Of a stretch of 55,341 nt of DNA, positions 1-55,341 are shown one piece after another; position 1 is the stretch's first letter, and every line of letters starts with the position of its first letter. Under the pieces are notes generated by a model. That model had not been told where the DNA came from, ran no database searches, and saw only the letters and a program-made list of their open reading frames with translations. The DNA comes from a virus. The translations under genes were made by a program, and so were the position numbers. The stretch covers positions 1 to 55,341 of IMG/VR virus record IMGVR_UViG_3300042887_003034; one strand, written 5' to 3'.

Positions 1-132
1 GATGATGTTAAAGATGTTTCTGATGCAGTAAAAAAATATGGTAGGCTGTATACTCTGTACAGCATTTTGCAATACAGAGAAACTAATGTATTAAAAATAC
101 AATTACTACAGAAAAAATTAGAAAATTTATGA
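1..132 (+). CDS. 3' end of an unknown gene upstream of the helicase (partial)
   Basis: The last 43 codons of a gene that enters from outside the window. The visible peptide is Lys- and Gln-rich, probably helical, and ends QKKLENL. Its TGA overlaps the helicase ATG (ATGA, 129-132), so the two are translationally coupled and probably co-transcribed. In T4-like phages recombination and replication genes flank the helicase, but I do not recognise this fragment. Confidence 0.7.
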   Translation, partial: DDVKDVSDAVKKYGRLYTLYSILQYRETNVLKIQLLQKKLENL

Positions 133-1565
133 ACAAACCTAATTATAATTTAGACATGCAAAAACTGTATCTAGAAATGTTTTTATCAGATGCAGAAACA
201 TTTATAAGATGTCAAAACATTTTTGATCCCAATAACTTTGATAAAAAATTACAGGAAATTGCTACCTTTATCACGGAATATGTTGATCAGTATCGGGTCA
301 TGCCCGAAGTTAAAATTGTTAATTCTGCTTGCAGCAGTGAATTAGAATCAGTGGCCCTCCCTAAAGAAAATTACGAATGGTTAATGAATGAATTTGAAAA
401 ATTCAGCAGACACAAAGGACTAGAAAGGGCCATATTACAATCAGCAGATCTATTAGAAAAAGGTGAATATGGTCCTGTAGAAAAACTAATCAAAGATGCT
501 ATTCAAATCAGTTTAAACAAAGACATGGGCACTGACTATTTCAGTAGCCCAAGAGAAAGATTAATGAAATTAAAAGATAATAACGGACAAGTTTCAACCG
601 GTTGGCCCAGTGTTGATAAAAAACTATATGGCGGTTTTAACCGTGGAGAACTTAATATCTTTGCAGCAGCATCGGGCGGCGGTAAAAGTCTATTCCTTGC
701 TAATCTAGGAGTCAACTGGGCACTGATGGGATTAAATGTTGTTTATCTAACTTTCGAACTCAGCGAAAATCTAGTCAGTATGCGACTAGATTCAATGATG
801 ACTGGTATTAATACTAGGGATATATTTAGAAGCATTGATGACGTGGAAATCAAGGTAAAAATGCTGGAAAAACGCAGCGGAAACCTGCAGATCAAGTACA
901 TGCCCAGCGGTAAAACAGTCAACGACATTCGTGCTTATCTCAAGGAGTATCAGGTTAAAACAGGATCTAAACCCGATGTATTATTAATTGACTATTTGGA
1001 TCTAATGATGCCTGTCAGCGTCAAAGTCAGCCCCAGTGATCTATTTGTCAAAGACAAGTATGTGTCAGAAGAAATTCGTAACTTGGCCATGGAAACGCAG
1101 TGTATTACTGTCACAGCCTCGCAGTTAAATCGCAGTGCCGTAGAAGAAATTGAATTTGATCACAGTCACATTTCAGGTGGATTAAGTAAGATTCAGACCG
1201 CAGACAATGTCATAGGTATCTTTACCAGTCGCGCTATGAAAGAGCGGGGCAAGTATCAAATTCAGTTTATGAAAACACGCAGCAGCAGTGGTGTGGGGCA
1301 CAAAGTTGATCTTGACTTTAATGTTGATACATTAAGGATCACTGACAGCGGCGATGAAGAAATAGAATCCAGTTTAAAAGATATGAAATCTTCGGTCTAT
1401 CAAGGACTAAAGAGAACCAGTACTGTGACCACAACCACAGACAGTGAAACTGGTGAAATTAAAATGTTGGACCCAAATCAAGGATCGGCTTTGCCTAAAA
1501 TTAAGACCAAGCCAGTGTCGGATATTAGAAATCTTCTAAATACTCTTAATAGCGAGCGTGATTAA
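129..1565 (+). CDS. Replicative DNA helicase, DnaB / T4 gp41 family
   Basis: A 478-residue RecA-fold hexameric helicase that would unwind DNA ahead of the phage polymerase and recruit primase. The C-terminal ATPase core starts near residue 160. Walker A is ASGGGKS (about residues 180-187) and the Walker B strand is VLLIDYLDL (about 284-292), followed by a TASQLNR segment typical of DnaB motif H3. The N-terminal 150 residues are helical, as in T4 gp41. A tail of about 80 residues after the core is Ser/Thr-rich and low in complexity. The start overlaps the upstream stop. The 3' end overlaps the convergent AlgH-like gene by 20 bp. The family call is firm; which subfamily is less so. Confidence 0.93.
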   Translation: MNKPNYNLDMQKLYLEMFLSDAETFIRCQNIFDPNNFDKKLQEIATFITEYVDQYRVMPEVKIVNSACSSELESVALPKENYEWLMNEFEKFSRHKGLERAILQSADLLEKGEYGPVEKLIKDAIQISLNKDMGTDYFSSPRERLMKLKDNNGQVSTGWPSVDKKLYGGFNRGELNIFAAASGGGKSLFLANLGVNWALMGLNVVYLTFELSENLVSMRLDSMMTGINTRDIFRSIDDVEIKVKMLEKRSGNLQIKYMPSGKTVNDIRAYLKEYQVKTGSKPDVLLIDYLDLMMPVSVKVSPSDLFVKDKYVSEEIRNLAMETQCITVTASQLNRSAVEEIEFDHSHISGGLSKIQTADNVIGIFTSRAMKERGKYQIQFMKTRSSSGVGHKVDLDFNVDTLRITDSGDEEIESSLKDMKSSVYQGLKRTSTVTTTTDSETGEIKMLDPNQGSALPKIKTKPVSDIRNLLNTLNSERD

Positions 1566-2121
1566 ACCAGTGTTTAGTTTCAATTTTAGTGGCTTCATTG
1601 ATCACATGCCGCCACTGTTGATCTTCGTCGTAGTCAAACACTGATTCTAGATCAGCAGGCACTGCGAGCCAAGTTTGACTTAATTGAACCTGGGGTTTTA
1701 GGGGCAGCAGTTCTTTTTCTAATTCACTGCTGTGCCATTTGGTAAATCCAGCAACGACTCTGAAATAGTCAGGTCCCTGACATTCGCTGATTGCAGCCAG
1801 TATGCTGACATCGTGGCTGACTCCCAGATCCTCTGTGAGTTTAACAGTATTGCCAGTGTACCAATCTAAACTGTGTATGATATTGACTCGATTTTGCCCT
1901 TCAGTGCCCCCATTATACAAGGGCCTATTCTCGGGCAAACTCAGTCCAACGTTGTGCATCACAGTTTCGAAACTAAGTTCGTTGTTATAGGGCCTATTGA
2001 TCTGTAGTGCAATAGCGCCATGCGAATCATGATCCACTACAAACAACACGCTTTTGGCCATTTCCGCCATACCCTGCCTTAATGGATGCGCGGCTAATAA
2101 ATATCCTTGAAAACTTTGACT
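1546..2121 (-). CDS. AlgH/YqgE (UPF0301) family protein
   Basis: 191 residues from the ATG of MSQSFQGYLLAAHP. A longer reading from a TTG at 2154 is less likely. The features match the bacterial YqgE/AlgH family: an N-terminal LLAAHP strand, VLFVVDHDSHGAIALQINRP near residues 27-46, a GG motif (YNGGTEGQ) and a C-terminal WLAVPAD segment. The biochemical role of the family is unsettled; AlgH has been linked to alginate regulation. It is rare in phages and looks host-derived. It converges on the helicase gene. The family call is good; its role in infection is unknown. Confidence 0.8.
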   Translation of the reverse strand, partial: SQSFQGYLLAAHPLRQGMAEMAKSVLFVVDHDSHGAIALQINRPYNNELSFETVMHNVGLSLPENRPLYNGGTEGQNRVNIIHSLDWYTGNTVKLTEDLGVSHDVSILAAISECQGPDYFRVVAGFTKWHSSELEKELLPLKPQVQLSQTWLAVPADLESVFDYDEDQQWRHVINEATKIETKHWFNHARY

Positions 2122-2173
2122 CATGAGATTATTTAACTCAACCTCATCGGCCAAAAAAAATATTCGCGAAGCG

Positions 2174-2205
2174 AACCGGGGAAAAGCGATATTTTACCCC
2201 CGGTT
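2174..2205. terminator. GC-rich hairpin between AlgH-like and nucleotidase genes
   Basis: The inverted repeat AACCGGGGAAAA / TTTTACCCCCGGTT has a 6-nt loop and one bulged A. It lies 15 bp past the end of the nucleotidase gene and upstream of the AlgH-like gene, so it could end the minus-strand nucleotidase transcript. There is no long U-run, so it could instead be a processing or regulatory stem. Confidence 0.55.
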
Positions 2206-2219
2206 AAATATCAACTTAA

Positions 2220-2780
2220 TTAAAAGATATCCAAGGATAAATTACGTAGCCGCAGTAGACTGAGTCTACGTGACAGATCCTGTTGTAGTTGAGGCAGTAC
2301 AGACATCAGTGTATTGCCAGTGACATGAAATGCTAAACCTCCACGATCACGCCACTGAGCACAGTTACTGGTTCGATCATCCACTAGAATATCCCCGGCC
2401 CTACAGTGCTGTTGTTTGTCTACAGCATAGGGACCAAAACGCACACCAATATCGGGAAAGTGATCTCGGGCCCACGCGACTTTGTCGCTGAAAGCATCGG
2501 GCACATCGTTTTTACTGGGTATGGCAGTGAGAAAGTACAGCCCCCAGCCTAGAAGATCTCTATACTGTCTAGCAACAGTGACCAGTTGATCCACTGACTG
2601 CATCAACGGTAAATTTCTATACAAGTTTGGATGCTGTTGACAGAGTCTAACCCAGGTATCAACGTCTACTGTATAAGTGCTGCCAGCGCGAGCACGAGTA
2701 ACATAGCCCAGTTCACGAACCCCACGATCCCAATCAGCACAGACTCCGTCCATGTCTAGATAAAAAATATTTTTCTGCAT
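2220..2780 (-). CDS. 5'(3')-deoxyribonucleotidase-like HAD phosphatase
   Basis: 186 residues. HAD motif I is at the extreme N terminus, in IFYLDMDGVCADWD (DxDG with the nucleophile and acid/base Asp pair). A C-terminal DILVDDRTSNCAQW is motif IV of NT5C-type nucleotidases. The middle segment FLTAIPSKND would supply the motif II Thr. The family removes phosphate from (deoxy)nucleoside monophosphates and may help balance the phage nucleotide pool. It follows the oxygenase gene by 18 bp and is probably in its operon. Confidence 0.8.
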   Translation of the reverse strand: MQKNIFYLDMDGVCADWDRGVRELGYVTRARAGSTYTVDVDTWVRLCQQHPNLYRNLPLMQSVDQLVTVARQYRDLLGWGLYFLTAIPSKNDVPDAFSDKVAWARDHFPDIGVRFGPYAVDKQQHCRAGDILVDDRTSNCAQWRDRGGLAFHVTGNTLMSVLPQLQQDLSRRLSLLRLRNLSLDIF

Positions 2781-2798
2781 ATTATAAATTGTCCTTGA

Positions 2799-3293
2799 TT
2801 ATCTGGCAAAAATTTGAATGGTCAGCCTTGGTTGATCTGTTAACACTGGTGTAACCCAATGGCTGAGTCTGCTGTGATTTATCACAGCAGTATTTTCACA
2901 GGGTGTTAAACTGTGAATTAGAGAATTTGAATCTGTCCAATGAAAAATTCCACCCCACTGTGGATCCCAATAAGAGTTAAGATAGACAGTAGCAGCCCAT
3001 AGATATTTACTGTCTCGATGGGAATTTATAGCACTGAATTCTAACCAACGATAGTAAAAAATTTCTAAATTTTCACAGTTTAAATGAGGTCTTTGACGCT
3101 GTACAGCACGTTGTACTAGACCATTGATCCAATGATTAGCGGGAGCCATTAAAACCTGTCCCAAATGTCCTTGATATAGTTCAGGCGCCCAACGAGAAAA
3201 ATTTGAAAAAAACTGTGAATCCGGGGGCATATGTGCTAGTACAAATTGAAATTCACGTGGTGAGAATAGATTTTTTATTATGTCCATACACAT
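2799..3293 (-). CDS. 2-oxoglutarate/Fe(II)-dependent oxygenase
   Basis: 164 residues, with an alternative ATG at 3287. It carries the double-stranded beta-helix facial triad: HxD in INSHRDS (about residues 96-98) and a distal His in SHWVTPV (about 146), followed by the 2OG-binding Arg in PRLTIQIF near the C terminus. This is the prolyl-4-hydroxylase-like class common in large phages, where substrates are usually unknown (protein residues or bases). A TATAAT lies just upstream (about 3299-3304) with a weak TTGTTT 17 bp before it, giving a very short leader. The class is confident; the substrate is unknown. Confidence 0.8.
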   Translation of the reverse strand: MCMDIIKNLFSPREFQFVLAHMPPDSQFFSNFSRWAPELYQGHLGQVLMAPANHWINGLVQRAVQRQRPHLNCENLEIFYYRWLEFSAINSHRDSKYLWAATVYLNSYWDPQWGGIFHWTDSNSLIHSLTPCENTAVINHSRLSHWVTPVLTDQPRLTIQIFAR

Positions 3294-3684
3294 GAGATTA
3301 TACTGTAAAACAAACTGAAAAACAATAGTCTGTGACTATTTACACAGTGTAGACCGAGACATATACAGAGATTAAAAAAATTGCTGCGCAAAATTTTTAA
3401 CTACCGAAATCTATGTTTACTGAAAGTTTTTAACAGTGTGGGAGGTCTATACAGCAGTTTAAAATTTTGCGCTACAAAATAAAAATGGTACGGAGATCTC
3501 GGCCCCTGGTGATTTCTGACCACATACCCATGGTATTTTTGGGGTTTTTGAGAGAATTTTTGAGAGATTTTTTGAGAACTTTTGAGAGATTTTTTGAGAG
3601 AATTTTTGAGAGAATTTTTGAGAGAATTTTTGGCAAGCGGTTGCTAGCACCGCTTGCTGACTGTGTCAACTGTGACCCCCCATG
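3294..3684. other. Non-coding, AT-rich repeat region
   Basis: About 390 bp with no convincing gene. It holds the tandem array at 3544-3632 and a steep rise in G+C after 3640, where the minus-strand small-gene region begins. Open frames through the array on both strands are low-complexity (KFSQ or FERF repeats) and look accidental. Confidence 0.6.
3544..3632. repeat. Tandem repeat of about 11-12 bp (TTTTTGAGAGAA-like)
   Basis: Seven to eight imperfect head-to-tail units of TTTTTGAGAGAA/TTTTTTGAGAGA over about 90 bp. It sits exactly at the composition boundary between the oxygenase gene and the GC-richer small-gene region. Possible roles are replication or recombination; none is demonstrated. 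Confidence 0.8.
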
Positions 3685-3702
3685 CCCTGGGGAGCCCCAG
3701 GG
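3685..3702 (-). terminator. Hairpin after the last minus-strand small gene
   Basis: CCCTGGGGAGCCCCAGGG is a perfect inverted repeat 4 bp beyond the stop of the 3707-3991 gene, well placed to end minus-strand transcription of the whole small-gene region. No clear U-run follows. Confidence 0.5.
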
Positions 3703-3706
3703 TCTC

Positions 3707-3991
3707 TCAGATGGCCTCAGCCACCACCGAGGCCGCCGCAGCCCGCTTGGCAGCGCGGGCTTCCCGCTTGCGGATCGCGTCCCGGCTCATGCTCAGCGTC
3801 TTGGCGGGCTTGCTGGGCTTCTGCTCCACGACCACAGCGGCCTCCACGCGGTCCCAGTTGCCCAGGATGTAGGTGCGGGCCAGTTGGCGCTTCATGCCCA
3901 GGGCCATCACCGCGGGGATCAGGCTCACGGCGTCGTTGCCCAGGGCCTTGGCTTGGGCGATCATCTCACGGACTTGCAGTGCCTTGCTCAT
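3707..3991 (-). CDS. Small basic protein sharing a domain with the SprT-like protein
   Basis: 94 residues. Residues 5-46 (VREMIAQAKALGND through LARTYILGNW) match the C-terminal 40 residues of the SprT-like protein at 9524-10258 in spacing and key residues: IAQAKA, LGM, LA-TY, GNW. This looks like a small HTH-like module used in two contexts. The tail (RKREARAAKRAAAA) is basic and Ala-rich and may bind nucleic acid. SD: TAGGAGCAACAA before the ATG. Confidence 0.75.
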   Translation of the reverse strand: MSKALQVREMIAQAKALGNDAVSLIPAVMALGMKRQLARTYILGNWDRVEAAVVVEQKPSKPAKTLSMSRDAIRKREARAAKRAAAASVVAEAI

Positions 3992-4022
3992 TTGTTGCTC
4001 CTAGTTGCGTTACAGTTCTTGC

Positions 4023-4051
4023 AGTATAGCACCAGTCAAAGACCCTGTCAA
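4023..4051 (-). promoter_or_regulatory. sigma70-type early promoter (first of the repeated family)
   Basis: On the minus strand: TTGACA, 17 bp beginning GGGTCTTTG, then TATACT. This is the reference member of the family. The 15 bp TTGACAGGGTCTTTG is nearly invariant, and the sequence after the -10 is GCAAGAAC followed by a strong SD. Drives the 3707-3991 gene. Confidence 0.88.
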
Positions 4052-4061
4052 CCGCTGGGCT

Positions 4062-4436
4062 TTAGGCCGCAGCCCGGAAAAAGCCGTAGGGCAGGCCGTT
4101 GAGGTAGCACAGGTACTCCCAGTCGCCACCGGCCTCGTCGGCTTCCATGATCCAGCGCAGCGCGGTCTCGCGGTCCTTGGCACCAGCACGGATTGTCTGC
4201 TCAATCCGCTTGCAGAACTTCACCACAGCACGGGCCTCGTCCTCACGGCGGGCACGCTCACCGCGCTCGATCTCCCGCGCCAGGTACTGGAACTCCTCCT
4301 CGAAGTCCTGCTCGGTCCAGTTGCTGGTGTCGATGCCACGCGGGCGGACACCGTGGGCGTCCTTGTACATGTCCCAGTAGGTGCAGGCCATCTGCTCGAG
4401 CACGGTCATCTCTTCCCAGGTCTTGAACTGTTCCAT
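4062..4436 (-). CDS. Unknown acidic/basic alpha-helical protein
   Basis: 124 residues from the ATG of MEQFKTWEEM, chosen for SD CGGAGCAGACG. An upstream ATGATGAACGCA immediately follows the promoter and would add up to 8 residues without an SD. Charged and mostly helical; it contains ACTYWDMYKDAHGVRP and a DEAGGDWEYLCYLNGLPYGF C-terminal segment. I recognise no family. Confidence 0.75.
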   Translation of the reverse strand: MEQFKTWEEMTVLEQMACTYWDMYKDAHGVRPRGIDTSNWTEQDFEEEFQYLAREIERGERARREDEARAVVKFCKRIEQTIRAGAKDRETALRWIMEADEAGGDWEYLCYLNGLPYGFFRAAA

Positions 4437-4466
4437 CGTCTGCTCCGTTGCGTTCATCATGTCAGT

Positions 4467-4495
4467 AGTATATGATCGAACAAAGACCCTGTCAA
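4467..4495 (-). promoter_or_regulatory. Early promoter
   Basis: TTGACA-17-TATACT with the GGGTCTTTG core; the initial transcribed region is ACTGACATGATGAACGCA. Feeds the 4062-4436 gene. Confidence 0.87.
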
Positions 4496-4512
4496 CCGCT
4501 GGACTTGGGGCT

Positions 4513-4546
4513 GGAGTGCCGGGGCTGTGGCTTGTGTGCCACAGCC
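4513..4546. repeat. REP-like hairpin element (GGAGTGCC + stem), copy 1
   Basis: GGAGTGCC followed by GGCTGTGGC / GCCACAGCC around a 6-nt loop. It lies between the 3' end of the 4552-5169 gene and the next promoter. Related elements are at 10769, 14502, 22120, 23100, 24674, 28654 and 48184. Probably a terminator or transcript-end stabiliser. Confidence 0.65.
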
Positions 4547-4551
4547 TAGGA

Positions 4552-5169
4552 TCACACGTACTGCATCTGCCGGGGGCTCAGCGGACGCTGGAACCGGGGC
4601 GCCGGGTCCTGTGCCCAGTCGATGATCTGCTGCCGCAGGCTCTTGCGGAAGCCGCTGCGCAGGTTGCTGGTGATCAGCTTGCTGACCTGCGTCCAGAAGC
4701 CCAGCCCCACAGCATCACGCAGGCGCTCCACCTGTTGGCGGGTCAGCCCTGCCTTGCGGGCCGTGTCAGCATCTTGACGGCGCTGGTTGCGGCGCTGCAG
4801 GACTTGGTTGCGGCGCTGCCGGTAGGCCAGGTAAGCCTTGTACTCAGCCTGCACTTCGGGCGTGGCATCCACCGAGGATGCGTAGCAGGGGTAGCTCCAG
4901 CCGCGGGTGGTGGCGAACATGATCTCGTGGGCGGTGCGGCTCACCGGATCCCACACGGTCATGAAGAAGTCGCTGTCGTCGTACATGTTGCGCTCACGCT
5001 CGGCCACGCACAGCCCGTGGTGCGTGGTGTACAGGGTGTCGCCCTGGCGCTGGTCGTTCATGCCGCTGACGCCGGGCAAGGGGCAGTACTCGCCCGGGTG
5101 GAACTCGGTGCGCAGAGTGCGGGCACCGTTGGAGTAGTCAAAGGAAGAACCCAGGTTGATGATCGGCAT
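4552..5169 (-). CDS. Hypothetical protein, 205 aa
   Basis: Starts MPIINLGSSFDY after SD AGGAGTCGACG. The N-terminal half looks globular (GEYCPLPGV, HHGLCVAERERNMYDDSDFFMTVWDP). The C-terminal half has a strongly basic Arg/Gln stretch (RQRRNQVLQRRNQRRQD, about residues 117-133) that could be a coiled coil or nucleic-acid-binding segment. No recognised family. Monocistronic, with its own promoter and a hairpin directly after the stop. Confidence 0.75.
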   Translation of the reverse strand: MPIINLGSSFDYSNGARTLRTEFHPGEYCPLPGVSGMNDQRQGDTLYTTHHGLCVAERERNMYDDSDFFMTVWDPVSRTAHEIMFATTRGWSYPCYASSVDATPEVQAEYKAYLAYRQRRNQVLQRRNQRRQDADTARKAGLTRQQVERLRDAVGLGFWTQVSKLITSNLRSGFRKSLRQQIIDWAQDPAPRFQRPLSPRQMQYV

Positions 5170-5196
5170 CGTCGACTCCTTTGTTTCAGTGTCAGT

Positions 5197-5225
5197 AGTA
5201 TATGATCGATCAATGACCCTGTCAA
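5197..5225 (-). promoter_or_regulatory. Early promoter
   Basis: TTGACA-17-TATACT; core variant GGGTCATTG. Feeds the 4552-5169 gene. Confidence 0.87.
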
Positions 5226-5233
5226 CCGGTGGG

Positions 5234-5392
5234 TTATTGCTCCTCTACCTCATGCCACACATCATTCCACGGGTTAGAATCGTCGGCTTCATCGGCGTAG
5301 TCCCACGCAGCCTGCGAAGTTTCAAATTCAGCAACCGCGATCCGAATCACATCTCCGTAGTCCCGAACGCATCTCTTTACAACCCACATCAT
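5234..5392 (-). CDS. Small acidic hypothetical protein
   Basis: 52 residues, beginning MMWVVKRCVRDYGDV; the second of two adjacent ATGs (5389) is equally possible behind AAGGAGCAG. Ends DDSNPWNDVWHEVEEQ. It has no promoter of its own and sits 32 bp after the 5425-5586 gene, so it is the second gene of that unit. Confidence 0.68.
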   Translation of the reverse strand: MMWVVKRCVRDYGDVIRIAVAEFETSQAAWDYADEADDSNPWNDVWHEVEEQ

Positions 5393-5424
5393 CTGCTCCT
5401 TGTGGAGGTTCAGTGCCAGTGGGC

Positions 5425-5586
5425 TCAGCCCAGGACCAGCGAGTCCAGTTCCACTTCGACCTGCTGCTGCTTCTGCAGGTCGGCGATCTCCTGCAGTTCG
5501 AAGTTGACTTCGATGCGCACGCCCTCGAGGAACTCAGCCCAGAGGTCCTCGCCGTAGAACTCTTCGCAGGTGATCTCGTCGAACAT
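5425..5586 (-). CDS. Small acidic hypothetical protein
   Basis: 53 residues, MFDEITCEEFYGEDLWAEFL, then a helical acidic segment with EIADLQKQQQVEVE. SD GGAGAAAACG. An acidic mini-protein of the kind that often binds host enzymes in phage takeover, but no target can be named. Confidence 0.7.
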   Translation of the reverse strand: MFDEITCEEFYGEDLWAEFLEGVRIEVNFELQEIADLQKQQQVEVELDSLVLG

Positions 5587-5612
5587 CGTTTTCTCCTTGC
5601 TACAGTTCTTGC

Positions 5613-5641
5613 AGTATAAGTTCAGTCAGCAGTCCTGTCAA
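5613..5641 (-). promoter_or_regulatory. Early promoter
   Basis: TTGACA-17-TATACT, core variant GGACTGCTG. The stop codon of the upstream 42-43-residue gene lies inside the -35 (TTGACA supplies its TGA). Feeds 5425-5586 and 5234-5392. Confidence 0.85.
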
Positions 5642-5769
5642 CCGCGCTTGCGATCGTTGATCCACAGCAGGATGCTGGCAATGGTCACAGAGATCACAGT
5701 GACCGCTGTGATGGCCAGGGCAGTGCCCGCAATCACGTAGACCAACAGCAGCAGGTTGTCCAGCATCAT
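5638..5769 (-). CDS. Single-pass membrane mini-protein
   Basis: 43 residues from the first of two consecutive ATGs (42 from the second): MLDNLLLLVYVIAGTALAIT and on through VTVISVTIASILLW, then a basic end NDRKRG. Almost the whole protein is hydrophobic, with one long or two short helices and a probable cytoplasmic C terminus. SD GAGGAGTTG. Its TGA is part of the next -35 box. Function unknown. Confidence 0.68.
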   Translation of the reverse strand: MMLDNLLLLVYVIAGTALAITAVTVISVTIASILLWINDRKRG

Positions 5770-5789
5770 CAACTCCTCAGTGTCCTTGC

Positions 5790-5818
5790 AGTATAAGTTC
5801 AGCGAGCAGTCCTGTCAA
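5790..5818 (-). promoter_or_regulatory. Early promoter
   Basis: TTGACA-17-TATACT; core GGACTGCTCG, like the 5613 copy. Feeds the 5638-5769 membrane protein. Confidence 0.85.
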
Positions 5819-5839
5819 CCGGGGCTGAAGTGCCCCGGT
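5818..5839 (-). terminator. Hairpin between GIY-YIG-like gene and next promoter
   Basis: ACCGGGGC / GCCCCGGT with a 6-nt loop, 5 bp after the stop of the 5845-6183 gene and abutting the next -35 box. This stem-loop plus promoter pairing is the PeSL layout known from T4-type phages. Confidence 0.65.
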
Positions 5840-5844
5840 GTTGT

Positions 5845-6183
5845 TTAATCGCCACGCTTGTCAGTGTTCAGCGAGGGCTTGACAGCACGGCGGATTTCGA
5901 CTTCCCTGCGGTGCGCTTCGGCCTTGCCGCGCACAATCTCGTGGACAACGATCTCGATCTCGTTCTTGTCGTTGAGTTGGCGCAGGGCGGCGCAGAGCGT
6001 CCAGTCCTTGCTCTCAGTCTTGGCGCGGTAGAAGTGCTTGGCAGCACGGGCCCGCACACTCTTCAGCACCGTGCTCTCGGTCTTGGCAGTGACGCCAATG
6101 TAGTTCCCACCTGCGACACGGAGTTCGTAGATGATGTGATTGCGGTCGCTGCGCTTCTTGCGGGTTGCTTGGGCTTCGGTCAT
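5845..6183 (-). CDS. GIY-YIG-like nuclease domain protein
   Basis: 112 residues from MTEAQATRKK, chosen because SD GGAGCACACG precedes it. The core IIYELRVAGGNYIGVTAK (about residues 18-35) fits the GIY-YIG signature, with the second motif degenerate as YIG, followed by the conserved Arg/His region VRARAAKHFYRAK. A Glu-containing helix (EIVRGKAEAHRREVEIRR) could carry the metal ligand. It could be a small structure-specific or homing-type nuclease, or an inactive derivative. Monocistronic. Confidence 0.62.
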   Translation of the reverse strand: MTEAQATRKKRSDRNHIIYELRVAGGNYIGVTAKTESTVLKSVRARAAKHFYRAKTESKDWTLCAALRQLNDKNEIEIVVHEIVRGKAEAHRREVEIRRAVKPSLNTDKRGD

Positions 6184-6204
6184 CGTGTGCTCCATCATGT
6201 CAGT

Positions 6205-6233
6205 AGTATAGCACCCCTCAATGACCCTGTCAA
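6205..6233 (-). promoter_or_regulatory. Early promoter
   Basis: TTGACA-17-TATACT, core GGGTCATTG. Feeds the GIY-YIG-like gene. Confidence 0.87.
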
Positions 6234-6243
6234 GTGGTGTGAT

Positions 6244-6627
6244 TTACCAGTTGAACTCGCTGCTCAACCCCAGCGCCTGCTGCTCTTCTGGGCTCAACTT
6301 GGCAAACGCTTGCCGCCGCAGGTTGCGTTGACGCTTCTCTTCACGAGCCTCTTCTTCCTTGATTTCCACACGCCAATCCAACTCATGCAGGGCTTCTTGA
6401 TTCTCCGTAGAGTAGGTCAGAGTCAGCTCTACGGAGCGATCACGGCAGCCGTCACGATCGCTCAGGACGAACTTGGCATCGCGGACAGCCAGTTCCCAGT
6501 TAGTCTTTGTGGCACGCTCTAGCATAGCCATCAGCCGTTGCGGGTAGGTAGCAGCCTGCTCTGCTTGGTATGCAGCTCGCTCTGCTGCTTCACGGGCCAG
6601 TCGTTCTGCTTTGGTTTCGCGTGCCAT
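6244..6627 (-). CDS. Coiled-coil hypothetical protein
   Basis: 127 residues. The N terminus (MARETKAERLAREAAERAAY) and the middle (EIKEEEAREEKRQRNLRRQA) are highly charged and heptad-like, flanking a short globular part (NWELAVRDAKFVLSDRDG). The tail is LSPEEQQALGLSSEF. No family recognised. Confidence 0.72.
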   Translation of the reverse strand: MARETKAERLAREAAERAAYQAEQAATYPQRLMAMLERATKTNWELAVRDAKFVLSDRDGCRDRSVELTLTYSTENQEALHELDWRVEIKEEEAREEKRQRNLRRQAFAKLSPEEQQALGLSSEFNW

Positions 6628-6655
6628 TTCGTGTGCTCCTTGCTGCTATGTCTGT

Positions 6656-6684
6656 ACTATAGCACCCCTCAAAGACCCTGTCAA
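6656..6684 (-). promoter_or_regulatory. Early promoter
   Basis: TTGACA-17-TATAGT, GGGTCTTTG core, followed by ACAGACAT. This is the second initial-transcribed-region type. Feeds 6244-6627. Confidence 0.87.
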
Positions 6685-6686
6685 CC

Positions 6687-7088
6687 TTAGGGCTTTTGGT
6701 GGCACAGGTCCACGGATTCGGAGTAGTAGCCGTTGGACTCGCCCAACCAACGAACGTCCACATAGCCCTTACGGGTAGCGAACTTGTAGAAGGTAAAGGT
6801 GTAGGACTCGAACATTTCGTCCTCGATGTCTGCAGGCACTTCACCTTGAACTTCTTCGGCGATCAGCAAGGGCTCACCTACCAAGTCCTCGAGATCACCA
6901 ACGATGTCGTTGATGTCCACAGACTCACAGCAGGACTGGAAGTGGGTGAACACAAAGCGCTCGCCGTTCTGATCAACGAACACCATCTCACCCGAGCCCA
7001 CCGAACCTTCTACACGAACGAAGGTACGACCAACCATCGAGCGCAGACCTTCTTGGGTATCAACCATATCGTTCCAGTTCAGTTCCAT
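6687..7088 (-). CDS. Acidic hypothetical protein
   Basis: 133 residues from the second of two adjacent ATGs (better SD spacing from AGGAGCAG; the first is at 7091). Beta-rich opening (MVGRTFVRVEGSVGSGEMVF) with an acidic middle (DLEDLVGEPLLIAEEVQGEV), ending in GESNGYYSESVDLCHQKP. Reminiscent of small phage proteins with an SH3-like N terminus, but no family assigned. Confidence 0.72.
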   Translation of the reverse strand: MELNWNDMVDTQEGLRSMVGRTFVRVEGSVGSGEMVFVDQNGERFVFTHFQSCCESVDINDIVGDLEDLVGEPLLIAEEVQGEVPADIEDEMFESYTFTFYKFATRKGYVDVRWLGESNGYYSESVDLCHQKP

Positions 7089-7118
7089 CATCTGCTCCTG
7101 TTTGCTTACTGTTCTTGC

Positions 7119-7147
7119 AGTATAAGCTCAAACAAAGACCCTGTCAA
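7119..7147 (-). promoter_or_regulatory. Early promoter
   Basis: TTGACA-17-TATACT, GGGTCTTTG core. Feeds 6687-7088. Confidence 0.87.
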
Positions 7148-7155
7148 GTGGTGGG

Positions 7156-7365
7156 CTATCGACCGATTGTTTGCTGGCGCTTGAGCAGAGCCCGTTCAGC
7201 GTCAATCAGCGTTTCCACACGGTTGATCAGGTCAACGTAGTAGTCCGAACGATGACGGGCATGGGTCAGCCGTTGATCAAGATCAGCACACTGTTCCAGG
7301 CTATACCGAACACCCAAAAGGGTGTCAATCAGATCGTCCCGGCTGTTAAAGGTAAGATCGCTCAT
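7156..7365 (-). CDS. Helical hypothetical protein
   Basis: 69 residues starting MSDLTFNSRDDLIDTLLG; helical throughout and rich in Leu, Asp and Arg. Its ATG follows the TGA of the 7367-7546 gene by one base (TGAAATG), indicating coupled translation. The frame stays open further upstream, but that part has no SD and overlaps the real upstream gene. Confidence 0.72.
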   Translation of the reverse strand: MSDLTFNSRDDLIDTLLGVRYSLEQCADLDQRLTHARHRSDYYVDLINRVETLIDAERALLKRQQTIGR

Positions 7366-7366
7366 T

Positions 7367-7546
7367 TCAGCACTCCCCGCGATAGACGACTTCTTGGACA
7401 CCGTAGGGCATGAAATAACTGGCCCGAACCAGTTCTTCGGCATGTTGCTCGTCTTCGGCACGAACTCGCACATAGTCGACAAAGGTGCCCTGATCATCTT
7501 CGCATTCGAAGAACACATCGTAGAATCCCAGAACTGCTTGGTCCAT
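7367..7546 (-). CDS. Small acidic protein
   Basis: 59 residues, MDQAVLGFYDVFFECEDDQG and so on. The beta-strand plus helix pattern (VRVRAEDEQHAEELVRASYF) resembles small phage/plasmid proteins of ferredoxin-like fold. SD AAGGAGCAGACGAG. First gene of a two-gene unit. Confidence 0.72.
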   Translation of the reverse strand: MDQAVLGFYDVFFECEDDQGTFVDYVRVRAEDEQHAEELVRASYFMPYGVQEVVYRGEC

Positions 7547-7576
7547 CTCGTCTGCTCCTTGTTTCGCTATGTGTGT

Positions 7577-7605
7577 ATTATACGGCAGGATGGATCAGGT
7601 GTCAA
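7577..7605 (-). promoter_or_regulatory. Early promoter with divergent spacer
   Basis: TTGACA-17-TATAAT, spacer beginning CCTGATCC rather than GGGTC; full-consensus boxes. Feeds 7367-7546 and 7156-7365. Confidence 0.85.
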
Positions 7606-7631
7606 CTCCAGATGCGATTTGGGATTTATTG

Positions 7632-7862
7632 TCAAATCTTCTTTACCTTGCCGAGAACCGGATCGTTGGCAATGTAGCCCTTGTAACCGTTGTCCATATC
7701 CCGGGCGGAACCAAAAGTGTAGATCATTTTGTTGTCGTCAGGGCGAACAAAGACCCATTCGAAACTGCTGTTCTTTACGGTGTAGACCACACTTCCTTCG
7801 TAGAACCTACGGAAAGCATACTCGACCCGAACACGATCACCAGCAGAGAAAACTTGATTCAT
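7632..7862 (-). CDS. Small beta-rich protein (KOW/SH3-like?)
   Basis: 76 residues: MNQVFSAGDRVRVEYAFRRF then EGSVVYTVKNSSFEWVFVRP. The GDRVRV opening and alternating strands suggest an SH3-like barrel as in KOW-type RNA- or protein-binding domains. This is a guess from pattern only. Second gene after the 37-residue membrane protein. Confidence 0.68.
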   Translation of the reverse strand: MNQVFSAGDRVRVEYAFRRFYEGSVVYTVKNSSFEWVFVRPDDNKMIYTFGSARDMDNGYKGYIANDPVLGKVKKI

Positions 7863-7890
7863 TTCTTGCTCCGTTATCTAATCAATCTTC

Positions 7891-8004
7891 TTAGATAGAG
7901 GCCACAGCAGTCAGTGCCACTACGGTCCAAATTGCGATAAGTTGAGCGATGCCAAAGTAGAACAGGGCCCAAACAACAGTACAAAATCCGATCAGTTTCA
8001 GCAT
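7891..8004 (-). CDS. Membrane mini-protein, 37 aa
   Basis: MLKLIGFCTVVWALFYFGIA followed by another hydrophobic segment (LIAIWTVVALTAVASI): one or two transmembrane helices and almost no soluble part. SD AAGGAGCTGACC. Function unknown; several such mini-proteins occur in this region (5638, 8844, 9044, 13975, 17717). Confidence 0.65.
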   Translation of the reverse strand: MLKLIGFCTVVWALFYFGIAQLIAIWTVVALTAVASI

Positions 8005-8027
8005 GGTCAGCTCCTTAGTGTTCTTGC

Positions 8028-8056
8028 AGTATAGCACCAAACAAAGACCCTGTCAA
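8028..8056 (-). promoter_or_regulatory. Early promoter
   Basis: TTGACA-17-TATACT, GGGTCTTTG core. The last codons of the 8053-8277 gene (Asp and TGA) overlap its -35. Feeds 7891-8004 and 7632-7862. Confidence 0.87.
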
Positions 8057-8277
8057 TCAACCTTTGGGATCAACAGAGTCTTACTCCATAGAAAAATTTG
8101 ACCTATCGGAATGCGCCATGCCGTGTCTTCAAGAATCTCAAAGACCACTGTCTCAGCGGCGTTGTCTACCTTGTATGGACGAAAACGACCTTTTGAACCT
8201 CGGATGATATGCTGTGCCGCTTCATTACTGATCTCCATCAGCATGATGCCGTTTTCGTCCCGAACAATATAACCCAC
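8053..8277 (-). CDS. Hypothetical protein, 74 aa
   Basis: MGYIVRDENGIMLMEISNEA; beta-hairpin opening, then a helix (AAQHIIRGSKGRFRPYKVDN) and strands. Compact single domain of unknown family. Monocistronic. Confidence 0.7.
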   Translation of the reverse strand: MGYIVRDENGIMLMEISNEAAQHIIRGSKGRFRPYKVDNAAETVVFEILEDTAWRIPIGQIFLWSKTLLIPKVD

Positions 8278-8303
8278 CGTGTGCTCCTTGCTGCGATGTC
8301 TGT

Positions 8304-8332
8304 ACTATAGCAGGAAACAAAGACCCTGTCAA
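8304..8332 (-). promoter_or_regulatory. Early promoter
   Basis: TTGACA-17-TATAGT, GGGTCTTTG core, ACAGACATCG start. Feeds 8053-8277. Confidence 0.87.
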
Positions 8333-8348
8333 CCTCTGAGCTATTTTC

Positions 8349-8558
8349 TCAGGATGCGTATCTAGTGCGCTCGTACTCGATGTCTCGAATCATCTCGAAG
8401 GCTTGCTCGCAGTCGGCATTCACCTCATCTACGGTCTTTTCATAGATAAAGGCAATCTCACTGCAGGGGACCACATTGTGGTAATCATAGGCGCCGCCCA
8501 TGTAGGCATCATAGATCCTGCGGCCCGCCCGTTCAATGACTGCTTGATAGGTTTTCAT
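8349..8558 (-). CDS. Helical hypothetical protein
   Basis: 69 residues from MKTYQAVIERAGRRIYDAYM. The ATG shares one base with the preceding TGA (TGATG), so it is coupled to the 8558-8761 gene. The opening MKTYQ resembles a capsid-targeting peptide, but the rest does not support that. Ends EMIRDIEYERTRYAS. Confidence 0.7.
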   Translation of the reverse strand: MKTYQAVIERAGRRIYDAYMGGAYDYHNVVPCSEIAFIYEKTVDEVNADCEQAFEMIRDIEYERTRYAS

Positions 8559-8761
8559 CAACGCTCCTTCAGACGCTTCATCACTGCCACAGCCTCGGGG
8601 CTGTTCATAATCTCGCGGAACTTAACTTTGGGATCGTACCACTCACCGGTCTTGCGATCCTTGACCCAGCCCATGTCTTCGCGGAGGTTGGCGGCAAGGC
8701 CTTCTTCCCGGGCCTCACGCTGCTTGGCCCACTTTGCTTCTTGCTTCTTGCCCCACTTCAT
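8558..8761 (-). CDS. Small basic protein
   Basis: 67 residues. The N-terminal third is densely charged (MKWGKKQEAKWAKQREAREE), followed by DMGWVKDRKTGEWYDPKVKF. Possibly nucleic-acid-binding. SD AAGGAGCAGACC. First gene of a two-gene unit. Confidence 0.7.
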   Translation of the reverse strand: MKWGKKQEAKWAKQREAREEGLAANLREDMGWVKDRKTGEWYDPKVKFREIMNSPEAVAVMKRLKER

Positions 8762-8787
8762 GGTCTGCTCCTTGCTGCGATGTCTGT

Positions 8788-8816
8788 ACTATAGCAGGAA
8801 ACAAAGACCCTGTCAA
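8788..8816 (-). promoter_or_regulatory. Early promoter
   Basis: TTGACA-17-TATAGT, GGGTCTTTG core; almost identical to the 8304 copy through the leader. Feeds 8558-8761 and 8349-8558. Confidence 0.87.
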
Positions 8817-8843
8817 GTCTCGGCTCTTTGGTTCTTGATCTTT

Positions 8844-9017
8844 TCAAGCGCCTACGTAGATTGCAGTCAACCGCAAAGCCAAACTCAGCGCAAAACAGAC
8901 GATACCAAAAATGGAGAGTATCTGTTCAACTCCAGGTTTGGCTTTAGTTGCCCACGCGGTCAGAAAAATGATTCCAACGAGATTGAATATCGAGAGGGCG
9001 AATTCGAAAGTAGTCAT
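8844..9017 (-). CDS. Two-helix membrane protein
   Basis: 57 residues, MTTFEFALSIFNLVGIIFLT then a loop with KAKPGVEQ and a second hydrophobic helix (LSIFGIVCFALSLALRL). SD GGAGTAAATC. It lacks its own promoter and follows the 9044-9247 membrane gene by 26 bp. Confidence 0.68.
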   Translation of the reverse strand: MTTFEFALSIFNLVGIIFLTAWATKAKPGVEQILSIFGIVCFALSLALRLTAIYVGA

Positions 9018-9043
9018 GATTTACTCCTTGCTGTCTTGCTTGC

Positions 9044-9247
9044 TCAGTTCTTGTTCACAGTGGTGTGGCTCTTGAACAGGAGACCGCAGAGGAACAGTAG
9101 ACCCCAGGCTTGGAACCAGGTAATCTCCGGCAGTCCGAAGATCGTAGGCATGAGCCAGTCCCAGAGCAGCATCACGGGCAGACTCATCAGAGCCGCCACA
9201 ACGAACAGAACGAGGATACCACCAACGATAAGACCGATTACGTTCAT
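9044..9247 (-). CDS. Two-helix membrane protein
   Basis: 67 residues with two long hydrophobic segments (VIGLIVGGILVLFVVAALMS; WFQAWGLLFLCGLLF) and a hydrophilic end KSHTTVNKN. SD AAGGAGTTCGAA. Shares a transcript with 8844-9017; the pair may be inner-membrane proteins acting together. Confidence 0.7.
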   Translation of the reverse strand: MNVIGLIVGGILVLFVVAALMSLPVMLLWDWLMPTIFGLPEITWFQAWGLLFLCGLLFKSHTTVNKN

Positions 9248-9273
9248 TTCGAACTCCTTGTTGCGATGTCTGT

Positions 9274-9302
9274 ACTATAGCAGGGATCAAAGACCCTGTC
9301 AA
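9274..9302 (-). promoter_or_regulatory. Early promoter
   Basis: TTGACA-17-TATAGT, GGGTCTTTG core. The TGA of the 9299-9460 gene is inside its -35. Feeds 9044-9247 and 8844-9017. Confidence 0.87.
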
Positions 9303-9460
9303 CCGAGCGAGTAAGTGTCGCCTCGGCGCACGCCGATCTTGTCCAGCAGGCCGTCGATGACCGTTTGGGACACCACAGCCCGGCCTTCGACGAACCGAGC
9401 GTTAACCAGGTACGAGTACTTGCGGCCGTTGTAGCGGATAGAAACAAAAACCTTCTTCAT
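9299..9460 (-). CDS. Small basic hypothetical protein
   Basis: 53 residues, MKKVFVSIRYNGRKYSYLVN, then a helix with a TVIDGLLDKIGVRRGDT segment. SD TAGGAGTGCCAA. Strand-strand-helix pattern; possibly an ArgR-/DNA-binding-like fold, with no specific evidence. Confidence 0.7.
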   Translation of the reverse strand: MKKVFVSIRYNGRKYSYLVNARFVEGRAVVSQTVIDGLLDKIGVRRGDTYSLG

Positions 9461-9486
9461 TTGGCACTCCTAGTTGCGATGTGTGT

Positions 9487-9515
9487 ATTATAGCGTAGGG
9501 CCTGAACCCCGTCAA
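9487..9515 (-). promoter_or_regulatory. Early promoter, weaker -35
   Basis: TTGACG-17-TATAAT; spacer GGGTTCAGG. Feeds 9299-9460. Confidence 0.8.
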
Positions 9516-9523
9516 CTTTTGAT

Positions 9524-10258
9524 TCAGGCCTTGTGCCAATTTCCAGCCACGTAGGTCTTGGCCAACGACAGCGACATCCCCAGCACGGTGACTGCGAAGT
9601 TGACCACCACCGAACTGCCTTCGCCGCGAGCCTTGGCCTGCGCGATACGAGCCCGCACAAGAGCAGCCTTGCTAGCACCCTCGGGCTTCTGAACCGGCTT
9701 CTGAACCGGCACTCCCGTGGTCACAGGCTTTACGGTCTGCACCGGCTGCTCTCCAAGCAGGCTGTAGGCGCTGCTGATGTTGATTGCACCCTTGCCGTCA
9801 CGGAAGCGGTAGACCACACCGCTCTGCACCTTGCGATGACGGGTGGCACTGAGGTGAACAGTGGCCCCGGTGCTGGTGGTGTAGACGTAGGTTTCGCCCT
9901 TGGCGTAGACGACCTTTTCCTTGTGGTAGGTTTCGCCACTGCCGCCCAACCACTGGCAGGTACGGCGCCAGGCCCAACCGTGACCGCGATCGCTGCCGTT
10001 GGCAAAGCAGATCACGTGCGCCAGTTCGTGCGGCACGGTGTCCTTGAAGAGGTGATCCCAGGCCTCGTTCTGCATCATGTCGGTGTTGAACCGCATGAAG
10101 TAGTTCCAACCGCGGCGTCCTGCAATGCCGGCACTGCGACCACGAAGATCGAAACGCACATCGATCTGCGGGATCTTTTGGCCGGGGTGCCCTGCTTCGT
10201 ACTTGGTGATCAGTTCTGCAATCTTGGCACGGACCTGGGCGATGCGCTCTTGAAGCAT
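9524..10258 (-). CDS. SprT-like zinc metalloprotease with a C-terminal shared module
   Basis: 244 residues from MLQERIAQVRAK (SD AAGGAGTTGAA). The SprT-type active site is HELAHVICFA (HExxH) with a third His in DRGHGWAWRR, at about residues 74-100, followed by a beta-rich region. A linker with VQKPVQKPEG leads to a C-terminal 45-residue module (VRARIAQAKARGEG through LAKTYVAGNW) that recurs in the 3707-3991 protein. SprT/Spartan-type proteases are associated with DNA-protein crosslinks; the phage substrate is unknown. The length fits SprT family members plus the extra module. Confidence 0.85.
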   Translation of the reverse strand: MLQERIAQVRAKIAELITKYEAGHPGQKIPQIDVRFDLRGRSAGIAGRRGWNYFMRFNTDMMQNEAWDHLFKDTVPHELAHVICFANGSDRGHGWAWRRTCQWLGGSGETYHKEKVVYAKGETYVYTTSTGATVHLSATRHRKVQSGVVYRFRDGKGAINISSAYSLLGEQPVQTVKPVTTGVPVQKPVQKPEGASKAALVRARIAQAKARGEGSSVVVNFAVTVLGMSLSLAKTYVAGNWHKA

Positions 10259-10283
10259 TTCAACTCCTTGCTGCAATGTCTGT

Positions 10284-10312
10284 ACTATAGCAGGAGTTGG
10301 AGAGCCTGTCAA
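10284..10312 (-). promoter_or_regulatory. Early promoter
   Basis: TTGACA-17-TATAGT; variant core GGCTCTCC. The TGA of 10309-10686 overlaps the -35. Feeds the SprT-like gene. Confidence 0.85.
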
Positions 10313-10686
10313 CCGAACTTCTTCAGAATCGGCAGCAGCGCCTCGACCAGTTCGTAGTCCTCGCGAAGCACCGCCTCGCTGGTCAGCGCACGGAGGCTGT
10401 CCACAGCCGAAGTGCGATGCTGGTTGACCTCCACCAACAGACCCATCACTCGCAGGTCACGCACGGCACCGTCGAAACGCTCCTGTGCAGAGACCAGCAG
10501 GCCCGTGGCGTAATCCTCGCGCGCCTCACACTGGATCGCGATCTTATGCACGCCGGGCACTTCGCTGAGGTCCTTGGCATCCTTGAGCCCGAGATTGGTC
10601 AGCGTCCGGAGTGTCTTGATCACTGCGATCTTGTTGATCTGGCCGTAGTCGTTGGGAAAGTTGACGGTGATGCTCTTGGGGATCAT
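10309..10686 (-). CDS. Ribosomal protein L7/L12 C-terminal-domain homologue
   Basis: 125 residues. Residues about 17-45 (NKIAVIKTLRTLTNLGLKDA then KDLSEVPG) match the signature of the bacterial bL12 C-terminal domain (KIAVIK, GLGLKEAKDL), the part of the ribosomal stalk that recruits translational GTPases. The N-terminal dimerisation domain and hinge of bL12 are missing; instead about 80 helical residues follow. It may compete for or redirect GTPase factors on host ribosomes, or be a repurposed fold. The domain call is good; the function is inference. Confidence 0.75.
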   Translation of the reverse strand: MIPKSITVNFPNDYGQINKIAVIKTLRTLTNLGLKDAKDLSEVPGVHKIAIQCEAREDYATGLLVSAQERFDGAVRDLRVMGLLVEVNQHRTSAVDSLRALTSEAVLREDYELVEALLPILKKFG

Positions 10687-10721
10687 TTCATTTACTCCTG
10701 AATGCGTTTTGCAATGTCTGT

Positions 10722-10750
10722 ACTATAACAGGGAACAAAGACCCTGTCAA
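10722..10750 (-). promoter_or_regulatory. Early promoter
   Basis: TTGACA-17-TATAGT, GGGTCTTTG core. Feeds the L7/L12-like gene. Confidence 0.87.
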
Positions 10751-10768
10751 CTGGTGAGACTTGGGTAT

Positions 10769-10804
10769 GGAGTGCCGATGATGTGGCAGAAATGCCACAT
10801 CATC
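10769..10804. repeat. REP-like hairpin element, copy 2
   Basis: GGAGTGCC followed by a perfect 12-bp stem GATGATGTGGCA / TGCCACATCATC with a GAAA (TTTC) loop, 3 bp beyond the stop of the 10808-11110 gene. Strong intrinsic hairpin; likely terminator. Confidence 0.72.
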
Positions 10805-10807
10805 TGT

Positions 10808-11110
10808 TTAGGCAATGCCTCGCGTATCCGCTACTTCGAAGTGGAGACTCAGTTGCGGTTCCGAGTTCTTGAACTTGTGAATCCGTGCAACGAATCCGCC
10901 TGTGGAGCAGGAAGTGGATTCACCTTCTTTCTCGTAGAGTCGAATCGCAGCGTGAATCATTTCCAGCGCAGTGGCCTGCAGTTCTTCCACAGTGGGGACG
11001 GTCGGGGTCCACCACCAGGTCCAGTTCAGCGCGGTCATGACCTTTTGAACTCGATCCCACTCGAATCGTTCCATGATGTCAGCAGTTTCAGCGATCCAGG
11101 TCTTGCTCAT
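10808..11110 (-). CDS. Helical hypothetical protein
   Basis: 100 residues from MSKTWIAETADIMERFEWDR; a GTG one codon upstream is possible. Helical N-terminal half with WTWWWTPTVPTVEELQ in the middle, then AAIRLYEKEGESTSCSTGGF. The VEELQATALEMIHAAIRLYE helix resembles segments in phage MazG-neighbour proteins. No family assigned. Confidence 0.7.
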   Translation of the reverse strand: MSKTWIAETADIMERFEWDRVQKVMTALNWTWWWTPTVPTVEELQATALEMIHAAIRLYEKEGESTSCSTGGFVARIHKFKNSEPQLSLHFEVADTRGIA

Positions 11111-11136
11111 CACGTGCTCCTTGTTGCAATGTCAGT

Positions 11137-11165
11137 AGTATAGCGCCGAACAATGACCCTGTCAA
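11137..11165 (-). promoter_or_regulatory. Early promoter
   Basis: TTGACA-17-TATACT, core GGGTCATTG, ACTGACATTG start. Feeds 10808-11110. Confidence 0.87.
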
Positions 11166-11431
11166 GTGATGGGGATTTCTTCCGCTTCCCATCGTTCGAG
11201 GCTAAAGTCGTAGCCTTCTTCCTCGAGTTCTTGAACTGCTTCGTTAAATGCGCTCTGAAAGTCCCAAACCAATTCAGCCCTACGAGTATCCTTCTTTCGC
11301 TTTACTGCGGTTCCTTTTTGGTATACTGACCAAACGTGTTCTTCACAGTAACTTCGATCTTTGACAGTATCTTTTCCGCAATAGTGATAAGGCACTGTGG
11401 TTTGATCACCGATCCATTGACACCCTTTCAT
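11162..11431 (-). CDS. Putative zinc-binding protein with acidic tail
   Basis: 89 residues. The N terminus has a Cys/His cluster (GCQWIGD, YHYCGKDTVKDRSYCEEHVW) resembling the C-terminal zinc motif of GcrA-type regulators (C...C...C..H). The rest is basic (VKRKKDTRRAE), then acidic and helical (NEAVQELEEEG). Its start overlaps the stop of the membrane gene (ATGA), and its end lies in the next promoter. Could be a small DNA- or RNA-polymerase-binding factor. Confidence 0.68.
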   Translation of the reverse strand: MKGCQWIGDQTTVPYHYCGKDTVKDRSYCEEHVWSVYQKGTAVKRKKDTRRAELVWDFQSAFNEAVQELEEEGYDFSLERWEAEEIPIT

Positions 11432-11649
11432 TTCATACTCTCCTTGAGCAGTTTCTTAATCTTTTCCTGCTCGTTATCCGGCATTGATAGGAATTTAATT
11501 ACTCCTTCAGTTGCGCCGGCAATTCTACCAATTCGTTCCACAGCCCAGTATGTTGCAAAGAAACACCAGAACTGCCAACTATCGACGGTATACCCTACTG
11601 CGGTGAGTAGGGCACCCACCGTGGCCCAAAGTAGTATAGGCTGTACCAT
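11428..11649 (-). CDS. Membrane-anchored small protein
   Basis: 73 residues: an N-terminal hydrophobic segment (ILLWATVGALLTAVGYTV) and a second (WQFWCFFATYWAV), then a charged helical tail (NEQEKIKKLLKESMK). Lies between the AAA+ gene and the zinc-binding gene; all three probably share the transcript from 12557. Confidence 0.7.
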   Translation of the reverse strand: MVQPILLWATVGALLTAVGYTVDSWQFWCFFATYWAVERIGRIAGATEGVIKFLSMPDNEQEKIKKLLKESMK

Positions 11650-11650
11650 A

Positions 11651-12526
11651 TTATCGTTTCATGCAGGTCGTAGCAGCCATGGATTTCCAAGTCTTAGGAA
11701 AACTCTTGCGCAGATCAGCCAGTTTCAATACCATGCGCAGGCTGAGTTCGCGCAGTTTCTTGGCATTATCTTCGACAAACTTGATCAGTTCGACTTTGAC
11801 TGCATCTTCAAAATCATAACGATCCAGCATGCCGCAGTCGCGAACAACCTGCTTGATACGCAGCAGTTTCTCGCGATTAGTATCCATCTGCAGGTCGATA
11901 TAATGGCAACGGCTTTCCAGCGCATCCAAATGCACTCGCAGTTTCTTACTGCGAACGTGCTCGAACTTGATATTGGTGATGAAAATGGCAGCGCCCTTAA
12001 ATTCGAAACGGTCCGGAATACCTTCGCTGCGCAGCAGTCGGCTATCAGTATTCCACGAGATGAAACGACGCTCGGAACTGTCCAAGGCACCCTTGAGAAT
12101 ATTCAAACTCAGTTCTTCGCCCAGAATAGTATCGCAGTCGTCGAAAACAATCACCGAACCCTTTTCGCTGAATTCGAAGAGTTTGGCATAAAGGCCAATG
12201 CTGCTCATTGCACCCTTGACCACTTCAAACCTGGGCTTGCGTTCGGCCAGTTTGTCAAACAAACCGTCCTTGTTAAGTACTGCCTCAACGCCGTAGGATT
12301 TGCCAACACCGGGCGGGCCAGAAACAATCATTGCACGAACGTCGCCGCTGCGCACAGCACGAGTCATTTCGTCCAGGATTGCAAAACGCTCGGCCAGTCG
12401 ATCGTAGATCTGCTGATCAGTTTCTTTGGCAACTTCGGCTTCACGCTTGTTGATAGCGTCTTGGTCGAAATCGAAAGTAATAACTTCGCCTTTGCTGGGC
12501 TTCTTGACGGCTGCGGTGCGCGGCAT
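11651..12526 (-). CDS. AAA+ ATPase
   Basis: 291 residues. Walker A GPPGVGKS (about residue 70), Walker B VIVFDDCD (about 125), and a sensor-like ITN (AAIFITNIKF, about 176) followed by candidate Arg-finger residues (LESRCHY). The 50-residue N-terminal extension contains TFDFDQDAINKREAEVAKET. It has the compact single-AAA architecture seen in many large phages (MoxR- or clamp-loader-like), where partners are unknown. SD AGGATAGA. First gene of a three-gene unit. Confidence 0.85.
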   Translation of the reverse strand: MPRTAAVKKPSKGEVITFDFDQDAINKREAEVAKETDQQIYDRLAERFAILDEMTRAVRSGDVRAMIVSGPPGVGKSYGVEAVLNKDGLFDKLAERKPRFEVVKGAMSSIGLYAKLFEFSEKGSVIVFDDCDTILGEELSLNILKGALDSSERRFISWNTDSRLLRSEGIPDRFEFKGAAIFITNIKFEHVRSKKLRVHLDALESRCHYIDLQMDTNREKLLRIKQVVRDCGMLDRYDFEDAVKVELIKFVEDNAKKLRELSLRMVLKLADLRKSFPKTWKSMAATTCMKR

Positions 12527-12556
12527 ATTCTATCCTCTGTGTTAAGTAAAGTCTGC

Positions 12557-12585
12557 ATTATACAGGGGAATTAATCCCCTGTCAA
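12557..12585 (-). promoter_or_regulatory. Early promoter with inverted repeat in the spacer
   Basis: TTGACA-17-TATAAT, both boxes full consensus. The spacer and -35 hold the inverted repeat ACAGGGGA / TCCCCTGT around 5 bp, a candidate operator or an overlapping terminator stem. Feeds the AAA+ operon. Confidence 0.87.
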
Positions 12586-12592
12586 TGACTTG

Positions 12593-12910
12593 TTAGTCCA
12601 TACGGCTTCCGGCGCTGGCCTCAACTCCCAGGCGCTCCCGCAGGATTTTCGCAGCCGCCTCAGCGCCCACTTCCTTAGCAGTGATCGCTTGAGTGTAGGA
12701 GCCCGACGGATTCCACCATTGCAGTCCGCCACCGTAGGCCTTGCGGAAGCCTGCCTTGAGCAGTGCCCGTCCCAACTTCGTGGAACCCTTTTCGTAGACC
12801 GTAACCCAAGCAAATCCGCAAGCCTCACGATCACCGTACTGGGCGAGGAAGTTCTCAGTGGCAACGGCTGCGGCGTTACGGGCTTCGTGAATGACGTTAG
12901 TGATGTCCAT
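12593..12910 (-). CDS. Hypothetical protein, 105 aa
   Basis: Starts MDITNVIHEARNAAAVATEN (SD AGGAGCGAAAG). The sequence around CGFAWVTVYEKGSTKLGRAL and KAYGGGLQWWNPSGSYTQAI matches a phage/plasmid protein family I have seen but cannot name: alpha plus a Trp/Gly-rich beta core. Monocistronic. Confidence 0.72.
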   Translation of the reverse strand: MDITNVIHEARNAAAVATENFLAQYGDREACGFAWVTVYEKGSTKLGRALLKAGFRKAYGGGLQWWNPSGSYTQAITAKEVGAEAAAKILRERLGVEASAGSRMD

Positions 12911-12941
12911 CTTTCGCTCCTGTGTGTTAAACTGTTCTTGC

Positions 12942-12970
12942 AGTATAGCAGGATCCAAAGACCCTGTCAA
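12942..12970 (-). promoter_or_regulatory. Early promoter
   Basis: TTGACA-17-TATACT, GGGTCTTTG core. Feeds 12593-12910. Confidence 0.87.
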
Positions 12971-13176
12971 GTCTCGGGATGTTGCGTTGCTGCCACAGCC
13001 TCGGCACTGCGGGCTTCAAACAGACCAAGTAGATCCTGTTGCTCTAAGGCCATCTCTACACTGGTACGGATGTCATAGAATTGACGTGCATCGGTGTAAC
13101 TTTTTTGAAACATCCAATGACTACCGTGAGTGCGAACAATGTCCTCAGCCAAGATCAAGTCTGCAAGTCTGCTCAT
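12967..13176 (-). CDS. Helical hypothetical protein
   Basis: 69 residues from MSRLADLILAEDIVRTHGSH. The ATG overlaps the preceding stop (ATGA). Contains a FYDIRTSVEMALEQQDLLGL helix. Last gene of a three-gene unit; its own 3' end reaches into the next -35. Confidence 0.7.
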   Translation of the reverse strand: MSRLADLILAEDIVRTHGSHWMFQKSYTDARQFYDIRTSVEMALEQQDLLGLFEARSAEAVAATQHPET

Positions 13177-13424
13177 CGCCAATCCTTCTTGTCACCGAAC
13201 ATCTCGTTCCAATTGTAGCCTGCGGTGTAGGCAGTGATCTCCTCTGCAGTCATCTCTGCCAAAGTAACCTTCTCTGAAGTATAGGTATCACCCTTGAAAT
13301 AGTGCGGGTTATATCCGCGATGGTAATAACTATCGGCTGAACCGCGATCGAACGGACCACCGTGCCGTCGATCGTAGAGTTGACCTTCGAACTCGATGGG
13401 CTTACCGGTCAAATCGATCATCAT
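13173..13424 (-). CDS. Hypothetical protein, 83 aa
   Basis: MMIDLTGKPIEFEGQLYDRR, then a His/Tyr/Gly-rich low-complexity stretch (DSYYHRGYNPHYFKGDTYTS) and an acidic helix (VTLAEMTAEEITAYTAGY). The first of two adjacent ATGs was chosen for spacing from AAGGAA. Overlaps both neighbours by four bases. Confidence 0.7.
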   Translation of the reverse strand: MMIDLTGKPIEFEGQLYDRRHGGPFDRGSADSYYHRGYNPHYFKGDTYTSEKVTLAEMTAEEITAYTAGYNWNEMFGDKKDWR

Positions 13425-13681
13425 TCAGTTTCCTTATTCATACTTTCGATCACTTGGCGTTCTTGCTTTTGAGCAGCACGGACTATGTCTTCGATGAACC
13501 GCTTTTGCAGTTTCTTAGGCAGGTACCCGAACATCTCGTTGCACATACTTTCAAAGTATCCTGCTTGATAAGCATACCCGTAGCCACCGTAGCTGTCGGG
13601 ATAGTTCTTGCCCGCAGCAGTGGAAAAGGCCTTGAGCACATCGCGGAAAGTGTCTTGGTTCTCTGAACTGAACAGTCCCAT
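13421..13681 (-). CDS. Hypothetical protein, 86 aa
   Basis: MGLFSSENQDTFRDVLKAFS; Tyr/Gly-rich middle (YPDSYGGYGYAYQAGYFESM), then a basic helix (KKLQKRFIEDIVRAAQKQER). First gene of the unit that also holds 13173 and 12967. Similar Tyr/Gly wording in two adjacent genes hints that they act together. Confidence 0.7.
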   Translation of the reverse strand: MGLFSSENQDTFRDVLKAFSTAAGKNYPDSYGGYGYAYQAGYFESMCNEMFGYLPKKLQKRFIEDIVRAAQKQERQVIESMNKETE

Positions 13682-13711
13682 TTCTTGCTCCTTGTTGCTT
13701 ACTGTTCTTGC

Positions 13712-13740
13712 AGTATAGCACTAGTCAAAGACCCTGTCAA
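13712..13740 (-). promoter_or_regulatory. Early promoter
   Basis: TTGACA-17-TATACT, GGGTCTTTG core. Feeds the three genes 13681 to 12967; overlaps the 3' end of 13737-13985. Confidence 0.87.
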
Positions 13741-13985
13741 CCTCTGGGACTCTTGAACTTGTTCAGTAGATCTTTAGCAGCCTGCTGACTTTCCTGATCT
13801 TCTTCAGCCTCTAGCACAGCCAGCATGATCAAATTCAATACCGCCTTGGCCTCGTTTCGCATTGTTTGCAAAGGCAGGCTATTGATAAAATTATCTACCT
13901 GATCTTTTTCATCACAGGACCAAATGATATCGGCAAAGACCCGTTGACGGGAATTCATTCCCGCAATGGTAATTTCATTTTCCAT
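13737..13985 (-). CDS. Helical hypothetical protein
   Basis: 82 residues from MENEITIAGMNSRQRVFADI (SD GAGGAGCGGTTTA inside the upstream gene). All-helical, with AKAVLNLIMLAVLEAEEDQE in the middle. It overlaps the 30-residue membrane gene by 11 bp. Confidence 0.7.
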   Translation of the reverse strand: MENEITIAGMNSRQRVFADIIWSCDEKDQVDNFINSLPLQTMRNEAKAVLNLIMLAVLEAEEDQESQQAAKDLLNKFKSPRG

Positions 13986-14067
13986 TAAACCGCTCCTCAA
14001 CGATTATTGCAACCAGCATCAACCAAATGGGTGCCGTGATGATAAACAAATTGATCAACCACTGCAT
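13975..14067 (-). CDS. Membrane mini-protein, 30 aa
   Basis: MQWLINLFIITAPIWLMLVA, then IIVEERFNGK: one transmembrane helix with a short charged tail. SD AAGGAGCAGTC. It overlaps the next gene start and follows 14077-14220 by 9 bp, suggesting one three-gene transcript from 14230. Confidence 0.6.
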   Translation of the reverse strand: MQWLINLFIITAPIWLMLVAIIVEERFNGK

Positions 14068-14076
14068 GACTGCTCC

Positions 14077-14220
14077 TTATTTGATACCGAGTTCGAATTC
14101 CAGTTTGATAATCTGATCGCGGATACGGCGCAGGCGGGTAGCAAAGCCGGGCTTAGGAGGATTGCGGATCAGTGCTTCGTATTGCTCTTTGAGACGAGCC
14201 AACTTGGTGTGTGCGTTCAT
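14077..14220 (-). CDS. Small basic helical protein, probably leaderless
   Basis: 47 residues, MNAHTKLARLKEQYEALIRN then FATRLRRIRDQIIKLEFELG: a coiled-coil-like hairpin. There is no SD. The ATG lies 6 bp after the -10 (TATACT ACTGAC ATGATG), so transcription would begin at or next to the start codon. Confidence 0.68.
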   Translation of the reverse strand: MNAHTKLARLKEQYEALIRNPPKPGFATRLRRIRDQIIKLEFELGIK

Positions 14221-14229
14221 CATGTCAGT

Positions 14230-14258
14230 AGTATAGCAGGCTTCAAAGATCCTGTCAA
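14230..14258 (-). promoter_or_regulatory. Early promoter giving a leaderless mRNA
   Basis: TTGACA-17-TATACT, core GGATCTTTG. Feeds 14077-14220 and the two genes after it. Confidence 0.85.
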
Positions 14259-14425
14259 CCCAGCGTATAGACGATGACACCATCGTAGGTGTCAACGACC
14301 TTTACGGTCTTGCCTGCGTACCAAACCCAATGCTGGGCAGCAGCCTTGTAGGCACCTGCGGTGTAACCAGGATCAACGCCGATCAGATCACCGTTATCCG
14401 CATCATAGACATAGATATCGAACAT
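14255..14425 (-). CDS. Small beta-rich protein
   Basis: 56 residues from MFDIYVYDADNGDLIGVDPG (SD GCGGAGAGCAAG), continuing AQHWVWYAGKTVKVVDTYDG. Starting at ATGATG right after the promoter would add 8 residues (MMNAAESK) without an SD. All-beta appearance; no family. Confidence 0.7.
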   Translation of the reverse strand: MFDIYVYDADNGDLIGVDPGYTAGAYKAAAQHWVWYAGKTVKVVDTYDGVIVYTLG

Positions 14426-14455
14426 CTTGCTCTCCGCTGCGTTCATCATGTCAGT

Positions 14456-14484
14456 AGTATAGCAAAGAGCAAAGACCTTGTCAA
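14456..14484 (-). promoter_or_regulatory. Early promoter
   Basis: TTGACA-17-TATACT, core AGGTCTTTG. Feeds 14255-14425. Confidence 0.85.
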
Positions 14485-14501
14485 CTGACTGGGTTCTGGG
14501 C

Positions 14502-14524
14502 GGAGTGCCGGGCCTGTGGCGGCC
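14502..14524. repeat. REP-like element, degenerate copy 3
   Basis: GGAGTGCC followed by GGCCTGTGGCGGCC; the second half of the usual hairpin is missing. Lies 10 bp beyond the 3' end of the 14535-14720 gene. Confidence 0.5.
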
Positions 14525-14534
14525 TTACAACAGT

Positions 14535-14720
14535 TCAGTAGTCGTCTCGACTGCGACGACGCCAGTGATCACGGCGTGCTTCTTCCCAGTCGCGATTCTG
14601 TTCGCGATCCTTGCGAGGAATCTTTTGTCCACGGCGATTGCGAGGTTCGTCGTCTTCGATTTCGAATTCGTTGGGATCACCCCATTCATCGTCAAATTGA
14701 TGAGTAGGAATGCGAGGCAT
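14535..14720 (-). CDS. Highly charged Arg/Asp-rich protein
   Basis: 61 residues, MPRIPTHQFDDEWGDPNEFE, then almost only Arg, Asp, Glu and Gln (RNRRGQKIPRKDREQNRDWE); probably disordered. SD AAAGGAAAC. It lies 31 bp downstream of tRNA-Arg in the same direction with no promoter of its own and may be co-transcribed with the tRNA. Confidence 0.62.
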   Translation of the reverse strand: MPRIPTHQFDDEWGDPNEFEIEDDEPRNRRGQKIPRKDREQNRDWEEARRDHWRRRSRDDY

Positions 14721-14751
14721 GATATATAGTTTCCTTTAGTTTATTAAGAGT

Positions 14752-14826
14752 TGGCCCGGCTACCAGGACTCGAACCTGGATTTAGGGTTTAGAAGACCCT
14801 TGTTCTATCCCTTGAACTATAGCCAG
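14752..14826 (-). tRNA. tRNA-Arg (anticodon TCT), CCA encoded
   Basis: Cloverleaf read on the minus strand: acceptor CTGGCTA / TAGCCGG (one U-G pair), D stem GTTC / GAAC, anticodon stem AGGGT / ACCCT with loop CTTCTAA, T stem CCAGG / CCTGG with loop TTCGAGT, discriminator G, then CCA. Reads AGA/AGG codons. AGA is common in the AT-rich phage genes here and usually rare in GC-rich hosts. Confidence 0.93.
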
Positions 14827-14832
14827 GTGAGT

Positions 14833-15195
14833 TTATCTGCAACCATCAAACACGTAGTAGATTCTACCGTAGCGATCGATCCTTTGGTTGAAGAACGCGG
14901 CCAGTCCTTGTGGGCAGACAATGCCGGTATTTTGAAGTATGATCGGATTCTGCGGTGCAGGTTGATAGACCACAGGAGGTTGTTGCACAACCACCGGAGG
15001 CTGCTGCACGATCACAGGCCCGGGAACATAAACAGGTTGGGGATGTGGTACTTGACTAGCATGAGAATTTCTATGCATCTGTTGCAGGATCAGTGTGCCA
15101 ACGATGCCCTGTAGGACACCTTGTTCACGATCGCCCCAAGCAAGGGTAGGGGTAGCCACAGTGGCTGCGAGGATCAGTGCTAGTGCTTTCTTCAT
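14833..15195 (-). CDS. Secreted Pro/Val/Gln-rich protein
   Basis: 120 residues with a clear signal peptide (MKKALALILAATVATPTLAW, cleavage near residue 19). A low-complexity segment follows (VYVPGPVIVQQPPVVVQQPP), then a C-terminal domain with two cysteines (GIVCPQGLAA ... YVFDGCR) that may form a disulfide. Probably periplasmic. Its promoter differs from the main family. Confidence 0.75.
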   Translation of the reverse strand: MKKALALILAATVATPTLAWGDREQGVLQGIVGTLILQQMHRNSHASQVPHPQPVYVPGPVIVQQPPVVVQQPPVVYQPAPQNPIILQNTGIVCPQGLAAFFNQRIDRYGRIYYVFDGCR

Positions 15196-15201
15196 AATTC
15201 T

Positions 15202-15230
15202 ATTGTACCATCAAAATTATTTAGTGTCAA
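15202..15230 (-). promoter_or_regulatory. sigma70-like promoter, different spacer
   Basis: TTGACA-17-TACAAT; the spacer contains CTAAATAA, which also resembles a late motif. Feeds the secreted protein gene; overlaps the 3' end of the SWIM gene. Confidence 0.75.
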
Positions 15231-15601
15231 CGAACATCTCTACCATAAAGATCCTGTTGTATTTCCGCCACATGCTTACAGGATCCGCGGAATTTGAAGC
15301 CCGGGCAGGTGCAACTCCAACCCTGCCAACCTTGGCTCTTGTCCTGAGAAATGTAGTATTTTTCGCCCTTTGATCCTACACGTACGATCACATCAGGATC
15401 GGGCTGCTCGGGCTCGCTGTCCTCAAGTTCCACAAAGGTCCTGCCGCGAGTGTCAATGCTCAGCGGGCTCTTGAACCGAAACAGTTCTTTGGTGCCTGCC
15501 CTAACATAGGCCATGGCCTTGGTCATGCTGTCATTGAACACGTAGACATGATTTGGAACCATAGGATCGTCCCAAACCGTGGTCTCAAGCATGATCTTCA
15601 C
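15227..15601 (-). CDS. SWIM zinc-finger protein
   Basis: 124 residues from GTG (MKIMLETTVWDD). The GTG overlaps the preceding stop (GTGA) and has GGAG 8 bp upstream; an ATG at 15592 is the alternative. The C terminus has the SWIM pattern CxC...CxH in SCTCPGFKFRGSCKHVAEIQ (about residues 94-113), a zinc module that binds nucleic acid or partners. The N-terminal part includes FRFKSPLSIDTRGRTFVELE and an acidic stretch. Role unknown. Confidence 0.75.
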   Translation of the reverse strand: MKIMLETTVWDDPMVPNHVYVFNDSMTKAMAYVRAGTKELFRFKSPLSIDTRGRTFVELEDSEPEQPDPDVIVRVGSKGEKYYISQDKSQGWQGWSCTCPGFKFRGSCKHVAEIQQDLYGRDVR

Positions 15602-15759
15602 TGGGCACGCTCCAGGCGGTCCAACATGCGGGTGATCTTGCGCTTGTGCTGCTTAACCGTGACCTTGCGGTTCTTGGGCGCCGGGCCGCAGCAGGTGCAG
15701 AACCAGCCGCCGGGGCCCACGCGGGCGTGATGACGAGCGTTGAACATGTTGGTCTTCAT
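15598..15759 (-). CDS. Small basic protein with CxxC-like pair
   Basis: 53 residues, MKTNMFNARHHARVGPGGWF then CTCCGPAPKNRKVTVKQHKR. The CxCC may bind zinc, and the basic helix KITRMLDRLERAQ suggests RNA or DNA contact. Coupled to the SWIM gene by a four-base overlap. Confidence 0.7.
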   Translation of the reverse strand: MKTNMFNARHHARVGPGGWFCTCCGPAPKNRKVTVKQHKRKITRMLDRLERAQ

Positions 15760-15784
15760 CTCTCGCGCTCCTTAGTGTTCTTGC

Positions 15785-15813
15785 AGTATAAGCCCAAACA
15801 AAGACCCTGTCAA
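15785..15813 (-). promoter_or_regulatory. Early promoter
   Basis: TTGACA-17-TATACT, GGGTCTTTG core. Its whole leader is nearly identical over about 55 bp to the copy at 16027. Feeds 15598-15759 and the SWIM gene. Confidence 0.87.
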
Positions 15814-16001
15814 CCAAAAATGTCGTCTGCAACAAAAAATTTCAGTTGCCTATCTGCCACACCATAGCGATCGCGGGCAAGGCTTTTGAACTGGGGATCG
15901 TAGAGCATGGCTTCTGCCACATCAAAGCCGATCTTGTTGCGAAACTTGAAGCAGTCGGCGACCGTTCGAGCGTCTTGAATGTATTCTTCGTAGGTCTTCA
16001 T
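15810..16001 (-). CDS. Hypothetical protein, 63 aa
   Basis: MKTYEEYIQDARTVADCFKF, then FDVAEAMLYDPQFKSLARDR. The first residues closely resemble the T4 capsid-targeting peptide (MKTYQEFI-EA), but there is an early-type promoter and no obvious LxE cleavage site, so I do not call it an internal head protein. Helical. Confidence 0.68.
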   Translation of the reverse strand: MKTYEEYIQDARTVADCFKFRNKIGFDVAEAMLYDPQFKSLARDRYGVADRQLKFFVADDIFG

Positions 16002-16026
16002 CTCTCGTGCTCCTTAGTGTTCTTGC

Positions 16027-16055
16027 AGTATAAGCCCAAACAAAGACCCTGTCAA
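16027..16055 (-). promoter_or_regulatory. Early promoter
   Basis: TTGACA-17-TATACT, GGGTCTTTG core. Feeds 15810-16001. Confidence 0.87.
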
Positions 16056-16066
16056 CTGGTGGGAAA

Positions 16067-16267
16067 TCAATCTATCTGGATGTCAACCAAGTGCCCTTCG
16101 CGGAAGATAAAGTACTCGTTGATGGGGCAACTCGATGACCCAGAGGCCACCCAGACGCAGTCGTTGCCTTTGTAGATTGTGGCGTATCGGGTACCACGCT
16201 TTTGGAGGTAGTCTTGTACCACGATGAGTTCGAGTTCATTGATGTCCTTGTCAGCGATCTTAATCAT
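16067..16267 (-). CDS. Hypothetical protein, 66 aa
   Basis: MIKIADKDINELELIVVQDY, then TRYATIYKGNDCVWVASGSS. A mixed alpha/beta mini-domain. Its ATG lies inside the 3' end of the 29-residue gene (16260-16349). Confidence 0.68.
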   Translation of the reverse strand: MIKIADKDINELELIVVQDYLQKRGTRYATIYKGNDCVWVASGSSSCPINEYFIFREGHLVDIQID

Positions 16268-16349
16268 TGGGATGATTTTTACGAATCAATGTTTCAAGGG
16301 TGGTAGAGTCCAACCACGAACATTTACGAAGTGTTTCAACAGTAATCAT
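16260..16349 (-). CDS. Possible 29-aa peptide
   Basis: MITVETLRKCSWLDSTTLET, then LIRKNHPND. An ATG follows TTGGAGTTGAATGAA. It fills the gap between 16351-16557 and 16067-16267 and overlaps the latter start, as expected for a coupled gene. Too short for certainty. Confidence 0.5.
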   Translation of the reverse strand: MITVETLRKCSWLDSTTLETLIRKNHPND

Positions 16350-16350
16350 T

Positions 16351-16557
16351 TCATTCAACTCCAATTAATTCGTCCTTGCGACCTAGTAGACTACGAACCG
16401 TATCGTTGGACAGCCACTTGGGGTCTCCACCACCCGTAGGTAATACCAATACCCTGTAATGTACATTCTTCATCGTAGACAGTACTACATGAGCGCGGCC
16501 GTCTATGCGAAAGACCTTAGGAATTTCTTCATCACTGATCAACTTGTTATTCATCAT
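16351..16557 (-). CDS. Hypothetical protein, 68 aa
   Basis: MMNNKLISDEEIPKVFRIDG; strands around RAHVVLSTMKNVHYRVLVLP, then a GGGDPKWLS turn. Four-base overlap with the upstream 16554-16790 gene. Confidence 0.7.
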   Translation of the reverse strand: MMNNKLISDEEIPKVFRIDGRAHVVLSTMKNVHYRVLVLPTGGGDPKWLSNDTVRSLLGRKDELIGVE

Positions 16558-16790
16558 TCAACTCCAAAATGTTGTTTTACCAAATCAACGGCTTCATTAA
16601 AAGCCTCTGCTTTGGAATGTTCGCAGTAATCACTTCCAACAATATAATATTCTTCACTTTCTTTTTTCAATAATTCAGCACACTCCCGGACAATCAACTC
16701 GGCGAATTTCTCTCGATCAAACTCCCACGATTGAGTGTCTTCATTATAGAAAACAGATTGAATCTCAAGTTCTTTGATTCGTTCGTTCAT
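16554..16790 (-). CDS. MNERI/FAELIVREC family protein, paralogue A
   Basis: 78 residues. MNERIKELEIQ at the start, FDREKFAELIVRECAELL in the middle and FNEAVDLVKQHFGVE at the end: a helical family widespread in tailed phages whose function is unknown. A second copy lies 270 bp downstream in the same direction (17059-17259). Confidence 0.8.
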   Translation of the reverse strand: MNERIKELEIQSVFYNEDTQSWEFDREKFAELIVRECAELLKKESEEYYIVGSDYCEHSKAEAFNEAVDLVKQHFGVE

Positions 16791-16822
16791 TTCAGACTCC
16801 AGTTATTGCTCACTAGAAATAC

Positions 16823-16851
16823 AGTATAACACTAGCCCGATTTATTGTCAA
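16823..16851 (-). promoter_or_regulatory. sigma70-type promoter, divergent spacer
   Basis: TTGACA-17-TATACT with an AT-rich spacer lacking GGGTC. Feeds the genes from 16790 down to 16067. Confidence 0.82.
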
Positions 16852-16858
16852 TTTGGTT

Positions 16859-17062
16859 TTATAGTGAAAACCCGAACTCAGAGGCAGCGGCTTTAATACC
16901 AGGAAAAACGTAATCTACTTCCACTTCTTCATAACGACCATGACTTATAAGAGCAACTTTATGAGCAATTTCCTTGTCAGTGTATGCACCAACCACATCA
17001 CTCTCCATCGCATCATCCCGTACGTAACTGCGACAAGTACGATGAACTACATAAACTTTCAT
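16859..17062 (-). CDS. Hypothetical protein, 67 aa
   Basis: MKVYVVHRTCRSYVRDDAME, then SDVVGAYTDKEIAHKVALIS and EEVEVDYVFPGIKAAASEFG. The beta-alpha-beta pattern with VYVVHR...GAYTDKEIA resembles a widespread family of small phage proteins that display a host-like strand-turn motif. Coupled to paralogue B by ATGA. Confidence 0.7.
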   Translation of the reverse strand: MKVYVVHRTCRSYVRDDAMESDVVGAYTDKEIAHKVALISHGRYEEVEVDYVFPGIKAAASEFGFSL

Positions 17063-17259
17063 TCTTCAACTCCGAAATGTTTTTCAATCGCATCACATAC
17101 CCTGTTTGTGCCAACTTCAAGTTTAGCAACTCGGCTACATTCCCGAACAATCAACTCGGCGAACTTTTCTTTGTCAAAGGTCACACGGTCAAAGCCGTTA
17201 TCCACTCCATACTCAATGGTTGTGGCTTGTTCAATAAGTTTTTGAATTCGTTCGTTCAT
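17059..17259 (-). CDS. MNERI/FAELIVREC family protein, paralogue B
   Basis: 66 residues, MNERIQKLIEQATTIEYGVD, FDKEKFAELIVRECSRVAKL and a CDAIEKHFGVEE end. It shares the N terminus, the central motif and the C terminus with paralogue A, so this is a tandem gene duplication with divergence in between. Confidence 0.8.
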   Translation of the reverse strand: MNERIQKLIEQATTIEYGVDNGFDRVTFDKEKFAELIVRECSRVAKLEVGTNRVCDAIEKHFGVEE

Positions 17260-17468
17260 CGCGCCAGCATCCTAATCAGTTGGTTATCCAGGAATTCAAC
17301 TTCTTCGTTGGAGAGGTAAAAGTCCGTCTTGGGATCCCAATACTTACCTTCACGCGGGTCGTAGTAGACAACTCGGTTGCAGCCCTTGAGGAACGGACCT
17401 TCCAGGCCCTTGATCTTGCTATAGCCCTGGAACAGTTCTTCGGTCTTGCCCAACACCTTGTAGCCCAT
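17256..17468 (-). CDS. Hypothetical protein, 70 aa
   Basis: MGYKVLGKTEELFQGYSKIK, then GPFLKGCNRVVYYDPREGKY and SNEEVEFLDNQLIRML. First gene of a three-gene unit with overlapping stops and starts (17256-17259 and 17059-17062). Confidence 0.72.
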   Translation of the reverse strand: MGYKVLGKTEELFQGYSKIKGLEGPFLKGCNRVVYYDPREGKYWDPKTDFYLSNEEVEFLDNQLIRMLAR

Positions 17469-17493
17469 GTGCCGCTCTCCTTACTGTTCTTGC

Positions 17494-17522
17494 AGTATAA
17501 GCCCAAACAAAGACCCTGTCAA
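17494..17522 (-). promoter_or_regulatory. Early promoter
   Basis: TTGACA-17-TATACT, GGGTCTTTG core. Feeds the unit 17468 to 16859. Confidence 0.87.
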
Positions 17523-17705
17523 CTACTGGGCTTTAGTCTTTTCTCGGCATTCGAACACTTTGCCATTGTTGGCGAAAGCACCAAAGACTTCGCAATCTCG
17601 TTGAATATCGGTTCTGCCATTGTGAGCACTTACCATTACTATTACGAACATCATCAAAACACAAATGATAGTGAATCCGATTTTTTGAAAATCATTTGAA
17701 GTCAT
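17523..17705 (-). CDS. Single-pass membrane protein
   Basis: 60 residues from MTSNDFQKIGFTIICVLMMF, continuing VIVMVSAHNGRTDIQRDCEV; the helix ends near residue 25. The C-terminal domain has two cysteines (RDCEVF, FECREK) and probably faces the periplasm. SD AAGGAGAAATA. Second gene after 17717-17974. Confidence 0.7.
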   Translation of the reverse strand: MTSNDFQKIGFTIICVLMMFVIVMVSAHNGRTDIQRDCEVFGAFANNGKVFECREKTKAQ

Positions 17706-17716
17706 ATTATTTCTCC

Positions 17717-17974
17717 TTAGATCCAAAGATAAGCGATGGTTGAAACACCGTAAGCAAAAGATAGGGCTAGGGCATAAATGGCGTGATTTTTGTATTGTTT
17801 ACTACGAAGCCTCCATAGGATTTTCTCCAGTAGGAAGTTAAAGATGAGGAATGAAACAATGAACACTCCAATACCAACCATGGTAGGCCAGGTTGCGGTA
17901 CTGTTCATCAACCCTTCCCAGAATGCTTGTTCCACCGGGTTACGGTAAACAATGATGCTTTGCGTTTGGCTCAT
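17717..17974 (-). CDS. Two-helix membrane protein
   Basis: 85 residues, MSQTQSIIVYRNPVEQAFWE; transmembrane segments WPTMVGIGVFIVSFLIFNFL and IYALALSFAYGVSTIAYLWI, separated by a basic loop WRLRSKQYKNHA. Function unknown. Confidence 0.72.
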   Translation of the reverse strand: MSQTQSIIVYRNPVEQAFWEGLMNSTATWPTMVGIGVFIVSFLIFNFLLEKILWRLRSKQYKNHAIYALALSFAYGVSTIAYLWI

Positions 17975-18000
17975 CGTGTGCTCCTTGCTGCGATGTCTGT

Positions 18001-18029
18001 ACTATAGCACCAATCAAAGACCCTGTCAA
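18001..18029 (-). promoter_or_regulatory. Early promoter
   Basis: TTGACA-17-TATAGT, GGGTCTTTG core. Feeds 17717-17974 and 17523-17705. Confidence 0.87.
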
Positions 18030-18044
18030 GTCTAGGGATAAAGA

Positions 18045-18107
18045 TGAACCCCGCGGTGCTTCCCAGCATGGCGGGGTTCGGATGCCGGGACACTACCCCC
18101 GGACTTA
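18045..18107 (-). terminator. Double hairpin after the HTH gene
   Basis: Two stems between the 18119-18388 gene and the next promoter: AACCCCGC / GCGGGGTT (inner loop about 16 nt) and CCGGG / CCCGG. On the minus strand the first stem is followed by CATCTTTATCCC. The same tail after a stem occurs at 26945. Likely a terminator, possibly a structured RNA. Confidence 0.6.
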
Positions 18108-18118
18108 GGAGCGACCTT

Positions 18119-18388
18119 TTAGACTAGACCTAATTGAATCGCGCGATAACCAGCAGCAACGATTCTACGGCTAGCATTGCTCAACTCATACTCGGTAACA
18201 ACAACACCGTTACCAGCCTTACGAGTATTCGCATAAACAGGATAACCTGCTTGGCGAATACGTGTTGCTTCGGCACTGATATTCTTGATACCAAAACGCT
18301 TTTCTGCTTGACTTGCGGTAAACTTCTGACCTTCTTTCATTGCAGAAAACAACTTATGTGTCTTCGTGTTAGGGTTAATTCTTTTCAT
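18119..18388 (-). CDS. Winged-helix DNA-binding protein
   Basis: 89 residues. The pattern KLFSAMKEGQKFTASQAEKR, then ISAEATRIRQAGYPVYANTR, matches a small winged-helix family frequent in T4-like and cyanophage genomes: helix, turn, recognition helix, then a wing with Gly and basic residues. The C-terminal extension is Ala/Arg-rich. Likely a transcription-related DNA binder. SD AAGGAAAAACAA. Confidence 0.78.
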   Translation of the reverse strand: MKRINPNTKTHKLFSAMKEGQKFTASQAEKRFGIKNISAEATRIRQAGYPVYANTRKAGNGVVVTEYELSNASRRIVAAGYRAIQLGLV

Positions 18389-18414
18389 TATTGTTTTTCC
18401 TTTAAAGTGTTACA

Positions 18415-18444
18415 ATTATAGGAAAAACAACACCTCCAGGTCAA
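18415..18444 (-). promoter_or_regulatory. sigma70-type promoter, 18-bp spacer
   Basis: TTGACC-18-TATAAT; T/G-rich spacer unrelated to the main family. Feeds the winged-helix gene. Confidence 0.75.
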
Positions 18445-18659
18445 GAACTAATTTTGCCAAATTCTTTGTCTACATAATGACTGATCAACTCTCGTTGTAT
18501 CATCGTTAGTAGATCCCCATGATCATCATTGACGACGAATCGAACCGGACATCGACCCCAAGTTCCCGACTTCTGGAACTCTGCAAACCAACGCCTGTGC
18601 TGTTTGTTTTCTGGATCAAAAACTACCCAAGGACGACCAAATAATTGTAGTTTGCTCAT
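18441..18659 (-). CDS. Hypothetical protein, 72 aa
   Basis: MSKLQLFGRPWVVFDPENKQ, then HRRWFAEFQKSGTWGRCPVR. Aromatic-rich single domain. There is no SD; a TATACT lies 7-11 bp before the ATG with a weak TTGGGG 17 bp upstream, so the message may be almost leaderless. Confidence 0.68.
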   Translation of the reverse strand: MSKLQLFGRPWVVFDPENKQHRRWFAEFQKSGTWGRCPVRFVVNDDHGDLLTMIQRELISHYVDKEFGKISS

Positions 18660-18730
18660 TTTTAGAACACAGTATAGAAACCCGGTCTTACTGCCCCAAT
18701 GGCACGCCGGGCGCCTTCACACGGCAGTTC

Positions 18731-19171
18731 TTAGAAGGGAGCGTCTTCCATTTCGGCCAACTGCGCCTTGACCTCAGCCTTGGTAACGGTGCTCTTGGGA
18801 GCAGTCTTCTTTGCAGCAACCTTGGCCTTAATGCCCTCCATGGTCGGCTTCTCAGCCTTGACCTTAGGAGCCTTGGCGGGCTTCTCAGCCTTGGCGGGCT
18901 TCTCAGCCTTGGGCTTTTCGGTACGCTTTTCCAGCGCGGTTTCCAGAGCGGACTTGACCTCTTGATTGGTGACCCCGTCGCGAGTGGCAAAGTCGATGCT
19001 GATCAGAAACTTGATAGCCTCGTCCTTGGTCATCGGGTGCTTGAGTTCGATAAGGTCGATATCCTTGTGACCGTGCTTGGCCAGGACCTTGACGCGGAGA
19101 GAATCGTTGGCAAAACGAACCTTCATTTCACCGTTGTAACGGCTGACGCCTGCATGAGAAAAATTAGACAT
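18731..19171 (-). CDS. Protein with histone-like Lys/Ala/Pro tail
   Basis: 146 residues. The N-terminal 85 residues form a compact domain (MSNFSHAGVSRYNGEMKVRF; IELKHPMTKDEAIKFLISID). The C-terminal 60 residues are Lys/Ala/Pro repeats (AEKPAKAEKPAKAPKVKAEK, KVAAKKTAPKSTVTK) like histone H1 or HU tails, ending acidic (AEMEDAPF). Probably binds DNA or RNA non-specifically. SD AAGGAGTTTTCC. Between it and 18659 there are about 70 bp with no gene. Confidence 0.75.
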   Translation of the reverse strand: MSNFSHAGVSRYNGEMKVRFANDSLRVKVLAKHGHKDIDLIELKHPMTKDEAIKFLISIDFATRDGVTNQEVKSALETALEKRTEKPKAEKPAKAEKPAKAPKVKAEKPTMEGIKAKVAAKKTAPKSTVTKAEVKAQLAEMEDAPF

Positions 19172-19226
19172 GGAAAACTCCTTTGTGTGTGTTTGTCAAA
19201 TCTGCGAACCGTTTCGCATTGTCACT

Positions 19227-19255
19227 ACTATAGCACTGGATTGGGCGTTTGTCAA
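19227..19255 (-). promoter_or_regulatory. sigma70-type promoter, divergent spacer
   Basis: TTGACA-17-TATAGT; spacer AACGCCC. Feeds the histone-like-tail gene. Confidence 0.83.
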
Positions 19256-19261
19256 CCAGTT

Positions 19262-19468
19262 TCAGTGTTGTTTTTCTGCAACCACATCTGAAATCAACCG
19301 ATTCTGTGCAGCCTCATCCCACTCGTCGAAGGGTTTGCAACCTTGCTCCGCAATCCACTGAAGCACCAACTCAACGGGGCAGTCTAAGACTTTGGCAATA
19401 GATTTGGCTCTATGCCCGTCAATATAGAGTTGCTCAATATCGTAGGCCAGTTCTGCCATCTTGCTCAT
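19262..19468 (-). CDS. Small HTH-like protein
   Basis: 68 residues: AYDIEQLYIDGHRAKSIAKV followed by LDCPVELVLQWIAEQG fits a helix-turn-helix of resolvase/sigma-like type. The rest is short (FDEWDEAAQNRLISDVVAEK). Coupled to the 19465-19650 gene by ATGA. Confidence 0.7.
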   Translation of the reverse strand: MSKMAELAYDIEQLYIDGHRAKSIAKVLDCPVELVLQWIAEQGCKPFDEWDEAAQNRLISDVVAEKQH

Positions 19469-19650
19469 AGACCCACCCCGTCTTCCATTTCTTCATCTGT
19501 GAGTTCGATTAGTTTAGCATTAGCAAAGCGTCCGAGGAGGAATACCAAATCTTGTACCCCTAGACGATGACCCTCAAAAATAGTGTAATCGCCGTCCTTA
19601 ATATGGATCCAATCGCCACTGCCCAGGCTGTTAGTAATGACCTTGATCAT
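19465..19650 (-). CDS. Small hypothetical protein
   Basis: 61 residues from MIKVITNSLGSGDWIHIKDG; DYTIFEGHRLGVQDLVFLLG follows. The start was chosen because it overlaps the upstream stop (ATGA); the frame extends further upstream without an SD. Confidence 0.7.
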   Translation of the reverse strand: MIKVITNSLGSGDWIHIKDGDYTIFEGHRLGVQDLVFLLGRFANAKLIELTDEEMEDGVGL

Positions 19651-20111
19651 TCTTCTCCCTCTCGGGCTTCGATAGCAAAGGCTTCGGTCAGCGGCACGAA
19701 GAACCGGTCTTCCGAAACATACCACTTACCGTCACGGCGCAGAATGTAGTTGTATTCTTCGAACTGGGCCTCGCGCAGATATTCTGTGTAATTCTTAAAG
19801 CGGCGTGCTTCACAACCAGGTTCGCCACGATCACGACCGTAGAAAGTAGTGAAATTGCGCCGGCGAGTCTGTTCAGCAAAAAACTCATCAGTGCCGTACT
19901 TGTGCGGATTATCGAAATCGTGCTTTTCGCCAATTCCCGGACCCAGCGAACTCATATCGCCCAGGTCAATGAGACTGCGCAGTTTGAACGGATCCGAATA
20001 GTGTTCCTGCAGAATCTTACCGTTGAAACTGAGGTAACCATCCCAGTGGCAGTAGACCTGCTGGACAGTACCGTCTGCGAATTCAAGGGCGATGGTAGAA
20101 CGAGTAGCCAT
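19647..20111 (-). CDS. Conserved phage/plasmid protein (CHWDGY family)
   Basis: 154 residues, MATRSTIALEFADGTVQQVY then CHWDGYLSFNGKILQEHYSD and RSLIDLGDMSSLGPGIGEKH. This is a recognisable family of phage and plasmid proteins of unknown function, marked by TRSTIA, YCHWDGY and LGDxSSLG. Good full-length match from memory. First gene of a three-gene unit. Confidence 0.8.
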   Translation of the reverse strand: MATRSTIALEFADGTVQQVYCHWDGYLSFNGKILQEHYSDPFKLRSLIDLGDMSSLGPGIGEKHDFDNPHKYGTDEFFAEQTRRRNFTTFYGRDRGEPGCEARRFKNYTEYLREAQFEEYNYILRRDGKWYVSEDRFFVPLTEAFAIEAREGEE

Positions 20112-20142
20112 TTAGTGCTCCTTAGCGTGTCAGTGTCTAAAG

Positions 20143-20171
20143 ATTATATGACAGGGGCTGTGCCCTGTCAA
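20143..20171 (-). promoter_or_regulatory. Early promoter with inverted repeat
   Basis: TTGACA-17-TATAAT; spacer contains GACAGGGC / CCCCTGTC around ACAG, an imperfect inverted repeat reaching into the -35. Feeds 20111 to 19262. Confidence 0.86.
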
Positions 20172-20173
20172 CA

Positions 20174-20320
20174 TTAACCCTTGCGCTTCTCGGGCTTTTC
20201 CTTGACTTCCTTGACAGCGATCTTGCCGCTGTAGGCATTGCCTGCACGGTGGATCAAGCCAGTCTTGGTTACAGTCACAGTACCGCCCTGATGCGTCTTC
20301 CAAGTGTCGCCAACTTTCAT
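20174..20320 (-). CDS. Small basic beta-rich protein
   Basis: 48 residues, MKVGDTWKTHQGGTVTVTKT, then a strand and the basic tail KEVKEKPEKRKG. The GDTWKTxxGGTVTVTKT opening suggests an SH3/KOW-like mini-barrel. SD AAGGAGCACGAA. Function unknown. Confidence 0.7.
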   Translation of the reverse strand: MKVGDTWKTHQGGTVTVTKTGLIHRAGNAYSGKIAVKEVKEKPEKRKG

Positions 20321-20349
20321 TTCGTGCTCCTTTGTTTCAACGTGAATAC

Positions 20350-20378
20350 AGTATAACAGGATTGGAAATCCCTGTCGT
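20350..20378 (-). promoter_or_regulatory. Early promoter with degenerate -35
   Basis: ACGACA-17-TATACT; retains GGGATT after the -35. Feeds 20174-20320. Confidence 0.7.
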
Positions 20379-20386
20379 CTCTAGGG

Positions 20387-20626
20387 TTAATAGTCTGCTA
20401 CCAGTTCGCCGCTGCCGTTTTCCCAAACAAAGATCTTGGTTACAGCCATGCCGTTCTCGGCATCCGGATCAGGATAGACGATTTTGTAGACGAATTGATG
20501 TCCGTTTGAGATGCCCAGGAACTCTGAACGCAGCACAGTATCTGTAGGGTATTCCTTTCGAAGCAGCCCTTCTAGCGTGAGATTGTGCAGATAAGCACAG
20601 CGGCGGATAGTGTCTGCTGAAATCAT
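20387..20626 (-). CDS. Hypothetical protein, 79 aa
   Basis: MISADTIRRCAYLHNLTLEG; a helical start, then strands (GHQFVYKIVYPDPDAENGMA; VTKIFVWENGSGELVADY). Coupled by ATGA to 20623-20805. Confidence 0.7.
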   Translation of the reverse strand: MISADTIRRCAYLHNLTLEGLLRKEYPTDTVLRSEFLGISNGHQFVYKIVYPDPDAENGMAVTKIFVWENGSGELVADY

Positions 20627-20805
20627 AGTGCGCCCTCCAGTTCCATAACATCATAAGTCAAGTCGTCAACCAAGTCCTGGATGCGATTGTGGGTTTCAAA
20701 GCAGACATCCGTGTCGCCTAGTGCTTCTTGGATCCACGCATCTGCGTTTTCCAGGGCGGCGATTGCCATACGCAGGCGGGTTGCTTTTTGTGCGTTTGTC
20801 AACAT
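20623..20805 (-). CDS. Helical acidic protein, 60 aa
   Basis: MLTNAQKATRLRMAIAALEN, then ADAWIQEALGDTDVCFETHN and a helix IQDLVDDLTYDVMELEGAL. A two-helix mini-protein. SD AAGGAGCAAACA. Confidence 0.7.
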   Translation of the reverse strand: MLTNAQKATRLRMAIAALENADAWIQEALGDTDVCFETHNRIQDLVDDLTYDVMELEGAL

Positions 20806-20828
20806 TGTTTGCTCCTTACTGTCCTTGC

Positions 20829-20857
20829 AGTATAACAGGGAACAATGTCCCTGTCAA
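20829..20857 (-). promoter_or_regulatory. Early promoter with inverted repeat
   Basis: TTGACA-17-TATACT; CAGGGA / TCCCTG around ACATTG within the spacer. Feeds 20623-20805 and 20387-20626. Confidence 0.87.
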
Positions 20858-20875
20858 CTGGCGGGTTTTTGGTGC

Positions 20876-21151
20876 TTACACTAACACGTCAAGCATTTCG
20901 TACACAGCACTCTGTGCTTCTAATGCTTGTTCGCCATTTTGGGCAATCAGTTGTGTGTTGAGCATTAGCATACGAATTGCAAACTGAGTTCTCCCATATC
21001 CCGAAAACGGATGGAATTTAAGTTTGCGTTTATTGCAATTTACAGCAACTTGGTAAAAGTGTTGCAAAGCATTAGCAAAGTCCTTGTTATTGATGCTTTC
21101 TGCCAAAAGGTCAAGCAGTTGATGTTGCTGTGCAATAAATTTTTGGGACAT
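20876..21151 (-). CDS. Helical hypothetical protein
   Basis: 91 residues from MSQKFIAQQHQLLDLLAESI. It includes NCNKRKLKFHPFSGYGRTQF and a C-terminal helix. The codon usage is more A/T-rich than its neighbours. No family. Confidence 0.7.
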   Translation of the reverse strand: MSQKFIAQQHQLLDLLAESINNKDFANALQHFYQVAVNCNKRKLKFHPFSGYGRTQFAIRMLMLNTQLIAQNGEQALEAQSAVYEMLDVLV

Positions 21152-21180
21152 ATGCTGCTCCGTTGCGTTACTGTCCTTGC

Positions 21181-21209
21181 AGTATAGCACCAGTCAAAGA
21201 CCCTGTCAA
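21181..21209 (-). promoter_or_regulatory. Early promoter
   Basis: TTGACA-17-TATACT, GGGTCTTTG core. Feeds 20876-21151. Confidence 0.87.
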
Positions 21210-21211
21210 CC

Positions 21212-21243
21212 GATGGGGTATTGCTGCTACACAATACCCCATC
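21212..21243 (-). terminator. Strong hairpin before the next promoter
   Basis: GATGGGGTATTG / CAATACCCCATC, a perfect 12-bp stem with an 8-nt loop, lying 5 bp after the stop of the 21249-21719 gene and 2 bp before the next -35 box. Confidence 0.72.
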
Positions 21244-21248
21244 ACTGT

Positions 21249-21719
21249 TTATGCTACTGCAAAAGCAGCCCGCACTTCTTTTGCAAGTGCATAAGCGTCA
21301 TAACTAGCACGCCCCTCGTCCTGCATACCCCACTCGCTGCCGCTGACATCCTCAGCAGCCTCTGCGCTAAAGCCCGCAGCAGTGAGTATCTCGCGCAGCC
21401 GAGTATCAAAGCCGTGCTCCCAGTAAAACTCTCCCATTACTCGCGTAACGTCGTCGTCACTGTGCAAATTACGCAGCAGCAGCGTTCCCATCGTTTGTGC
21501 GTTCTCGTTATTGCTCAGTCCCTCAATATCCCAGTTAACAGCAAGGTCGCCGTCCGGATACCACTCTTCGTCAGTATCCTCATCTGCCCACTCGTTACTC
21601 TTTGCAATGTACATGCTTACAGTCTCAACGAGCACACCTGCAAACTCTTCGTTTACGGGGATTTCCAAGTTGTAGCCCTCGTCAGTTTCAGTAATGTACT
21701 GTGCAAACTTTGCAGTCAT
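21249..21719 (-). CDS. Acidic hypothetical protein, 156 aa
   Basis: Starts MTAKFAQYITETDEGYNLEI (SD AGGAGCGCGAG). Very acidic middle (NEWADEDTDEEWYPDGDLAV), then TMGTLLLRNLHSDDDVTRVM and a C-terminal SYDAYALAKEVRAAFAVA. No family. The strong acidity is typical of phage inhibitors or DNA mimics, but nothing specific supports that. Confidence 0.72.
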   Translation of the reverse strand: MTAKFAQYITETDEGYNLEIPVNEEFAGVLVETVSMYIAKSNEWADEDTDEEWYPDGDLAVNWDIEGLSNNENAQTMGTLLLRNLHSDDDVTRVMGEFYWEHGFDTRLREILTAAGFSAEAAEDVSGSEWGMQDEGRASYDAYALAKEVRAAFAVA

Positions 21720-21746
21720 CTCGCGCTCCTGTGTTAACAAGTCAGC

Positions 21747-21775
21747 AGTATAGCACTACACTTGCGCATCGTCAA
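21747..21775 (-). promoter_or_regulatory. Promoter overlapped by a long stem
   Basis: TTGACG-17-TATACT; the -35 and spacer are part of the hairpin at 21756-21787. Feeds 21249-21719. Confidence 0.8.
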
Positions 21776-21787
21776 GTGTAGTGCCCG
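21756..21787 (-). terminator. Stem-loop merged with a promoter
   Basis: GCACTACACTTG / CAAGTGTAGTGC, 12-bp stem with an 8-nt loop, 11 bp past the stop of 21798-22061. It could end the upstream message while its sequence doubles as the -35 region of the next promoter. Confidence 0.65.
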
Positions 21788-21797
21788 TGCCACAGTG

Positions 21798-22061
21798 TTA
21801 CAGTCCTTGCTCAATTAGCCGCGCAACATCCGCCTTGTAGTGCTTGTCGCGTATAGTGTACAGCACATTCCAATTGTCATCGCACAGTAGCAAGTCCTTC
21901 GTCACTTTGTCGCGCATGTAAGCGCCATAGTGTTCGCCAAGCCACCAATCTCCGTGTGCCCATTCGCCTTCAAGTTCAAGTCGCACTTTACGCTTTTTGC
22001 TAGCATACACTGCGCCCGCATTGCTCTCTTTTGCAACAAAGTCTTTGTCCGTCGTTTGCAT
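21798..22061 (-). CDS. Hypothetical protein, 87 aa
   Basis: MQTTDKDFVAKESNAGAVYA, basic SKKRKVRLELEGE, then Trp/Tyr-rich WAHGDWWLGEHYGAYMRDKV. Compact alpha/beta; no family. SD AAGGAGCAGCAAA. Confidence 0.72.
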   Translation of the reverse strand: MQTTDKDFVAKESNAGAVYASKKRKVRLELEGEWAHGDWWLGEHYGAYMRDKVTKDLLLCDDNWNVLYTIRDKHYKADVARLIEQGL

Positions 22062-22091
22062 TTTGCTGCTCCTTTGTGTTAGTGTGCAAGC

Positions 22092-22119
22092 ATTATAGCA
22101 CTATGCACAAAAAAAGCAA
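22092..22119 (-). promoter_or_regulatory. sigma70-type promoter, 16-bp spacer
   Basis: TTGCTT-16-TATAAT; T-rich spacer. Weaker -35 than the main family. Feeds 21798-22061. Confidence 0.65.
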
Positions 22120-22152
22120 GTGTGGCGTATTAGCCACACCCCCCGGCACTCC
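22120..22152. repeat. REP-like hairpin element, copy 4 (opposite orientation)
   Basis: On the plus strand the hairpin GTGTGGC / GCCACAC comes first and is followed by CCGGCACTCC. It ends 1 bp from the stop of 22154-22420. Confidence 0.65.
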
Positions 22153-22153
22153 C

Positions 22154-22420
22154 TCAGTAGTCGCCCAGATCGTACTGGTCCTCGTAGGACGAATCCAGGT
22201 AACTGTCCTCGCCGCCCTCGGGCTCGTAGGGCTCGTCGTGATCACGCTCCAGGCTGTCGTGATGATAGCCTTGCTCGTACTGATCATCCATGATGTGATC
22301 AGCGGCTTCGTAGACCCAGCTCAGAGGCACGTCATACTTCTGAGCGATCTGATGATAACTCAGTTCGCCTCGGAGGATTTCGTCTTGCAGGTCCATTTCC
22401 AAATCACTGATACGGCTCAT
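22154..22420 (-). CDS. HTH-like protein with long acidic tail
   Basis: 88 residues. The N-terminal half (LQDEILRGELSYHQIAQKYD, then VPLSWVYEAADHIM) fits a helix-turn-helix. The C-terminal 40 residues are Asp/Glu/Tyr-rich (HHDSLERDHDEPYEPEGGED). Such an HTH plus acidic tail could modulate host transcription; inference only. Confidence 0.7.
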   Translation of the reverse strand: MSRISDLEMDLQDEILRGELSYHQIAQKYDVPLSWVYEAADHIMDDQYEQGYHHDSLERDHDEPYEPEGGEDSYLDSSYEDQYDLGDY

Positions 22421-22447
22421 CGTCGGCTCCTTTGTTGCAATGTCAGC

Positions 22448-22476
22448 AGTATAACAGGGGCCAAAGCCCCTGTCAA
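22448..22476 (-). promoter_or_regulatory. Early promoter with inverted repeat
   Basis: TTGACA-17-TATACT; CAGGGG / CCCCTG around CTTTGG (minus strand) spans -35 to spacer. Feeds 22154-22420. Confidence 0.87.
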
Positions 22477-22485
22477 CTGCTATGT

Positions 22486-22698
22486 TCAGGCCAGCACCTC
22501 GCGGATGTTGTGCAGCGACACCATCTCCACCTGCCGGGGGCCCACCTGGACACCGATAGCGGTCCAGGTGCTGTTGCCCACCTTGACCACACGCTTCTCG
22601 GTGACCATGCCCACCTCAAAACTCAGCGGACGGCGCTCCTTGTTGAAGCGACCCAGTTGAACAACGGAACCCGGGGTAACAGCAGCGAACTTGACCAT
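22486..22698 (-). CDS. Small beta-barrel-like protein, paralogue 1
   Basis: 70 residues, MVKFAAVTPGSVVQLGRFNK, ERRPLSFEVGMVTEKRVVKV, then GNSTWTAIGVQVGPRQVEMV. All-beta, SH3-like. Nearly identical to 27538-27750 (differences are clustered in the middle), including the 40 bp upstream with SD AAAGGAGCACAAA. Function unknown. Confidence 0.8.
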   Translation of the reverse strand: MVKFAAVTPGSVVQLGRFNKERRPLSFEVGMVTEKRVVKVGNSTWTAIGVQVGPRQVEMVSLHNIREVLA

Positions 22699-22751
22699 TT
22701 TGTGCTCCTTTAGCAGTTAGGTCGTTGGGGGAAACTTGTTTAAGTGTCAGC

Positions 22752-22780
22752 AGTATAACAAAGTTCAAAGACCCTGTCAA
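22752..22780 (-). promoter_or_regulatory. Early promoter
   Basis: TTGACA-17-TATACT, GGGTCTTTG core. Feeds 22486-22698 through an unusually long leader (about 50 nt) conserved with its paralogue. Confidence 0.87.
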
Positions 22781-22788
22781 CCGCTGTG

Positions 22789-23031
22789 TTATTGTTGCTC
22801 TTGTTCGAACTCGGCGATCATCTGCTCGGCCAGTCGCCGGTGCTGAGCACTGGAGGTATGCACCAGGCCGACATAGTGACCGAAATCGTTGCAGCCGATC
22901 TCAGTGACACGAGCCCGCTTGGCGCCCAAGCGATGCAGCAGATCTTCGATCTGCTTGAACTCGTGATAATCGGAAACTTCGACGGTCGTGGGCAACTTGA
23001 TCGTCAGTTCGGTGTCGGTTTTGATCTTCAT
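22789..23031 (-). CDS. Hypothetical protein, 80 aa
   Basis: From MKIKTDTELTIKLPTTVEVS. Alpha/beta with ADHEFKQ-like start of a helix (YHEFKQIEDLLHRLGAKRAR), a central GCNDFGHYVGLVH and a C-terminal helix AEQMIAEFEQEQQ. No family. Confidence 0.72.
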   Translation of the reverse strand: MKIKTDTELTIKLPTTVEVSDYHEFKQIEDLLHRLGAKRARVTEIGCNDFGHYVGLVHTSSAQHRRLAEQMIAEFEQEQQ

Positions 23032-23058
23032 CACACAGTCCTTTGCTACAGTTCTTGC

Positions 23059-23087
23059 AGTATAAGTTCTTTGAAAGACCCTGTCAA
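23059..23087 (-). promoter_or_regulatory. Early promoter
   Basis: TTGACA-17-TATACT, GGGTCTTTC core. Feeds 22789-23031. Confidence 0.87.
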
Positions 23088-23099
23088 GTGGCGGGGTAA

Positions 23100-23131
23100 T
23101 GTGGCATCACTGCCACACCCCCCGGCACTCC
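23100..23131. repeat. REP-like hairpin element, copy 5
   Basis: TGTGGCA / TGCCACA with a TCAC loop, then CCGGCACTCC; same orientation as copy 4 and shared flanking CCTCAGTAGTCG, which encodes the ends of both adjacent genes (22154 and 23133). Confidence 0.65.
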
Positions 23132-23132
23132 C

Positions 23133-23441
23133 TCAGTAGTCGTCTCCTGCGGAGCCGTAGTCCTCGTCAGTACCCCAGCCCGCGGAGGCCAGCGCGGAGG
23201 CGTGATCACCGTCCATGCTGTCGTTGTACTCGCCCTCACGCTCTATCTCGTCCTGCAGTTCTTCGCTGAGGTTCATGAAGTCCTCGCAGGTGTTGAACAG
23301 TTCCTGGAAAGCACGCCGCTCGTCCTTGTGCATCTCCAGCAGGAACTGCGGGCCCTCTTCCCGCATAGCGTCGATGATCTGACGCATGGCCAGCAGGGTG
23401 TTGTTGCACATGCAGTAGCTCATGTTCGGGAAGTTGCTCAT
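23133..23441 (-). CDS. Acidic helical protein with acidic tail
   Basis: 102 residues, MSNFPNMSYCMCNNTLLAMR, a helical core (LLEMHKDERRAFQELFNTCE) and an acidic Asp/Ser/Gly tail ending GSAGDDY. Its last bases are shared with the 22154-22420 gene end (a DDY/GDY stop context), so the 3' ends plus REP element look like a transferred cassette. Confidence 0.7.
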   Translation of the reverse strand: MSNFPNMSYCMCNNTLLAMRQIIDAMREEGPQFLLEMHKDERRAFQELFNTCEDFMNLSEELQDEIEREGEYNDSMDGDHASALASAGWGTDEDYGSAGDDY

Positions 23442-23468
23442 CTCGCGCTCCTTTGTTACAGTTTCAAC

Positions 23469-23497
23469 AGTATAAGCTCAAACAAAGACCCTGTCAA
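23469..23497 (-). promoter_or_regulatory. Early promoter
   Basis: TTGACA-17-TATACT, GGGTCTTTG core. Feeds 23133-23441. Confidence 0.87.
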
Positions 23498-23508
23498 CTG
23501 GTGGGTCT

Positions 23509-23712
23509 TTAGACGTATACCTTGCAGATGCGCACTGCAAAGGCACGGCGCTTGGCATAGGGCATGGCGCGGTATTCTGCACTCTCATCGTACATACGGT
23601 CGCAGATGTAGTCTGCAAGGCTTTCAGCACACAGGGGTTCACCTGCTCCAGCACAGGCCTGCTCGAGGTCGTAATAGACTTCGTTGATGATCCTACGAAT
23701 TTGCTGTTCCAT
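23509..23712 (-). CDS. Helical hypothetical protein
   Basis: 67 residues, MEQQIRRIINEVYYDLEQAC, then ESLADYICDRMYDESAEYRA and a basic end MPYAKRRAFAVRICKVYV. Monocistronic. Confidence 0.72.
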   Translation of the reverse strand: MEQQIRRIINEVYYDLEQACAGAGEPLCAESLADYICDRMYDESAEYRAMPYAKRRAFAVRICKVYV

Positions 23713-23735
23713 ACTTGCTCCTTTAGCGTTGGTGC

Positions 23736-23764
23736 AGTATAACAGGGACCGAAGTCCCTGTCAA
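23736..23764 (-). promoter_or_regulatory. Early promoter with inverted repeat
   Basis: TTGACA-17-TATACT; CAGGGA / TCCCTG within the spacer. Feeds 23509-23712. Confidence 0.87.
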
Positions 23765-23775
23765 CTGGTGGGGCT

Positions 23776-24081
23776 TTACAGCCGCTTCCAGCCCATTGAA
23801 GCGCAGAGGTAGTCCTGGCCGTTTACGTTGACGATATCGCCCACGCTGACGCTGCGGAAATGACCCCAACGCTCCTCGCGCTCTGCTTGCCGGCCGGGAT
23901 TGTTGGTAAGGTCGAAAATCTCCTCAGCAGCAGCCTCGCCCTGAAGTTCAGTGACCACACAGGGACCGGTCCTGCGGTAGTGACCCTCTGCAAGCAGACC
24001 GCGAGCAGTGGCTTCCTGGTCCTTGCGGAAGTAGAACTCGCCCATGAACTGCTCGTTGACCAACTTCACCGCTGCAATCAT
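23776..24081 (-). CDS. LTNNP/SVSVGD family phage/plasmid protein
   Basis: 101 residues. EEIFDLTNNPGRQAEREERW, then GHFRSVSVGDIVNVNGQDYL and CASMGWKRL form a signature shared with small proteins of phages and conjugative elements (helix, then SH3-like barrel). The biochemical role is unknown. SD AAGGAGTCAGCG. Confidence 0.78.
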   Translation of the reverse strand: MIAAVKLVNEQFMGEFYFRKDQEATARGLLAEGHYRRTGPCVVTELQGEAAAEEIFDLTNNPGRQAEREERWGHFRSVSVGDIVNVNGQDYLCASMGWKRL

Positions 24082-24108
24082 CGCTGACTCCTTTGTTACA
24101 GTTCTTGC

Positions 24109-24137
24109 AGTATATCGTCAGAGCAAACTCAAGTCAA
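24109..24137 (-). promoter_or_regulatory. sigma70-type promoter, divergent spacer
   Basis: TTGACT-17-TATACT, spacer TGAGTTTGC. Overlaps the 3' end of 24118-24336. Feeds 23776-24081. Confidence 0.82.
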
Positions 24138-24336
24138 CCGTAGGGACTTTGAACAGGTCTTCTTCGTCCAAGAGCAGAACTTCGGCAGTCCTGCCAAAGA
24201 CCTCCATGGGCTTGTCCAACTTGACCGTGTGCTGAACAGTGCCGCCGTACTTGACACGGCTTTCGGTAACCAGCCCACTGACAGCATAGGCCTGCAGGTA
24301 CATGCCTGCAACTCGTTGACCTTCACGGTTCCACAT
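24118..24336 (-). CDS. Beta-rich hypothetical protein
   Basis: 72 residues, MWNREGQRVAGMYLQAYAVS, then GLVTESRVKYGGTVQHTVKL: strands suggesting a small barrel of the same general type as 22486. Its ATG overlaps the upstream stop by one base (TAATG). Confidence 0.72.
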   Translation of the reverse strand: MWNREGQRVAGMYLQAYAVSGLVTESRVKYGGTVQHTVKLDKPMEVFGRTAEVLLLDEEDLFKVPTVDLSLL

Positions 24337-24605
24337 TATTCCACCTCACAAAGGTTGATACGATACATCTGATTGTAGTGGTTCTCGTGCATGATCACGT
24401 AGGGGCCGTAGTCGTACACGGGCAGACCATTGCTGCGAGCGCACCATTCCATGTCGGTGACACTGGAATTGCTACGACTGATTCGAGTCCAGCCTGCGTT
24501 CTTGTTGCTGGCCCGCATGCCAACCATTGCACCCTTGCGGGTCTTGTAGCGAGCCAGCACATCGGGCTTGCCTCCCTGATTGCGACACAGTAGTACGTAG
24601 GACAT
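24336..24605 (-). CDS. Hypothetical protein, 89 aa
   Basis: MSYVLLCRNQGGKPDVLARY; basic KTRKGAMVGMRASNKNAGWT, then VYDYGPYVIMHENHYNQMYR. Alpha/beta. SD AAGGAGAACGCG. First gene of a two-gene unit. Confidence 0.72.
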   Translation of the reverse strand: MSYVLLCRNQGGKPDVLARYKTRKGAMVGMRASNKNAGWTRISRSNSSVTDMEWCARSNGLPVYDYGPYVIMHENHYNQMYRINLCEVE

Positions 24606-24628
24606 CGCGTTCTCCTTAGTGTTTTTGC

Positions 24629-24657
24629 AGTATAGCAGAACTCAAAGACCCTGTCAA
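24629..24657 (-). promoter_or_regulatory. Early promoter
   Basis: TTGACA-17-TATACT, GGGTCTTTG core. Feeds 24336-24605 and 24118-24336. Confidence 0.87.
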
Positions 24658-24673
24658 GTCTCGGGCTATGGGC

Positions 24674-24706
24674 GGAGTGCCGGAGGTGTGACATTGCTGC
24701 CACACC
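24674..24706. repeat. REP-like hairpin element, copy 6
   Basis: GGAGTGCC, GGA, then GGTGTGACA / TGCCACACC with one mismatch and a TTGC loop; 6 bp from the stop of 24713-25285. Confidence 0.62.
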
Positions 24707-24712
24707 GTTGGA

Positions 24713-25285
24713 TTACTGATTAGATTCTTCGTCAGCCCGGGCTTCTTCTTCCCACTGAGCCATATTTTCGGAGATAGCAAATTGCTCGTCGACATCTGAG
24801 TCGATCAAACTGGAAACCGTTTCGGCGGTCATGTCACTGAGGTTCCAGAAATCGTCTAAGCCGTTGATCCAGCGACCGCAGAAAGCCATGCCGGGCTCGT
24901 AATACATGGCATCAATATCAAAACCCATTTCTACGAGTTGAGCATAAGCCCCAATGGGAGGCGACCAAGCACTATCGAAGAAAGCGCTGATCGAATTGTC
25001 GTCCATACGCTCGATACCTCCAAGTTCAATATCCCACTTGGTACCCCAATTGGCCACATTCCAATCATACCAGTCCTTGTATCCAAACTGTTCGAGGTTG
25101 GCTGCTTGTTGTGCAGCCTGTGCGGCTTGCTTGTCCTCACCGGGATAGCCTACAACAGTTTCTGTCAAGGGCTCAGGAGTCGGAAAGAATTCCATAAACA
25201 GCCCGTCCTTGCCTTTGAGCACTCGCTCAATCATGGCCGGATCTTTGTGACGAATCTGAATAAAGTTATTGCACCAATTAGGCAT
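24713..25285 (-). CDS. YubB/DUF1281-like ferredoxin-fold protein
   Basis: 190 residues from MPNWCNNFIQIRHKDPAMIE. The MPNWCNN opening, then FFPTPEPLTE, and YDWNVANWGTKWDIELGG followed by FDSAWSPPIGAYAQLVEMGF match a family of phage and plasmid proteins related to DUF1281/YubB. Function unknown. The tail is acidic. Third gene of a unit with 25287 and 25440. Confidence 0.8.
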   Translation of the reverse strand: MPNWCNNFIQIRHKDPAMIERVLKGKDGLFMEFFPTPEPLTETVVGYPGEDKQAAQAAQQAANLEQFGYKDWYDWNVANWGTKWDIELGGIERMDDNSISAFFDSAWSPPIGAYAQLVEMGFDIDAMYYEPGMAFCGRWINGLDDFWNLSDMTAETVSSLIDSDVDEQFAISENMAQWEEEARADEESNQ

Positions 25286-25286
25286 T

Positions 25287-25436
25287 TCAGTTCTCCTCAG
25301 GAAGGTAGGCTTCAAGCACACTGTCGGGCAGATGTGCAATCAGTTCTTGGATTGCGGTCATATCCCCATTGTCAACATCTCGTGCAATCTGCTCGAGCAC
25401 ATCGTCTAGCAACTGTTCGCGAATGGTCTTGGCCAT
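25287..25436 (-). CDS. Acidic helical mini-protein
   Basis: 49 residues, MAKTIREQLLDDVLEQIARD, then VDNGDMTAIQELIAHLPDSV and a LEAYLPEEN end. One base separates its stop from the next ATG (TGAAATG). Confidence 0.7.
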   Translation of the reverse strand: MAKTIREQLLDDVLEQIARDVDNGDMTAIQELIAHLPDSVLEAYLPEEN

Positions 25437-25439
25437 AGT

Positions 25440-25691
25440 TTACTCTCCTACACGATCGTAGAAAGCGGTCTCAACAAACTTGTAGATCTGATCTTTGCTG
25501 CCCCAGGAATCAGCAGGCATCTGGTTGTAGACATACCGGACAATGTCAGGCAGGGCAGCAAGGTTCTCGCTGTCTGCACGTCCCACAGCACCGAACAGAT
25601 CGTTGCTGAGTACAGCCATCAAGAAGCCGCCGGGCAGCATCTTGTGCTCGACATAGCGGTCCAGGGCGGCCTTAGTGTGTGCTGGAATCAT
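25440..25691 (-). CDS. Conserved phage protein (GGFLxAVLSND family)
   Basis: 83 residues, MIPAHTKAALDRYVEHKMLP then GGFLMAVLSNDLFGAVGRAD and a helix with IVRYVYNQMPADSWGSKDQI. The GGFL-AVLSNDL core is recurrent in bacteria and phages, function unknown. First gene of the three-gene unit. Confidence 0.75.
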   Translation of the reverse strand: MIPAHTKAALDRYVEHKMLPGGFLMAVLSNDLFGAVGRADSENLAALPDIVRYVYNQMPADSWGSKDQIYKFVETAFYDRVGE

Positions 25692-25720
25692 CGTCGGCTC
25701 CTATGTGTTACTGTTCTTGC

Positions 25721-25749
25721 AGTATAGCGTCAAGCAGCGGCGCTGTCAA
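25721..25749 (-). promoter_or_regulatory. Early promoter
   Basis: TTGACA-17-TATACT; core GCGCCGCTG. Feeds 25440 to 24713. Confidence 0.85.
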
Positions 25750-25757
25750 CCGTTCAA

Positions 25758-25988
25758 TCAGTAGTGACTGCGGTTGCCCACATAGTTGAAGTCGTCCATG
25801 GGATCGGACTCTTCGTCCGGCAAGCCCACAAGTTCAAGCAGATCGTTCTTGCGAACAAACTCCTCAACGTCTGCTTCGCTCATCCAGCCCACGAGATCGT
25901 TGATCAGATTGTCCTTGTCAAACAGACCCTGTTCCACTGCGCTGAGCAGGGCATGACTGAAAACACGACTACGGCGGTAATTGCTCAT
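25758..25988 (-). CDS. Acidic helical protein, 76 aa
   Basis: From MSNYRRSRVFSHALLSAVEQ; DKDNLINDLVGWMSEADVEE, then an acidic end PDEESDPMDDFN. SD AAAGGAGCCAGTG. Monocistronic. Confidence 0.72.
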   Translation of the reverse strand: MSNYRRSRVFSHALLSAVEQGLFDKDNLINDLVGWMSEADVEEFVRKNDLLELVGLPDEESDPMDDFNYVGNRSHY

Positions 25989-26012
25989 CACTGGCTCCTT
26001 TGCAATGCCTGT

Positions 26013-26041
26013 ACTATAACAGGGAACAATGACCCTGTCAA
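26013..26041 (-). promoter_or_regulatory. Early promoter
   Basis: TTGACA-17-TATAGT, GGGTCATTG core. Feeds 25758-25988. Confidence 0.87.
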
Positions 26042-26484
26042 GCACGAACCATCTTAAACCCTGCGGCCTTCAGTACTTGTATCGCACGAGCGCAGTCATC
26101 GTCGATGGTGTTGTCTCGACTATAAATTGCATCGTTGAAGATGTCAGCGGCATCGCGGGCCCAGTTGGACAACTCCTTGTATCCTGGGACGGACATAAGT
26201 ACTTCGTCAACTTCCTCAATGTCCCAATACTCGTAGGGTTCATCCAAAAACTGTTGGCCATATTTCTGCACATAGGTGCAGATGAGATTTCGAAACAGGG
26301 AGTTTGCAGCCAGTGCTTGACTGAGATCATCGAGATCAAGACCAATGAAATCAAATAACTCGATATACTCATGATCTTGAGAAAAATCTTGGTAATGCTC
26401 ATCCCTGAATCTATCTGCAACAGTTTCTGCCACTGTTTCGACTTGCTCGGCACTGACAATAGTTTTGACAACAAGATCTTTCAT
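26038..26484 (-). CDS. Hypothetical protein, 148 aa
   Basis: From MKDLVVKTIVSAEQVETVAE. Helical and acidic, with YIELFDFIGLDLDDLSQALA, NLICTYVQKYGQQFLDEPYE and a C-terminal DDCARAIQVLKAAGFKMV. No family. The start was chosen over an upstream TTG. Second gene after 26504-26872. Confidence 0.72.
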   Translation of the reverse strand: MKDLVVKTIVSAEQVETVAETVADRFRDEHYQDFSQDHEYIELFDFIGLDLDDLSQALAANSLFRNLICTYVQKYGQQFLDEPYEYWDIEEVDEVLMSVPGYKELSNWARDAADIFNDAIYSRDNTIDDDCARAIQVLKAAGFKMVRA

Positions 26485-26503
26485 TTTCAACTCCTATATT
26501 GAA

Positions 26504-26872
26504 TTAAACGGCGGGCTTGCCCGACTCGACATCAACTTCAACAGTGACGTCGCTTAAACGGCCGTCAACGTCATATTCCAAACGCCGCACTCGTGCAGTG
26601 ACTCGGGCATTGCGCAGATACTGCAACATCTTTTCTTTGAAATACTCAAAATGATCTTCAAATGTGTCAGCGGCCTGTTCGCTGAGATTTTGAAATACCC
26701 GCTCAATATCGTCCTTGGACTTATACTCGTCAAACATGTCGACGACCATGTCAGTATTGCCCTCTGCCATGTCAACGATCATCAAAGTGGCCATTTTGCG
26801 AATGGCATCGTCGCTGCCGTAAAGGGCGTCGCGGGTTTTGACAGTTTCAATGCCGCTTTGAAAAACAATCAT
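26504..26872 (-). CDS. Hypothetical protein, 122 aa
   Basis: MIVFQSGIETVKTRDALYGS, a helical centre (MATLMIVDMAEGNTDMVVDM; FEDHFEYFKEKMLQYLRNAR), then a strand-rich end (VRRLEYDVDGRLSDVTVEVD). No family. Shares a transcript with 26038-26484. Confidence 0.72.
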   Translation of the reverse strand: MIVFQSGIETVKTRDALYGSDDAIRKMATLMIVDMAEGNTDMVVDMFDEYKSKDDIERVFQNLSEQAADTFEDHFEYFKEKMLQYLRNARVTARVRRLEYDVDGRLSDVTVEVDVESGKPAV

Positions 26873-26901
26873 TTCACGCTCCGTTGTGTGTCAGTGTGTC
26901 T

Positions 26902-26930
26902 ACTATAACAGGAAACAAAGACCCTGTCAA
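26902..26930 (-). promoter_or_regulatory. Early promoter
   Basis: TTGACA-17-TATAGT, GGGTCTTTG core. Feeds 26504-26872 and 26038-26484. Confidence 0.87.
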
Positions 26931-26944
26931 GTCTCGGGTTAAAG

Positions 26945-27002
26945 ATGAGCAGCCGTCACGGCTTTCTGCTGCTCTCCCCCCGCGCCCGGGCCTTCCCGGA
27001 TT
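26945..27002 (-). terminator. Hairpins between tRNA-Tyr and the next promoter
   Basis: GAGCAGC / GCTGCTC with an inner GCCGTCACGGC, and a second stem CCGGG / CCCGG. On the minus strand the last stem is followed by CATCTTTAACCC, the same tail as at 18045. Would end the tRNA transcript. Confidence 0.6.
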
Positions 27003-27034
27003 GTCCGAACCATCCGATGTGTGGGGGATAAATT

Positions 27035-27118
27035 TGGTGGAGTGTGATGGATTCGAACCACCGTGCTGTTAGGACCTGATTTACAGTCAGGCGCAATCGA
27101 CCACTCTGCCAACACTCC
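27035..27118 (-). tRNA. tRNA-Tyr (anticodon GTA), CCA encoded
   Basis: Acceptor GGAGTGT / ACACTCC, anticodon arm CTGACTGTAAATCAG with GTA, long variable arm, T arm GGTGGTTCGAATCCATC, discriminator A, CCA. Class II shape and anticodon agree with bacterial tRNA-Tyr. Confidence 0.95.
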
Positions 27119-27126
27119 AAATCTTT

Positions 27127-27223
27127 ACCATAGTTCAGCACACTGCCCGCGCCCGCAAGCCCGGCATATCTACCAATACGTCTGACTGTGGTAGCAGTCA
27201 GTGCTAATGCGCTGAACTATGGT
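27127..27223 (-). ncRNA. Possible branched structured RNA between two tRNAs
   Basis: A perfect 13-bp inverted repeat (ACCATAGTTCAGC / GCTGAACTATGGT) encloses 71 bp. Inside is a hairpin CTGACTG / CAGTCAG (6-nt loop) and a GC-rich stem around TGCCGGGCTTGCGGGC. The 5' arm includes the last bases of tRNA-Lys (its CCA). It could be a processing element for the tRNA precursor, a decayed tRNA or a small RNA. Confidence 0.4.
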
Positions 27224-27294
27224 AGGAGCACAGGGATTCGAACCCTGGACCAACGGATTAAAAGTCCGCTGCGCTACCGCTGCGCCATACTCCC
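27220..27294 (-). tRNA. tRNA-Lys (anticodon TTT), CCA encoded
   Basis: Acceptor GGGAGTA / TGCTCCT (G-U at the end), D arm GCGCAGCGGTAGCGC, anticodon arm CGGACTTTTAATCCG with TTT, T arm CAGGGTTCGAATCCCTG, discriminator A, CCA. AAA is a dominant codon in the AT-rich phage genes. Confidence 0.95.
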
Positions 27295-27301
27295 AAGTTC
27301 T

Positions 27302-27469
27302 TTAAATCTCCAAACTCTCCAGTTCAGTGGCCCGTTGCAGATCTGCCACAACCTGGCACTCTGCGTTCACAAGCCAAAAGCCCCGACCTTCTTCGATGTC
27401 ACGGAGCCGATTGTACTCGTACTCGAACTCCATGATATCGTCTTGTGTCATGTCTTCTGGATACCACAT
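27302..27469 (-). CDS. Acidic mini-protein upstream of the tRNAs
   Basis: 55 residues, MWYPEDMTQDDIMEFEYEYN, RLRDIEEGRGFWLVNAECQV, then a helix. SD AAGGAGCAGAGC. Its stop is 7 bp before tRNA-Lys, so gene and tRNAs are probably one transcript from 27500. Confidence 0.7.
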   Translation of the reverse strand: MWYPEDMTQDDIMEFEYEYNRLRDIEEGRGFWLVNAECQVVADLQRATELESLEI

Positions 27470-27499
27470 GCTCTGCTCCTTGCTGCTCACTGTGAACAC

Positions 27500-27528
27500 A
27501 GTATAACAGGGGACAAAGCCCCTGTCAA
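27500..27528 (-). promoter_or_regulatory. Early promoter with inverted repeat
   Basis: TTGACA-17-TATACT; CAGGGG / CCCCTG in the spacer, matching the 22448 copy. Feeds 27302-27469, tRNA-Lys and tRNA-Tyr. Confidence 0.87.
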
Positions 27529-27537
27529 CTGCTATGT

Positions 27538-27750
27538 TCAGGCCAGCAACTCGCGGATGTTGTGCAGCGACACCATCTCCACTTGCCGGGGACCCACCTG
27601 CACGCCAATAGCGGTCCAGGTGCTGTTGCCGATCTTGGTGATCTCCTTGCTGACCACCATGCCCACCGAGTGGCTCAGGGGACTGCGATCCTTGTTGAAG
27701 CGACCCAGTTGGACCACGGAACCCGGGGTAACAGCAGCGAACTTGACCAT
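27538..27750 (-). CDS. Small beta-barrel-like protein, paralogue 2
   Basis: 70 residues, MVKFAAVTPGSVVQLGRFNK; DRSPLSHSVGMVVSKEITKI, then GNSTWTAIGVQVGPRQVEMV. The N- and C-terminal thirds are the same as 22486-22698; the middle has diverged. The downstream bases and the promoter after it (27500) also resemble the 22448 region, so a block of about 300 bp was duplicated. Confidence 0.8.
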   Translation of the reverse strand: MVKFAAVTPGSVVQLGRFNKDRSPLSHSVGMVVSKEITKIGNSTWTAIGVQVGPRQVEMVSLHNIRELLA

Positions 27751-27805
27751 TTTGTGCTCCTTTAGCAGTTAGGTCGTTGAGGGAACGTTGTGTTTCAATG
27801 TGTCT

Positions 27806-27834
27806 ACTATAACAGAACTCAGAGACCCTGTCAA
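27806..27834 (-). promoter_or_regulatory. Early promoter
   Basis: TTGACA-17-TATAGT, GGGTCTCTG core. Feeds 27538-27750. Confidence 0.87.
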
Positions 27835-27845
27835 GTGCTGGGTCT

Positions 27846-28130
27846 TTACATGCTCCAGTAAGTCTCACTGCTGGGACTGCAGAAGTAGGGCACATCGTAG
27901 CGCTCCCAGAACTGCACACCAGAGATGTGGTTGACTCGCAGAACCAAAGTTTCAAAGAACTCCAAGCGAAACTGGTCCTTGGGATACTGGCCCGAACTGC
28001 GCAGGTACATGACCAAGTCCATCATAGCAGTACCAGAGTAACCTGGATAATCCTGCTTGCTGACTAACTTTTCACCAGTGCGGCAGCGCCGATCCAGTTT
28101 GTAGATTTCCAGTGTATAGCCTTGTTGCAC
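27846..28130 (-). CDS. Hypothetical protein, 94 aa
   Basis: GTG start (SD AGGAGCAGAAG), MQQGYTLEIYKLDRRCRTGE; then SGTAMMDLVMYLRSSGQYPK, FRLEFFETLVLRVNHISG. Alpha/beta; no family. Monocistronic. Confidence 0.72.
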   Translation of the reverse strand: MQQGYTLEIYKLDRRCRTGEKLVSKQDYPGYSGTAMMDLVMYLRSSGQYPKDQFRLEFFETLVLRVNHISGVQFWERYDVPYFCSPSSETYWSM

Positions 28131-28160
28131 CTTCTGCTCCTAGCGTGTTACTGTTCTTGC

Positions 28161-28189
28161 AGTATAACAGAGTTCAAAGACCCTGTCAA
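28161..28189 (-). promoter_or_regulatory. Early promoter
   Basis: TTGACA-17-TATACT, GGGTCTTTG core. Feeds 27846-28130. Confidence 0.87.
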
Positions 28190-28192
28190 CTA

Positions 28193-28573
28193 CTAGAGAT
28201 TGTAGGGAAAGGTCAACTCCCAAACAGCATAGTGGAACAAGGGCTCGGGACCCATAGGATCAGCACCACCCAAATAAGTGTACTTGGCAATGTTGTCATT
28301 GTGTCTCAATATGCCTTCTACATCGCTGATCAAAAAGTCATAGGACTTTTTGTCCCTTTGCAGTGCAAGATTGTCAATGTGAACTTCCAAATGTGCTTTG
28401 AATTCGTTGACCCATTTTGTAGTAATTCTATAGTGTTTGGCTTTGAAAGCCCTGGGAAACTCTCGAGTAATTGCACTAATACTGTGCTTGAGAGCCCGTT
28501 CTTTTCTAGGAGAAACCTTTGTAGGTTCTGTGATTTCGTTTAGTCGCATTAGATTCACCTCGTCTGTTGCCAT
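28193..28573 (-). CDS. Hypothetical protein, 126 aa
   Basis: MATDEVNLMRLNEITEPTKV; basic VSPRKERALKHSISAITREF, then FKAKHYRITTKWVNEFKAHL. No recognised domain. The ATG follows AATAAATA directly, so besides the sigma70 promoter at 28614 it may have late, leaderless expression. It is the first gene of the minus-strand small-gene region. Confidence 0.7.
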   Translation of the reverse strand: MATDEVNLMRLNEITEPTKVSPRKERALKHSISAITREFPRAFKAKHYRITTKWVNEFKAHLEVHIDNLALQRDKKSYDFLISDVEGILRHNDNIAKYTYLGGADPMGPEPLFHYAVWELTFPYNL

Positions 28574-28613
28574 TATTTATTGCAGTCTACGAACTTAATT
28601 GCAGTGTGAGCCA

Positions 28614-28642
28614 AGTATAGCACTAGTCGCTGACGCTGTCAA
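28614..28642 (-). promoter_or_regulatory. Early promoter (most upstream copy)
   Basis: TTGACA-17-TATACT; core GCGTCAGCG. Feeds 28193-28573. Confidence 0.85.
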
Positions 28643-28653
28643 ATTCTGAATTT

Positions 28654-28684
28654 TGTGGCATCTCTGCCACACCGCCGGCACTCC
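28654..28684. repeat. REP-like hairpin element, copy 7
   Basis: TGTGGCA / TGCCACA with a TCTC loop, CCG, then GGCACTCC. A further GTGGC / GCCAC stem follows at 28689-28703. Confidence 0.65.
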
Positions 28685-28710
28685 GCCTGTGGCTTCTCCG
28701 CCACGATCGT

Positions 28711-28761
28711 TGTGAATCTGCCACTGTTGTGAATCCGCCACTGTTGTGAATCCGCCACGAT
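28711..28761. repeat. Three 17-bp tandem repeats
   Basis: TGTGAATCYGCCACTGT repeated three times, the last unit ending ACGAT. Adjacent to REP copy 7 and sharing its GCCAC word; perhaps an expanded piece of it. Confidence 0.75.
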
Positions 28762-28783
28762 CAACTGCAAACGCGAATCTGTC

Positions 28784-28930
28784 TTATTCTTCCTCGTCAA
28801 AGTCGAGATCATCTTCGGATTCACTTTCTTCTAATTCTTCTTCACTGTAGTCAAACTCATCTTCTAAACTGGATTCGAGATCGTCGAAAAAGTCTAACTG
28901 ATCGTTAGAAAAATCATCATCAGGTTCCAT
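28784..28930 (-). CDS. Extremely acidic mini-protein
   Basis: 48 residues, MEPDDDFSNDQLDFFDDLES, then almost only Asp, Glu and Ser (EEELEESESEDDLDFDEEE). Likely disordered; a DNA mimic or an acidic scaffold-like peptide. Unlike its neighbours it has a late-type promoter (28958). SD AGGAGTATTAAAATT. Confidence 0.68.
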   Translation of the reverse strand: MEPDDDFSNDQLDFFDDLESSLEDEFDYSEEELEESESEDDLDFDEEE

Positions 28931-28957
28931 AATTTTAATACTCCTAGTCTAGCACTG

Positions 28958-28965
28958 TATTTATA
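28958..28965 (-). promoter_or_regulatory. T4-type late promoter TATAAATA
   Basis: Exact T4 late consensus on the minus strand, 27 bp before the ATG of the acidic mini-protein. Confidence 0.6.
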
Positions 28966-29500
28966 GTGTTAGAACTCTGTGATTTTTTTGGTGTTTTTTT
29001 GGTAGTTTTTTAAAGTTTTCAATGGTTTTTTCGGGGATTTTCCGGGGATTCGGGGACATTTTGGCAGGATTTTCACTGTGATTTCACTGTGTAGAACTGT
29101 AGTAACGGTGGTGGGGATGACAGGTAATGCTAAAATACTCAAACCATTCCCCCACTGTTCTTCCAAAGTTCCCCCAAAGTTTTCCCACTGTTCTTCCAAA
29201 GTTCTTCCAAAGTTCCCCCACTGTTCTTCCAAAGTTCCCCCACTGTTCTTCCAAAGTTCCCCCACTGTCCTTCCAAAGTTCCCCCACTGTGCTCCTCGGG
29301 TGCTGCCCACACGCCGCGCCCGCTCAAATGCTATACGCACACACATATATACACGCACATACACGTATATACAGGGATCAACAGTTTTGGGTTTGGTTTG
29401 GGTTTTCCCTAGGGCTCGTTGTAGCGCAGCGCAGCGCATTTATATAGATCCCTACAGCGGGGTATTTGCTGTATATGCTGTATATGCTGTATTTGATATA
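28966..29500. other. Non-coding repeat-rich region
   Basis: About 530 bp between the acidic mini-gene and the glycosyltransferase block. It contains T-rich and G/T-rich strings (28980-29070), the 22-bp tandem array, an alternating purine-pyrimidine tract of CA/TA (about 29337-29373), GCGCAGCGCAGCGC and the direct repeats at 29448. Frames across it are low-complexity. Possible origin or recombination region; not shown. Confidence 0.6.
29149..29290. repeat. 22-bp tandem repeat array
   Basis: CCCCCACTGTTCTTCCAAAGTT in about six full or shortened units, nearly identical. No spacers, so not a CRISPR array. Confidence 0.85.
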
Positions 29501-29518
29501 TCCCTACAGCGGGGTATT
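29448..29518. repeat. Direct repeat pair (19 bp) with TGCTGTATA repeats between
   Basis: ATCCCTACAGCGGGGTATT at 29448-29466 and 29500-29518. Between them GCTGTATAT is repeated. The second copy encodes the last codons of the 29504-29899 gene, so the first may be a remnant of an earlier gene end or an insertion footprint. Confidence 0.75.
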
Positions 29519-29899
29519 CACAGTCTTATGGCTTTTTTCTTCTATGATGTCGCTGTTCATCAATATGTTAATTCTACGTTTGATCTGTGCTCTGCGATCG
29601 TTATAGATATATACTTCTCTAGCGGCTCGTATGAAATCACTGCCAAAGTTCTTTTCTTCTTCGCATCTGCGTTTGAAGTCTTCTATGTCCCATAGTCTAG
29701 CATTAACTTCTTTGAGTTCTTGGGCTAACCTTTTCACTTCTTGGTTAAATTCTAATTTTTCACCACGTAGAATTAAGTCTTCAAGTTCTCGATCAGTATT
29801 GGCCAGTTTAGTGGGATCACTGAGTCTGGCCTTTTTAATTTCCAGTATGCTTTTTCGATCGCAGTATTCGCCTGGGCTGATTGCTATTTCTATGTGCAT
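29504..29899 (-). CDS. DUF6165-like protein linked to glycan genes
   Basis: 131 residues, MHIEIAISPGEYCDRKSILE, IKKARLSD, then helices with ARLWDIEDFKRRCEEEKNFG and REVYIYNDRRAQIKRRIN. The GE--D--SILEIK opening, LWDIED and ND-RA-IKRRIN are the marks of a small helical family (DUF6165) that occurs beside LPS glycosyltransferase genes. Third gene of the operon with the two GT9-like genes. Confidence 0.75.
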   Translation of the reverse strand: MHIEIAISPGEYCDRKSILEIKKARLSDPTKLANTDRELEDLILRGEKLEFNQEVKRLAQELKEVNARLWDIEDFKRRCEEEKNFGSDFIRAAREVYIYNDRRAQIKRRINILMNSDIIEEKSHKTVNTPL

Positions 29900-29909
29900 A
29901 TTAATTTCT

Positions 29910-30677
29910 TTAATTGCTGGTAAAGATTCGTGCTCTTGGATTCAGTTTGGGATTGTCTAACCAAATCCAATCACTGGTATGTACCGGGGTTAACTGTATG
30001 TGATGCAGGGGGATAAAGTATTTTTCCACGGGTATTTTCAGTTGGTCCACTATATTGGCCATGCTGCTGTCGGTCATGACTATGGCCGCTGCACGTTCAA
30101 TTACTGTGAGCCAGTCTGTTAGATATCCTTCATTGGTTATGGGCACTACGTCGTGAAGTTCGGGGATTAGGCCGGGATCTAACTCCACTGTGCTTTCGCT
30201 GGCTGTGAGATGTGTCACTATGTAGGGTCTAGCATTGTCTCCTCGAACCCGATCATACAATGCCTGTTCTCTTTCTTGACTTCTGGATATACAGTCTGCT
30301 AACTGCCATTTTTCACTAAATGGTACACCGGCTCGGAGATACTTGTATTGGTCGAAACTGACATGCTGGAAATAGGGTTCGCTGAGGAATTCTCTGTGCC
30401 CCGACAGTGCTTGATACAGGGGTATGATTTCTTTGCAGCCCCGTTGTTTTAATAACTCTAGGGGGCGATCATAGAAGAATTCACCCCGATCTGGAGTCAC
30501 GGGTATCCACGTACACCAGGGTGCAATCTCTGTCATTTCTTCAACCCACTGAGTACATATGGGCCAATACACTGCTCGATCTTGGCAGTGATAATAGTAT
30601 GCTATGGGCAGGGCTATGAATATATCGCCCAGGCCGCGGCTCTGTATAATACCTAATTTTTCTCGTTTAATTTTCAT
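29910..30677 (-). CDS. GT9 (heptosyltransferase)-like glycosyltransferase
   Basis: 255 residues. The N terminus IIQSRGLGDIFIALPIAYYY fits the nucleotide-sugar fold entry of GT9 enzymes (RGLGD-). The C-terminal half has VITNEGYLTDWLTVIERAAA, then IVMTDSSMANIVDQLKIPVE, equivalent to the D-G--H segment of heptosyltransferases with TDSS in place of the usual residues. Probably modifies surface glycan. Overlaps the upstream GT gene by ATGA. Confidence 0.7.
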   Translation of the reverse strand: MKIKREKLGIIQSRGLGDIFIALPIAYYYHCQDRAVYWPICTQWVEEMTEIAPWCTWIPVTPDRGEFFYDRPLELLKQRGCKEIIPLYQALSGHREFLSEPYFQHVSFDQYKYLRAGVPFSEKWQLADCISRSQEREQALYDRVRGDNARPYIVTHLTASESTVELDPGLIPELHDVVPITNEGYLTDWLTVIERAAAIVMTDSSMANIVDQLKIPVEKYFIPLHHIQLTPVHTSDWIWLDNPKLNPRARIFTSN

Positions 30678-31468
30678 TCTCTGACTCCGGGAAATACTGT
30701 GGATCTTCCATGCTGTGCTATGTAACTTTCGTTGCGCTCCAGGGGTAGGTCTATTCTGGGTTCAAATTGATACTTGACACCCAGACCCTGGGCCAGGCTC
30801 AGGGCCAGACTTTGGTTACCTAAAAATAACTCTGCGGCCCCGATCCACTGCGCTAACTGCCCCATGGTACTGGATTCTGCATGGGGTATGCTGATCTTTA
30901 ACTCACGACAGAATTCTTCATACTCGCTTTTGAGACCCACGAATATGGCCCGTGATTCTAGCCCTTGTTCGCGGAGTTCATACCAGTGGGGGTGTGGCCT
31001 AGGGCCTGTGAACCCTCGAGCACTGCGATTAACAACCCAGGGTCTGGAATCCCAAGGTTTAGCATTGTTGACTGTTAACCAGGGTTCTCTGCTGACACGA
31101 TCAATGATCTCGGGATCTCTGATGTTTCTACTCCAGAAATTAACTGTGATGTAGTTGGCTGGGTGGCCAACAAACAAGGGTCTGAAATTGTCTAGGTTGT
31201 CAGTGATTTCTGTGGTCTGTGGATCTAGGGCAGCGACTTTGGTAATATACTGTTGCTGCTCTAGAAAGTCTCTAGCCCACTCAAGGTCATTGGCAGTCAT
31301 GCGCCCTTGATGATAAGGGTCACTGCTGTTTCCATAATAATATTTGGTGATCCAGTCTACTTGGTTTAGATGTAGATAAAATTCACCCCCACCTAGATAT
31401 CGCATTAGGCTCAGTGAGTAAATCACATCACCCCAGGTTCCGCTGTGTTTGAATCTTCGTTGAGTCAT
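30674..31468 (-). CDS. GT9-like glycosyltransferase
   Basis: 264 residues, FKHSGTWGDVIYSLSLMRYL at the start and AQWIGAAELFLGNQSLALSL, AQGLGVKYQFEPRIDLP near the end: an ADP-heptose:LPS-transferase-like layout in which GNQSLA replaces the usual acceptor-site motif. Its transcript starts at or near 31480, back-to-back with the plus-strand structural genes. Donor and acceptor unknown. Confidence 0.72.
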   Translation of the reverse strand: MTQRRFKHSGTWGDVIYSLSLMRYLGGGEFYLHLNQVDWITKYYYGNSSDPYHQGRMTANDLEWARDFLEQQQYITKVAALDPQTTEITDNLDNFRPLFVGHPANYITVNFWSRNIRDPEIIDRVSREPWLTVNNAKPWDSRPWVVNRSARGFTGPRPHPHWYELREQGLESRAIFVGLKSEYEEFCRELKISIPHAESSTMGQLAQWIGAAELFLGNQSLALSLAQGLGVKYQFEPRIDLPLERNESYIAQHGRSTVFPGVRE

Positions 31469-31532
31469 AGGTCTGTTAAAGCATCATTAAACTAGTATTT
31501 AATAGCCGTAAATTTCCTTGATAAAAATTCTG

Positions 31533-31540
31533 AATAAATA
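31533..31540 (+). promoter_or_regulatory. Late promoter-like AATAAATA
   Basis: AATAAATA 16 bp before the ATG at 31557, upstream of the first plus-strand structural gene. Confidence 0.5.
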
Positions 31541-31556
31541 GTGCTGAGGACTAGAT

Positions 31557-32381
31557 ATGAGTTTCCCTATACCAACAACACCCGAAACCACTGTAATTGC
31601 ACGCCCCGATTATAACGATATACGAGACATTGTAGACAATATTATAGGTCTAAACACCAGCGGCTATGGTGTGGCCTTTTTGGGTGCTGTGCCCGTGACT
31701 GCACGTAACCAAATTACCACTAGCCAGTGGTCAGCGTTGATCTTTGACATGAACAACATACATCAGCATATCTATGATGCCACAACCAGTACGTTGGCTC
31801 CTACCACTGCTTCTGTGGTTTCGCCGCAACTGGCCAACTCGCTGTACAATTTGGCTCTAGAACTGAATTCAAATCGATATAATATTCACCCTAATCAATA
31901 CTTTATTAATACTGTTACCAACAGTAAAATTATCAATGTGGACTTTGACACTGACACAGTACAGGGCGTCAGTACCAGTACCAATACCAGTTGGCTACAG
32001 AGCATGAGTCACATAGTACGCATGGGTTTTGCCACTGAAGAAATTGCACAGTATTTCTTTAACACCGGGGGTAAATTAGTTTGGAATACCACGTTTGATG
32101 TTACCACTGGTGAAACTGCTGCTGACACTGCTTGGTCTAATTTTATTCTTCAACTACAGGCCTTGGCCAACCCGCCCGATGTTAACATCTATGAATATGG
32201 GAGAAATCAGTATCTTGCGGGCAATGACACAGTGATAATAACCAATACCACGGGCACACTGAGTATAACACTGACCGTGGAAAAAACTGAAGGTAGATTG
32301 TTTAAATTTACTGCACTTTATCAAGACCTCAAGGCTGGGGGTCTAACCATACAGCCCGATGGCTATACCTGGAGATTCTAA
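31557..32381 (+). CDS. Probable virion structural protein
   Basis: 274 residues, MSFPIPTTPETTVIARPDYN, rich in Asn, Thr and Ser. Contains VVSPQLANSLYNLALELNSN, then SHIVRMGFATEEIAQYFFNT and a C-terminal beta domain (VIITNTTGTLSITLTVEKTE). This is typical of T4-like baseplate/fibre-associated proteins of environmental phages, without a named family. SD GAGGACTAGAT. Confidence 0.7.
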   Translation: MSFPIPTTPETTVIARPDYNDIRDIVDNIIGLNTSGYGVAFLGAVPVTARNQITTSQWSALIFDMNNIHQHIYDATTSTLAPTTASVVSPQLANSLYNLALELNSNRYNIHPNQYFINTVTNSKIINVDFDTDTVQGVSTSTNTSWLQSMSHIVRMGFATEEIAQYFFNTGGKLVWNTTFDVTTGETAADTAWSNFILQLQALANPPDVNIYEYGRNQYLAGNDTVIITNTTGTLSITLTVEKTEGRLFKFTALYQDLKAGGLTIQPDGYTWRF

Positions 32382-32390
32382 GGAACTGAT

Positions 32391-33344
32391 ATGGCACAGG
32401 GAGATTTTACACTTACCAACGTGGCATTGACATCGGCCACTATCGTTAGTTTTAGTTTTAATGATAACCCGTCAATAACACACAGCGCAGATTTAACTAA
32501 TTTTGGCGAAGGTGCTAATGAAACAGCAGCATTGGTCACACTGTCAACTCCATTGGTACTGGCTCCTTTGGCCAGTACTACTTTTAACACAGAATATTTT
32601 ACTGCAACCAATGTCAATGGTTTTTATTATGGATCTATAACAGTAAATGCACAACGTGGGCTGCTCAGCGAATCTGTAACAGTTACCAACACTGTGGAAG
32701 TTTATTCAGTACCACCCCCACCCCCTGACCCAGATCCCAACTATGCTATCAACACTGACCCACTGGGGGTTACACAAGTTGACGAGGGTAACACAGTAAA
32801 TTTTAAGGTCACCACAGTGGGTGTGGCCACTGGTACTGTACTGTATTGGACCACTGTGCTGCAGGGTGGGTGTACTGTAGGCGATTTTGCAGATGCTAGC
32901 CTGCAGGGCACAGTTACAATTGACAGCATAGGTGAAGGTACTATCAGTAGGCCTATATCTTCTGATGGTATTGATGACCCTGGAGAAAGTTTTTATCTTG
33001 AACTAAGAGTCATAGACTTTACGGGTACAATCACTGCTTACAGTCCCCCAGTTTTGATTATAACTCCATATGTACCCCCACCTTACGATCCCGGTGACTC
33101 CGGTGGATGGGAAGGCCCTGCTCCTGGAGAGCCTGGGCCTGCTCCTGGAGATCCCGGCTGTCCTCCAGGTGAAACTTCGTCACCTTCTGGTTGCACAGCA
33201 CCGGCAGGTGAAAGCGCAGCAGTGGGCATTGGCGGAAACGACGGAGGAAGTCCCAGTGACAGTGGCGGCGGCCCTGATGGTGATGGTGGTGATGGTGGTG
33301 ATGGTGGTGATGGTGGCGGTGGTGATGGTGGCCCTGGAGAATAA
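32391..33344 (+). CDS. Virion protein with Calx-beta-like domain and Gly/Asp/Pro tail
   Basis: 317 residues. The N-terminal beta domain (to about 110) ends in a proline hinge (SVPPPPPDPDPNY). A Calx-beta-like domain follows (about 120-230: TQVDEGNTVNFKVTTVG, DDPGESFYLELRV). The last 90 residues are collagen-/glycine-like (PGDSGGWEGPAPGEPGPAPG, then GDGGDGGDGGDGG). Probably an adhesive or decoration protein; the Asp-rich repeats may bind Ca2+. Confidence 0.75.
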   Translation: MAQGDFTLTNVALTSATIVSFSFNDNPSITHSADLTNFGEGANETAALVTLSTPLVLAPLASTTFNTEYFTATNVNGFYYGSITVNAQRGLLSESVTVTNTVEVYSVPPPPPDPDPNYAINTDPLGVTQVDEGNTVNFKVTTVGVATGTVLYWTTVLQGGCTVGDFADASLQGTVTIDSIGEGTISRPISSDGIDDPGESFYLELRVIDFTGTITAYSPPVLIITPYVPPPYDPGDSGGWEGPAPGEPGPAPGDPGCPPGETSSPSGCTAPAGESAAVGIGGNDGGSPSDSGGGPDGDGGDGGDGGDGGGGDGGPGE

Positions 33345-33352
33345 TTAAAACT

Positions 33353-34906
33353 ATGTCTATTTCAAATTTTATCAACAAACTAAAAATTTTTAGCAATTTT
33401 GGATATATGAGATCTGGGCAAATTATTCAAGGACCCCGTGCAACATTTTTAGAAACTACTAAGCATCTTTGGGAACCAGAAGAAAGACCTGTTTCATTTG
33501 TTGAACCCCCAGTTAGGATTATTCGAGTTACTCCAAATCCTATGCCGCAGTTTGTATTTCCACCGGGCAACACAAGTACACAAGTTTTTATTAATAATTA
33601 CACTAGCAGCACCGTTTACAACAGATTTAGAAGATTTACCGAGGCCACTACTCAAACATTATACATTTCTAATTTAGGAACTACTTCTGTAAACATTACT
33701 AATGTTCTACAGAATATCCCTCAACCGGGAGCCACTGTAGCAGTGTTTCATAGTACAACTACAATGACCATTGCTCCGGGGAATACTGGCACGGTTGTAG
33801 TAGGCTATTACGGAGATACTCCCGGGGAGTTTTCTAGTTTCTTAGTAGTTCAATCAGATTGGGGCTTGGGTAACTACAAAGTATTAACGTCTTCTAGTGT
33901 TCAAGAAACATACGATTTTAAAATCAATAGAATAAATCCGACTACTGAATTAACTACAGCATCAGCGTTTAGTCAGCAACTTTTACTAGATTATGGTGTT
34001 ACCCCAATTATTAACTTAATTGCTAGAAATAATGTAACTATTCCATTATCTGTAACTATAAATTCGGATAGTTCTGCATTTTCACCTGGACCGATCAACG
34101 GTAATAATTTTAAAGTAAGATTTAGAGCACAGGACATTAATAATCAAAATGGTGTTTATACTGCTACAATTACGGTCACCTCTTTAGGCGCTGTAAATAC
34201 CATAACCAGTGTTGTGAACTTAGATATTGACAAAGAAAGATTTGCTAATTTAGGTCGTTGGATCAGTGCTGCTGCACCAGATAATAGTGTTGTTGGAATG
34301 AGTTACGATATTATCGATAATCAAAGAACATTGACTATAGGTGTAGGCGTAGGTGGCGACAATGTTCCAGAATTGCATGAGGGTGGAATAGCCTATACCG
34401 CTACTGAAACATTAAGTTTTATTGGCACATATACAGATTATCCTTATTCGGGTTGGGCCACTGTTTATAGAATTCCTTTAACTGGAGAAAAGAGATCTTA
34501 CCTTACAGGTAAGAGAGACAGCGACGGAGTCTACGCTTACAGAGTTAAACCTGAAAGATTACCCGACGGACAGTACCCAGAAACTGACACTGAATATGAT
34601 CGATATTTTGGAGTTGAAACAGACACTGATAAATCTATGTTCGTAGTTAAAGATGACGGATATGGGAACTTGACCATTGCATTAAATCAATTACAGAGTC
34701 AATTGTCTGACAGCGAGTCATTTAATAAAACACTAAAGAATTTGACTAGATCATTACACTACTATTCCAATGCAGACATAGGTGGAAGATATTATCAATT
34801 AGATTCCGGTCCCGTACTAGACGGAACTGTAACCAGATTCTTCTATGGTTTTAATAATTCTGGAACTGTTCTAACTTCTTATGTAAATTTGCCTAGTTCT
34901 AATTAA
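33353..34906 (+). CDS. Large beta-rich structural/adhesion protein
   Basis: 517 residues. Two or three Ig-like segments: about 90-160 (QTLYISNLGTTSVNITNVLQ and TMTIAPGNTGTVVVGYYGDT, ASH-like) and about 190-300 with NNVTIPLSVTINSDSS. A C-terminal region of about 200 residues contains YFGVETDTDKSMFVVKDDGY and SDSESFNKTLKNLTRSLHYY. Likely a long virion fibre or capsid decoration. The codon use is more AT-rich than in 31557-33344, marking a boundary at 33350. Confidence 0.7.
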   Translation: MSISNFINKLKIFSNFGYMRSGQIIQGPRATFLETTKHLWEPEERPVSFVEPPVRIIRVTPNPMPQFVFPPGNTSTQVFINNYTSSTVYNRFRRFTEATTQTLYISNLGTTSVNITNVLQNIPQPGATVAVFHSTTTMTIAPGNTGTVVVGYYGDTPGEFSSFLVVQSDWGLGNYKVLTSSSVQETYDFKINRINPTTELTTASAFSQQLLLDYGVTPIINLIARNNVTIPLSVTINSDSSAFSPGPINGNNFKVRFRAQDINNQNGVYTATITVTSLGAVNTITSVVNLDIDKERFANLGRWISAAAPDNSVVGMSYDIIDNQRTLTIGVGVGGDNVPELHEGGIAYTATETLSFIGTYTDYPYSGWATVYRIPLTGEKRSYLTGKRDSDGVYAYRVKPERLPDGQYPETDTEYDRYFGVETDTDKSMFVVKDDGYGNLTIALNQLQSQLSDSESFNKTLKNLTRSLHYYSNADIGGRYYQLDSGPVLDGTVTRFFYGFNNSGTVLTSYVNLPSSN

Positions 34907-34943
34907 TTTATCAATGGTGGTAAAGATAGATAATTAGTAAACT

Positions 34944-37223
34944 ATGCTGACTAACACATCTTATCAAATTCCATCTGATCAAATAAAACAGGTAAAATTT
35001 TCTGGTGACGGGAGACATTACGATTTTGAACTGTATAAACTAGGAAAAAACAGAGCAAAATTTATTGTAGTTAATCCCGATCCTCAAATATCTTTTGATT
35101 GGGAAAATGAATTTCAATATTATGTTCCTAACGTTCCCTTACCAATTGGTGCCTGTCTAGTAATATCGTATCAGGGAGAGTGGTACGCAAAAGTTTTTTC
35201 TAAAAACTGGGATTCTAGGCAAACATATCTATCGTTCGAAATTCAAATTCCTAAAAAAAGAATTGAAAGAGTTAAATGGGAAAAGAACGAAGCCTTCCGT
35301 GATAATTTTACACTTTTAAATGATCCTAGGGAAAATTTTAATTTAAATGTTTGGGATAAAGACTACGACTTAGTTTGGTATATCGATCCTAAGTTCACAG
35401 GCGACAAAAAAATCTGGGCCTTTTCTTGCAAAGCAGTGAGTAACAAAAATTCCTTGGGTATTAAAGATATGGGATATGTAACTCCTGTAATTAATAGAAA
35501 TCCGGATTTAGGTAATATTAATTTTGAAATCAAAGATTATCCTGTTTATTATGATTTAAACTATAATTTCATTTGGTATATTGATACTGAATTTACCAAC
35601 AATAAAAAAATTTGGATTTACAAATTAGAAAATAAAAATTCTAATTTAGATAAAGAGATGGGATATTTAACTCCTAACCTTCCTGATATTTTAGATGTTA
35701 TTTTTATTTCTTATAACGAACCAGAAGCAGAAAAAAATTGGCAAAGAGTTTTAGAAAAAGCACCTTGGGCAAAAAGAATTGATGGAGTGCAAGGAATTGC
35801 CAATGCTCATAAATTAGCCGCAGAGATCAGTGATACTGATATGTTGTATGTTGTAGACGGTGATGCGTACCTAACTGATGATTGGAATTTTAATTTTCAA
35901 CCTGGAATATTTGATCGTAGTTTTACTCATATTTGGCATTCTAAAAATCCAGTAAATGATTTAGAATATGGATATGGTGGAGTAAAACTATTTTCTAAAG
36001 ATAAGATCTTATCTTTAAAAGAATGGACCACAGTTGATTTTACTAGTCAAGTTTCGGACAAAATTAAAGTTATTGAAAAAGTTAGCAATGTCACAAAATT
36101 TGATACAGACCCATTTTCTGTTTGGAGAAGTTCTGTTAGAGAATGTGTAAAATTATATCGACATTCAAAATTGTATCCAAAAGATACAATCGTTAAAGAA
36201 AGATTAGCAAAGTGGAGAAAAAACGATAAAGACCATGTTTTTAAAAGTTATTCTAGGTCTGGTGCAGAATTTGCAATTAACCTATTAGATTCTCCGGAAG
36301 AAAATATTGAAAAGAAAGTAAATGATTTTAATTGGCTGCGTGAACAGTTTGAAAAAAATCAAAAGAGAGATACTTTAAATATCAAAGGCGACGAAACTGT
36401 AGTTGTTGAGAATAAGATAGAATCTAAATATTATTTTGATTCAAATGTTATCATAGATAAATTAAATGAGGTAAGCCCAAGTTTCTGTTTAGCAAAATGG
36501 TTTAATACCAGTATTCATATTCCAACAGGACAAACTCATAGTTGTTATCATCCGCCCTCACACAAAATTCCTCTTGAAGAAATTAAAATTGATGTAAGTT
36601 CACTGCATAATACAAAATACAAAAAGCAACAAAGAAAAAAAATGCTCGATGGTGTTAGACCTGATGAATGTAATTTTTGTTGGCAAATTGAAGACAGCGG
36701 TAATCAACTCAGTGACCGTGCCTATAGAAGTAAAGATGTTTGGGAATTTGGTATTGTTGACGAAGCATTAAAATCTAAAGATGAAGGTAATGTAAATCCT
36801 AGATATTTAGAAGTTAATTTTAATCAAGCCTGTAATTTCAAATGCAGTTATTGTAGTCCACATCTAAGTACTGAGTGGATGAAGGATATTGAAAAAAATG
36901 GTCCTTTTCAATTGGGTAATAGATTACATAACGATTTAAATTGGATGAAGGAACATGATGTATGGCCAAACAACAGTCTTGATAATCCTTATCTATTAGC
37001 ATTTTGGGAATGGTGGCCTACAATATATTCAAATTTAAAAACATTTAGGATGACGGGCGGTGAGCCCCTAATGGATAAAAATACATTTAGAATTTTTGAT
37101 TACATCAAACAAAATCCTAAGCCTGATTTACATCTCAGCATTACTAGCAATTGTTGTCCGCCTGGCAATCAATGGAACAAATTTATTAACAGTTTAAATG
37201 ATATAACTGAGTCTACAATATAG
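34944..37223 (+). CDS. GT-A-like / radical-SAM fusion protein, N-terminal part (frameshifted)
   Basis: 759 residues in the open part. Residues 1-240 are beta-rich with a repeated LVWYIDPKF / FIWYIDTEF motif. Residues 250-430 form a GT-A-like domain (DILDVIFISYNEPEAEKNWQ; DMLYVVDGDAYL with a DxD; YGYGGVKLFSK). Residues 490-760 hold an N-terminal Fe-S-binding Cys cluster (CLAKWFNTSIH, SCYHPPSHK, CNFCWQIED) and the radical-SAM motif CNFKCSYC (near 635), followed by MTGGEPLMD. The reading frame ends at a TAG, but the same protein continues 2 nt out of phase (see 37211-37801). First gene of the overlapping operon that runs to 43563. Confidence 0.82.
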   Translation: MLTNTSYQIPSDQIKQVKFSGDGRHYDFELYKLGKNRAKFIVVNPDPQISFDWENEFQYYVPNVPLPIGACLVISYQGEWYAKVFSKNWDSRQTYLSFEIQIPKKRIERVKWEKNEAFRDNFTLLNDPRENFNLNVWDKDYDLVWYIDPKFTGDKKIWAFSCKAVSNKNSLGIKDMGYVTPVINRNPDLGNINFEIKDYPVYYDLNYNFIWYIDTEFTNNKKIWIYKLENKNSNLDKEMGYLTPNLPDILDVIFISYNEPEAEKNWQRVLEKAPWAKRIDGVQGIANAHKLAAEISDTDMLYVVDGDAYLTDDWNFNFQPGIFDRSFTHIWHSKNPVNDLEYGYGGVKLFSKDKILSLKEWTTVDFTSQVSDKIKVIEKVSNVTKFDTDPFSVWRSSVRECVKLYRHSKLYPKDTIVKERLAKWRKNDKDHVFKSYSRSGAEFAINLLDSPEENIEKKVNDFNWLREQFEKNQKRDTLNIKGDETVVVENKIESKYYFDSNVIIDKLNEVSPSFCLAKWFNTSIHIPTGQTHSCYHPPSHKIPLEEIKIDVSSLHNTKYKKQQRKKMLDGVRPDECNFCWQIEDSGNQLSDRAYRSKDVWEFGIVDEALKSKDEGNVNPRYLEVNFNQACNFKCSYCSPHLSTEWMKDIEKNGPFQLGNRLHNDLNWMKEHDVWPNNSLDNPYLLAFWEWWPTIYSNLKTFRMTGGEPLMDKNTFRIFDYIKQNPKPDLHLSITSNCCPPGNQWNKFINSLNDITESTI

Positions 37224-37801
37224 ATCATTTTATGTTATACTGTAGTTTGGATAGTTGGGGCTCTCAAGCAGAATACATTCGAACAGGTTTAGATTTTAGT
37301 ATTCTACTAAGAAATGTTAGAGAGTTTTTAGTATCTGGAAATGACAAACATAGCCTAACATTTATTTGCACTTTTAACGCACTAAGTTACTCTGGTTTTC
37401 TAGAATATATGAAAAACATTCTAGAATTAAGAAAAGAATTTAATACTACTAGGCAGTTAATTTGGTTTGATATTCCTCAGTTACAAAATCCAGAATGGTT
37501 AAATCCAAAGTTAATTCCTGAACTGGTCAGCAGTCTAGAAGAAACTAAACAATTTATGAGTGCTAATGCAGAAACAATAAAAAATCAATTTAAAGGTTTT
37601 AAGGATTTTGAAATTAGTAAAGTACAAAGACTTATAGATTGGATTAAAGATGATGCAAAATTTGATAGACAATCTGCAATGAAAAACTTTTATTCATTTT
37701 GGAAAGAAAATGATAAAAGAAATAAAACAGATTTCTTAATGGTATTTCCGGAGTTAGAAAATTTTTGGAATGAATGTAGGAAGCAACATGGACGAACATA
37801 G
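37211..37801 (+). pseudogene. C-terminal part of the frameshifted radical-SAM protein
   Basis: Continuation of 34944-37223: IDHFMLYCSLDSWGSQAEYI aligns with FSFFTSIDSWGPEAEYM of the next gene. The frames meet at ACAATATAGATC, where one extra TA (or one lost base) explains the shift. A separate start at ATG 37232 would give 189 residues lacking the radical-SAM core, which is not a sensible enzyme. Either a true mutation, a programmed shift or a sequencing/assembly error. Confidence 0.75.
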
Positions 37802-39152
37802 AATTCAATTTGTAAAAAGCGTAAGGGATAGATTAAATGCAGTAAGCCCAAGTTTTTGTACTCAAAAATGGTTACATGAAACTTTGTACCTACATACAGG
37901 TGATAATCACAGTTGTTACCATCCTAGGCCCCATCATATAGGAATAGACGAAATTGCAAAAGATCCCAGTGCATTGCATAATACTGAATGGAAAAAACAA
38001 CAGAGAAAAGAAATGCTTGAAGGACAACGTCCTAAGGAGTGTTATTACTGTTGGAATATAGAAGACTTACCTGGAGAAAATCTCAGTGATAGAATGATTC
38101 ATAGTGCCAGTGATTACGCTGAAAAACATATTGAAAATTTAGGTAAGTTAGATTGGCGTCAAAATGTTAACCCAAAATATTTAGAAGTAAGTTTTGGAAA
38201 CAATTGTAATTTTCGATGTGGATATTGTTGCCCTCAAGCCAGCACACAATGGATTGATGAAATTAAAAATTATGGTAACTACGATTTGACTTATAATCAG
38301 TATGGGATAGAGTTTTTAAAACATGGAACTTACTATACATACAAAGAACAGAATCCATATATCGATGCATTTTGGAAATGGTGGCCCGATCTTAAAAAAG
38401 ATTTACACACATTAAGAATTACTGGTGGTGAACCTTTAATGAATCCAGCAGCAATGCATTTCTTTGATTTATTAGAAGATCAACCTAGTCCGCATTTAGA
38501 AATAACACTGAACAGTAATCTAGGTGTATCTTATGGAAAAATTGAAAGACTGTTGGCAAGAATTAAAAGTCTTTTAGATCAGAAAAAAATTAGAAAGTTT
38601 AGTTTCTTTACCAGTATAGACAGTTGGGGACCTGAAGCAGAATATATGAGAACAGGTTTAAATTGTACTCATTGGGAAAGAAACGTTAAACAGGTAATGG
38701 ATACCGGCGCCACAGTTAATCTAATGTGTACATTTAATGTGTTGTCAGTTACTAACTTTAAAAAATTATTAGAAAAAGTTATCGAGTGGAGAAAAGAAAA
38801 AGGATTTAAATCAGTGGCATTTGATACACCTTATCTCAAAGAGCCCCCTCACTGGATGATAAAAATACTCACTCCAGATTTTGAAAAATACATGGATGAA
38901 AATTTAAAGTTTATAGAATCTAACATGGAATGGTTTACTGGTGTAGAATTTGAAAAATTTAAACGATTAACAAACTATATGAAAGAGCATAAACTTCCTG
39001 AAGAAAAAATTATGGCAGGTCGTAGAGATTTTTATGTATTCTTTACAGAAAATGATCGAAGACTGGGAACAAATTTGTTAAAAATTTTTCCAGAGTATAA
39101 AGAATTTTATAATCTATGTAAGTCAGTTTATGAGAATTATCAAACACTATGA
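37788..39152 (+). CDS. Radical-SAM protein with N-terminal Cys-rich domain (2)
   Basis: 454 residues from MDEHRIQFVKSVRDRLNAVS (SD TAGGAAGCAAC). The N-terminal twitch/SPASM-like Cys set (FCTQKWL, SCYHPRPHH, ECYYCWNIED) is followed by CNFRCGYC (about 140-147), RITGGEPLMN and SIDSWGPEAEYMRTG. Closest relative is the C-terminal half of the preceding gene, so the two arose by duplication. These enzymes cleave S-adenosylmethionine and abstract hydrogen from a substrate; the substrate is unknown. Overlaps the upstream end and the next start (ATGA). Confidence 0.87.
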   Translation: MDEHRIQFVKSVRDRLNAVSPSFCTQKWLHETLYLHTGDNHSCYHPRPHHIGIDEIAKDPSALHNTEWKKQQRKEMLEGQRPKECYYCWNIEDLPGENLSDRMIHSASDYAEKHIENLGKLDWRQNVNPKYLEVSFGNNCNFRCGYCCPQASTQWIDEIKNYGNYDLTYNQYGIEFLKHGTYYTYKEQNPYIDAFWKWWPDLKKDLHTLRITGGEPLMNPAAMHFFDLLEDQPSPHLEITLNSNLGVSYGKIERLLARIKSLLDQKKIRKFSFFTSIDSWGPEAEYMRTGLNCTHWERNVKQVMDTGATVNLMCTFNVLSVTNFKKLLEKVIEWRKEKGFKSVAFDTPYLKEPPHWMIKILTPDFEKYMDENLKFIESNMEWFTGVEFEKFKRLTNYMKEHKLPEEKIMAGRRDFYVFFTENDRRLGTNLLKIFPEYKEFYNLCKSVYENYQTL

Positions 39153-40378
39153 ACACAATAAACGAAAGTACTTGGTGCGTTAATGCATTTCACGGAATGT
39201 CAGCAAACAATGATGGAAGCACCAAAACTTGCTGTATGATTAAAGAGTCGTACAACAAGTTAATAGGGCCTTCTAAAGTCAATTATAATTTGTTAGACTT
39301 GTCAATTCAGAAAAATTTTAATAATCCAAAAGTTATTGAAATAAGAAATAATTTGTCTCAAGGGATCAAAGATCCTGCATGTATTAGGTGCTGGGTAGAA
39401 GAAGATTCTGAAAGAAAAAGTAAAAGAATGCGAGACAATGAAAGGTACTTTCATGAAGTTCAATGGGGTCAGCGACAACCTTTTACTGGGCTTGCAAAGT
39501 TTGAATTAAACTTAGGCAATACCTGCAACATTAAATGTAGAACCTGTCATGCATCTATTAGCAGTCAATGGATGAAAGAAGACTTTGATTTAAATCATTC
39601 TAATCACAAAACATTTCAGCAATATAGCAGTGAAATGAAACGGTACCATCAGTCATATGATGATGAAAGTCCATTCTGGGAAGATTTAAAAAATAATTTA
39701 TCCACAATTAAGCAATTTGATTTTTACGGTGGAGAACCATTTTTAAGTAAAAAGATGTGGGAAATACTTAAAATTTGTGTTGAAAAAGGTTATTCTAAAG
39801 ATATTGAACTACATTACAACACAAATGGCACCACATGGCCTGCTGAAATAGAATTGTGGAAAAATTTTAGATCTATTAATTTAAGTTTTAGTATAGACGG
39901 AACAGATAAACAATTTGAGTTTATGCGTTTTCCTGCTAACTGGCAAGAAGTTTGCAAAAACATGGAAAAGGCTGTTGAATTTAAAAAAGAATATCCTTTT
40001 ATGAATTTGAGTTGGTGTGTAACACTTAGCACATTAAACATCTTTTATCTTCCAGAAATTTTAAACGAGTATTACCGATCATTTTTAGATTTTGGATTAT
40101 ATCTAAATCTAGTCCATGACCCTGTTCATTTTAACATGAGCAAAATACCTAACGGAATTAAAGATGAGATTATATCAAAGTTAGAAACTATCGATAAATC
40201 ATATACTCAAGCATGGTATCAATTGCCTGGAATTATAGGCTTCATTAAACATGGTACTCCAGACATGTCTAATTGGTCAAACTTTTTAAAAACTGTGAAA
40301 ATACATGATCAGTATAGAAAACAAAATTACTTTGAAATTTTTCCTGAATTTGCTGAGGTAATTAAAAAATATGAATAA
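39149..40378 (+). CDS. Radical-SAM protein with N-terminal Cys-rich domain (3)
   Basis: 409 residues. WCVNAFHGMSANNDGSTKTC and PACIRCWVEED form the N-terminal auxiliary-cluster region, then CNIKCRTC (near residue 128), FDFYGGEPFL and NLSFSIDGTDKQFEFMRF. Auxiliary cysteines before the SAM core are a permuted version of the SPASM/twitch arrangement. Four-base overlap with the upstream gene, eight with the next. Confidence 0.87.
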   Translation: MNTINESTWCVNAFHGMSANNDGSTKTCCMIKESYNKLIGPSKVNYNLLDLSIQKNFNNPKVIEIRNNLSQGIKDPACIRCWVEEDSERKSKRMRDNERYFHEVQWGQRQPFTGLAKFELNLGNTCNIKCRTCHASISSQWMKEDFDLNHSNHKTFQQYSSEMKRYHQSYDDESPFWEDLKNNLSTIKQFDFYGGEPFLSKKMWEILKICVEKGYSKDIELHYNTNGTTWPAEIELWKNFRSINLSFSIDGTDKQFEFMRFPANWQEVCKNMEKAVEFKKEYPFMNLSWCVTLSTLNIFYLPEILNEYYRSFLDFGLYLNLVHDPVHFNMSKIPNGIKDEIISKLETIDKSYTQAWYQLPGIIGFIKHGTPDMSNWSNFLKTVKIHDQYRKQNYFEIFPEFAEVIKKYE

Positions 40379-41618
40379 TTTTTGGAACTTAGACGAACTT
40401 GAACAAATACACATTGAATTGACTAATGCTTGTAACGCTGCTTGTCCAATGTGTGTAAGATTTTATAATAACAGCCCTAATGTTAGGCCTGATTTAGAAA
40501 TAAATCAAATCACTTACGAAAAGTTTGTTAAGTATTTTCCTCCAAAAATTATTGAAAAATGCAATTTAATATTTTTCTGTGGAGTACATGGTGATCCTTG
40601 TGTTGCTAGAGATACTTACGAAATATGTGAATATATATCTCAAGTCGGACCTAATACAGCAGTGAGAATACATACCAATGGAGGAATGAGAAAACCCGAT
40701 TGGTGGGAAAAAATGGGAAAGTTATTTTCAAATTTTTCAAATAGGAAAAATAACCTTTGGGAAATAACTTTTAGCATAGATGGATTAGAAGATACAAATC
40801 ACGTTTATAGAAGAAATGTGGTATGGAAAAGTCTAATGGAAAATGTTTCGGCATATATTAATGCTGGTGGATCTGCTTCGTGGGACTATCTAATTTTCAA
40901 GCACAATGAACATCAATTAGCGGAAGCCAAAGAATTTGCAGAAAAAATGAAATTTAGAACATTTGTTCCTAAAAAAGCATTAGGTGTAGATGATGGAATT
41001 AGTCTTACAAAGATGCCTGTGCTTGATAAAAATGGAAACTTAGAATATGTTATTGAAGCACCAGAAAATCCTAAAAATAGAAATTTAGAAAAGCCAGAAG
41101 GAACCTTGCCGATTAGATTCTATCCTTTTAATTTAAATGATTATAGAAAGATTAAAGGAACATCTATTTTAAAAGAAAAATATCGTCAACAAGTAGAAAA
41201 TGTATATGAAGAAAGAATTTTAAATGAAGATAATTCAAAATTTAATAATTGTGAAATAAAATGTAAATCAAAAACTCTGTCTGGCGGTAAAGAAATATTT
41301 GTTGACAACTTTGGAAGAGTTATGCCTTGTTGTTATATTGGAACACACTTAAATGGTTTATATAACGATTTTCGATCTATGCAATTGCACAAGCATATGA
41401 ACGATTATGGGTGGGACAACTTTAGTTTGGATAAACATTCTTTAGAAGAAATTTTAAATAATCATCATCTAGATCGTGTTTTTGCAGATAGTTGGAAAAT
41501 ACCAAAAGTCGAAGATGGTAGATTGTCGTATTGTGCAGATACCTGTGGAAAGATAAGTAGTATTGATAAGATTTTTAGTCACGATGACAATCCAAATAAA
41601 TTTATTAGAAATGTATGA
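40371..41618 (+). CDS. Radical-SAM protein with C-terminal SPASM-like cysteines (4)
   Basis: 415 residues. The core begins at residue 12: IHIELTNACNAACPMCVRFY (CxxxCxxC), then FFCGVHGDPCVARD and ITFSIDGLEDTNHVYRRN. C-terminal cysteines CEIKCKS, VMPCCYIGTH and YCADTCGK would bind an auxiliary cluster in the usual SPASM position. Unlike its neighbours the order is core first, auxiliary last, so the operon has both arrangements. Confidence 0.87.
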   Translation: MNNFWNLDELEQIHIELTNACNAACPMCVRFYNNSPNVRPDLEINQITYEKFVKYFPPKIIEKCNLIFFCGVHGDPCVARDTYEICEYISQVGPNTAVRIHTNGGMRKPDWWEKMGKLFSNFSNRKNNLWEITFSIDGLEDTNHVYRRNVVWKSLMENVSAYINAGGSASWDYLIFKHNEHQLAEAKEFAEKMKFRTFVPKKALGVDDGISLTKMPVLDKNGNLEYVIEAPENPKNRNLEKPEGTLPIRFYPFNLNDYRKIKGTSILKEKYRQQVENVYEERILNEDNSKFNNCEIKCKSKTLSGGKEIFVDNFGRVMPCCYIGTHLNGLYNDFRSMQLHKHMNDYGWDNFSLDKHSLEEILNNHHLDRVFADSWKIPKVEDGRLSYCADTCGKISSIDKIFSHDDNPNKFIRNV

Positions 41619-42424
41619 AGCATAGATATAAGAGATTAATAGCCTATGGGTGTAGTTTTACCGCCGGAGCAGAAACTGTAGATCACGAGTATTGCCATCA
41701 GCAATATCGAGATAATCTTGATGAAATAAAAAGGAAAGGTGAAGCGAAGGATCTTAACGATGAAAAATATTTTCCTAAAGGTGCAGCATCTATTATTCTA
41801 GAAGAACAAAAAAAATATTCTTATGCTGCATTTATTGCAAAAAATTTAAATTTAGAATATGAAAATTGGTCAATCCCAGGTAGTTCTTTACAACATGCTA
41901 TTTTTAATTTTGAAAGAGATTTTGTAAAAAATAAATTTTTCGATACTGATATTGTACTTTTTGGTATAACATCTCCAGGTAGATGGTTTTGGTTGACAGA
42001 TGAAGGAGTTGGTAAAAGTGCAATATTTGGCTGGGAAAATAATTGGCCTACAAAAGAACTTCATGATCTGTTTTTACAACATCTATTCAATGATTATAAT
42101 GTTTTGTTTAATTTCTTCCACTCGATAAAATATATTGAGTTGCTAAATAGATCTTCAGATTTTTTAGTTCTTCAGCAATTTTGTCATGAGGACATACCTT
42201 ATTATATTAACAATTCTAATTTTAAAGAAGAAAAAAATAAAAATATTTTGATATCTATGTTAAATAATTCCAAGAGTTTTAATTCAATTGTTGATTTTAA
42301 TTTTTCATTTTCTAAAATATTGAATTGGTCAAATGATACGCATGGGTCATGGCATCCTAAAAAACATCATCACGAAATATTTGCCAACGATTTAACTACT
42401 ATGATAACTAGAAAATATTTATGA
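41615..42424 (+). CDS. SGNH-like hydrolase
   Basis: 269 residues. RLIAYGCSFTAGAETVDHEY gives the GxS block I (GCSFTAG) of the SGNH fold; IPGSSLQHAIFN, DIVLFGITSPGRW and the C-terminal SWHPKKHHHEIFAND (H near residue 250) are consistent with blocks II, III and V. It might esterify or de-esterify a glycan or lipid. Sits between two radical-SAM genes with four-base overlaps on both sides, so it belongs to the same pathway. Confidence 0.75.
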   Translation: MKHRYKRLIAYGCSFTAGAETVDHEYCHQQYRDNLDEIKRKGEAKDLNDEKYFPKGAASIILEEQKKYSYAAFIAKNLNLEYENWSIPGSSLQHAIFNFERDFVKNKFFDTDIVLFGITSPGRWFWLTDEGVGKSAIFGWENNWPTKELHDLFLQHLFNDYNVLFNFFHSIKYIELLNRSSDFLVLQQFCHEDIPYYINNSNFKEEKNKNILISMLNNSKSFNSIVDFNFSFSKILNWSNDTHGSWHPKKHHHEIFANDLTTMITRKYL

Positions 42425-43563
42425 ACACTTCAACATTCTGTGCATATCCATTTAATTCTGTATTTTTAGGAGCGGACGGTTTAGTAAAAACTTGTTGCTC
42501 CTCTAGCCAGCCCATCGGTGATATAAACAAAGATAGTATTGAAGATATAATTCAGGGAAACTTGGCTAAAGAAATTAGGCAGTCTATTGTTGAAGGAAAA
42601 TGGCACAATGCCTGCACACAATGTAAACATCTAGAAAGTTTAGGTGGTAGAACAGAGAGAACAGGTGTACTTTATAAGTTTGATGAATTTAAAAATTCAA
42701 CATCTTCTACATTTAGATTACAGCAAATAGATCTACGCTGGAGTAATGTTTGTAATTTGTCCTGCAATTATTGTTACGAATATTTTAGTTCTCAATGGGC
42801 CGCAATAAAAAATATCAAAGTTAATTACAATAAAAGCAATGCTGAAGAAAATTTATTGTTGTTTATAGATAAAAATAAAGAAACAATTCAATCGGTTAAT
42901 TTGTTAGGTGGCGAACCGTTATTGCAAAAGCAAAATTTAAAATTGTTCGATATTTTACCAAATAAAAAATATTATCTATTAACTAACTTATCTACAGATA
43001 TTCCAAATGGCCCTATAGCACAGAAATTAATAACAATGCCGAATGTTGCTTGGGCAGTAAGTTTTGAAACAATAAACAAAAAATTTGAATATGTGAGACA
43101 TGGTGCAAATTGGAAAAAATTATGTTCTAACTTAAAATATCTAAAAGAAAATAATGTTAGAGAAATAAATGCTCATCCTATGTATTGCACTTATTCGGCA
43201 TTTAATCTCTGTGAGTTCTATGATTTTATAGATCAATCAAATTATTTTACAAATATATATTGGTGTGTAATTCAAAACATAAAAGGAATTAATGTTTTTA
43301 CTTTATCTAAAAGTTTAAAACAAAAAGCCATAGATGAAATAAGCAAATGTGTTGAAAAATATAAATCAAAATACGACATGAGTGCATTGATTAACATCAA
43401 AAATTCACTATTAGAATCTTTAGAAAAAGAATATAAAAAATCTGATATAGAAGACTTCTTTGATTGGTTATACAAACTTGAAAATACACAAAATGTTAAT
43501 AAATCTTATGTTTTTAAGGACTTATGGCCAGAAATCTACGAAGAAATGTCAAAATTGACATAA
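42421..43563 (+). CDS. Radical-SAM protein with N-terminal Cys-rich domain (5)
   Basis: 380 residues. FCAYPFNSVFLGADGLVKTC, CSSSQ and NACTQCKHLES at the N terminus, then CNLSCNYC (about residue 116) with SSQW, LLGGEPLLQ and WAVSFETINKKFEYVRHG. Same permuted layout as genes 2 and 3. Last gene of the operon, followed by a hairpin. Confidence 0.87.
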   Translation: MNTSTFCAYPFNSVFLGADGLVKTCCSSSQPIGDINKDSIEDIIQGNLAKEIRQSIVEGKWHNACTQCKHLESLGGRTERTGVLYKFDEFKNSTSSTFRLQQIDLRWSNVCNLSCNYCYEYFSSQWAAIKNIKVNYNKSNAEENLLLFIDKNKETIQSVNLLGGEPLLQKQNLKLFDILPNKKYYLLTNLSTDIPNGPIAQKLITMPNVAWAVSFETINKKFEYVRHGANWKKLCSNLKYLKENNVREINAHPMYCTYSAFNLCEFYDFIDQSNYFTNIYWCVIQNIKGINVFTLSKSLKQKAIDEISKCVEKYKSKYDMSALINIKNSLLESLEKEYKKSDIEDFFDWLYKLENTQNVNKSYVFKDLWPEIYEEMSKLT

Positions 43564-43586
43564 AACCCTAAAAAATAATAGGGTTT
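43563..43586 (+). terminator. Hairpin ending the radical-SAM operon
   Basis: AAACCCTA / TAGGGTTT with an 8-nt A-rich loop directly after the TAA. No U-run, so termination is probable but not certain. Confidence 0.6.
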
Positions 43587-43591
43587 AGCCT

Positions 43592-43599
43592 ACTAAATA
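43592..43599 (+). promoter_or_regulatory. Late promoter-like ACTAAATA
   Basis: ACTAAATA 77 bp upstream of the cell-wall hydrolase ATG; the leader contains the 22-bp palindrome. Confidence 0.5.
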
Positions 43600-43618
43600 A
43601 AACTACCAAATTTCTTGC

Positions 43619-43640
43619 TTACAGCCAAATTTGGCTGTAA
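43619..43640. promoter_or_regulatory. Perfect 22-bp palindrome in the lysis-gene leader
   Basis: TTACAGCCAAATTTGGCTGTAA, identical on both strands. Could be a protein operator or, as RNA, an 8-bp stem in the leader of the hydrolase mRNA. Confidence 0.55.
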
Positions 43641-43676
43641 AGTCTTAGTTCCCACGTTTTTTAAAAAGGAGAAAAA

Positions 43677-44261
43677 ATGATGAATTCCTTGTTGTCTGAA
43701 AAAGAGATCACAATCGATGTTAATCCAAATTTGTTTTCAATACTGGGTTCCGTCGTTATGATCGCATTCGCAATGTTCTTATCCGGGATAATTCTTCATT
43801 GGGCTGTTAATGATAAATTTTCAAAATTTCAGATCGCATCACCATCTGAGATTACAGCCGAATTAAGGACTCGACAATTAGAGTGCTTGGCACGGAACAT
43901 TTACTATGAAGCAGGAATCGAATCCTTCGAAGGGAAAGTTGCTGTTGCACAAGTTACTATTAACAGATCAAATAGTGGAAAATTTCCAAATGATATCTGC
44001 CAAGTCGTGTATCAAAAAAACACAGTCCTACAAAAAACTGTATGTCAGTTCAGTTGGTACTGTGACAGGCCTGCGACCTTGAGGCCTATTGATAAAAAGA
44101 CATTTGACGAAAGTATGGTTGTAGCCAAAAAAGTACTACTTGAAGGGTTTAGGTTGCCCAGTCTAACTGAAGCAATGTATTATCATGCAGACTACGTGAA
44201 TCCTGGATGGAGGAAAGAGCGTATCACAAAAATTGGAAAACACATTTTTTATAAGGGTTAA
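43677..44261 (+). CDS. Membrane-anchored SleB-type cell-wall hydrolase
   Basis: 194 residues. N-terminal cytoplasmic stretch and one transmembrane helix (LFSILGSVVMIAFAMFLSGI, about 18-42), then the SleB/cell-wall-hydrolase domain: CLARNIYYEAGIESFEGKVA (catalytic Glu), VAQVTINRSNSGKFPN, SWYCD, and AMYYHADYVNPGW. A signal-anchor endolysin is the likely role. SD AAAGGAGAAAAA. Next to a holin-like membrane gene. Confidence 0.85.
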   Translation: MMNSLLSEKEITIDVNPNLFSILGSVVMIAFAMFLSGIILHWAVNDKFSKFQIASPSEITAELRTRQLECLARNIYYEAGIESFEGKVAVAQVTINRSNSGKFPNDICQVVYQKNTVLQKTVCQFSWYCDRPATLRPIDKKTFDESMVVAKKVLLEGFRLPSLTEAMYYHADYVNPGWRKERITKIGKHIFYKG

Positions 44262-44263
44262 CT

Positions 44264-44584
44264 ATGAATACGCTTGACTATCTAAAAACGATTCCGTCGA
44301 TGTTCTGGCAATTTTTGACAGTTCATTTGGGAAAGATCAGTGCCCATACTTTGGGTTTCCTTGCAATTATTATGCTGCACATGTCCAGCGTTCCAACTTT
44401 AATTGCGGTGCTTATGGGGCATAGTGACAAACTACCGCCAGTTGATCTAATGATCTTTATTCATGCTGCATTGATTACAATGTTCTTCAAAAGTTTAATT
44501 GAGAAAAATTATCTTTACATTACTACCATTTGTATTGGATTCGTTACGCATACCGTAATTATGAGTTTGATTTTATTCAAATAA
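44264..44584 (+). CDS. Holin-like membrane protein
   Basis: 106 residues with three hydrophobic segments (TLGFLAIIMLHMSSVPTLIA; DLMIFIHAALITMFF; LYITTICIGFVTHTVIMSLI). It starts 2 bp after the cell-wall hydrolase. Size, topology and position fit a holin, but the sequence family is not recognised. Confidence 0.65.
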   Translation: MNTLDYLKTIPSMFWQFLTVHLGKISAHTLGFLAIIMLHMSSVPTLIAVLMGHSDKLPPVDLMIFIHAALITMFFKSLIEKNYLYITTICIGFVTHTVIMSLILFK

Positions 44585-44587
44585 ATA
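44580..44587 (+). promoter_or_regulatory. Late promoter-like AATAAATA, leaderless spacing
   Basis: AATAAATA with 5 bp to the ATG at 44593; no SD in between. Confidence 0.55.
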
Positions 44588-44592
44588 ATCAA

Positions 44593-44835
44593 ATGCGCAT
44601 CAATGAACTTTTAGAAAAGAAAATAGCAGATCCCACACAAAAGCAATGCTCGGTTAGAAAACTGAGCAATGTTCGAAGAGCCCAATGCGTGAGCATGGGC
44701 CTTCGTTCTAGAACTTCGGGTCACACTGCTGGCACTGGAAAACAAGGTGTTAAGGGCAGTGGAATTAAGTTAAAAGGAAAAAAGGCTAAAAGTGTAACAA
44801 AGGGTGGGTGGGTTAAAGATTATTCTGGAAAATAA
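44593..44835 (+). CDS. Small basic protein with CTS-like N terminus
   Basis: 80 residues, MRINELLEKKIADPTQKQCS, then a very basic Gly/Lys/Ser tail (GKQGVKGSGIKLKGKKAKSV). The first residues resemble capsid-targeting peptides, and the basic tail would suit DNA packed in the head. Its stop abuts the convergent IscA-like gene. Confidence 0.7.
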   Translation: MRINELLEKKIADPTQKQCSVRKLSNVRRAQCVSMGLRSRTSGHTAGTGKQGVKGSGIKLKGKKAKSVTKGGWVKDYSGK

Positions 44836-45156
44836 TTAAACCCTAAAACTTTCACCGCACCCACACCGATCTCTTTCATTTGGATTTTGAAATTCAAATC
44901 CCTCATTAAGCCCGTTGCGTACATAGTCTATGGTCATGCCTTCTAAATACGGACATGCCTTTGGGTCTACAAATATTTTGCAGTCCAAACAATCAATGCA
45001 GGTATCTTCTTGTTTAGGAGAATCAACGAATTCTAAAACGTAGGCAAGGCCCGAACAACCTGTGGTTTTGACACCAACACGTATACCGATGCCTTGTCCC
45101 CTACGTTGTATTTGTTGTTTGATCTTTTTAGCCGCTGTTTCAGTTAACGAAATCAT
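44836..45156 (-). CDS. IscA-family Fe-S carrier
   Basis: 106 residues. The three conserved cysteines of A-type carriers are present: Cys34 in TTGCSGLAY and Cys98/Cys100 in RCGCGESF. The core ITETAAKKI is typical. An extra CIDCLDC at 53-59 is unusual. It delivers Fe-S clusters to apoproteins. It overlaps the end of iscU by 17 bp, the same order (iscU-iscA) as in bacterial isc operons. Confidence 0.88.
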   Translation of the reverse strand: MISLTETAAKKIKQQIQRRGQGIGIRVGVKTTGCSGLAYVLEFVDSPKQEDTCIDCLDCKIFVDPKACPYLEGMTIDYVRNGLNEGFEFQNPNERDRCGCGESFRV

Positions 45157-45412
45157 GTTTTTTTCGATAGTCTTCTATAGCAGCCTTGATCGCGTCTTCA
45201 GCAAGAATTGAGCAATGTATTTTAACTGGGGGGAGTGCAAGATGTTCGGCGATTTCACTATTCTTAATAGTTCCCGCCTCGTCCAACGTCTTACCCTTGA
45301 CCCATTCTGTAACGAGTGATGAACTTGCAATGGCCGACCCACAGCCGTACGTTTTGAACTTTGCATCTTCGATGATACCTGTTTCTGGATTAACTTTAAT
45401 TTGTAGTTTCAT
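45140..45412 (-). CDS. iscU: IscU, C-terminal part (Fe-S scaffold)
   Basis: 90 residues from MKLQIKVNPETGIIEDAKFK to YRKKHDFVN. Contains YGCGSAIASSSLVTEWVKGK and PPVKIHCSILAEDAIKAAIE, including the second and third cluster cysteines (Cys in GCGSA, HCS) and the LPPVK motif bound by HscA. On its own it lacks the first ligand Cys and the N-terminal strands. It is in the same frame as 45425-45538, separated only by TAG CCT GGC and two codons (Asp-Val). See the bypass finding. Confidence 0.9.
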   Translation of the reverse strand: MKLQIKVNPETGIIEDAKFKTYGCGSAIASSSLVTEWVKGKTLDEAGTIKNSEIAEHLALPPVKIHCSILAEDAIKAAIEDYRKKHDFVN

Positions 45413-45418
45413 TACATC

Positions 45419-45427
45419 GCCAGGCTA
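45419..45427 (-). other. 9-nt interruption in iscU (TAG CCT GGC), candidate bypass gap
   Basis: Family alignment from memory predicts ...APACG-DVMKLQ... at this point. The DNA reads TGC GGT TAG CCT GGC GAT GTA ATG. A ribosome leaving after GGT (Gly) and landing on GGC (Gly, same tRNA) would make the canonical sequence. The insert forms the 3' arm of a stem CCGGCT / AGCC-T-GG (45434-45439 with 45420-45426, one bulge) whose 7-nt loop holds the GGT take-off codon and the T of TAG. Confidence 0.6.
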
Positions 45428-45538
45428 ACCGCAAGCCGGAGCACCAACCATACCAGTGCCGACTTGCGGGTCCTCCTTGGCGAATGATCCTACATTTCTT
45501 GGATTCTCATAATGGTCAACGACTTTGTCGCTATACAT
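45425..45538 (-). CDS. iscU: IscU, N-terminal part ending at an in-frame TAG
   Basis: 37 residues, MYSDKVVDHYENPRNVGSFA, KEDPQVGTGMVGAPACG, matching the IscU N terminus residue for residue up to the first ligand cysteine (PACG). SD AGGAG in TTAGGAGAAAAAA. Its ATG overlaps the last codons of the HNH gene (AATGTATAG). The first eight codons are a second copy of the stub at 46163-46204. Confidence 0.88.
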   Translation of the reverse strand: MYSDKVVDHYENPRNVGSFAKEDPQVGTGMVGAPACG

Positions 45539-46139
45539 TTTTTTCTCCTAAAATGTTTTTAATTATTTCTTCTGGTTGGAAGCGATCCCATTTCTGCCTG
45601 TTTTCTTCCCCCAGGATCCATCTTAAATTTTTTCTACTACCTAATACTTTTGGATCAATACCTAACTCATAACCCTGAAGATAAGGAATGATGTGATCTA
45701 ATTGATACTGATCTTTTCTTTTTCCTGTATTACTAGGTATTGATCCTTCTTGTTTCATAGCATACCAAGAACGGTATGTTGCTTTTTTAACTTCTCTTTT
45801 ATAAGCAGTAAAAGCATCATCAACATAATTTTTTGGACGCATGTTATTTATTCGTCCATTTTTGTTAGGATTGTTTTCTTTCCATCTTATACGTTGTGCT
45901 TCGTTGGGAATTCCTTTGTTCCATCCGTGTCCTTTTTTTAGCCCTTCTCTGTTTTGTTTAGATTTCTGTTCTTCTGTAAGAGTTTTTCCTTTATTCCAAG
46001 GTTCATACTCACCTCTGTTTAAAGGGTTTTTACATTTTGTAGAACAATAGTCTAAAAATCTCAGGCGAGTTTCAAAACTACAGCCACAAAAAAGACACTC
46101 TTTAATGATACCATACTTCTTCATATAAGTATTTATCAT
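45531..46139 (-). CDS. HNH-type homing endonuclease inserted in iscU
   Basis: 202 residues; a start at the second Met (MKKYGIIKEC) is possible. N-terminal zinc-binding cysteines CLFCGCSF and YCSTKCKNP, then two NUMOD3-like repeats (EYEPWNKGKTLTEEQKSKQN; KGHGWNKGIPNEAQRIRWKE). The C-terminal nuclease part has QLDHIIPYLQGYELGIDPKV and NLRWILGEENRQK, the late HNH type seen in phage free-standing homing endonucleases. It lies exactly between two copies of the iscU start, so it invaded that gene. Confidence 0.85.
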   Translation of the reverse strand: MINTYMKKYGIIKECLFCGCSFETRLRFLDYCSTKCKNPLNRGEYEPWNKGKTLTEEQKSKQNREGLKKGHGWNKGIPNEAQRIRWKENNPNKNGRINNMRPKNYVDDAFTAYKREVKKATYRSWYAMKQEGSIPSNTGKRKDQYQLDHIIPYLQGYELGIDPKVLGSRKNLRWILGEENRQKWDRFQPEEIIKNILGEKNV

Positions 46140-46162
46140 CTTGGTGTGCCAGTATGTGAGTT

Positions 46163-46204
46163 TTATCTTCCTATAAAATCAATGACTTTGTCGCTATAAG
46201 ACAT
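46163..46204 (-). pseudogene. Original iscU 5' stub
   Basis: MSYSDKVIDFIGR and a stop. The first nine codons are the usual IscU start (SYSDKVID-); after GAT the sequence leaves IscU and runs into the HNH insertion. TATAGCGACAAAGTC is shared exactly with the second start at 45538. A good SD (TTAGGAGATTAGA) suggests the stub is translated and may couple to the HNH gene. Confidence 0.82.
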
Positions 46205-46242
46205 TCTAATCTCCTAAAAAATACATTTTAACATATTTATTG

Positions 46243-46250
46243 ATTAAATA
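46243..46250 (+). promoter_or_regulatory. Late promoter-like ATTAAATA, leaderless spacing
   Basis: ATTAAATA with 5 bp to the ATG at 46256; no SD. Confidence 0.55.
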
Positions 46251-46255
46251 ATTGT

Positions 46256-46579
46256 ATGATTAATATTACAGAAACTGCTAAGAAAAAAATAGAAGAATTG
46301 CTCGAAGAAGAAGGTAATTCTAATCTCAAATTGCGAACTTTTGTTCAAGGTGGAGGCTGTAGCGGAATGCAATACGGATTTACTTTTGACGAAGAGCAAA
46401 ATGAAGATGACTTTGAGTTCACTACTGGTAAGTTCAAAGTTCTAGTTGACTCAATGAGTATGCAATATATGCAAGGTGCCGAAATCGATTACAAAGATGA
46501 TCTCATGGGCAGTAGTTTTGCAATTAGGAACCCAAACGCTGAAACAACCTGTGGTTGCGGATCAAGTTTTTCAGTATGA
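46256..46579 (+). CDS. ErpA-like A-type Fe-S carrier
   Basis: 107 residues, [20 protein letters not shown]; Cys35 in [11 protein letters not shown], and Cys99/Cys101 in [11 protein letters not shown]. The GGGCSG and CGCGSSF wording fits ErpA better than IscA. It is divergent from iscU, giving the phage two A-type carriers plus the scaffold. Possibly leaderless late expression. Confidence 0.88.
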
Positions 46580-46581
46580 CA

Positions 46582-46610
46582 TTGACTTCTTCCAAAAATT
46601 CCTGTATAAT
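46582..46610 (+). promoter_or_regulatory. Strong sigma70-type promoter, plus strand
   Basis: TTGACT-17-TATAAT, 27 bp before the first ATG of the ligase gene. The only clear consensus sigma70 promoter I see on the plus strand. Confidence 0.8.
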
Positions 46611-46642
46611 TTGACTATGTACACTAAATTTACAGGATGAGT

Positions 46643-47938
46643 ATGTCCAAGCCTTGCTATCAAATTATTGCAGACCTTGAGGCTGATAACAGCCGATTGG
46701 CAAAAGAAGCAATTATTCAAGAACACGCAGACAACAAAGAACTTTTTGAAGGATTTAGGTGGTGCCTGAGTCCTTATTCAACTTTTGGCGTTAAGAAGGT
46801 GCCCTCACACGGAGGGCCCGATGGGCAAGGTTTGCCATGGGAAGCATTCGAAGAATTGCTCACCCTTCTTAGCACACGCCAACTCACTGGAGACGCTGCT
46901 CGAGATGCAATCGAATTGGCTCTATCTGCTAGCAAACAAGCAGAATGGAACTACTGGTATCGCCGCATTCTTATCAAAGATCTTCGTTGCGGTGTCAGTG
47001 AAAAGACCATCAACAAAGTCAAAAAGAATGCTGTGCCTGTTTTTGAATGTATGCTGGCACACGATGGCGCTAACCACGAAAAGAAAATCACAGGTAAGAA
47101 ACTGCTCGAACCCAAACTTGACGGAGTTCGCTGTCTTACTATTGTTGATTGCGAAAGCCAAACTGTTGTTCAATATACCAGAAATGGTAAAGTTCTAGAA
47201 AATTTTGGACACATTACTAAAAACATCCATGAACACATTGACCTAATTGGTCGTAGTTATGTTTTGGACGGTGAAATTGTTTCCTCCAGTTTTCAAGAAC
47301 TAATGAAGCAGGTTCATAGAAAAGATGATGTTCAGGCACAAGATGCACGTCTTATGCTGTTTGACATCATCCCTCTCAGCGAATTTAAAGCAGGCCGCAG
47401 CGTTATGGGTCAGCGTCGCAGATCTAATCTACTCAAAACCCTAAAGCCGGTTTTTGATAAAATTGGACACATTGATATTATTCCACAAGAAGAAGTTGAT
47501 CTCGGAACATATGTAGGTGAACTGCAATTCAAGCAATTCAATAAAGATGCTATTGACAAGGGCTTTGAAGGCATCATGATCAAAGACCCTGAAGCCAAAT
47601 ATGAATGCAAGCGTAGTACCAGTTGGCTCAAGCAGAAGCCTTTTATCGAAGTTAGTTTGGCAGTAAACAATGTAGAAGAAGGTACTGGTAGAAATGAAGG
47701 CCGGCTCGGTGCCCTTATTTGCGAAGGTGAGGACGACGGTCGTACAATCAGTGTCAATGTTGGCAGTGGATTCAGCGATGCCGATAGAGATGAATTTTGG
47801 TCAAACCGAAAAGAACTTCATGGACAAATTGTTGAAGTTCGTGCAGATGCTATTACACAAAATCAAGATGGCAGTTATAGTCTCAGGTTTCCGCGATTTT
47901 TGCGGTTTCGAGGATTTACTGCGGGTGAGAAAATTTAA
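46643..47938 (+). CDS. ATP-dependent DNA ligase
   Basis: 431 residues from MSKPCYQIIADLEADNSRLA; the second ATG was chosen for spacing from AGGA, the first (46637) adds two residues. The active-site KxDG is in LLEPKLDGVRCL (near residue 152), followed by motifs III (LDGEIV), IV (EGIMIKDP) and V (WLKQKPFIE). The C-terminal OB domain contains EVRADAITQNQDGSYSLRFP. Seals nicks during replication and recombination, comparable to T4 gp30. Confidence 0.92.
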   Translation: MSKPCYQIIADLEADNSRLAKEAIIQEHADNKELFEGFRWCLSPYSTFGVKKVPSHGGPDGQGLPWEAFEELLTLLSTRQLTGDAARDAIELALSASKQAEWNYWYRRILIKDLRCGVSEKTINKVKKNAVPVFECMLAHDGANHEKKITGKKLLEPKLDGVRCLTIVDCESQTVVQYTRNGKVLENFGHITKNIHEHIDLIGRSYVLDGEIVSSSFQELMKQVHRKDDVQAQDARLMLFDIIPLSEFKAGRSVMGQRRRSNLLKTLKPVFDKIGHIDIIPQEEVDLGTYVGELQFKQFNKDAIDKGFEGIMIKDPEAKYECKRSTSWLKQKPFIEVSLAVNNVEEGTGRNEGRLGALICEGEDDGRTISVNVGSGFSDADRDEFWSNRKELHGQIVEVRADAITQNQDGSYSLRFPRFLRFRGFTAGEKI

Positions 47939-47956
47939 AGGAGATTAAATTAAATC

Positions 47957-48175
47957 GTGAGTAAAGAAGATGTAATTAATGTCGATGGCAGGGTAGAAGA
48001 AGTTCTACCCAATGCTATGTTTAGGGTGACACTAGAAAATGGAGCAAAAATTTTAGGCCATATCAGCGGCCGTATGCGTCAAAATAAAATTCAGATTCTA
48101 GCCGGTGACGCAGTTCGTGTAGAAATGAGCCCGTATGATCTATCAAAGGGCAGAATTGTTTATCGTAGCAAATAA
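47957..48175 (+). CDS. infA: Translation initiation factor IF-1 homologue
   Basis: 72 residues from GTG behind [59 protein letters not shown], then [20 protein letters not shown]. This matches bacterial IF-1 over its whole length, including the [14 protein letters not shown] terminus. IF-1 binds the 30S A site during initiation and also has RNA-chaperone and anti-termination activity. A phage copy may adjust initiation toward phage messages. It follows the ligase by 18 bp and is probably in its transcript. Confidence 0.92.
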
Positions 48176-48183
48176 ACAACAGA

Positions 48184-48215
48184 GATGCTGGCAACGAAGC
48201 CAGCATCGGCACTCC
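48184..48215. repeat. REP-like hairpin element, copy 8
   Basis: GATGCTGGC / GCCAGCATC stem with a 6-nt loop, then GGCACTCC, 8 bp after the IF-1 stop. Its presence here, outside the small-gene region and after a plus-strand gene, shows the family acts at 3' ends on either strand. Confidence 0.65.
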
Positions 48216-48246
48216 GGAAACAAAAAAGGATCTCAGTAAGTTAGTC

Positions 48247-48270
48247 AAAAAAAAGCCCCTTTCGGGGCTT
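48247..48270 (-). terminator. Intrinsic terminator of the HNH gene
   Basis: On the minus strand AAGCCCC, GAAA, GGGGCTT, followed by a run of eight T. A classical rho-independent terminator 2 bp beyond the stop of the HNH gene. Confidence 0.88.
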
Positions 48271-48272
48271 AA

Positions 48273-48782
48273 TTATTCTAAGTAGTTTGCCCAACTTGGA
48301 TGTTGGTAGTCCCACTTCATCTTTTTACGTTTTTCCACCAATTGAAAATACGTAGGCTTGTAAGGCTTAATTTTTGGAACAATTTTTTTGTTGTTTCCTT
48401 TGTTAGCATTACAGGTACCGCAGGCAGTAACAGTATTTTCATAGGTAGTTTTTCCACCGTGTGAAACCGGCAACACGTGGTCAAGTGTTGCTGTTCCTCT
48501 GGTTACATCTGCAGAGCAGTATTGGCAAACGTAGCCGTCACGGAGAAACACATTATGTTTGGAAAACCGAATAGTGGTTTTTCTTTTTTCATAATTGTGC
48601 AAAATCATTACGGCCGGGACTTTAGTTTCCCATCTTTGGCTGTGTACGATCCAATCATCGTACCATTCCAACACGGCGGCTTTTTCAAGCGTCATGTAAC
48701 CTATGGCATCTTTCCAAGAAATTACGCTAAGTGGTAACCAGGAGATTGGGGCTCCGTCAGCGTTCAAAATTAACGTACTCAT
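48273..48782 (-). CDS. HNH endonuclease
   Basis: 169 residues, MSTLILNADGAPISWLPLSV at the start; the HNH module is in NVFLRDGYVCQYCSADVTRG and TATLDHVLPVSHGGKTTYEN, then VTACGTCNANKGN, with CxxC pairs for zinc. Same subfamily as many bacterial HNH proteins with a LN---PL---PLS--- opening. Could be a homing or packaging-linked nuclease. Confidence 0.87.
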   Translation of the reverse strand: MSTLILNADGAPISWLPLSVISWKDAIGYMTLEKAAVLEWYDDWIVHSQRWETKVPAVMILHNYEKRKTTIRFSKHNVFLRDGYVCQYCSADVTRGTATLDHVLPVSHGGKTTYENTVTACGTCNANKGNNKKIVPKIKPYKPTYFQLVEKRKKMKWDYQHPSWANYLE

Positions 48783-48847
48783 TTTTCAATTTATTTATCA
48801 GGGGGTTTTTAACATACTGATTATACAGTCGAATACTGAAAAAAGCA

Positions 48848-48855
48848 ACTAAATA
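48848..48855 (+). promoter_or_regulatory. Late promoter-like ACTAAATA, leaderless spacing
   Basis: ACTAAATA with 5 bp to the ATG at 48861, upstream of the fibre gene. Confidence 0.55.
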
Positions 48856-48860
48856 GCAGT

Positions 48861-48929
48861 ATGGAACATTCAAAATTTTTGAATCGAAGAACAATTACTT
48901 ATCAAAAAGTACCAACAGGACTAAAATAA
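48861..48929 (+). CDS. Possible 22-aa leader peptide
   Basis: MEHSKFLNRRTITYQKVPTG then LK and TAA, directly followed by the ATG of the fibre gene (TAAATG). Placed 5 bp behind a late motif; may couple translation of the fibre gene, which itself lacks a clear SD. Confidence 0.5.
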   Translation: MEHSKFLNRRTITYQKVPTGLK

Positions 48930-50828
48930 ATGGCTATCCTAACAATAAACACCGGATCTGGACCAAATTCCAATGATGGAGACAGTATTCGTACTGCATT
49001 TCATAAAACAAATATAAATTTTCAGGAACTTTCTACACTGCTAGGAACAACAGGCACTAACCTAGTAGAAGTGGTCATCGATACTAATGCTCAACTATTC
49101 AATCATAACAGCCACACTGGAGTTTCAATTGTCTACAATGATCCTGCTAATATTTTAATAATGTCCGTAGATCCTGGTCCTCAAGGTCCAAGTGGATCTG
49201 TTGGGCCAAGCGGTCCTAGCGGTCCCAGTGGCGCTGCAAGTAATGTTTCTGGCCCAAGCGGCCCAATTGGAGTTACTGGCCCAAGCGGCCCTAGTGGTGC
49301 CGCAAGCAATGTTTCTGGCCCGACTGGTCCCAGCGGTCCAAATGGAGTCAGCGGTCCGACTGGTCCCAGCGGTCCTGCTACTAATTTTTCTGATCAAGAT
49401 TTGTATACAACTAGTTCTGTTATTTTTAATAGTATAGAGTCTACTAAGGTCACCAGTGTAGGCGGATATCCAATAAACAACAATGGAGAGGTGTTAGTTA
49501 GAAGTTCCGGAACTTATTCTCCGGCATTACTTGTATCAAATTATACTTCTGGCATATATCCGGAAATTAATATTCGAGGTTGGGCAGGAAATAATCCAGG
49601 CGGCAGAATTGCATTTGGTGGCAATCCTACAATATATTTTGATTCTGCTCGAGGGACGCACCTAGTTCCATCTGCTACGTTGCAAGATGATGTTTTATTT
49701 GCTATAACTGGTAATGGATATGATGGAACTAGATTTACCGGCGACGATGATAGAGGAGTGGCGCAAATTTTTGCACTAGCAGCCGAAAAATTTGCCAGCA
49801 CATCTACCGCCACAACTAATGCAGGATCTAGATTCGTATGGAGAATAATGCCACCGGGTGTAATAAAAGATTCTACATCTGGATTGATACATTACAACGA
49901 AGGATGGATTGCAGGGTCTGCATCAAACCCACCTCAGATAAGTATAAATCACGGACATGCCGGACAAACGGCGCCCACTCTTGTTATGAGTAATGGAATT
50001 GATTCTCACGTAGGGTTTGGTGCTGCTAACTTCCAATTCTTTAATTCAAAATTTAATATGTTTGGAGTACCGTTTGAAGATCATGCTGTTTTTACAGCAG
50101 ATTTTACTGGTACTACAATGACCGTTAATTCTGTTTCTGTAGGTGTACTAAGTGTTGGCCAACGAATTTTTGGAAACGATTTAAATTCTGGTACATTTAT
50201 AACTTCCCTAGGCACAGGTGTTGGGGGGACAGGAACATATGTTATTAGTTCAGCACATCCATCTAATGCTTCTGGAATAACTGTTAATTCTGGACCAGAC
50301 AATGAAACATTAAGAGCATCGAATGTATGGAAATTTATAACTCAAAGAAAAAATTCTGTATTAACTAGAAGAAATGCTCTTAGAAAAGATGACAGTTTAG
50401 GAGTGATAGAATTTAGAGGACAAAATGCAAATAACGCAAGCAATCAAGGTGTTGCTTCTGCTAAGATATCCGTGATTGCATTAGAAAACTTTACATCTAC
50501 TACTTATGGTTCATCTATAGTAATTTCTACAGTTAATTCTGGTACAACTACATTAACAGATAAAGTTCACATTTCGAATAAAGCAATTACATTGGTTACT
50601 GATGAATTTAAACTTTATGATTCTAGTAACAATTTAGTTGTATCAATTAAAGATGGAATTAACTTTAGCAACGGAACAACACAAACAACAGCATATGCTT
50701 TATTAGATACTATACCAACTTCTAGTACCAGCACAGGAATTAAAGGTCAGATTGCAGTCGATTCAACTAGCATGTATATTTGTGTAGCAACTGATACTTG
50801 GTTAAGATTTAACGGAGTAACATTTTAA
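48930..50828 (+). CDS. Collagen-like tail fibre protein
   Basis: 632 residues. N-terminal anchor of about 85 residues ([20 protein letters not shown], typical of T4-like fibre attachment), then a Gly-Pro-Ser collagen-like stretch (about residues 85-150: [20 protein letters not shown]). The beta-rich shaft has [20 protein letters not shown]. The C terminus has ISFSN-like [20 protein letters not shown] and [18 protein letters not shown], a head domain recurrent in environmental T4-like phages. Probably the receptor-binding fibre. Confidence 0.82.
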
Positions 50829-50835
50829 TTAAATA
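50828..50835 (+). promoter_or_regulatory. Late promoter-like ATTAAATA, leaderless spacing
   Basis: ATTAAATA with 5 bp to the ATG at 50841; overlaps the end of the fibre gene. Confidence 0.55.
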
Positions 50836-50840
50836 CAATT

Positions 50841-51125
50841 ATGAAAGCAACTGACATTATTAGAAACGTGCTTGATCTAGTTGATCAAGTCGAATGCGCT
50901 AAACAAGAAATGCAATCAGAGCCTGTTATTGGAAGTTTTGCACAAATTTTTGCACAACTATCTCAAGAAAAGCAAGGCTATGATAATAGTCCCAATCCTC
51001 ACGTTCAGGGAATTGCTAGTGTAACCACTGATGCCGGCGGAGGATTAAATGGACCTAAAAATCCTGCGGACATTAGAGCAGACAGTATTTCAATGTATCC
51101 AAATTATCAACATAGACCGGAGTAA
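50841..51125 (+). CDS. Small virion-associated protein (putative)
   Basis: 94 residues, MKATDIIRNVLDLVDQVECA, helical to about 50, then a Gly/Asn/Pro-rich tail (GIASVTTDAGGGLNGPKNPA; ISMYPNYQHRPE). The opening MKATDIIRNVLDL resembles CTS-type or neck-associated proteins of T4-like environmental phages. Followed after 3 bp by 51129. Confidence 0.68.
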   Translation: MKATDIIRNVLDLVDQVECAKQEMQSEPVIGSFAQIFAQLSQEKQGYDNSPNPHVQGIASVTTDAGGGLNGPKNPADIRADSISMYPNYQHRPE

Positions 51126-51128
51126 TTA

Positions 51129-51560
51129 ATGGATATCTATGTTCAAAGTTTTCTTAATAGTGCGACAAAGTTAACTATATCAGTTAACACTACAACTACG
51201 TTTGCACAGTTGGCAGGTCTGGTGTCGACGGCTGAAGGAACTACCAGCACAGTTATGCAATTTTATGTTGGCGGAATATTAGCACCCTCAACAGCAACTA
51301 TGGCTATTTTTAACGTAACTACTGGCACATATGTTGGTAGTAGTAATGTAATTTCTACTTTAACAAATAAAGCAGATAGACAATTAGCAAAGTTGGAGTT
51401 GGCACAACTACGCAGACAAGCAGGCGGCAACACTACTACAAATTATTATAGAACTTATAATGTTTATGATGTTGATCTGTTAGCAGACAAGTATGCATCA
51501 AACACAACTACAGTAGGAACCACCAGCACTCTTGCTGTTCATAGACCCTGGACCACATAA
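51129..51560 (+). CDS. Structural protein, 143 aa
   Basis: MDIYVQSFLNSATKLTISVN, Thr-rich beta (TAEGTTSTVMQFYVGGILAP), a helix (NKADRQLAKLELAQLRRQAG) and a Thr/Tyr-rich C terminus. Overlaps the next gene by one base. Probably pairs with 51560-53254 in the virion. Confidence 0.7.
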   Translation: MDIYVQSFLNSATKLTISVNTTTTFAQLAGLVSTAEGTTSTVMQFYVGGILAPSTATMAIFNVTTGTYVGSSNVISTLTNKADRQLAKLELAQLRRQAGGNTTTNYYRTYNVYDVDLLADKYASNTTTVGTTSTLAVHRPWTT

Positions 51561-53254
51561 TGCCTGTTGATCGTTATCAAAATTCAACCAATTACGAACA
51601 TCCGCAGGAGAGCAATCTTCTAAATATTCATAGGACCATGCAGTACAACAGCCAGGGGCAACCTGTGGCTCGTGTGCATGTTGACGGTATTACATTAGAA
51701 GGTGATGTTATTGTTGATACTGTAAATTTAAGCACATCAACACTAGCTGCATTGGAAACAATAAATGTTGTACAAAGTTCCACACCTTGGGTTATTACAG
51801 GGTCGGTGATAGTTAGTAACTTTCCAACCACCTCCACAGTGTTCCAAGGTACAACACCTTGGGTAGTAACTGGTAATGTAACAGCAACTATCGCAGGTAC
51901 AGTCTCTGCCAGTATAGAGGGTGAAGTTAGTGTAGCAGAAATGAATCCTGACGCATTTGGTCGTCAGCGTGTCAGTGAACTGTTTACACTTGGCGACTAC
52001 AAGCACATCTATGCCATAGATCCAAACTTCCTTGACAGCACTGCTAATGGTGGTACAGTGACATTTGATGCAAATCAAGCCGCAGCCGTGTTGGCTACTT
52101 CTTCTAACACAGGCAGTTATGCTATACATCAAACTAAATTCTATCATCACTATCAGCCAGGCAAAAGTCAACTTATCTATAGTTCAGTAAACTTTCGTGC
52201 TCCACATCGTAATGTTACCAAGCGCACAGGATACTTTGATGATAGAGATGGCATCTATTTTGAACAAGTAGGCAGCGACACAGCGGATGGTACAACGGTA
52301 AGCACCAGCACACAAACACTAAACTGGGTCATAAGAACTTATGTAGGCGGTAGTGCTAGTGAAGCAACTTTCAACACAACTGTTAATGGATTGGCCTATA
52401 CTTACAAACGCCGTGTGCCGCAGAGTGAATGGAACATAGATCCCTGCGATGGCACAGGCCCTAGTGGTTTTAAATTAGATATTACTAAAACGCACCTATG
52501 CTGGATCGATTTTCAATGGTTAGGTGTTGGTCGTGTTCGCTGTGGATTTGTTCACAACGGAGCATTGATAACAGCACACGAATACTATCACAGCAATATT
52601 CTGCCCACTGTTTACATGAGCAATCCCAACTTGCCTGTACGCTGTGAAATACGCAACACTGGAACAACACCCGGCGGAGCATTTGATCAAATTTGTGCAA
52701 GTGTAATGAGCGAAGGCGGCTATGTGGAGTCGGGCATTGATTGGAGTGTCTTCAGTACAAACCGTGCTACTCCTACTCCGGGACAGACACGCTTTCCTTT
52801 GATTGCCATTAGATTGAAAAACACTTTCCAGGATTATCCTAATAGATTAAGTGTGCGCCCATTGAGTCTTGGCTTATTTGCCAAAACAGAACCCATTGTC
52901 TATGAAGTTGTTAAACTGACTAGTACGGCTAGTTTAAGCACTACAGCACCTGGCGGGCTAGTATGGACCAGTGCCAACGACAACAGTGGAGTTGAATACT
53001 GTGTAAATGCCACAGGATTTACTGCTGCTGATGTTGATAGATTTGCTTCTGGATATGTTCCGTCTGGCTCAAGCCAAAACAGTCTAAGTCCAGTGGCCAC
53101 AGGCCCGCTTACTGCGGCAAAGAAAAACATTATCAGTCAAAACATTGACAGCACCGACAGTGAAGTGTTTGTGGTCATTGTTAGCACTATATTTGCCGGC
53201 AATCAGTTGACCGCAGATGTAGCCTGTGCTATACAATGGCGAGAGATTTATTAA
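51560..53254 (+). CDS. Large virion structural protein
   Basis: 564 residues, MPVDRYQNSTNYEHPQESNL; VNLSTSTLAALETINVVQSS, two near-identical TPWVITGSVIV / TPWVVTGNVTA repeats (about residues 75-110), then AFGRQRVSELFTLGDYKHIY and YFDDRDGIYFEQVG. The FGRQRVSEPF-like motif marks a structural protein family found in many marine and freshwater T4-like phages. Function in the particle unknown. Confidence 0.75.
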   Translation: MPVDRYQNSTNYEHPQESNLLNIHRTMQYNSQGQPVARVHVDGITLEGDVIVDTVNLSTSTLAALETINVVQSSTPWVITGSVIVSNFPTTSTVFQGTTPWVVTGNVTATIAGTVSASIEGEVSVAEMNPDAFGRQRVSELFTLGDYKHIYAIDPNFLDSTANGGTVTFDANQAAAVLATSSNTGSYAIHQTKFYHHYQPGKSQLIYSSVNFRAPHRNVTKRTGYFDDRDGIYFEQVGSDTADGTTVSTSTQTLNWVIRTYVGGSASEATFNTTVNGLAYTYKRRVPQSEWNIDPCDGTGPSGFKLDITKTHLCWIDFQWLGVGRVRCGFVHNGALITAHEYYHSNILPTVYMSNPNLPVRCEIRNTGTTPGGAFDQICASVMSEGGYVESGIDWSVFSTNRATPTPGQTRFPLIAIRLKNTFQDYPNRLSVRPLSLGLFAKTEPIVYEVVKLTSTASLSTTAPGGLVWTSANDNSGVEYCVNATGFTAADVDRFASGYVPSGSSQNSLSPVATGPLTAAKKNIISQNIDSTDSEVFVVIVSTIFAGNQLTADVACAIQWREIY

Positions 53255-53269
53255 GAGATAAGTAACATT

Positions 53270-53707
53270 ATGAAAAAACTATTATTAACCCTATTATTAG
53301 CAGCCTCGGCATTACCTGCCCTGGCACAAAAGACACCACAAGGTGCAACATATGACGCACAGATCGTCCGTGTAAGCGACGGTGATACTATTGTGATCGC
53401 AGCACCTTTCCTGCCAGCACCATTAAAGCCAGAATTGGCCGTGCGTATCTTCGGTGTTGACACACCCGAAAAAGGCCACCGTGCAAAATGTAATAGTGAA
53501 GCACAAAGAGGAGAGCAGGCTACACAATTTACAAAAAACATGATTTCTAAAGGACAAAAATTTCAAGTAATCTTGTATGGATGGGATAAGTTTGGTGGTC
53601 GTGTACTAGGAGACATTCTTGTAAATGGACAAAGTGTTCGTCAAGGTTTAATTGCAAACGGTCTTGCTAGAGAGTATTACGGCGAAGCAAAAACTAGTTG
53701 GTGTTAA
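53270..53707 (+). CDS. Secreted thermonuclease-like (SNase) protein
   Basis: 145 residues with a signal peptide (MKKLLLTLLLAASALPALAQ), then the staphylococcal-nuclease fold: RVSDGDTIVIAAPF, LAVRIFGVDTPEKG with catalytic Arg and Glu, EAQRGEQATQFTKNMI, and WDKFGGRVLGDILVNGQ with the second Arg. Exported to the periplasm, so it would degrade extracytoplasmic DNA, for example competing or superinfecting genomes (inference). Confidence 0.87.
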   Translation: MKKLLLTLLLAASALPALAQKTPQGATYDAQIVRVSDGDTIVIAAPFLPAPLKPELAVRIFGVDTPEKGHRAKCNSEAQRGEQATQFTKNMISKGQKFQVILYGWDKFGGRVLGDILVNGQSVRQGLIANGLAREYYGEAKTSWC

Positions 53708-53708
53708 A

Positions 53709-54089
53709 ATGAAAATTTTTGAACTTATTAACGAATCTATAAGTTCGAGAGAACTTGATCAAGTTGAGCAATTTGCTGATCAGTTGTGGGCAAAATTAGG
53801 AATTGATGTAGAATTTACCAGACACTTTCTAGATAGAGTAAATGATGAAAGAAATGGAAAACCAATTACTGTAGATGAATTAGTTTCTCTGTTTCAAAAA
53901 GAATTTAAAGTTAATGGAATGCAAATCTCTAACATGCGTAAACCAGAAGCAGTATTAAAAGATCTATTAACAAATATCAATATACCATTTGTTTTAAAAA
54001 ATTACGGAGATAAAAAACAGTTAGTTGGCAAAACTGTTATGCGTAAAAAGAATTTTATGAGTCCTGATCCTGCCTATGTGGTCAAATAA
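53709..54089 (+). CDS. Protein with capsid-targeting-like N terminus
   Basis: 126 residues, MKIFELINESISSRELDQVE, then LWAKLGIDVEFTRHFLDRVN and a basic end. The first ten residues fit the T4 CTS consensus (MK-Y-EFI-E). The rest contains a compact alpha/beta domain (FTRHFLDRVNDERNGKPITV, toxin-RelE-like only in outline). Likely packed in the head if the CTS reading is right. Confidence 0.7.
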   Translation: MKIFELINESISSRELDQVEQFADQLWAKLGIDVEFTRHFLDRVNDERNGKPITVDELVSLFQKEFKVNGMQISNMRKPEAVLKDLLTNINIPFVLKNYGDKKQLVGKTVMRKKNFMSPDPAYVVK

Positions 54090-54237
54090 AAACTCAAAGA
54101 ATGATTTAGGATGGAAGTTCCACCTTTATCATATTTGTTGGACAGTAGGATTAATTTCATTATTCTTTATTTTTAATTGGTGGCTGGCTTTTATAATTTT
54201 AGGAATTTTATCTTTATACTTTGTATGGAGATATTAA
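54076..54237 (+). CDS. Two-helix membrane mini-protein
   Basis: 53 residues, MWSNKNSKNDLGWKFHLYHI then CWTVGLISLFFIFNWWLAFI and ILGILSLYFVWRY. It starts inside the 3' end of the preceding gene (14-bp overlap, different frame). Confidence 0.65.
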   Translation: MWSNKNSKNDLGWKFHLYHICWTVGLISLFFIFNWWLAFIILGILSLYFVWRY

Positions 54238-54340
54238 GAACCCCACCTTAGGGCCGGGTGTCGCTACGGTAACAGGCGTCCGCGAAATTTCACTGCACCG
54301 CGTAGTGTGCCCCGTATAAAGTAAGCGGGTTAAATACATT
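54238..54340 (+). ncRNA. GC-rich structured element upstream of 54341
   Basis: About 100 bp, much richer in G+C than its AT-rich surroundings, with several possible short stems (CACT / AGTG around GCACCGCG; GGGC / GCCC between 54251 and 54312) and no open frame. It ends in GTTAAATACATT, a late-like motif 4 bp from the next ATG. May be a small RNA or a leader element. Confidence 0.4.
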
Positions 54341-54883
54341 ATGCGATTCTACGAATTCAAACTACCAAAAGATCAATGGGTATTAGACATCTCTAATGAT
54401 GCCAAACAAGATGTCGGTGATGAATTAGTGAGCTTAGTTCAAACAGCTTACAGTAAAACTCCGCAGGGCAGTTTTGTAAACAGTATTAAAGATGTAATTC
54501 CCAGCGGCTGGAATATAATAGATTTTGATGAAGATCCTGATGTTGATAGTTGTATTTTTTATAGAGGACCTCGTAGTAATGAATCGTGGCAAGGGCATAA
54601 AATTCAAGGATTAGGACACGATGGATCTCGTGCTAGTAAAGACAAAGCAATAGGTAAAATACGCGATCTTCTAGGATCGTCAGGTTGGTGGATTGAAAGT
54701 AGTGATGCTATGAGAGCAGTGTTAAAAAAATTAAATGTGCCTGCAATAACAGATGAAGAAACACTACGCAAATTGTTTAATGATCCTAATTTAAAAATGA
54801 TAGATGATGATACTTACACAAGAAAATTATCTACCGGTAGTCAGGTGTCAGAAACAGTGTTTGGTAATCCAATATTAAAATGA
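54341..54883 (+). CDS. Protein with CTS-like start, 180 aa
   Basis: MRFYEFKLPKDQWVLDISND; acidic (WNIIDFDEDPDVDSCIFYRG), then HDGSRASKDKAIGKIRDLLG and a helical end. The MRFYEF opening resembles the other head-targeting-like N termini here. No enzymatic motif recognised. Its stop overlaps the next ATG (ATGA). Confidence 0.7.
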   Translation: MRFYEFKLPKDQWVLDISNDAKQDVGDELVSLVQTAYSKTPQGSFVNSIKDVIPSGWNIIDFDEDPDVDSCIFYRGPRSNESWQGHKIQGLGHDGSRASKDKAIGKIRDLLGSSGWWIESSDAMRAVLKKLNVPAITDEETLRKLFNDPNLKMIDDDTYTRKLSTGSQVSETVFGNPILK

Positions 54884-55341
54884 TAACATTATTAGCTATA
54901 ATTTTATTCACACATATTACTATTGTATGCGTTACACTATTTTTACATAGAGGACAAGCGCACAGAGGTATTGTGTTTCATCCTATACTAAGTCACTTTA
55001 TGCGAGCCTGGCTATGGCTTACTACAGGAATGAATACCAAAGCATGGGTCGCTATACACCGCAAACATCATAGGTTTTGCGAAGAAAAAGATGACCCTCA
55101 TAGTCCTTGGATATATGGACTGTGGCGTGTTGTTTTTGGAGGCGCATTCTTGTATGCTGTTGCTGCAAAAGATAAAAAAATGATTGAACAATACGGAGTC
55201 GGTACTCCTAATGACTGGATTGAAAGACGAATTTACACCCCACATCCATGGCTTGGTATAGTTTTAATGCTGATCATAGATCTTGTTCTTTTTGGATGGT
55301 GGGGGTTTTTAATTTGGGGTATACAAATGATATGGATACCT
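54880..55341 (+). CDS. Fatty-acid desaturase, membrane type (3' end outside window)
   Basis: 154 codons visible. Histidine boxes of delta-9-type acyl desaturases: LFLHRGQAHRG (HxxxxH, first box, near residue 24), HPILSHFMRAWLWLTTGMNT, then AIHRKHHRFCEEKDDPHSPW (HxxHH, second box). Hydrophobic segments at the N terminus and near residue 130. The third box should lie beyond the window. It introduces a double bond into membrane acyl chains using O2 and di-iron. Looks host-acquired; it could change membrane fluidity during infection. Confidence 0.88.
   Translation, partial: MITLLAIILFTHITIVCVTLFLHRGQAHRGIVFHPILSHFMRAWLWLTTGMNTKAWVAIHRKHHRFCEEKDDPHSPWIYGLWRVVFGGAFLYAVAAKDKKMIEQYGVGTPNDWIERRIYTPHPWLGIVLMLIIDLVLFGWWGFLIWGIQMIWIP

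Follow-up and report, generated by a model that had tools for sequence, protein, structure and literature searches.

The locus raises the question of whether dozens of near-identical sigma70-type promoters, placed in front of almost every gene unit, only start transcription or also act as joints at which genes are exchanged. An earlier note on this DNA took them for PeSLs (promoter-early stem-loops), cassettes reportedly described for the T4-type phages RB49/phi1 and others by Arbiol et al. 2010 and Comeau et al. 2014. Our analysis partly supports this interpretation: the block is most probably an early-gene region with swappable, near-identical host-type promoters, as judged from its sequence and that of its relatives, and recombination between these promoters moves genes.

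The promoter array and its distribution

The presence of the array is confirmed. Both strands of the window (the whole analysed stretch of 55 kb) were scanned for TTGACA-(15..19)-TATANT, and 43 exact sites were found, all on the minus strand between positions 4,023 and 28,642, against 0.21 expected from shuffles; no exact match occurred on the plus strand or in the remaining part of the 55 kb. Although spacers of 15 to 19 nt were permitted, all 43 sites have 17 nt. Looser scans added near-consensus sites at 9487..9515 (TTGACG/TATAAT), 15202..15230 (TTGACA/TACAAT), 21747..21775 (TTGACG/TATACT), 24109..24137 (TTGACT/TATACT) and 20378, raising the total to about 50, the number that had been claimed for these 25 kb. 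The sites belong to a block of about 75 small co-directional, putatively early genes (3707..28681, minus strand), which corresponds to about 1.7 genes per strict promoter.

The window represents part of a viral genome and covers no structural genes. It encodes a T4-superfamily DnaB-like helicase (phrog_19) and a ligase (phrog_114), with jumbo phages as the nearest relatives. The earlier placement of the phage outside the enteric group is supported. A nucleotide search against cultured phages gave nothing near, and when host genomes were searched with the AAA ATPase, five distant matches turned up, spread over diverse MAGs and of no help in naming a host.

The array is a property of a freshwater clade, the larger contigs of which reach 200-383 kb. 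Over 160 loci of this clade the spacer was 17 nt long in 1,355 hits, compared with 18 hits at 16 nt and 45 at 18 nt, and about 1,250-1,260 distinct promoters remained in the relatives after the removal of duplicates. SD and start were found for 1,060 promoters, with a median leader of 23 nt. In many relatives the array keeps its position with respect to the DnaB gene, on the opposite strand, and the long genomes carry one array block each; the motif search proposed earlier for the rest of the genome and for relatives, as run on the window and on the clade, finds the array confined to one block and present clade-wide.

Promoter anatomy

Like PeSL promoters, the 43 exact -35/-10 pairs at 17 nt should be strong sigma70-type promoters, as was supposed earlier; an extended -10 (TGn) is present in 28 of them, and an A at the predicted +1 in 41. 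The TTGACAGGGTCTTTG half, which had been called invariant, is a majority motif, with 21 exact copies among the 43. The division into three start-region classes holds: 17 promoters are GCAAGAAC-like, 11 ACAGACAT-like and 9 ACTGACAT-like, with 6 others, and TATAGT goes with the ACAGACAT class, TATACT with the other two. The part conserved within a genome is the lower promoter half, from -35 to +8, and spacer likeness is 0.548 among window promoters versus 0.314 against other genomes. Some copies are closer still, as promoter 8788..8816, which is 98% identical to 8304..8332 over 54 bp, or 16027..16055, 97% identical to 15785..15813 over 67 bp. Others have divergent spacers (7577..7605 and 19227..19255) or the TTGACAATAAAT spacer type (16823..16851), which is also frequent in the relative G007. 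Further exact sites lie at 5197..5225, 6205..6233, 6656..6684, 7119..7147, 17494..17522, 18001..18029, 25721..25749 and 26902..26930.

A new detail, read from the predicted genes, is that the TGA of the -35 box provides the stop codon of the upstream gene in about one fifth of promoters. This is the case for 10 of the 43 in the window (5613..5641, 8028..8056, 9274..9302, 10284..10312, 11137..11165, 12942..12970, 13712..13740, 14230..14258, 15785..15813 and 26013..26041) and for 176 of 930 in the clade, a count that allows genes ending further into the promoter and in which this is the commonest offset. In these cases a crossover downstream of the -35 box would cost neither gene, so that joints could form at gene ends without loss.

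Spacer dyads and stem-loops

The likeness of spacers within one genome could be explained by their use as operators, if a phage repressor or activator bound between -35 and -10 and switched the whole array off or on as one. A dyad ACAGGG..CCCTGT whose arms measure 6 or more occurs in 8 of the 43 window spacers, where 0.8 were expected and 4 was the maximum in 200 column shuffles; these are 10722..10750, 12557..12585 (ACAGGGGATTAATTCCCCTGT), 20143..20171 (TGACAGGG..CCCTGTCA), 20829..20857, 22448..22476, 23736..23764 (8 bp, AGGGACTTCGGTCCCT), 26013..26041 and 27500..27528. Dyads also exceed their shuffles in relatives G042, G049 and G050, relatives have genome-specific motifs such as GGTAAAACC and GGCCAAATGGCC, and the same design is found in RB49 and Munch (TTGACAGGGGATC..GATCCCCTATACT). 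However, the majority of window promoters carry no dyad, in several relatives dyads are not in excess, the analysis identified no regulator gene, and the dyad could also be an RNA hairpin. We regard an operator as the less probable account of the array, though the strongest of the alternatives considered.

Stem-loops, which had been described as standing before the promoters, precede only a minority of them, about 10 of 43. They include GGCTGTGGC..GCCACAGCC together with CGGCACTCC immediately upstream of 4467..4495, the hairpin CCGGGGCACTTCAGCCCCGG adjoining 5790..5818, 12-bp stem-loops upstream of 10722..10750 and directly upstream of 21181..21209 (21212-21243), TGTGGCAGTGATGCCACA upstream of 23059..23087 and TGTGGCAGAGATGCCACA upstream of 28614..28642, the most upstream promoter of the array; the CGGCACTCC element recurs upstream of 14456..14484 and 24629..24657. 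A subset of window promoters has shared upstream stem-loops despite the lack of an overall folding excess. The idea that the 47 nt before the promoter generally fold more strongly as RNA was rejected, the overall value not differing from the control, as was an intrinsic terminator ahead of each promoter, for which the window shows no enrichment. A hairpin with the -35 box in its loop was likewise rejected as a general rule, being found in a minority of relatives and not significant in the window.

These observations bear on the possibility that the sites are full PeSLs, in which a terminator hairpin overlapping each promoter ends the upstream transcript and insulates the units. Among relatives the stem-loop half is partly present: a hairpin whose 5' arm lies upstream and whose 3' arm falls in the spacer is three times as frequent as when the partners are swapped (for stems of 8 bp or more, 44 versus 14.6; of 10 bp or more, 13 versus 1.3), and whole segments fold better than all 60 swaps in 6 of 18 genomes. 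The window offers two examples. At 23469..23497 the upstream AAAGACCC pairs with GGGTCTTT of the spacer, leaving the -35 box in the loop, and at 22118..22141 (minus strand) an intrinsic-terminator-like hairpin with a T run precedes a weak promoter-like site and forms with it the clearest composite of terminator and promoter. A similar pairing, of upstream AAGACCC with GGGTCT of the spacer, is seen at 27806..27834. On the other hand, matched halves in the window have no folding advantage over swapped ones (a fold as good was obtained in 7 of 60 swaps), terminator-like sites are near the shuffle background (14 versus 13.4 and 19 versus 13.2), and stems of at least 8 bp occur in only about 3% of clade promoters. 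With upstream stem-loops at about 10 of 43 promoters and dyads in 8 spacers, a stem-loop or terminator is not a regular cassette part in the window, and insulation of every unit is unlikely.

Gene exchange at promoters

The promoter copies are alike, stand at gene borders and lie in a variable region of small genes, as in PeSLs, and close relatives differ by insertions, deletions and replacements that are bounded by promoters. The sibling contig G010, 99.4% identical to the window, has an extra gene exactly before promoter 5790..5818, a spacer replaced by clustered changes at 4023..4051, and a promoter 5613..5641 that has taken on, by conversion, the sequence of the neighbouring promoter 5790..5818. 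Within the window, the promoter-gene-promoter cassette 22447..22789 (minus strand; lower edge at promoter 22448..22476, upper edge at 22752..22780) is 85% identical to a second copy at 27499..27843 (minus strand; lower edge at 27500..27528), and the homology ends at the promoter edges. The cassette 8289-8030, between promoter 8304..8332 upstream and 8028..8056 downstream, shares 92.7% DNA identity with the relative G011, though the DnaB of G011 is only 66% identical; there it has promoter-bounded ends, different neighbours and another order. The cassette 28549-28188, with promoter 28161..28189 at its edge, is 84.8% identical in G011, and the 29-mer of promoter 8028..8056 is found unchanged in two other contigs.

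Comparison of sister contigs gave 43 unique gene-size indels within arrays; all relatives are metagenome assemblies, in which misjoins at short repeats are possible, though the repeats of 11-62 bp are short for that. Both ends fall inside promoters in 15 of the 43 (34.9%, versus 1.4% for random positions), and at least one end in 27 (62.8% versus 20.9%). Of the 15 indels with junction homology of at least 10 bp, 14 have it at a promoter at one end or both, and 10 at both ends. Ten three-way alignments show a single hybrid promoter, with left-type sequence before the promoter and right-type sequence after it. The promoter-bounded indels, the hybrids and the duplication bear out the proposal that the promoters give homology for gene shuffling, and gene order and content vary among relatives instead of being identical. 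Likeness is slightly higher between orthologous promoters than between non-orthologous ones (0.365 versus 0.324), so that some promoters are inherited vertically.

It might be argued that selection for a strong early signal or for a shared regulator keeps the promoters alike, that genes turn over by other means, and that promoters mark breakpoints merely by filling the gaps between genes. A 17-nt spacing with TTGACA/TATAAT is the expected outcome of selection for strength, 16 of the 43 indels touch no promoter, and in a stricter control against gene junctions, which used rough gene calls, promoter junctions were only weakly favoured (40 of 76 versus a base of 43.8%, P = 0.076). Since this control is weak and some indels are promoterless, promoter-bounded exchange is one route among several. 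Yet spacer and start-region sequence that sigma70 does not need is common within genomes and different between them, and the switch of sequence inside hybrid promoters, the single spacer replaced locally between siblings of 99.4% identity and the duplication ending at promoter edges are products of recombination, so that selection alone is an improbable explanation.

Proposed working of the array

According to the recombination model, each gene or gene pair is equipped with a separate near-consensus sigma70 promoter of the host type, together with a short leader and a ribosome-binding site, so that the host RNA polymerase could start each unit independently early in infection; transcription, start sites and early timing are predicted here from sequence. 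That the sites are instead read by a phage-encoded sigma factor or polymerase is highly improbable: the exclusive 17-nt spacing, stricter than in usual bacterial promoters, speaks for it, but the boxes are the bacterial housekeeping consensus, and the RNA-polymerase beta subunit (PF00562) was not found in ten long relatives in a search with positive controls. Because near-identical direct repeats lie exactly at gene borders, homologous recombination may delete, insert or duplicate a whole leader-gene-promoter unit. Recombination between two promoters would leave one working hybrid promoter, and comparison of siblings shows such hybrids where units were lost or gained. A small gene arriving with its promoter border might be expressed at once wherever it landed. 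The array would thus function as PeSL-type shuffling, mostly without the terminator half.

A broader and more tentative scheme, which we consider possible but somewhat doubtful, is that the 29-bp joint has four jobs: upstream stop codon (-35 TGA), promoter of the next gene, spacer hairpin or operator half-site, and crossover site. The array might then be an integron-like gene-capture platform that relies on ordinary homologous recombination; gene conversion would keep it uniform within each genome, and it would be exchanged between phages whose core proteins otherwise differ by a third.

The block may be seen as a plug-and-play store of small early genes in a freshwater giant-phage lineage, where genes are probably swapped, among other ways, by crossovers inside promoters. 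Natural siblings show at single-promoter resolution how a large phage may gain, lose or duplicate early genes without breaking expression. The genes of the array are probably involved in host takeover or counter-defence, and the promoter sequence offers a search handle: any unit that two such promoters flank in a freshwater metagenome is a candidate early gene.

Comparison with known systems

The likeness to PeSLs holds for the promoter half and for the role as recombination joints. Since a stem-loop or terminator is missing from most copies, the PeSL design applies generally here only in its promoter half. As in T4-type phages, strong sigma70-type early promoters are repeated at the gene borders of a hypervariable small-gene block, and sibling indels end at the cassettes; in RB49 the boxes are likewise arranged around a palindromic spacer. 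The present clade is jumbo-related and lies outside the known T4-type isolates, stem-loops are found in a minority of copies, and the repeated part is the half from -35 to the leader. The use of the -35 TGA as a stop codon and the promoter-level hybrids in ten pairs are further differences. The density called unusual in the earlier note is indeed high, 43 in 25 kb compared with about 9 in RB49 and about 11 in Munch (densest 25 kb, same pattern), or about four times that of RB49, but it is typical of the clade and not of this phage alone.

The host-takeover module of SPO1 is also a cluster of small early genes, in which every gene has strong promoters of the host type and ribosome-binding sites, and sits in the terminal redundancy; TTGACA-N16..18-TATANT has no match anywhere in SPO1. 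The Pseudomonas jumbo phages PA5oct and Paride (Arenbergviridae) have the nearest cultured DnaB, with 54% identity, and Paride shows only 14 scattered pattern matches in 287 kb and no array.

PeSL-like cassettes outside enteric phages have already been discussed for cyanophage S-PM2 (PMC4503421) and the archaeal myovirus HGTV-1 (PMC3950731). In HGTV-1, promoter/inverted-repeat motifs precede the bulk of the ORFs in one half of the genome (PMC3950731); this virus resembles the present array in having a conserved promoter-like motif before the majority of ORFs in one region, proposed for shuffling; its box, however, is archaeal TATA-like, and a comparison of sibling breakpoints is absent from the HGTV-1 review (PMC3950731). 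In Campylobacter group II phages, short repeats at module borders were proposed as recombination targets, but these divide modules of 28-55 kb (PMC4546147), whereas here the repeats are promoters of single genes or gene pairs.

Promoter array and gene boundaries

The window contains 43 exact copies of TTGACA-N17-TATANT, every one of them on the minus strand between 4,023 and 28,642, compared with 0.21 expected in shuffles; none was found in the remainder of the 55 kb. The repeated promoter feature described in the earlier note is thus real and strongly non-random, and its count of about 50 holds when one or two mismatches are allowed, although the "invariant" half proved overstated: the spacer usually starts with GGGTCTTTG, with 21 exact copies among the 43 promoters. 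Each unit comprises, in order, the -35 box, the spacer, a -10 box (TATACT, TATAGT or TATAAT), a start region of one of three types, the predicted +1 (A in 41 of the 43) and a short leader with GGAG at its end ahead of the start codon. An extended -10 (TGn) is present in 28 of the 43. The array serves about 75 small genes, which are probably expressed early, and is presumably of benefit to the phage.

In ten of the 43 promoters the TGA of TTGACA is also the stop codon of the upstream gene, and no called upstream gene in the window ends elsewhere inside a promoter. Across the clade of freshwater relatives, this TGA is the most frequent stop position (176 of 930), and 186 more genes end further into the promoter or just past it.

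Stem-loops ahead of the promoters had also been overstated, being found upstream of about ten in the window; several share the type TGTGGC..GCCACA with CGGCACTCC. This hairpin, with CGGCACTCC on one side, is a repeated intergenic element occurring in both orientations (4500-4545, 10776-10804, 14490-14520, 22118-22152, 23100-23131, 24663-24700 and 28650-28684), and its GGAGTGCCGG gave 11 matches with at most one mismatch (1.45 expected). In eight window promoters a dyad spans the spacer, against 0.8 expected, and terminator-like sites in the window are near background. Some hairpins in the relatives enclose the -35 box in their loop and have their 3' arm in the spacer (44 with stems of at least 8 bp versus 14.6 with swapped partners); one of them, in contig G034 from a relative (GCAAAGACCC-TTCGGTTGACA-GGGTCTTTGC), has GGGTCTTTG as its 3' arm. 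Plausibly, crossovers near the -35 box may have moved the lower half around, the upper hairpin arm staying behind.

Carrier virus and genomic context

The virus is represented by a contig of 55 kb, which encodes a DnaB-like helicase and a DNA ligase of T4-superfamily type (PHROGs). Among cultured phages, the helicase is closest to those of PA5oct and Paride, which infect Pseudomonas (54%), and next to those of other Pseudomonadota jumbo phages; some relatives' contigs in IMG/VR reach 200-383 kb. Many relatives carry the array downstream of DnaB but on the other strand, and each long contig has a single dense promoter block. Since at 160 loci around two early genes a box spacing of 17 was counted 1,355 times, against 18 times for 16 and 45 times for 18, the clade promoter is a fixed cassette, not a loose consensus. 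An RNA-polymerase beta subunit was not found in ten long relatives, every control genome being positive, which agrees with use of the host enzyme without proving it; the host polymerase probably transcribes the array.

The early block (50-60% G+C) encodes, on the minus strand, a protein with a SprT-like zinc metallopeptidase domain (9524-10258, PF10263), a small protein resembling the L7/L12 C-terminal domain (10309-10686, Pfam PF00542) and an AAA ATPase (11651-12526). The latter is present in most relatives' arrays, usually near the DnaB-side end, and is a marker gene of the block. The block also contains genes for tRNA Arg-TCT (14752-14826), Tyr-GTA (27035-27118) and Lys-TTT (27220-27294), which run in the direction of its other genes. 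A short tandem array lies just beyond each end: TTTTTGAGAGAA in a 12-bp unit repeated about 8 times (3533-3635), and TTCCCCCACTG/TTCTTCCAAAG in 11-bp units repeated about 13-15 times (29114-29322). These arrays might delimit the block or shield its edges. The adjoining 10 kb at about 30% G+C (34000-44000), with radical-SAM proteins (37770-39152; weaker match 34944-37223), looks like a recent import. A collagen-like tail-fibre protein with GPSGPSG-type repeats is encoded on the plus strand (48930-50828).

Gene exchange at promoters

A sibling contig, G010, is 99.4% identical to window positions 1-7,817 and has an extra gene (L014:1976-2373) that stops at the edge of promoter 5818 (5790-5818) and whose protein, read by eye, resembles the L7/L12 C-terminal domain. 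Between the two, a cluster of changes at promoter 4051 (4023-4051) is limited to the spacer, and two adjacent changes in the G010 copy of promoter 5641 (5613-5641) produce identity with the neighbouring promoter. Among related contigs, 15 of 43 unique gene-size indels have both ends in promoters (1.4% at random) and 27 have at least one (20.9% at random); where junction homology reaches at least 10 bp, it lies at a promoter, on one or both sides, in 14 of 15. In ten three-way alignments the shorter sibling has a single promoter whose upstream part resembles the first promoter and whose downstream part resembles the second. Within the window, a promoter-gene-promoter unit is duplicated (22,447-22,789 and 27,499-27,843), with similarity ending at the promoter edges. 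G011, a relative whose DnaB is 66% identical to that of the window, has two cassettes in common with it, at 92.7% and 84.8% identity; their order differs and their ends lie at promoters.

Spacer likeness is 0.548 within the window versus 0.314 with other genomes, and the motif is lineage-specific (GGTAAAACC, GGCCAAATGGCC, GCCAAAAGGC); the 29-mer TTGACAGGGTCTTTGTTTGGTGCTATACT has identical copies in distant contigs.

The weak point is the control restricted to gene junctions, in which, with rough gene calls, promoter junctions held 40 of 76 ends where 43.8% would be expected (P = 0.076). For this reason we regard promoter crossover as demonstrated, by sequence comparison, in individual cases, and as likely a major, not the sole, route of exchange; the phage's own homologous recombination system may carry it out.

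Comparison with known systems

The same box pattern with spacing 16-18 gave 39 matches in Salmonella phage Munch, 31 in RB49, 14 in Paride, 9 in Atu_ph07 and 2 in KVP40. SPO1 had no match, nor did T4, whose -35 consensus differs. The densest 25 kb of RB49 holds about 9 matches, and several TTGACAGGGGATC..GATCCCCTATACT copies there have the layout of the window promoters, with a palindromic spacer. The array works like the PeSLs (promoter early stem-loops), mobile regulatory cassettes of T4-type phages to which the earlier note had likened it. Because most window copies lack the stem-loop, it is a PeSL-like variant rather than a plain member of that class.

Follow-up and report, generated by a model that had tools for sequence, protein, structure and literature searches.

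Five radical-SAM genes packed with a GT-A-like fusion and an SGNH-type gene in an uncultivated aquatic phage: a possible glycan-tailoring module

Cassettes of radical-SAM (rSAM) genes and high densities of such genes have already been published for phages, without an assigned function. In pelagimyophages, rSAM gene cassettes lie in a host-recognition cluster, where, in the part of the paper considered here, they are mentioned without dissection (PMC7029224). The marine T4-like environmental genome TARA_ERS488813_N000010 carries 12 rSAM genes together with one for an A-type carrier, and the emphasis in the part considered is on Fe-S economy (PMC5332604). Among the isolated phages, Vibrio phage KVP40 has a single rSAM gene (0272) 270 bases from a GT4-type gene (0274), and Mosig has an rSAM gene in one run with genes for a UDP-amino-sugar aminotransferase and a carbamoyltransferase. 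As for the enzymes, NCBIfam NF033640 (twitch domain-containing radical SAM protein, N_Twi_rSAM) is a family name without a function, and DesII and BlsE are rSAM enzymes that act on sugar nucleotides.

The DNA analyzed here is IMG/VR record IMGVR_UViG_3300042887_003034 from an uncultivated aquatic phage (positions 1 to 55,341; all 55,341 nt are called the window below). No near-DNA match between the window and isolated phages was found. Alternative genetic codes were rejected, the large ORFs being open under table 11. Five rSAM genes (r1 to r5), plus a GT-A-like fusion and an SGNH-type gene, are packed at 34944-43563 on the plus strand, directly behind tail-type genes. The ORFs of the cassette span 34944-37223, 37232-37801, 37770-39152, 39149-40378, 40371-41618, 41615-42424 and 42421-43563; by their coordinates, those starting at 39149, 41615 and 42421 begin with overlaps of 4 bases and that starting at 40371 with one of 8, and only 37 and 113 bases are free at the cassette ends. 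In the entire window, no more than six frames with 100 or more codons contain CxxxCxxC: the five cassette rSAM genes and one short minus-strand frame at 52084. A sequence-only reading had described an operon of five CxxxCxxC proteins in a row with four- to eight-base overlaps. The operon is real, and the five rSAM genes and the overlaps are confirmed, but the SGNH gene parts r4 from r5 and r1 is interrupted. That reading also held such rSAM density to be unusual in a phage, which is too strong in view of the 12 genes and the cassettes reported in the parts of PMC5332604 and PMC7029224 considered; its rSAM identities, permuted auxiliary-cluster arrangement, GT-A-like fusion and SGNH-type gene stand.

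The cassette has in common with those of the pelagimyophages an aquatic phage origin, adjacent tail-fibre genes and glycosyltransferases in the region, whereas its five-gene order, GT-A fusion and link to Bdellovibrionota are not described in the part of PMC7029224 considered. With TARA_ERS488813_N000010 it shares a high rSAM density alongside phage Fe-S assembly genes; operon structure and a glycan link, in contrast, are not given in the part of PMC5332604 considered. Outside the operon, the window has an A-type Fe-S carrier and an IscU-like scaffold (44836..45412, minus strand; Pfam Fe-S_biosyn 73.9 bits, NifU_N 124.3 bits), which possibly support cluster loading, and a second A-type carrier (46256..46579, plus strand; Fe-S_biosyn 76.2 bits).

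Against the NF033640 cut-off of 170 bits for the whole protein, r2 (37770..39152), r3 (39149..40378), r5 (42421..43563) and r1 (36471..37223), all on the plus strand, scored 303.4, 297.2, 216.3 and 211.5 bits, respectively, the match of r1 covering positions 1-231 of 398. In alignments, the invariant cysteines of r1/r2 are C30, C49, C91 and C94 ahead of the core C146, C150 and C153, and those of r3/r5 are C7, C25, C26, C65 and C68 ahead of the core C111, C115 and C118; in r5 the N-terminal part also matches Pfam SPASM (35.3 bits). By score and by this N-terminal auxiliary set taken together, r1, r2, r3 and r5 are assigned to NF033640. As r4 (40371..41618, plus strand) reached only 51.6 bits, it was left outside the family; it passes the Pfam Radical_SAM gathering score (29.7 versus 29.5 bits) and is sub-threshold for SPASM (17.2 versus 21.5), and its invariant core C21, C25 and C28 is followed by a SPASM-like set, C298, C320, C321, C388 and C392. 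The expectation of four proteins with auxiliary cysteines before the core and one after it is therefore correct. What distinguishes the window from the bare family definition is that several paralogues occur in one operon with a C-terminal-SPASM-like rSAM enzyme, a GT-A fusion and an SGNH gene.

The N-terminal two thirds of an N_Twi rSAM enzyme in r1 are fused to the GT-A part and broken off by a frameshift at 37211-37223: ORF 34944-37223 runs into a stop, and the last third continues in another frame (37211..37801, plus strand; ORF 37232-37801, open from 37211), matching NF033640 positions 235-397. Such a break would be expected if the cassette were decaying in this one genome and the module were out of use. 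However, the remaining genes are all intact and tightly packed, r1 is uninterrupted in eleven relatives, and one assembly error is an equally possible source of the frameshift, so that decay appears very unlikely.

The predicted model of r2 (pLDDT 93) has the rSAM fold, and its best-ranked matches include the sugar enzymes DesII and BlsE. These differ from the cassette enzymes in the placing of the auxiliary cluster and show no detectable sequence relationship to them. The fold is also undiscriminating: SkfB, anSME and SuiB (peptides) and MoaA and viperin (nucleotides) score about the same, and the N-terminal auxiliary domain (residues 1-110) is scarcely covered by structural matches. The high rank of SkfB, weak matches of r3 and r5 to RiPP maturase profiles, and the fact that peptides are the substrates of most characterized SPASM/twitch rSAM enzymes (PMC11002830) are consistent with a RiPP-like peptide natural product, in which several rSAM enzymes work on one precursor. 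Nevertheless, all maturase scores are far below their cut-offs (PapB 31.1 versus 340 bits, YhhB 30.1 versus 445), no RiPP transporter or protease was recognized among the neighbor families listed, and, in agreement with the sequence-only reading, no precursor-like peptide was found inside the packed cassette, with its overlaps and short free ends. Peptide or protein modification, which that reading had left as a possible output, is weakened, and the peptide product is improbable. Partial matches to MoaA, QueE and viperin, together with the occurrence of QueE-like rSAM enzymes in phages (PHROG 2076), might suggest other small-molecule or nucleic-acid chemistry (a cofactor, a modified nucleotide, or a DNA or tRNA base). 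These matches, however, are limited to the common rSAM core and far below cut-offs, and no nucleotide enzyme is linked, the neighbors being tail and glycan genes; the chance of such chemistry is slight.

The N-terminal part of ORF1 (34944..36470, plus strand) consists of WY-rich short repeats (about residues 120-245) and a GT-A-like domain with a DGD motif (about residues 250-430). In structural comparisons, its AlphaFold model (pLDDT 84) comes closest to glycosyltransferases of the GT2 type and nucleotidyltransferases of the IspD type, with Z about 11 across 130-140 residues; for the GT-A-like domain, Foldseek gave E-values of 7e-5 downwards against GT2-type enzymes, with a VIA Z of 11.4 over 139 residues. 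A Pfam search with this domain matched no GT family. The DxD, DGD in the window, is kept in most homologues and missing in a few (31-row alignment). Thus the model bears out the claim that the first rSAM protein is fused to a GT-A-like domain with a DxD, and a glycosyltransferase role is predicted. In relatives, the GT-A-like part is a separate gene. Apart from it, no nucleotide-sugar enzyme was recognizable in the window. Between r4 and r5 lies a putative SGNH/GDSL-type esterase- or acyltransferase-like protein (41615..42424, plus strand). Although this protein itself gave no match in Pfam and PDB searches, the GxSxTxG block and the C-terminal His are invariant in 11 homologues (invariant G12, S14, G18, N84, G89 and H247), as would fit an SGNH-type hydrolase, and similar genes near cassette relatives match Lipase_GDSL/DUF6071.

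The cassette is no singleton. Relatives were found in 51 IMG/VR loci (r2 itself has 51 IMG/VR relatives), with the gene order r1-r2-r3-r4(-SGNH)-r5 conserved and a GT-A-like gene in front. They adjoin genes for dTDP-4-dehydrorhamnose 3,5-epimerase, NAD epimerase, UDP-glucose/GDP-mannose dehydrogenase and DegT aminotransferase, as well as carbamoyltransferase, FkbM and SGNH genes; in K566, an isolated phage, PagP lies about 6 kb from the rSAM genes. GT8-like (two extra genes in relatives) and GT9-like neighbors were read by eye and were unconfirmed by Pfam or PDB sequences. Among cultured phages, relatives of r2, r3 and r5 occur in Vibrio phages only (22-23% identity), relatives of r4 in one Pelagibacter phage, and none was found for the GT-A part. 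The rSAM gene of KVP40 is r5-like (about 23% identity) and that of Mosig r4-like.

Immediately upstream of the cassette are the tail/virion-like genes u1, u2 and u3 (31557..34906, plus strand), which gave no match in database searches. Homologues precede the cassette in relatives too: u1/u2/u3 in L007, u1/u3 in L027, and u1 in L008, L011, L022, L023 and L053. This position, the rSAM cassettes beside tail fibres in the host-recognition cluster of PMC7029224 (in the part considered), and the similarity of the GT-A model to polypeptide GalNAc-transferases and SunS may point to rSAM chemistry and glycosylation of a tail or fibre protein whose gene lies immediately upstream. In Bdellovibrionota, moreover, eight of the ten short proteins with S74 (a fibre-chaperone domain) lie within 2 kb of such an rSAM gene, whereas this holds for 0 of 23 long S74 fibres; the short ones share a strictly conserved N-terminal motif. 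Yet the phages did not show this pairing, no candidate substrate protein is conserved across phage loci, and the Gly/Asp-rich tail of u2 was rejected as a substrate, because no similar Gly-rich tail turned up ahead of the cassette in the other loci scanned. Sugars suit the carbamoyltransferase and nucleotide-sugar context better. Modification of a virion protein is regarded as unlikely, though more than a marginal option.

The cellular relatives are nearly all from Bdellovibrionota, with 3-33 copies per genome. Among the matches listed for 21 genomes of this group, and with rounded genome sizes, 16 of 34 sugar-type carbamoyltransferase genes (1.5 expected) and 19 of 150 GT4 glycosyltransferase genes (5.4 expected) lie within 20 kb of the rSAM family. 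The enrichment appeared only in this whole-genome comparison: in a near/far Pfam contrast inside the Bdellovibrionota loci, genes at less than 3 kb from rSAM genes included no higher share of glycosyltransferases than those beyond 5.5 kb, and the linkage is therefore one of region rather than of strict operon. Both the predominance of Bdellovibrionota and the linkage of this family to carbamoyltransferase and GT4 genes are new here.

The contexts in IMG/VR phages, in KVP40 and Mosig and on Bdellovibrionota chromosomes give indirect backing to the glycan hypothesis favored by the sequence-only reading. In our judgment, a glycan-tailoring module is the best explanation of the cassette, with an even chance of being right, and the cell surface is a likelier target than the virion. 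Because phage and Bdellovibrio-type relatives sit among sugar-building genes, an unusual surface sugar is most likely made. The families, folds and cysteine sets of the enzymes, the layout of the operon, its conserved synteny and the sugar genes around relatives are observed; the substrate, step order, product and target surface given below are inferred. Each rSAM enzyme would cleave SAM at its CxxxCxxC cluster, and the 5'-deoxyadenosyl radical would abstract hydrogen from a nucleotide-, lipid- or glycan-linked sugar, driving its redox change, dehydration, deamination or epimerization, while the auxiliary cluster would bind the substrate or relay an electron. The GT-A protein would transfer the sugar and the SGNH protein would add or remove an acyl group. 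The product would most likely change a host envelope glycan during infection, with virion decoration as second choice.

More tentatively, aquatic phages and predatory Bdellovibrionota may share, via repeated gene exchange, an undescribed rSAM polysaccharide-tailoring system, in which sets of N-terminal-twitch rSAM enzymes, partnered by carbamoyltransferases, glycosyltransferases and SGNH proteins, would make surface sugars of new chemistry that serve to attack other bacteria and phages or to defend against them. Enzymes of the NF033640 type are abundant in uncultivated aquatic phages, none with a known reaction among the records examined, and Bdellovibrionota can be cultivated, which would allow the chemistry of the family to be tested in them. 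If the glycan reading is true, rSAM sugar chemistry would join the means by which phages remodel the host surface.

In the window, an IMG/VR virus record of 55,341 bases, the gene run at 34944-43563 (plus strand) was recovered with the same reading frames as in the sequence-only reading: r1 with its fused N-terminal GT-A-like part (34944-37223), r2 (37770-39152), r3 (39149-40378), r4 (40371-41618), an SGNH-type gene (41615-42424) and r5 (42421-43563). From r2 onward the genes overlap each other by 4-8 bases, and the GC content of the cassette is 0.29-0.33, versus 0.37-0.60 in the rest of the window. CxxxCxxC is found in six long frames across the whole window, five of which are r1 to r5. In a profile search, r1, r2, r3 and r5 passed the cut-off of NCBIfam NF033640 (N_Twi, the N-terminal twitch radical-SAM (rSAM) family), and r4 is a radical-SAM protein with additional C-terminal cysteines. 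Four cysteines ahead of the core are invariant in the r1/r2 alignment and five in the r3/r5 alignment, matching the requirement for an auxiliary cluster, so that the earlier assignment of auxiliary cysteines before the core in four proteins and after it in one was borne out. The r1 frame ends at a stop (37223), and NF033640 positions 235-397 continue in another frame, open from 37211; r1 is uninterrupted in eleven relatives, and the interruption could be genuine or an artefact of assembly. The predicted structure of r2 (pLDDT 93) is that of an rSAM enzyme. Its best folds (SkfB, BlsE, DesII, anSME and MoaA) are near-tied at Z 12-13.6, and thus do not name the substrate.

Residues 225-512 of the r1 fusion protein were predicted to form a GT-A core (mean pLDDT 84), closest to GT2-type glycosyltransferases (RmlT, SunS, ThuS, GalNAc-T, B4GALNT1 and WrtF) and IspD nucleotidyltransferases, with Z about 11 over 130-140 residues. 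A DGD motif sits after the expected strand and is retained in most homologues, and the model supports the proposed GT-A-like identity of the fused part. Since the GT-like protein of the relatives is encoded by its own gene ahead of r1, the fusion is so far peculiar to the window. The number of short repeats ahead of the GT-A part varies, with two in the window and more in the phage loci L007 and L027.

A search of IMG/VR yielded 51 loci with relatives. The order r3-r4-r5 is retained in L007, L018 and L047 (with r1 and r2 as well in the first two), and r2-r3-r4 in many loci. Some two dozen loci share a conserved set ahead of the cassette: an approximately 110-aa protein, two approximately 280-aa proteins that are GT-like by eye only, and a GT-A-like gene; the window lacks the first three. 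Pfam searches of 136 neighbouring proteins in phage loci detected carbamoyltransferase (4), dTDP-4-dehydrorhamnose epimerase (3), GDSL (5) and DUF6071 (7), and also DegT, NAD epimerase, UDP-sugar dehydrogenase and FkbM. Among isolated phages, relatives adjoin a GT4-type gene in KVP40-type Vibrio phages, and one lies in a run with UDP-amino-sugar aminotransferase and carbamoyltransferase in Pelagibacter phage Mosig. The protein at 29910-30677 (minus strand) has conserved counterparts ahead of the cassette in L007 (54%), L027 and L032; it resembles GT9-type transferases by eye and had no match among Pfam or PDB sequences. The tail/virion-like protein u2 (32391-33344), encoded upstream of the cassette, has a C-terminal Gly/Asp-rich tail, and its counterpart at L007:3363-4499 ends in a Gly run and then a domain that looks Hint/intein-like by eye.

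When 84,980 species genomes were scanned with the r2-family profile, the best 80 matches were almost all from Bdellovibrionota. Twenty-one genomes of this group have 3-33 family copies each, frequently in tandem, and 14 control genomes have none above the cut-off. Among the matches listed in these genomes, 16 of 34 carbamoyltransferase genes (1.5 expected) and 19 of 150 GT4 genes (5.4 expected) lie within 20 kb of a family copy. Within the fetched loci, glycosyltransferase richness was equal in near and far genes, which makes the link one to a polysaccharide region. In a tree built from 183 sequences, members from phages and from cells are intermixed, with 25 label changes versus 60 for shuffled labels, and the number remains 25 after collapsing weakly supported nodes. 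This suggests repeated exchange, with both labels being approximate and a few contigs possibly mis-binned.

In L059, L114 and other Bdellovibrionota loci, a single locus contains 7-9 N_Twi-type rSAM genes in tandem; the L114 array adjoins ribosomal protein L21 and Obg-like genes and is therefore chromosomal. An approximately 320-aa protein without a Pfam match (L114:12755-13717 and 16 other Bdellovibrionota loci) is often encoded immediately 3' of an rSAM gene. Short S74 proteins of about 150 aa (for example, L105:11740-12174, L094:11752-12204 and L099:9192-9650) contain scarcely more than the S74 fibre-chaperone domain and a strictly conserved N-terminal motif, FGxIxEFNLxxIExExLxxSxYLDVFAGSD-like. 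In Bdellovibrionota loci, an N_Twi-type rSAM gene lies within 2 kb of eight of 10 short S74 genes versus none of 23 long S74 fibres, and the short protein could be a substrate or a partner of the rSAM enzyme.

Two A-type Fe-S carriers and an IscU-like gene are all located within 3 kb of the cassette, one carrier with the IscU-like gene at 44836-45412 (minus strand) and the second carrier at 46256-46579 (plus strand). The IscU-like protein (90 aa) matches NifU_N positions 38-124 and thus lacks the N-terminal part. Similar Fe-S genes exist in five other rSAM phage loci, and a study on rSAM-rich marine genomes likewise places Fe-S assembly genes alongside rSAM genes (PMC5332604). These phage proteins may help to load the many rSAM clusters. 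Elsewhere in the window, 4023-28642 contains 45 copies of TTGACA-N17-TATACT (up to one mismatch), all on the minus strand, versus 0.3 expected by chance; TTGACAGGGTC is common to many of them. This stretch, whose GC content is clearly above that of the cassette, appears to be an early region of 25 kb made up of small genes, many of them preceded by a near-identical strong promoter.

The reading that fits all of these contexts best is a sugar-tailoring module, the product of which would be placed on either the host envelope or the virion; for related phages, one paper argues that the host surface is changed so as to block co-infection (PMC7029224). The occurrence of rSAM cassettes in phage host-recognition regions is already published and the family already named, and no function of the N_Twi rSAM family or the phage cassettes was found in the literature searched. 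The new elements are a description of how the five genes are ordered, the assignment of a GT-A fold to the fused part, and the connection to carbamoyltransferase/GT4 regions of Bdellovibrionota.
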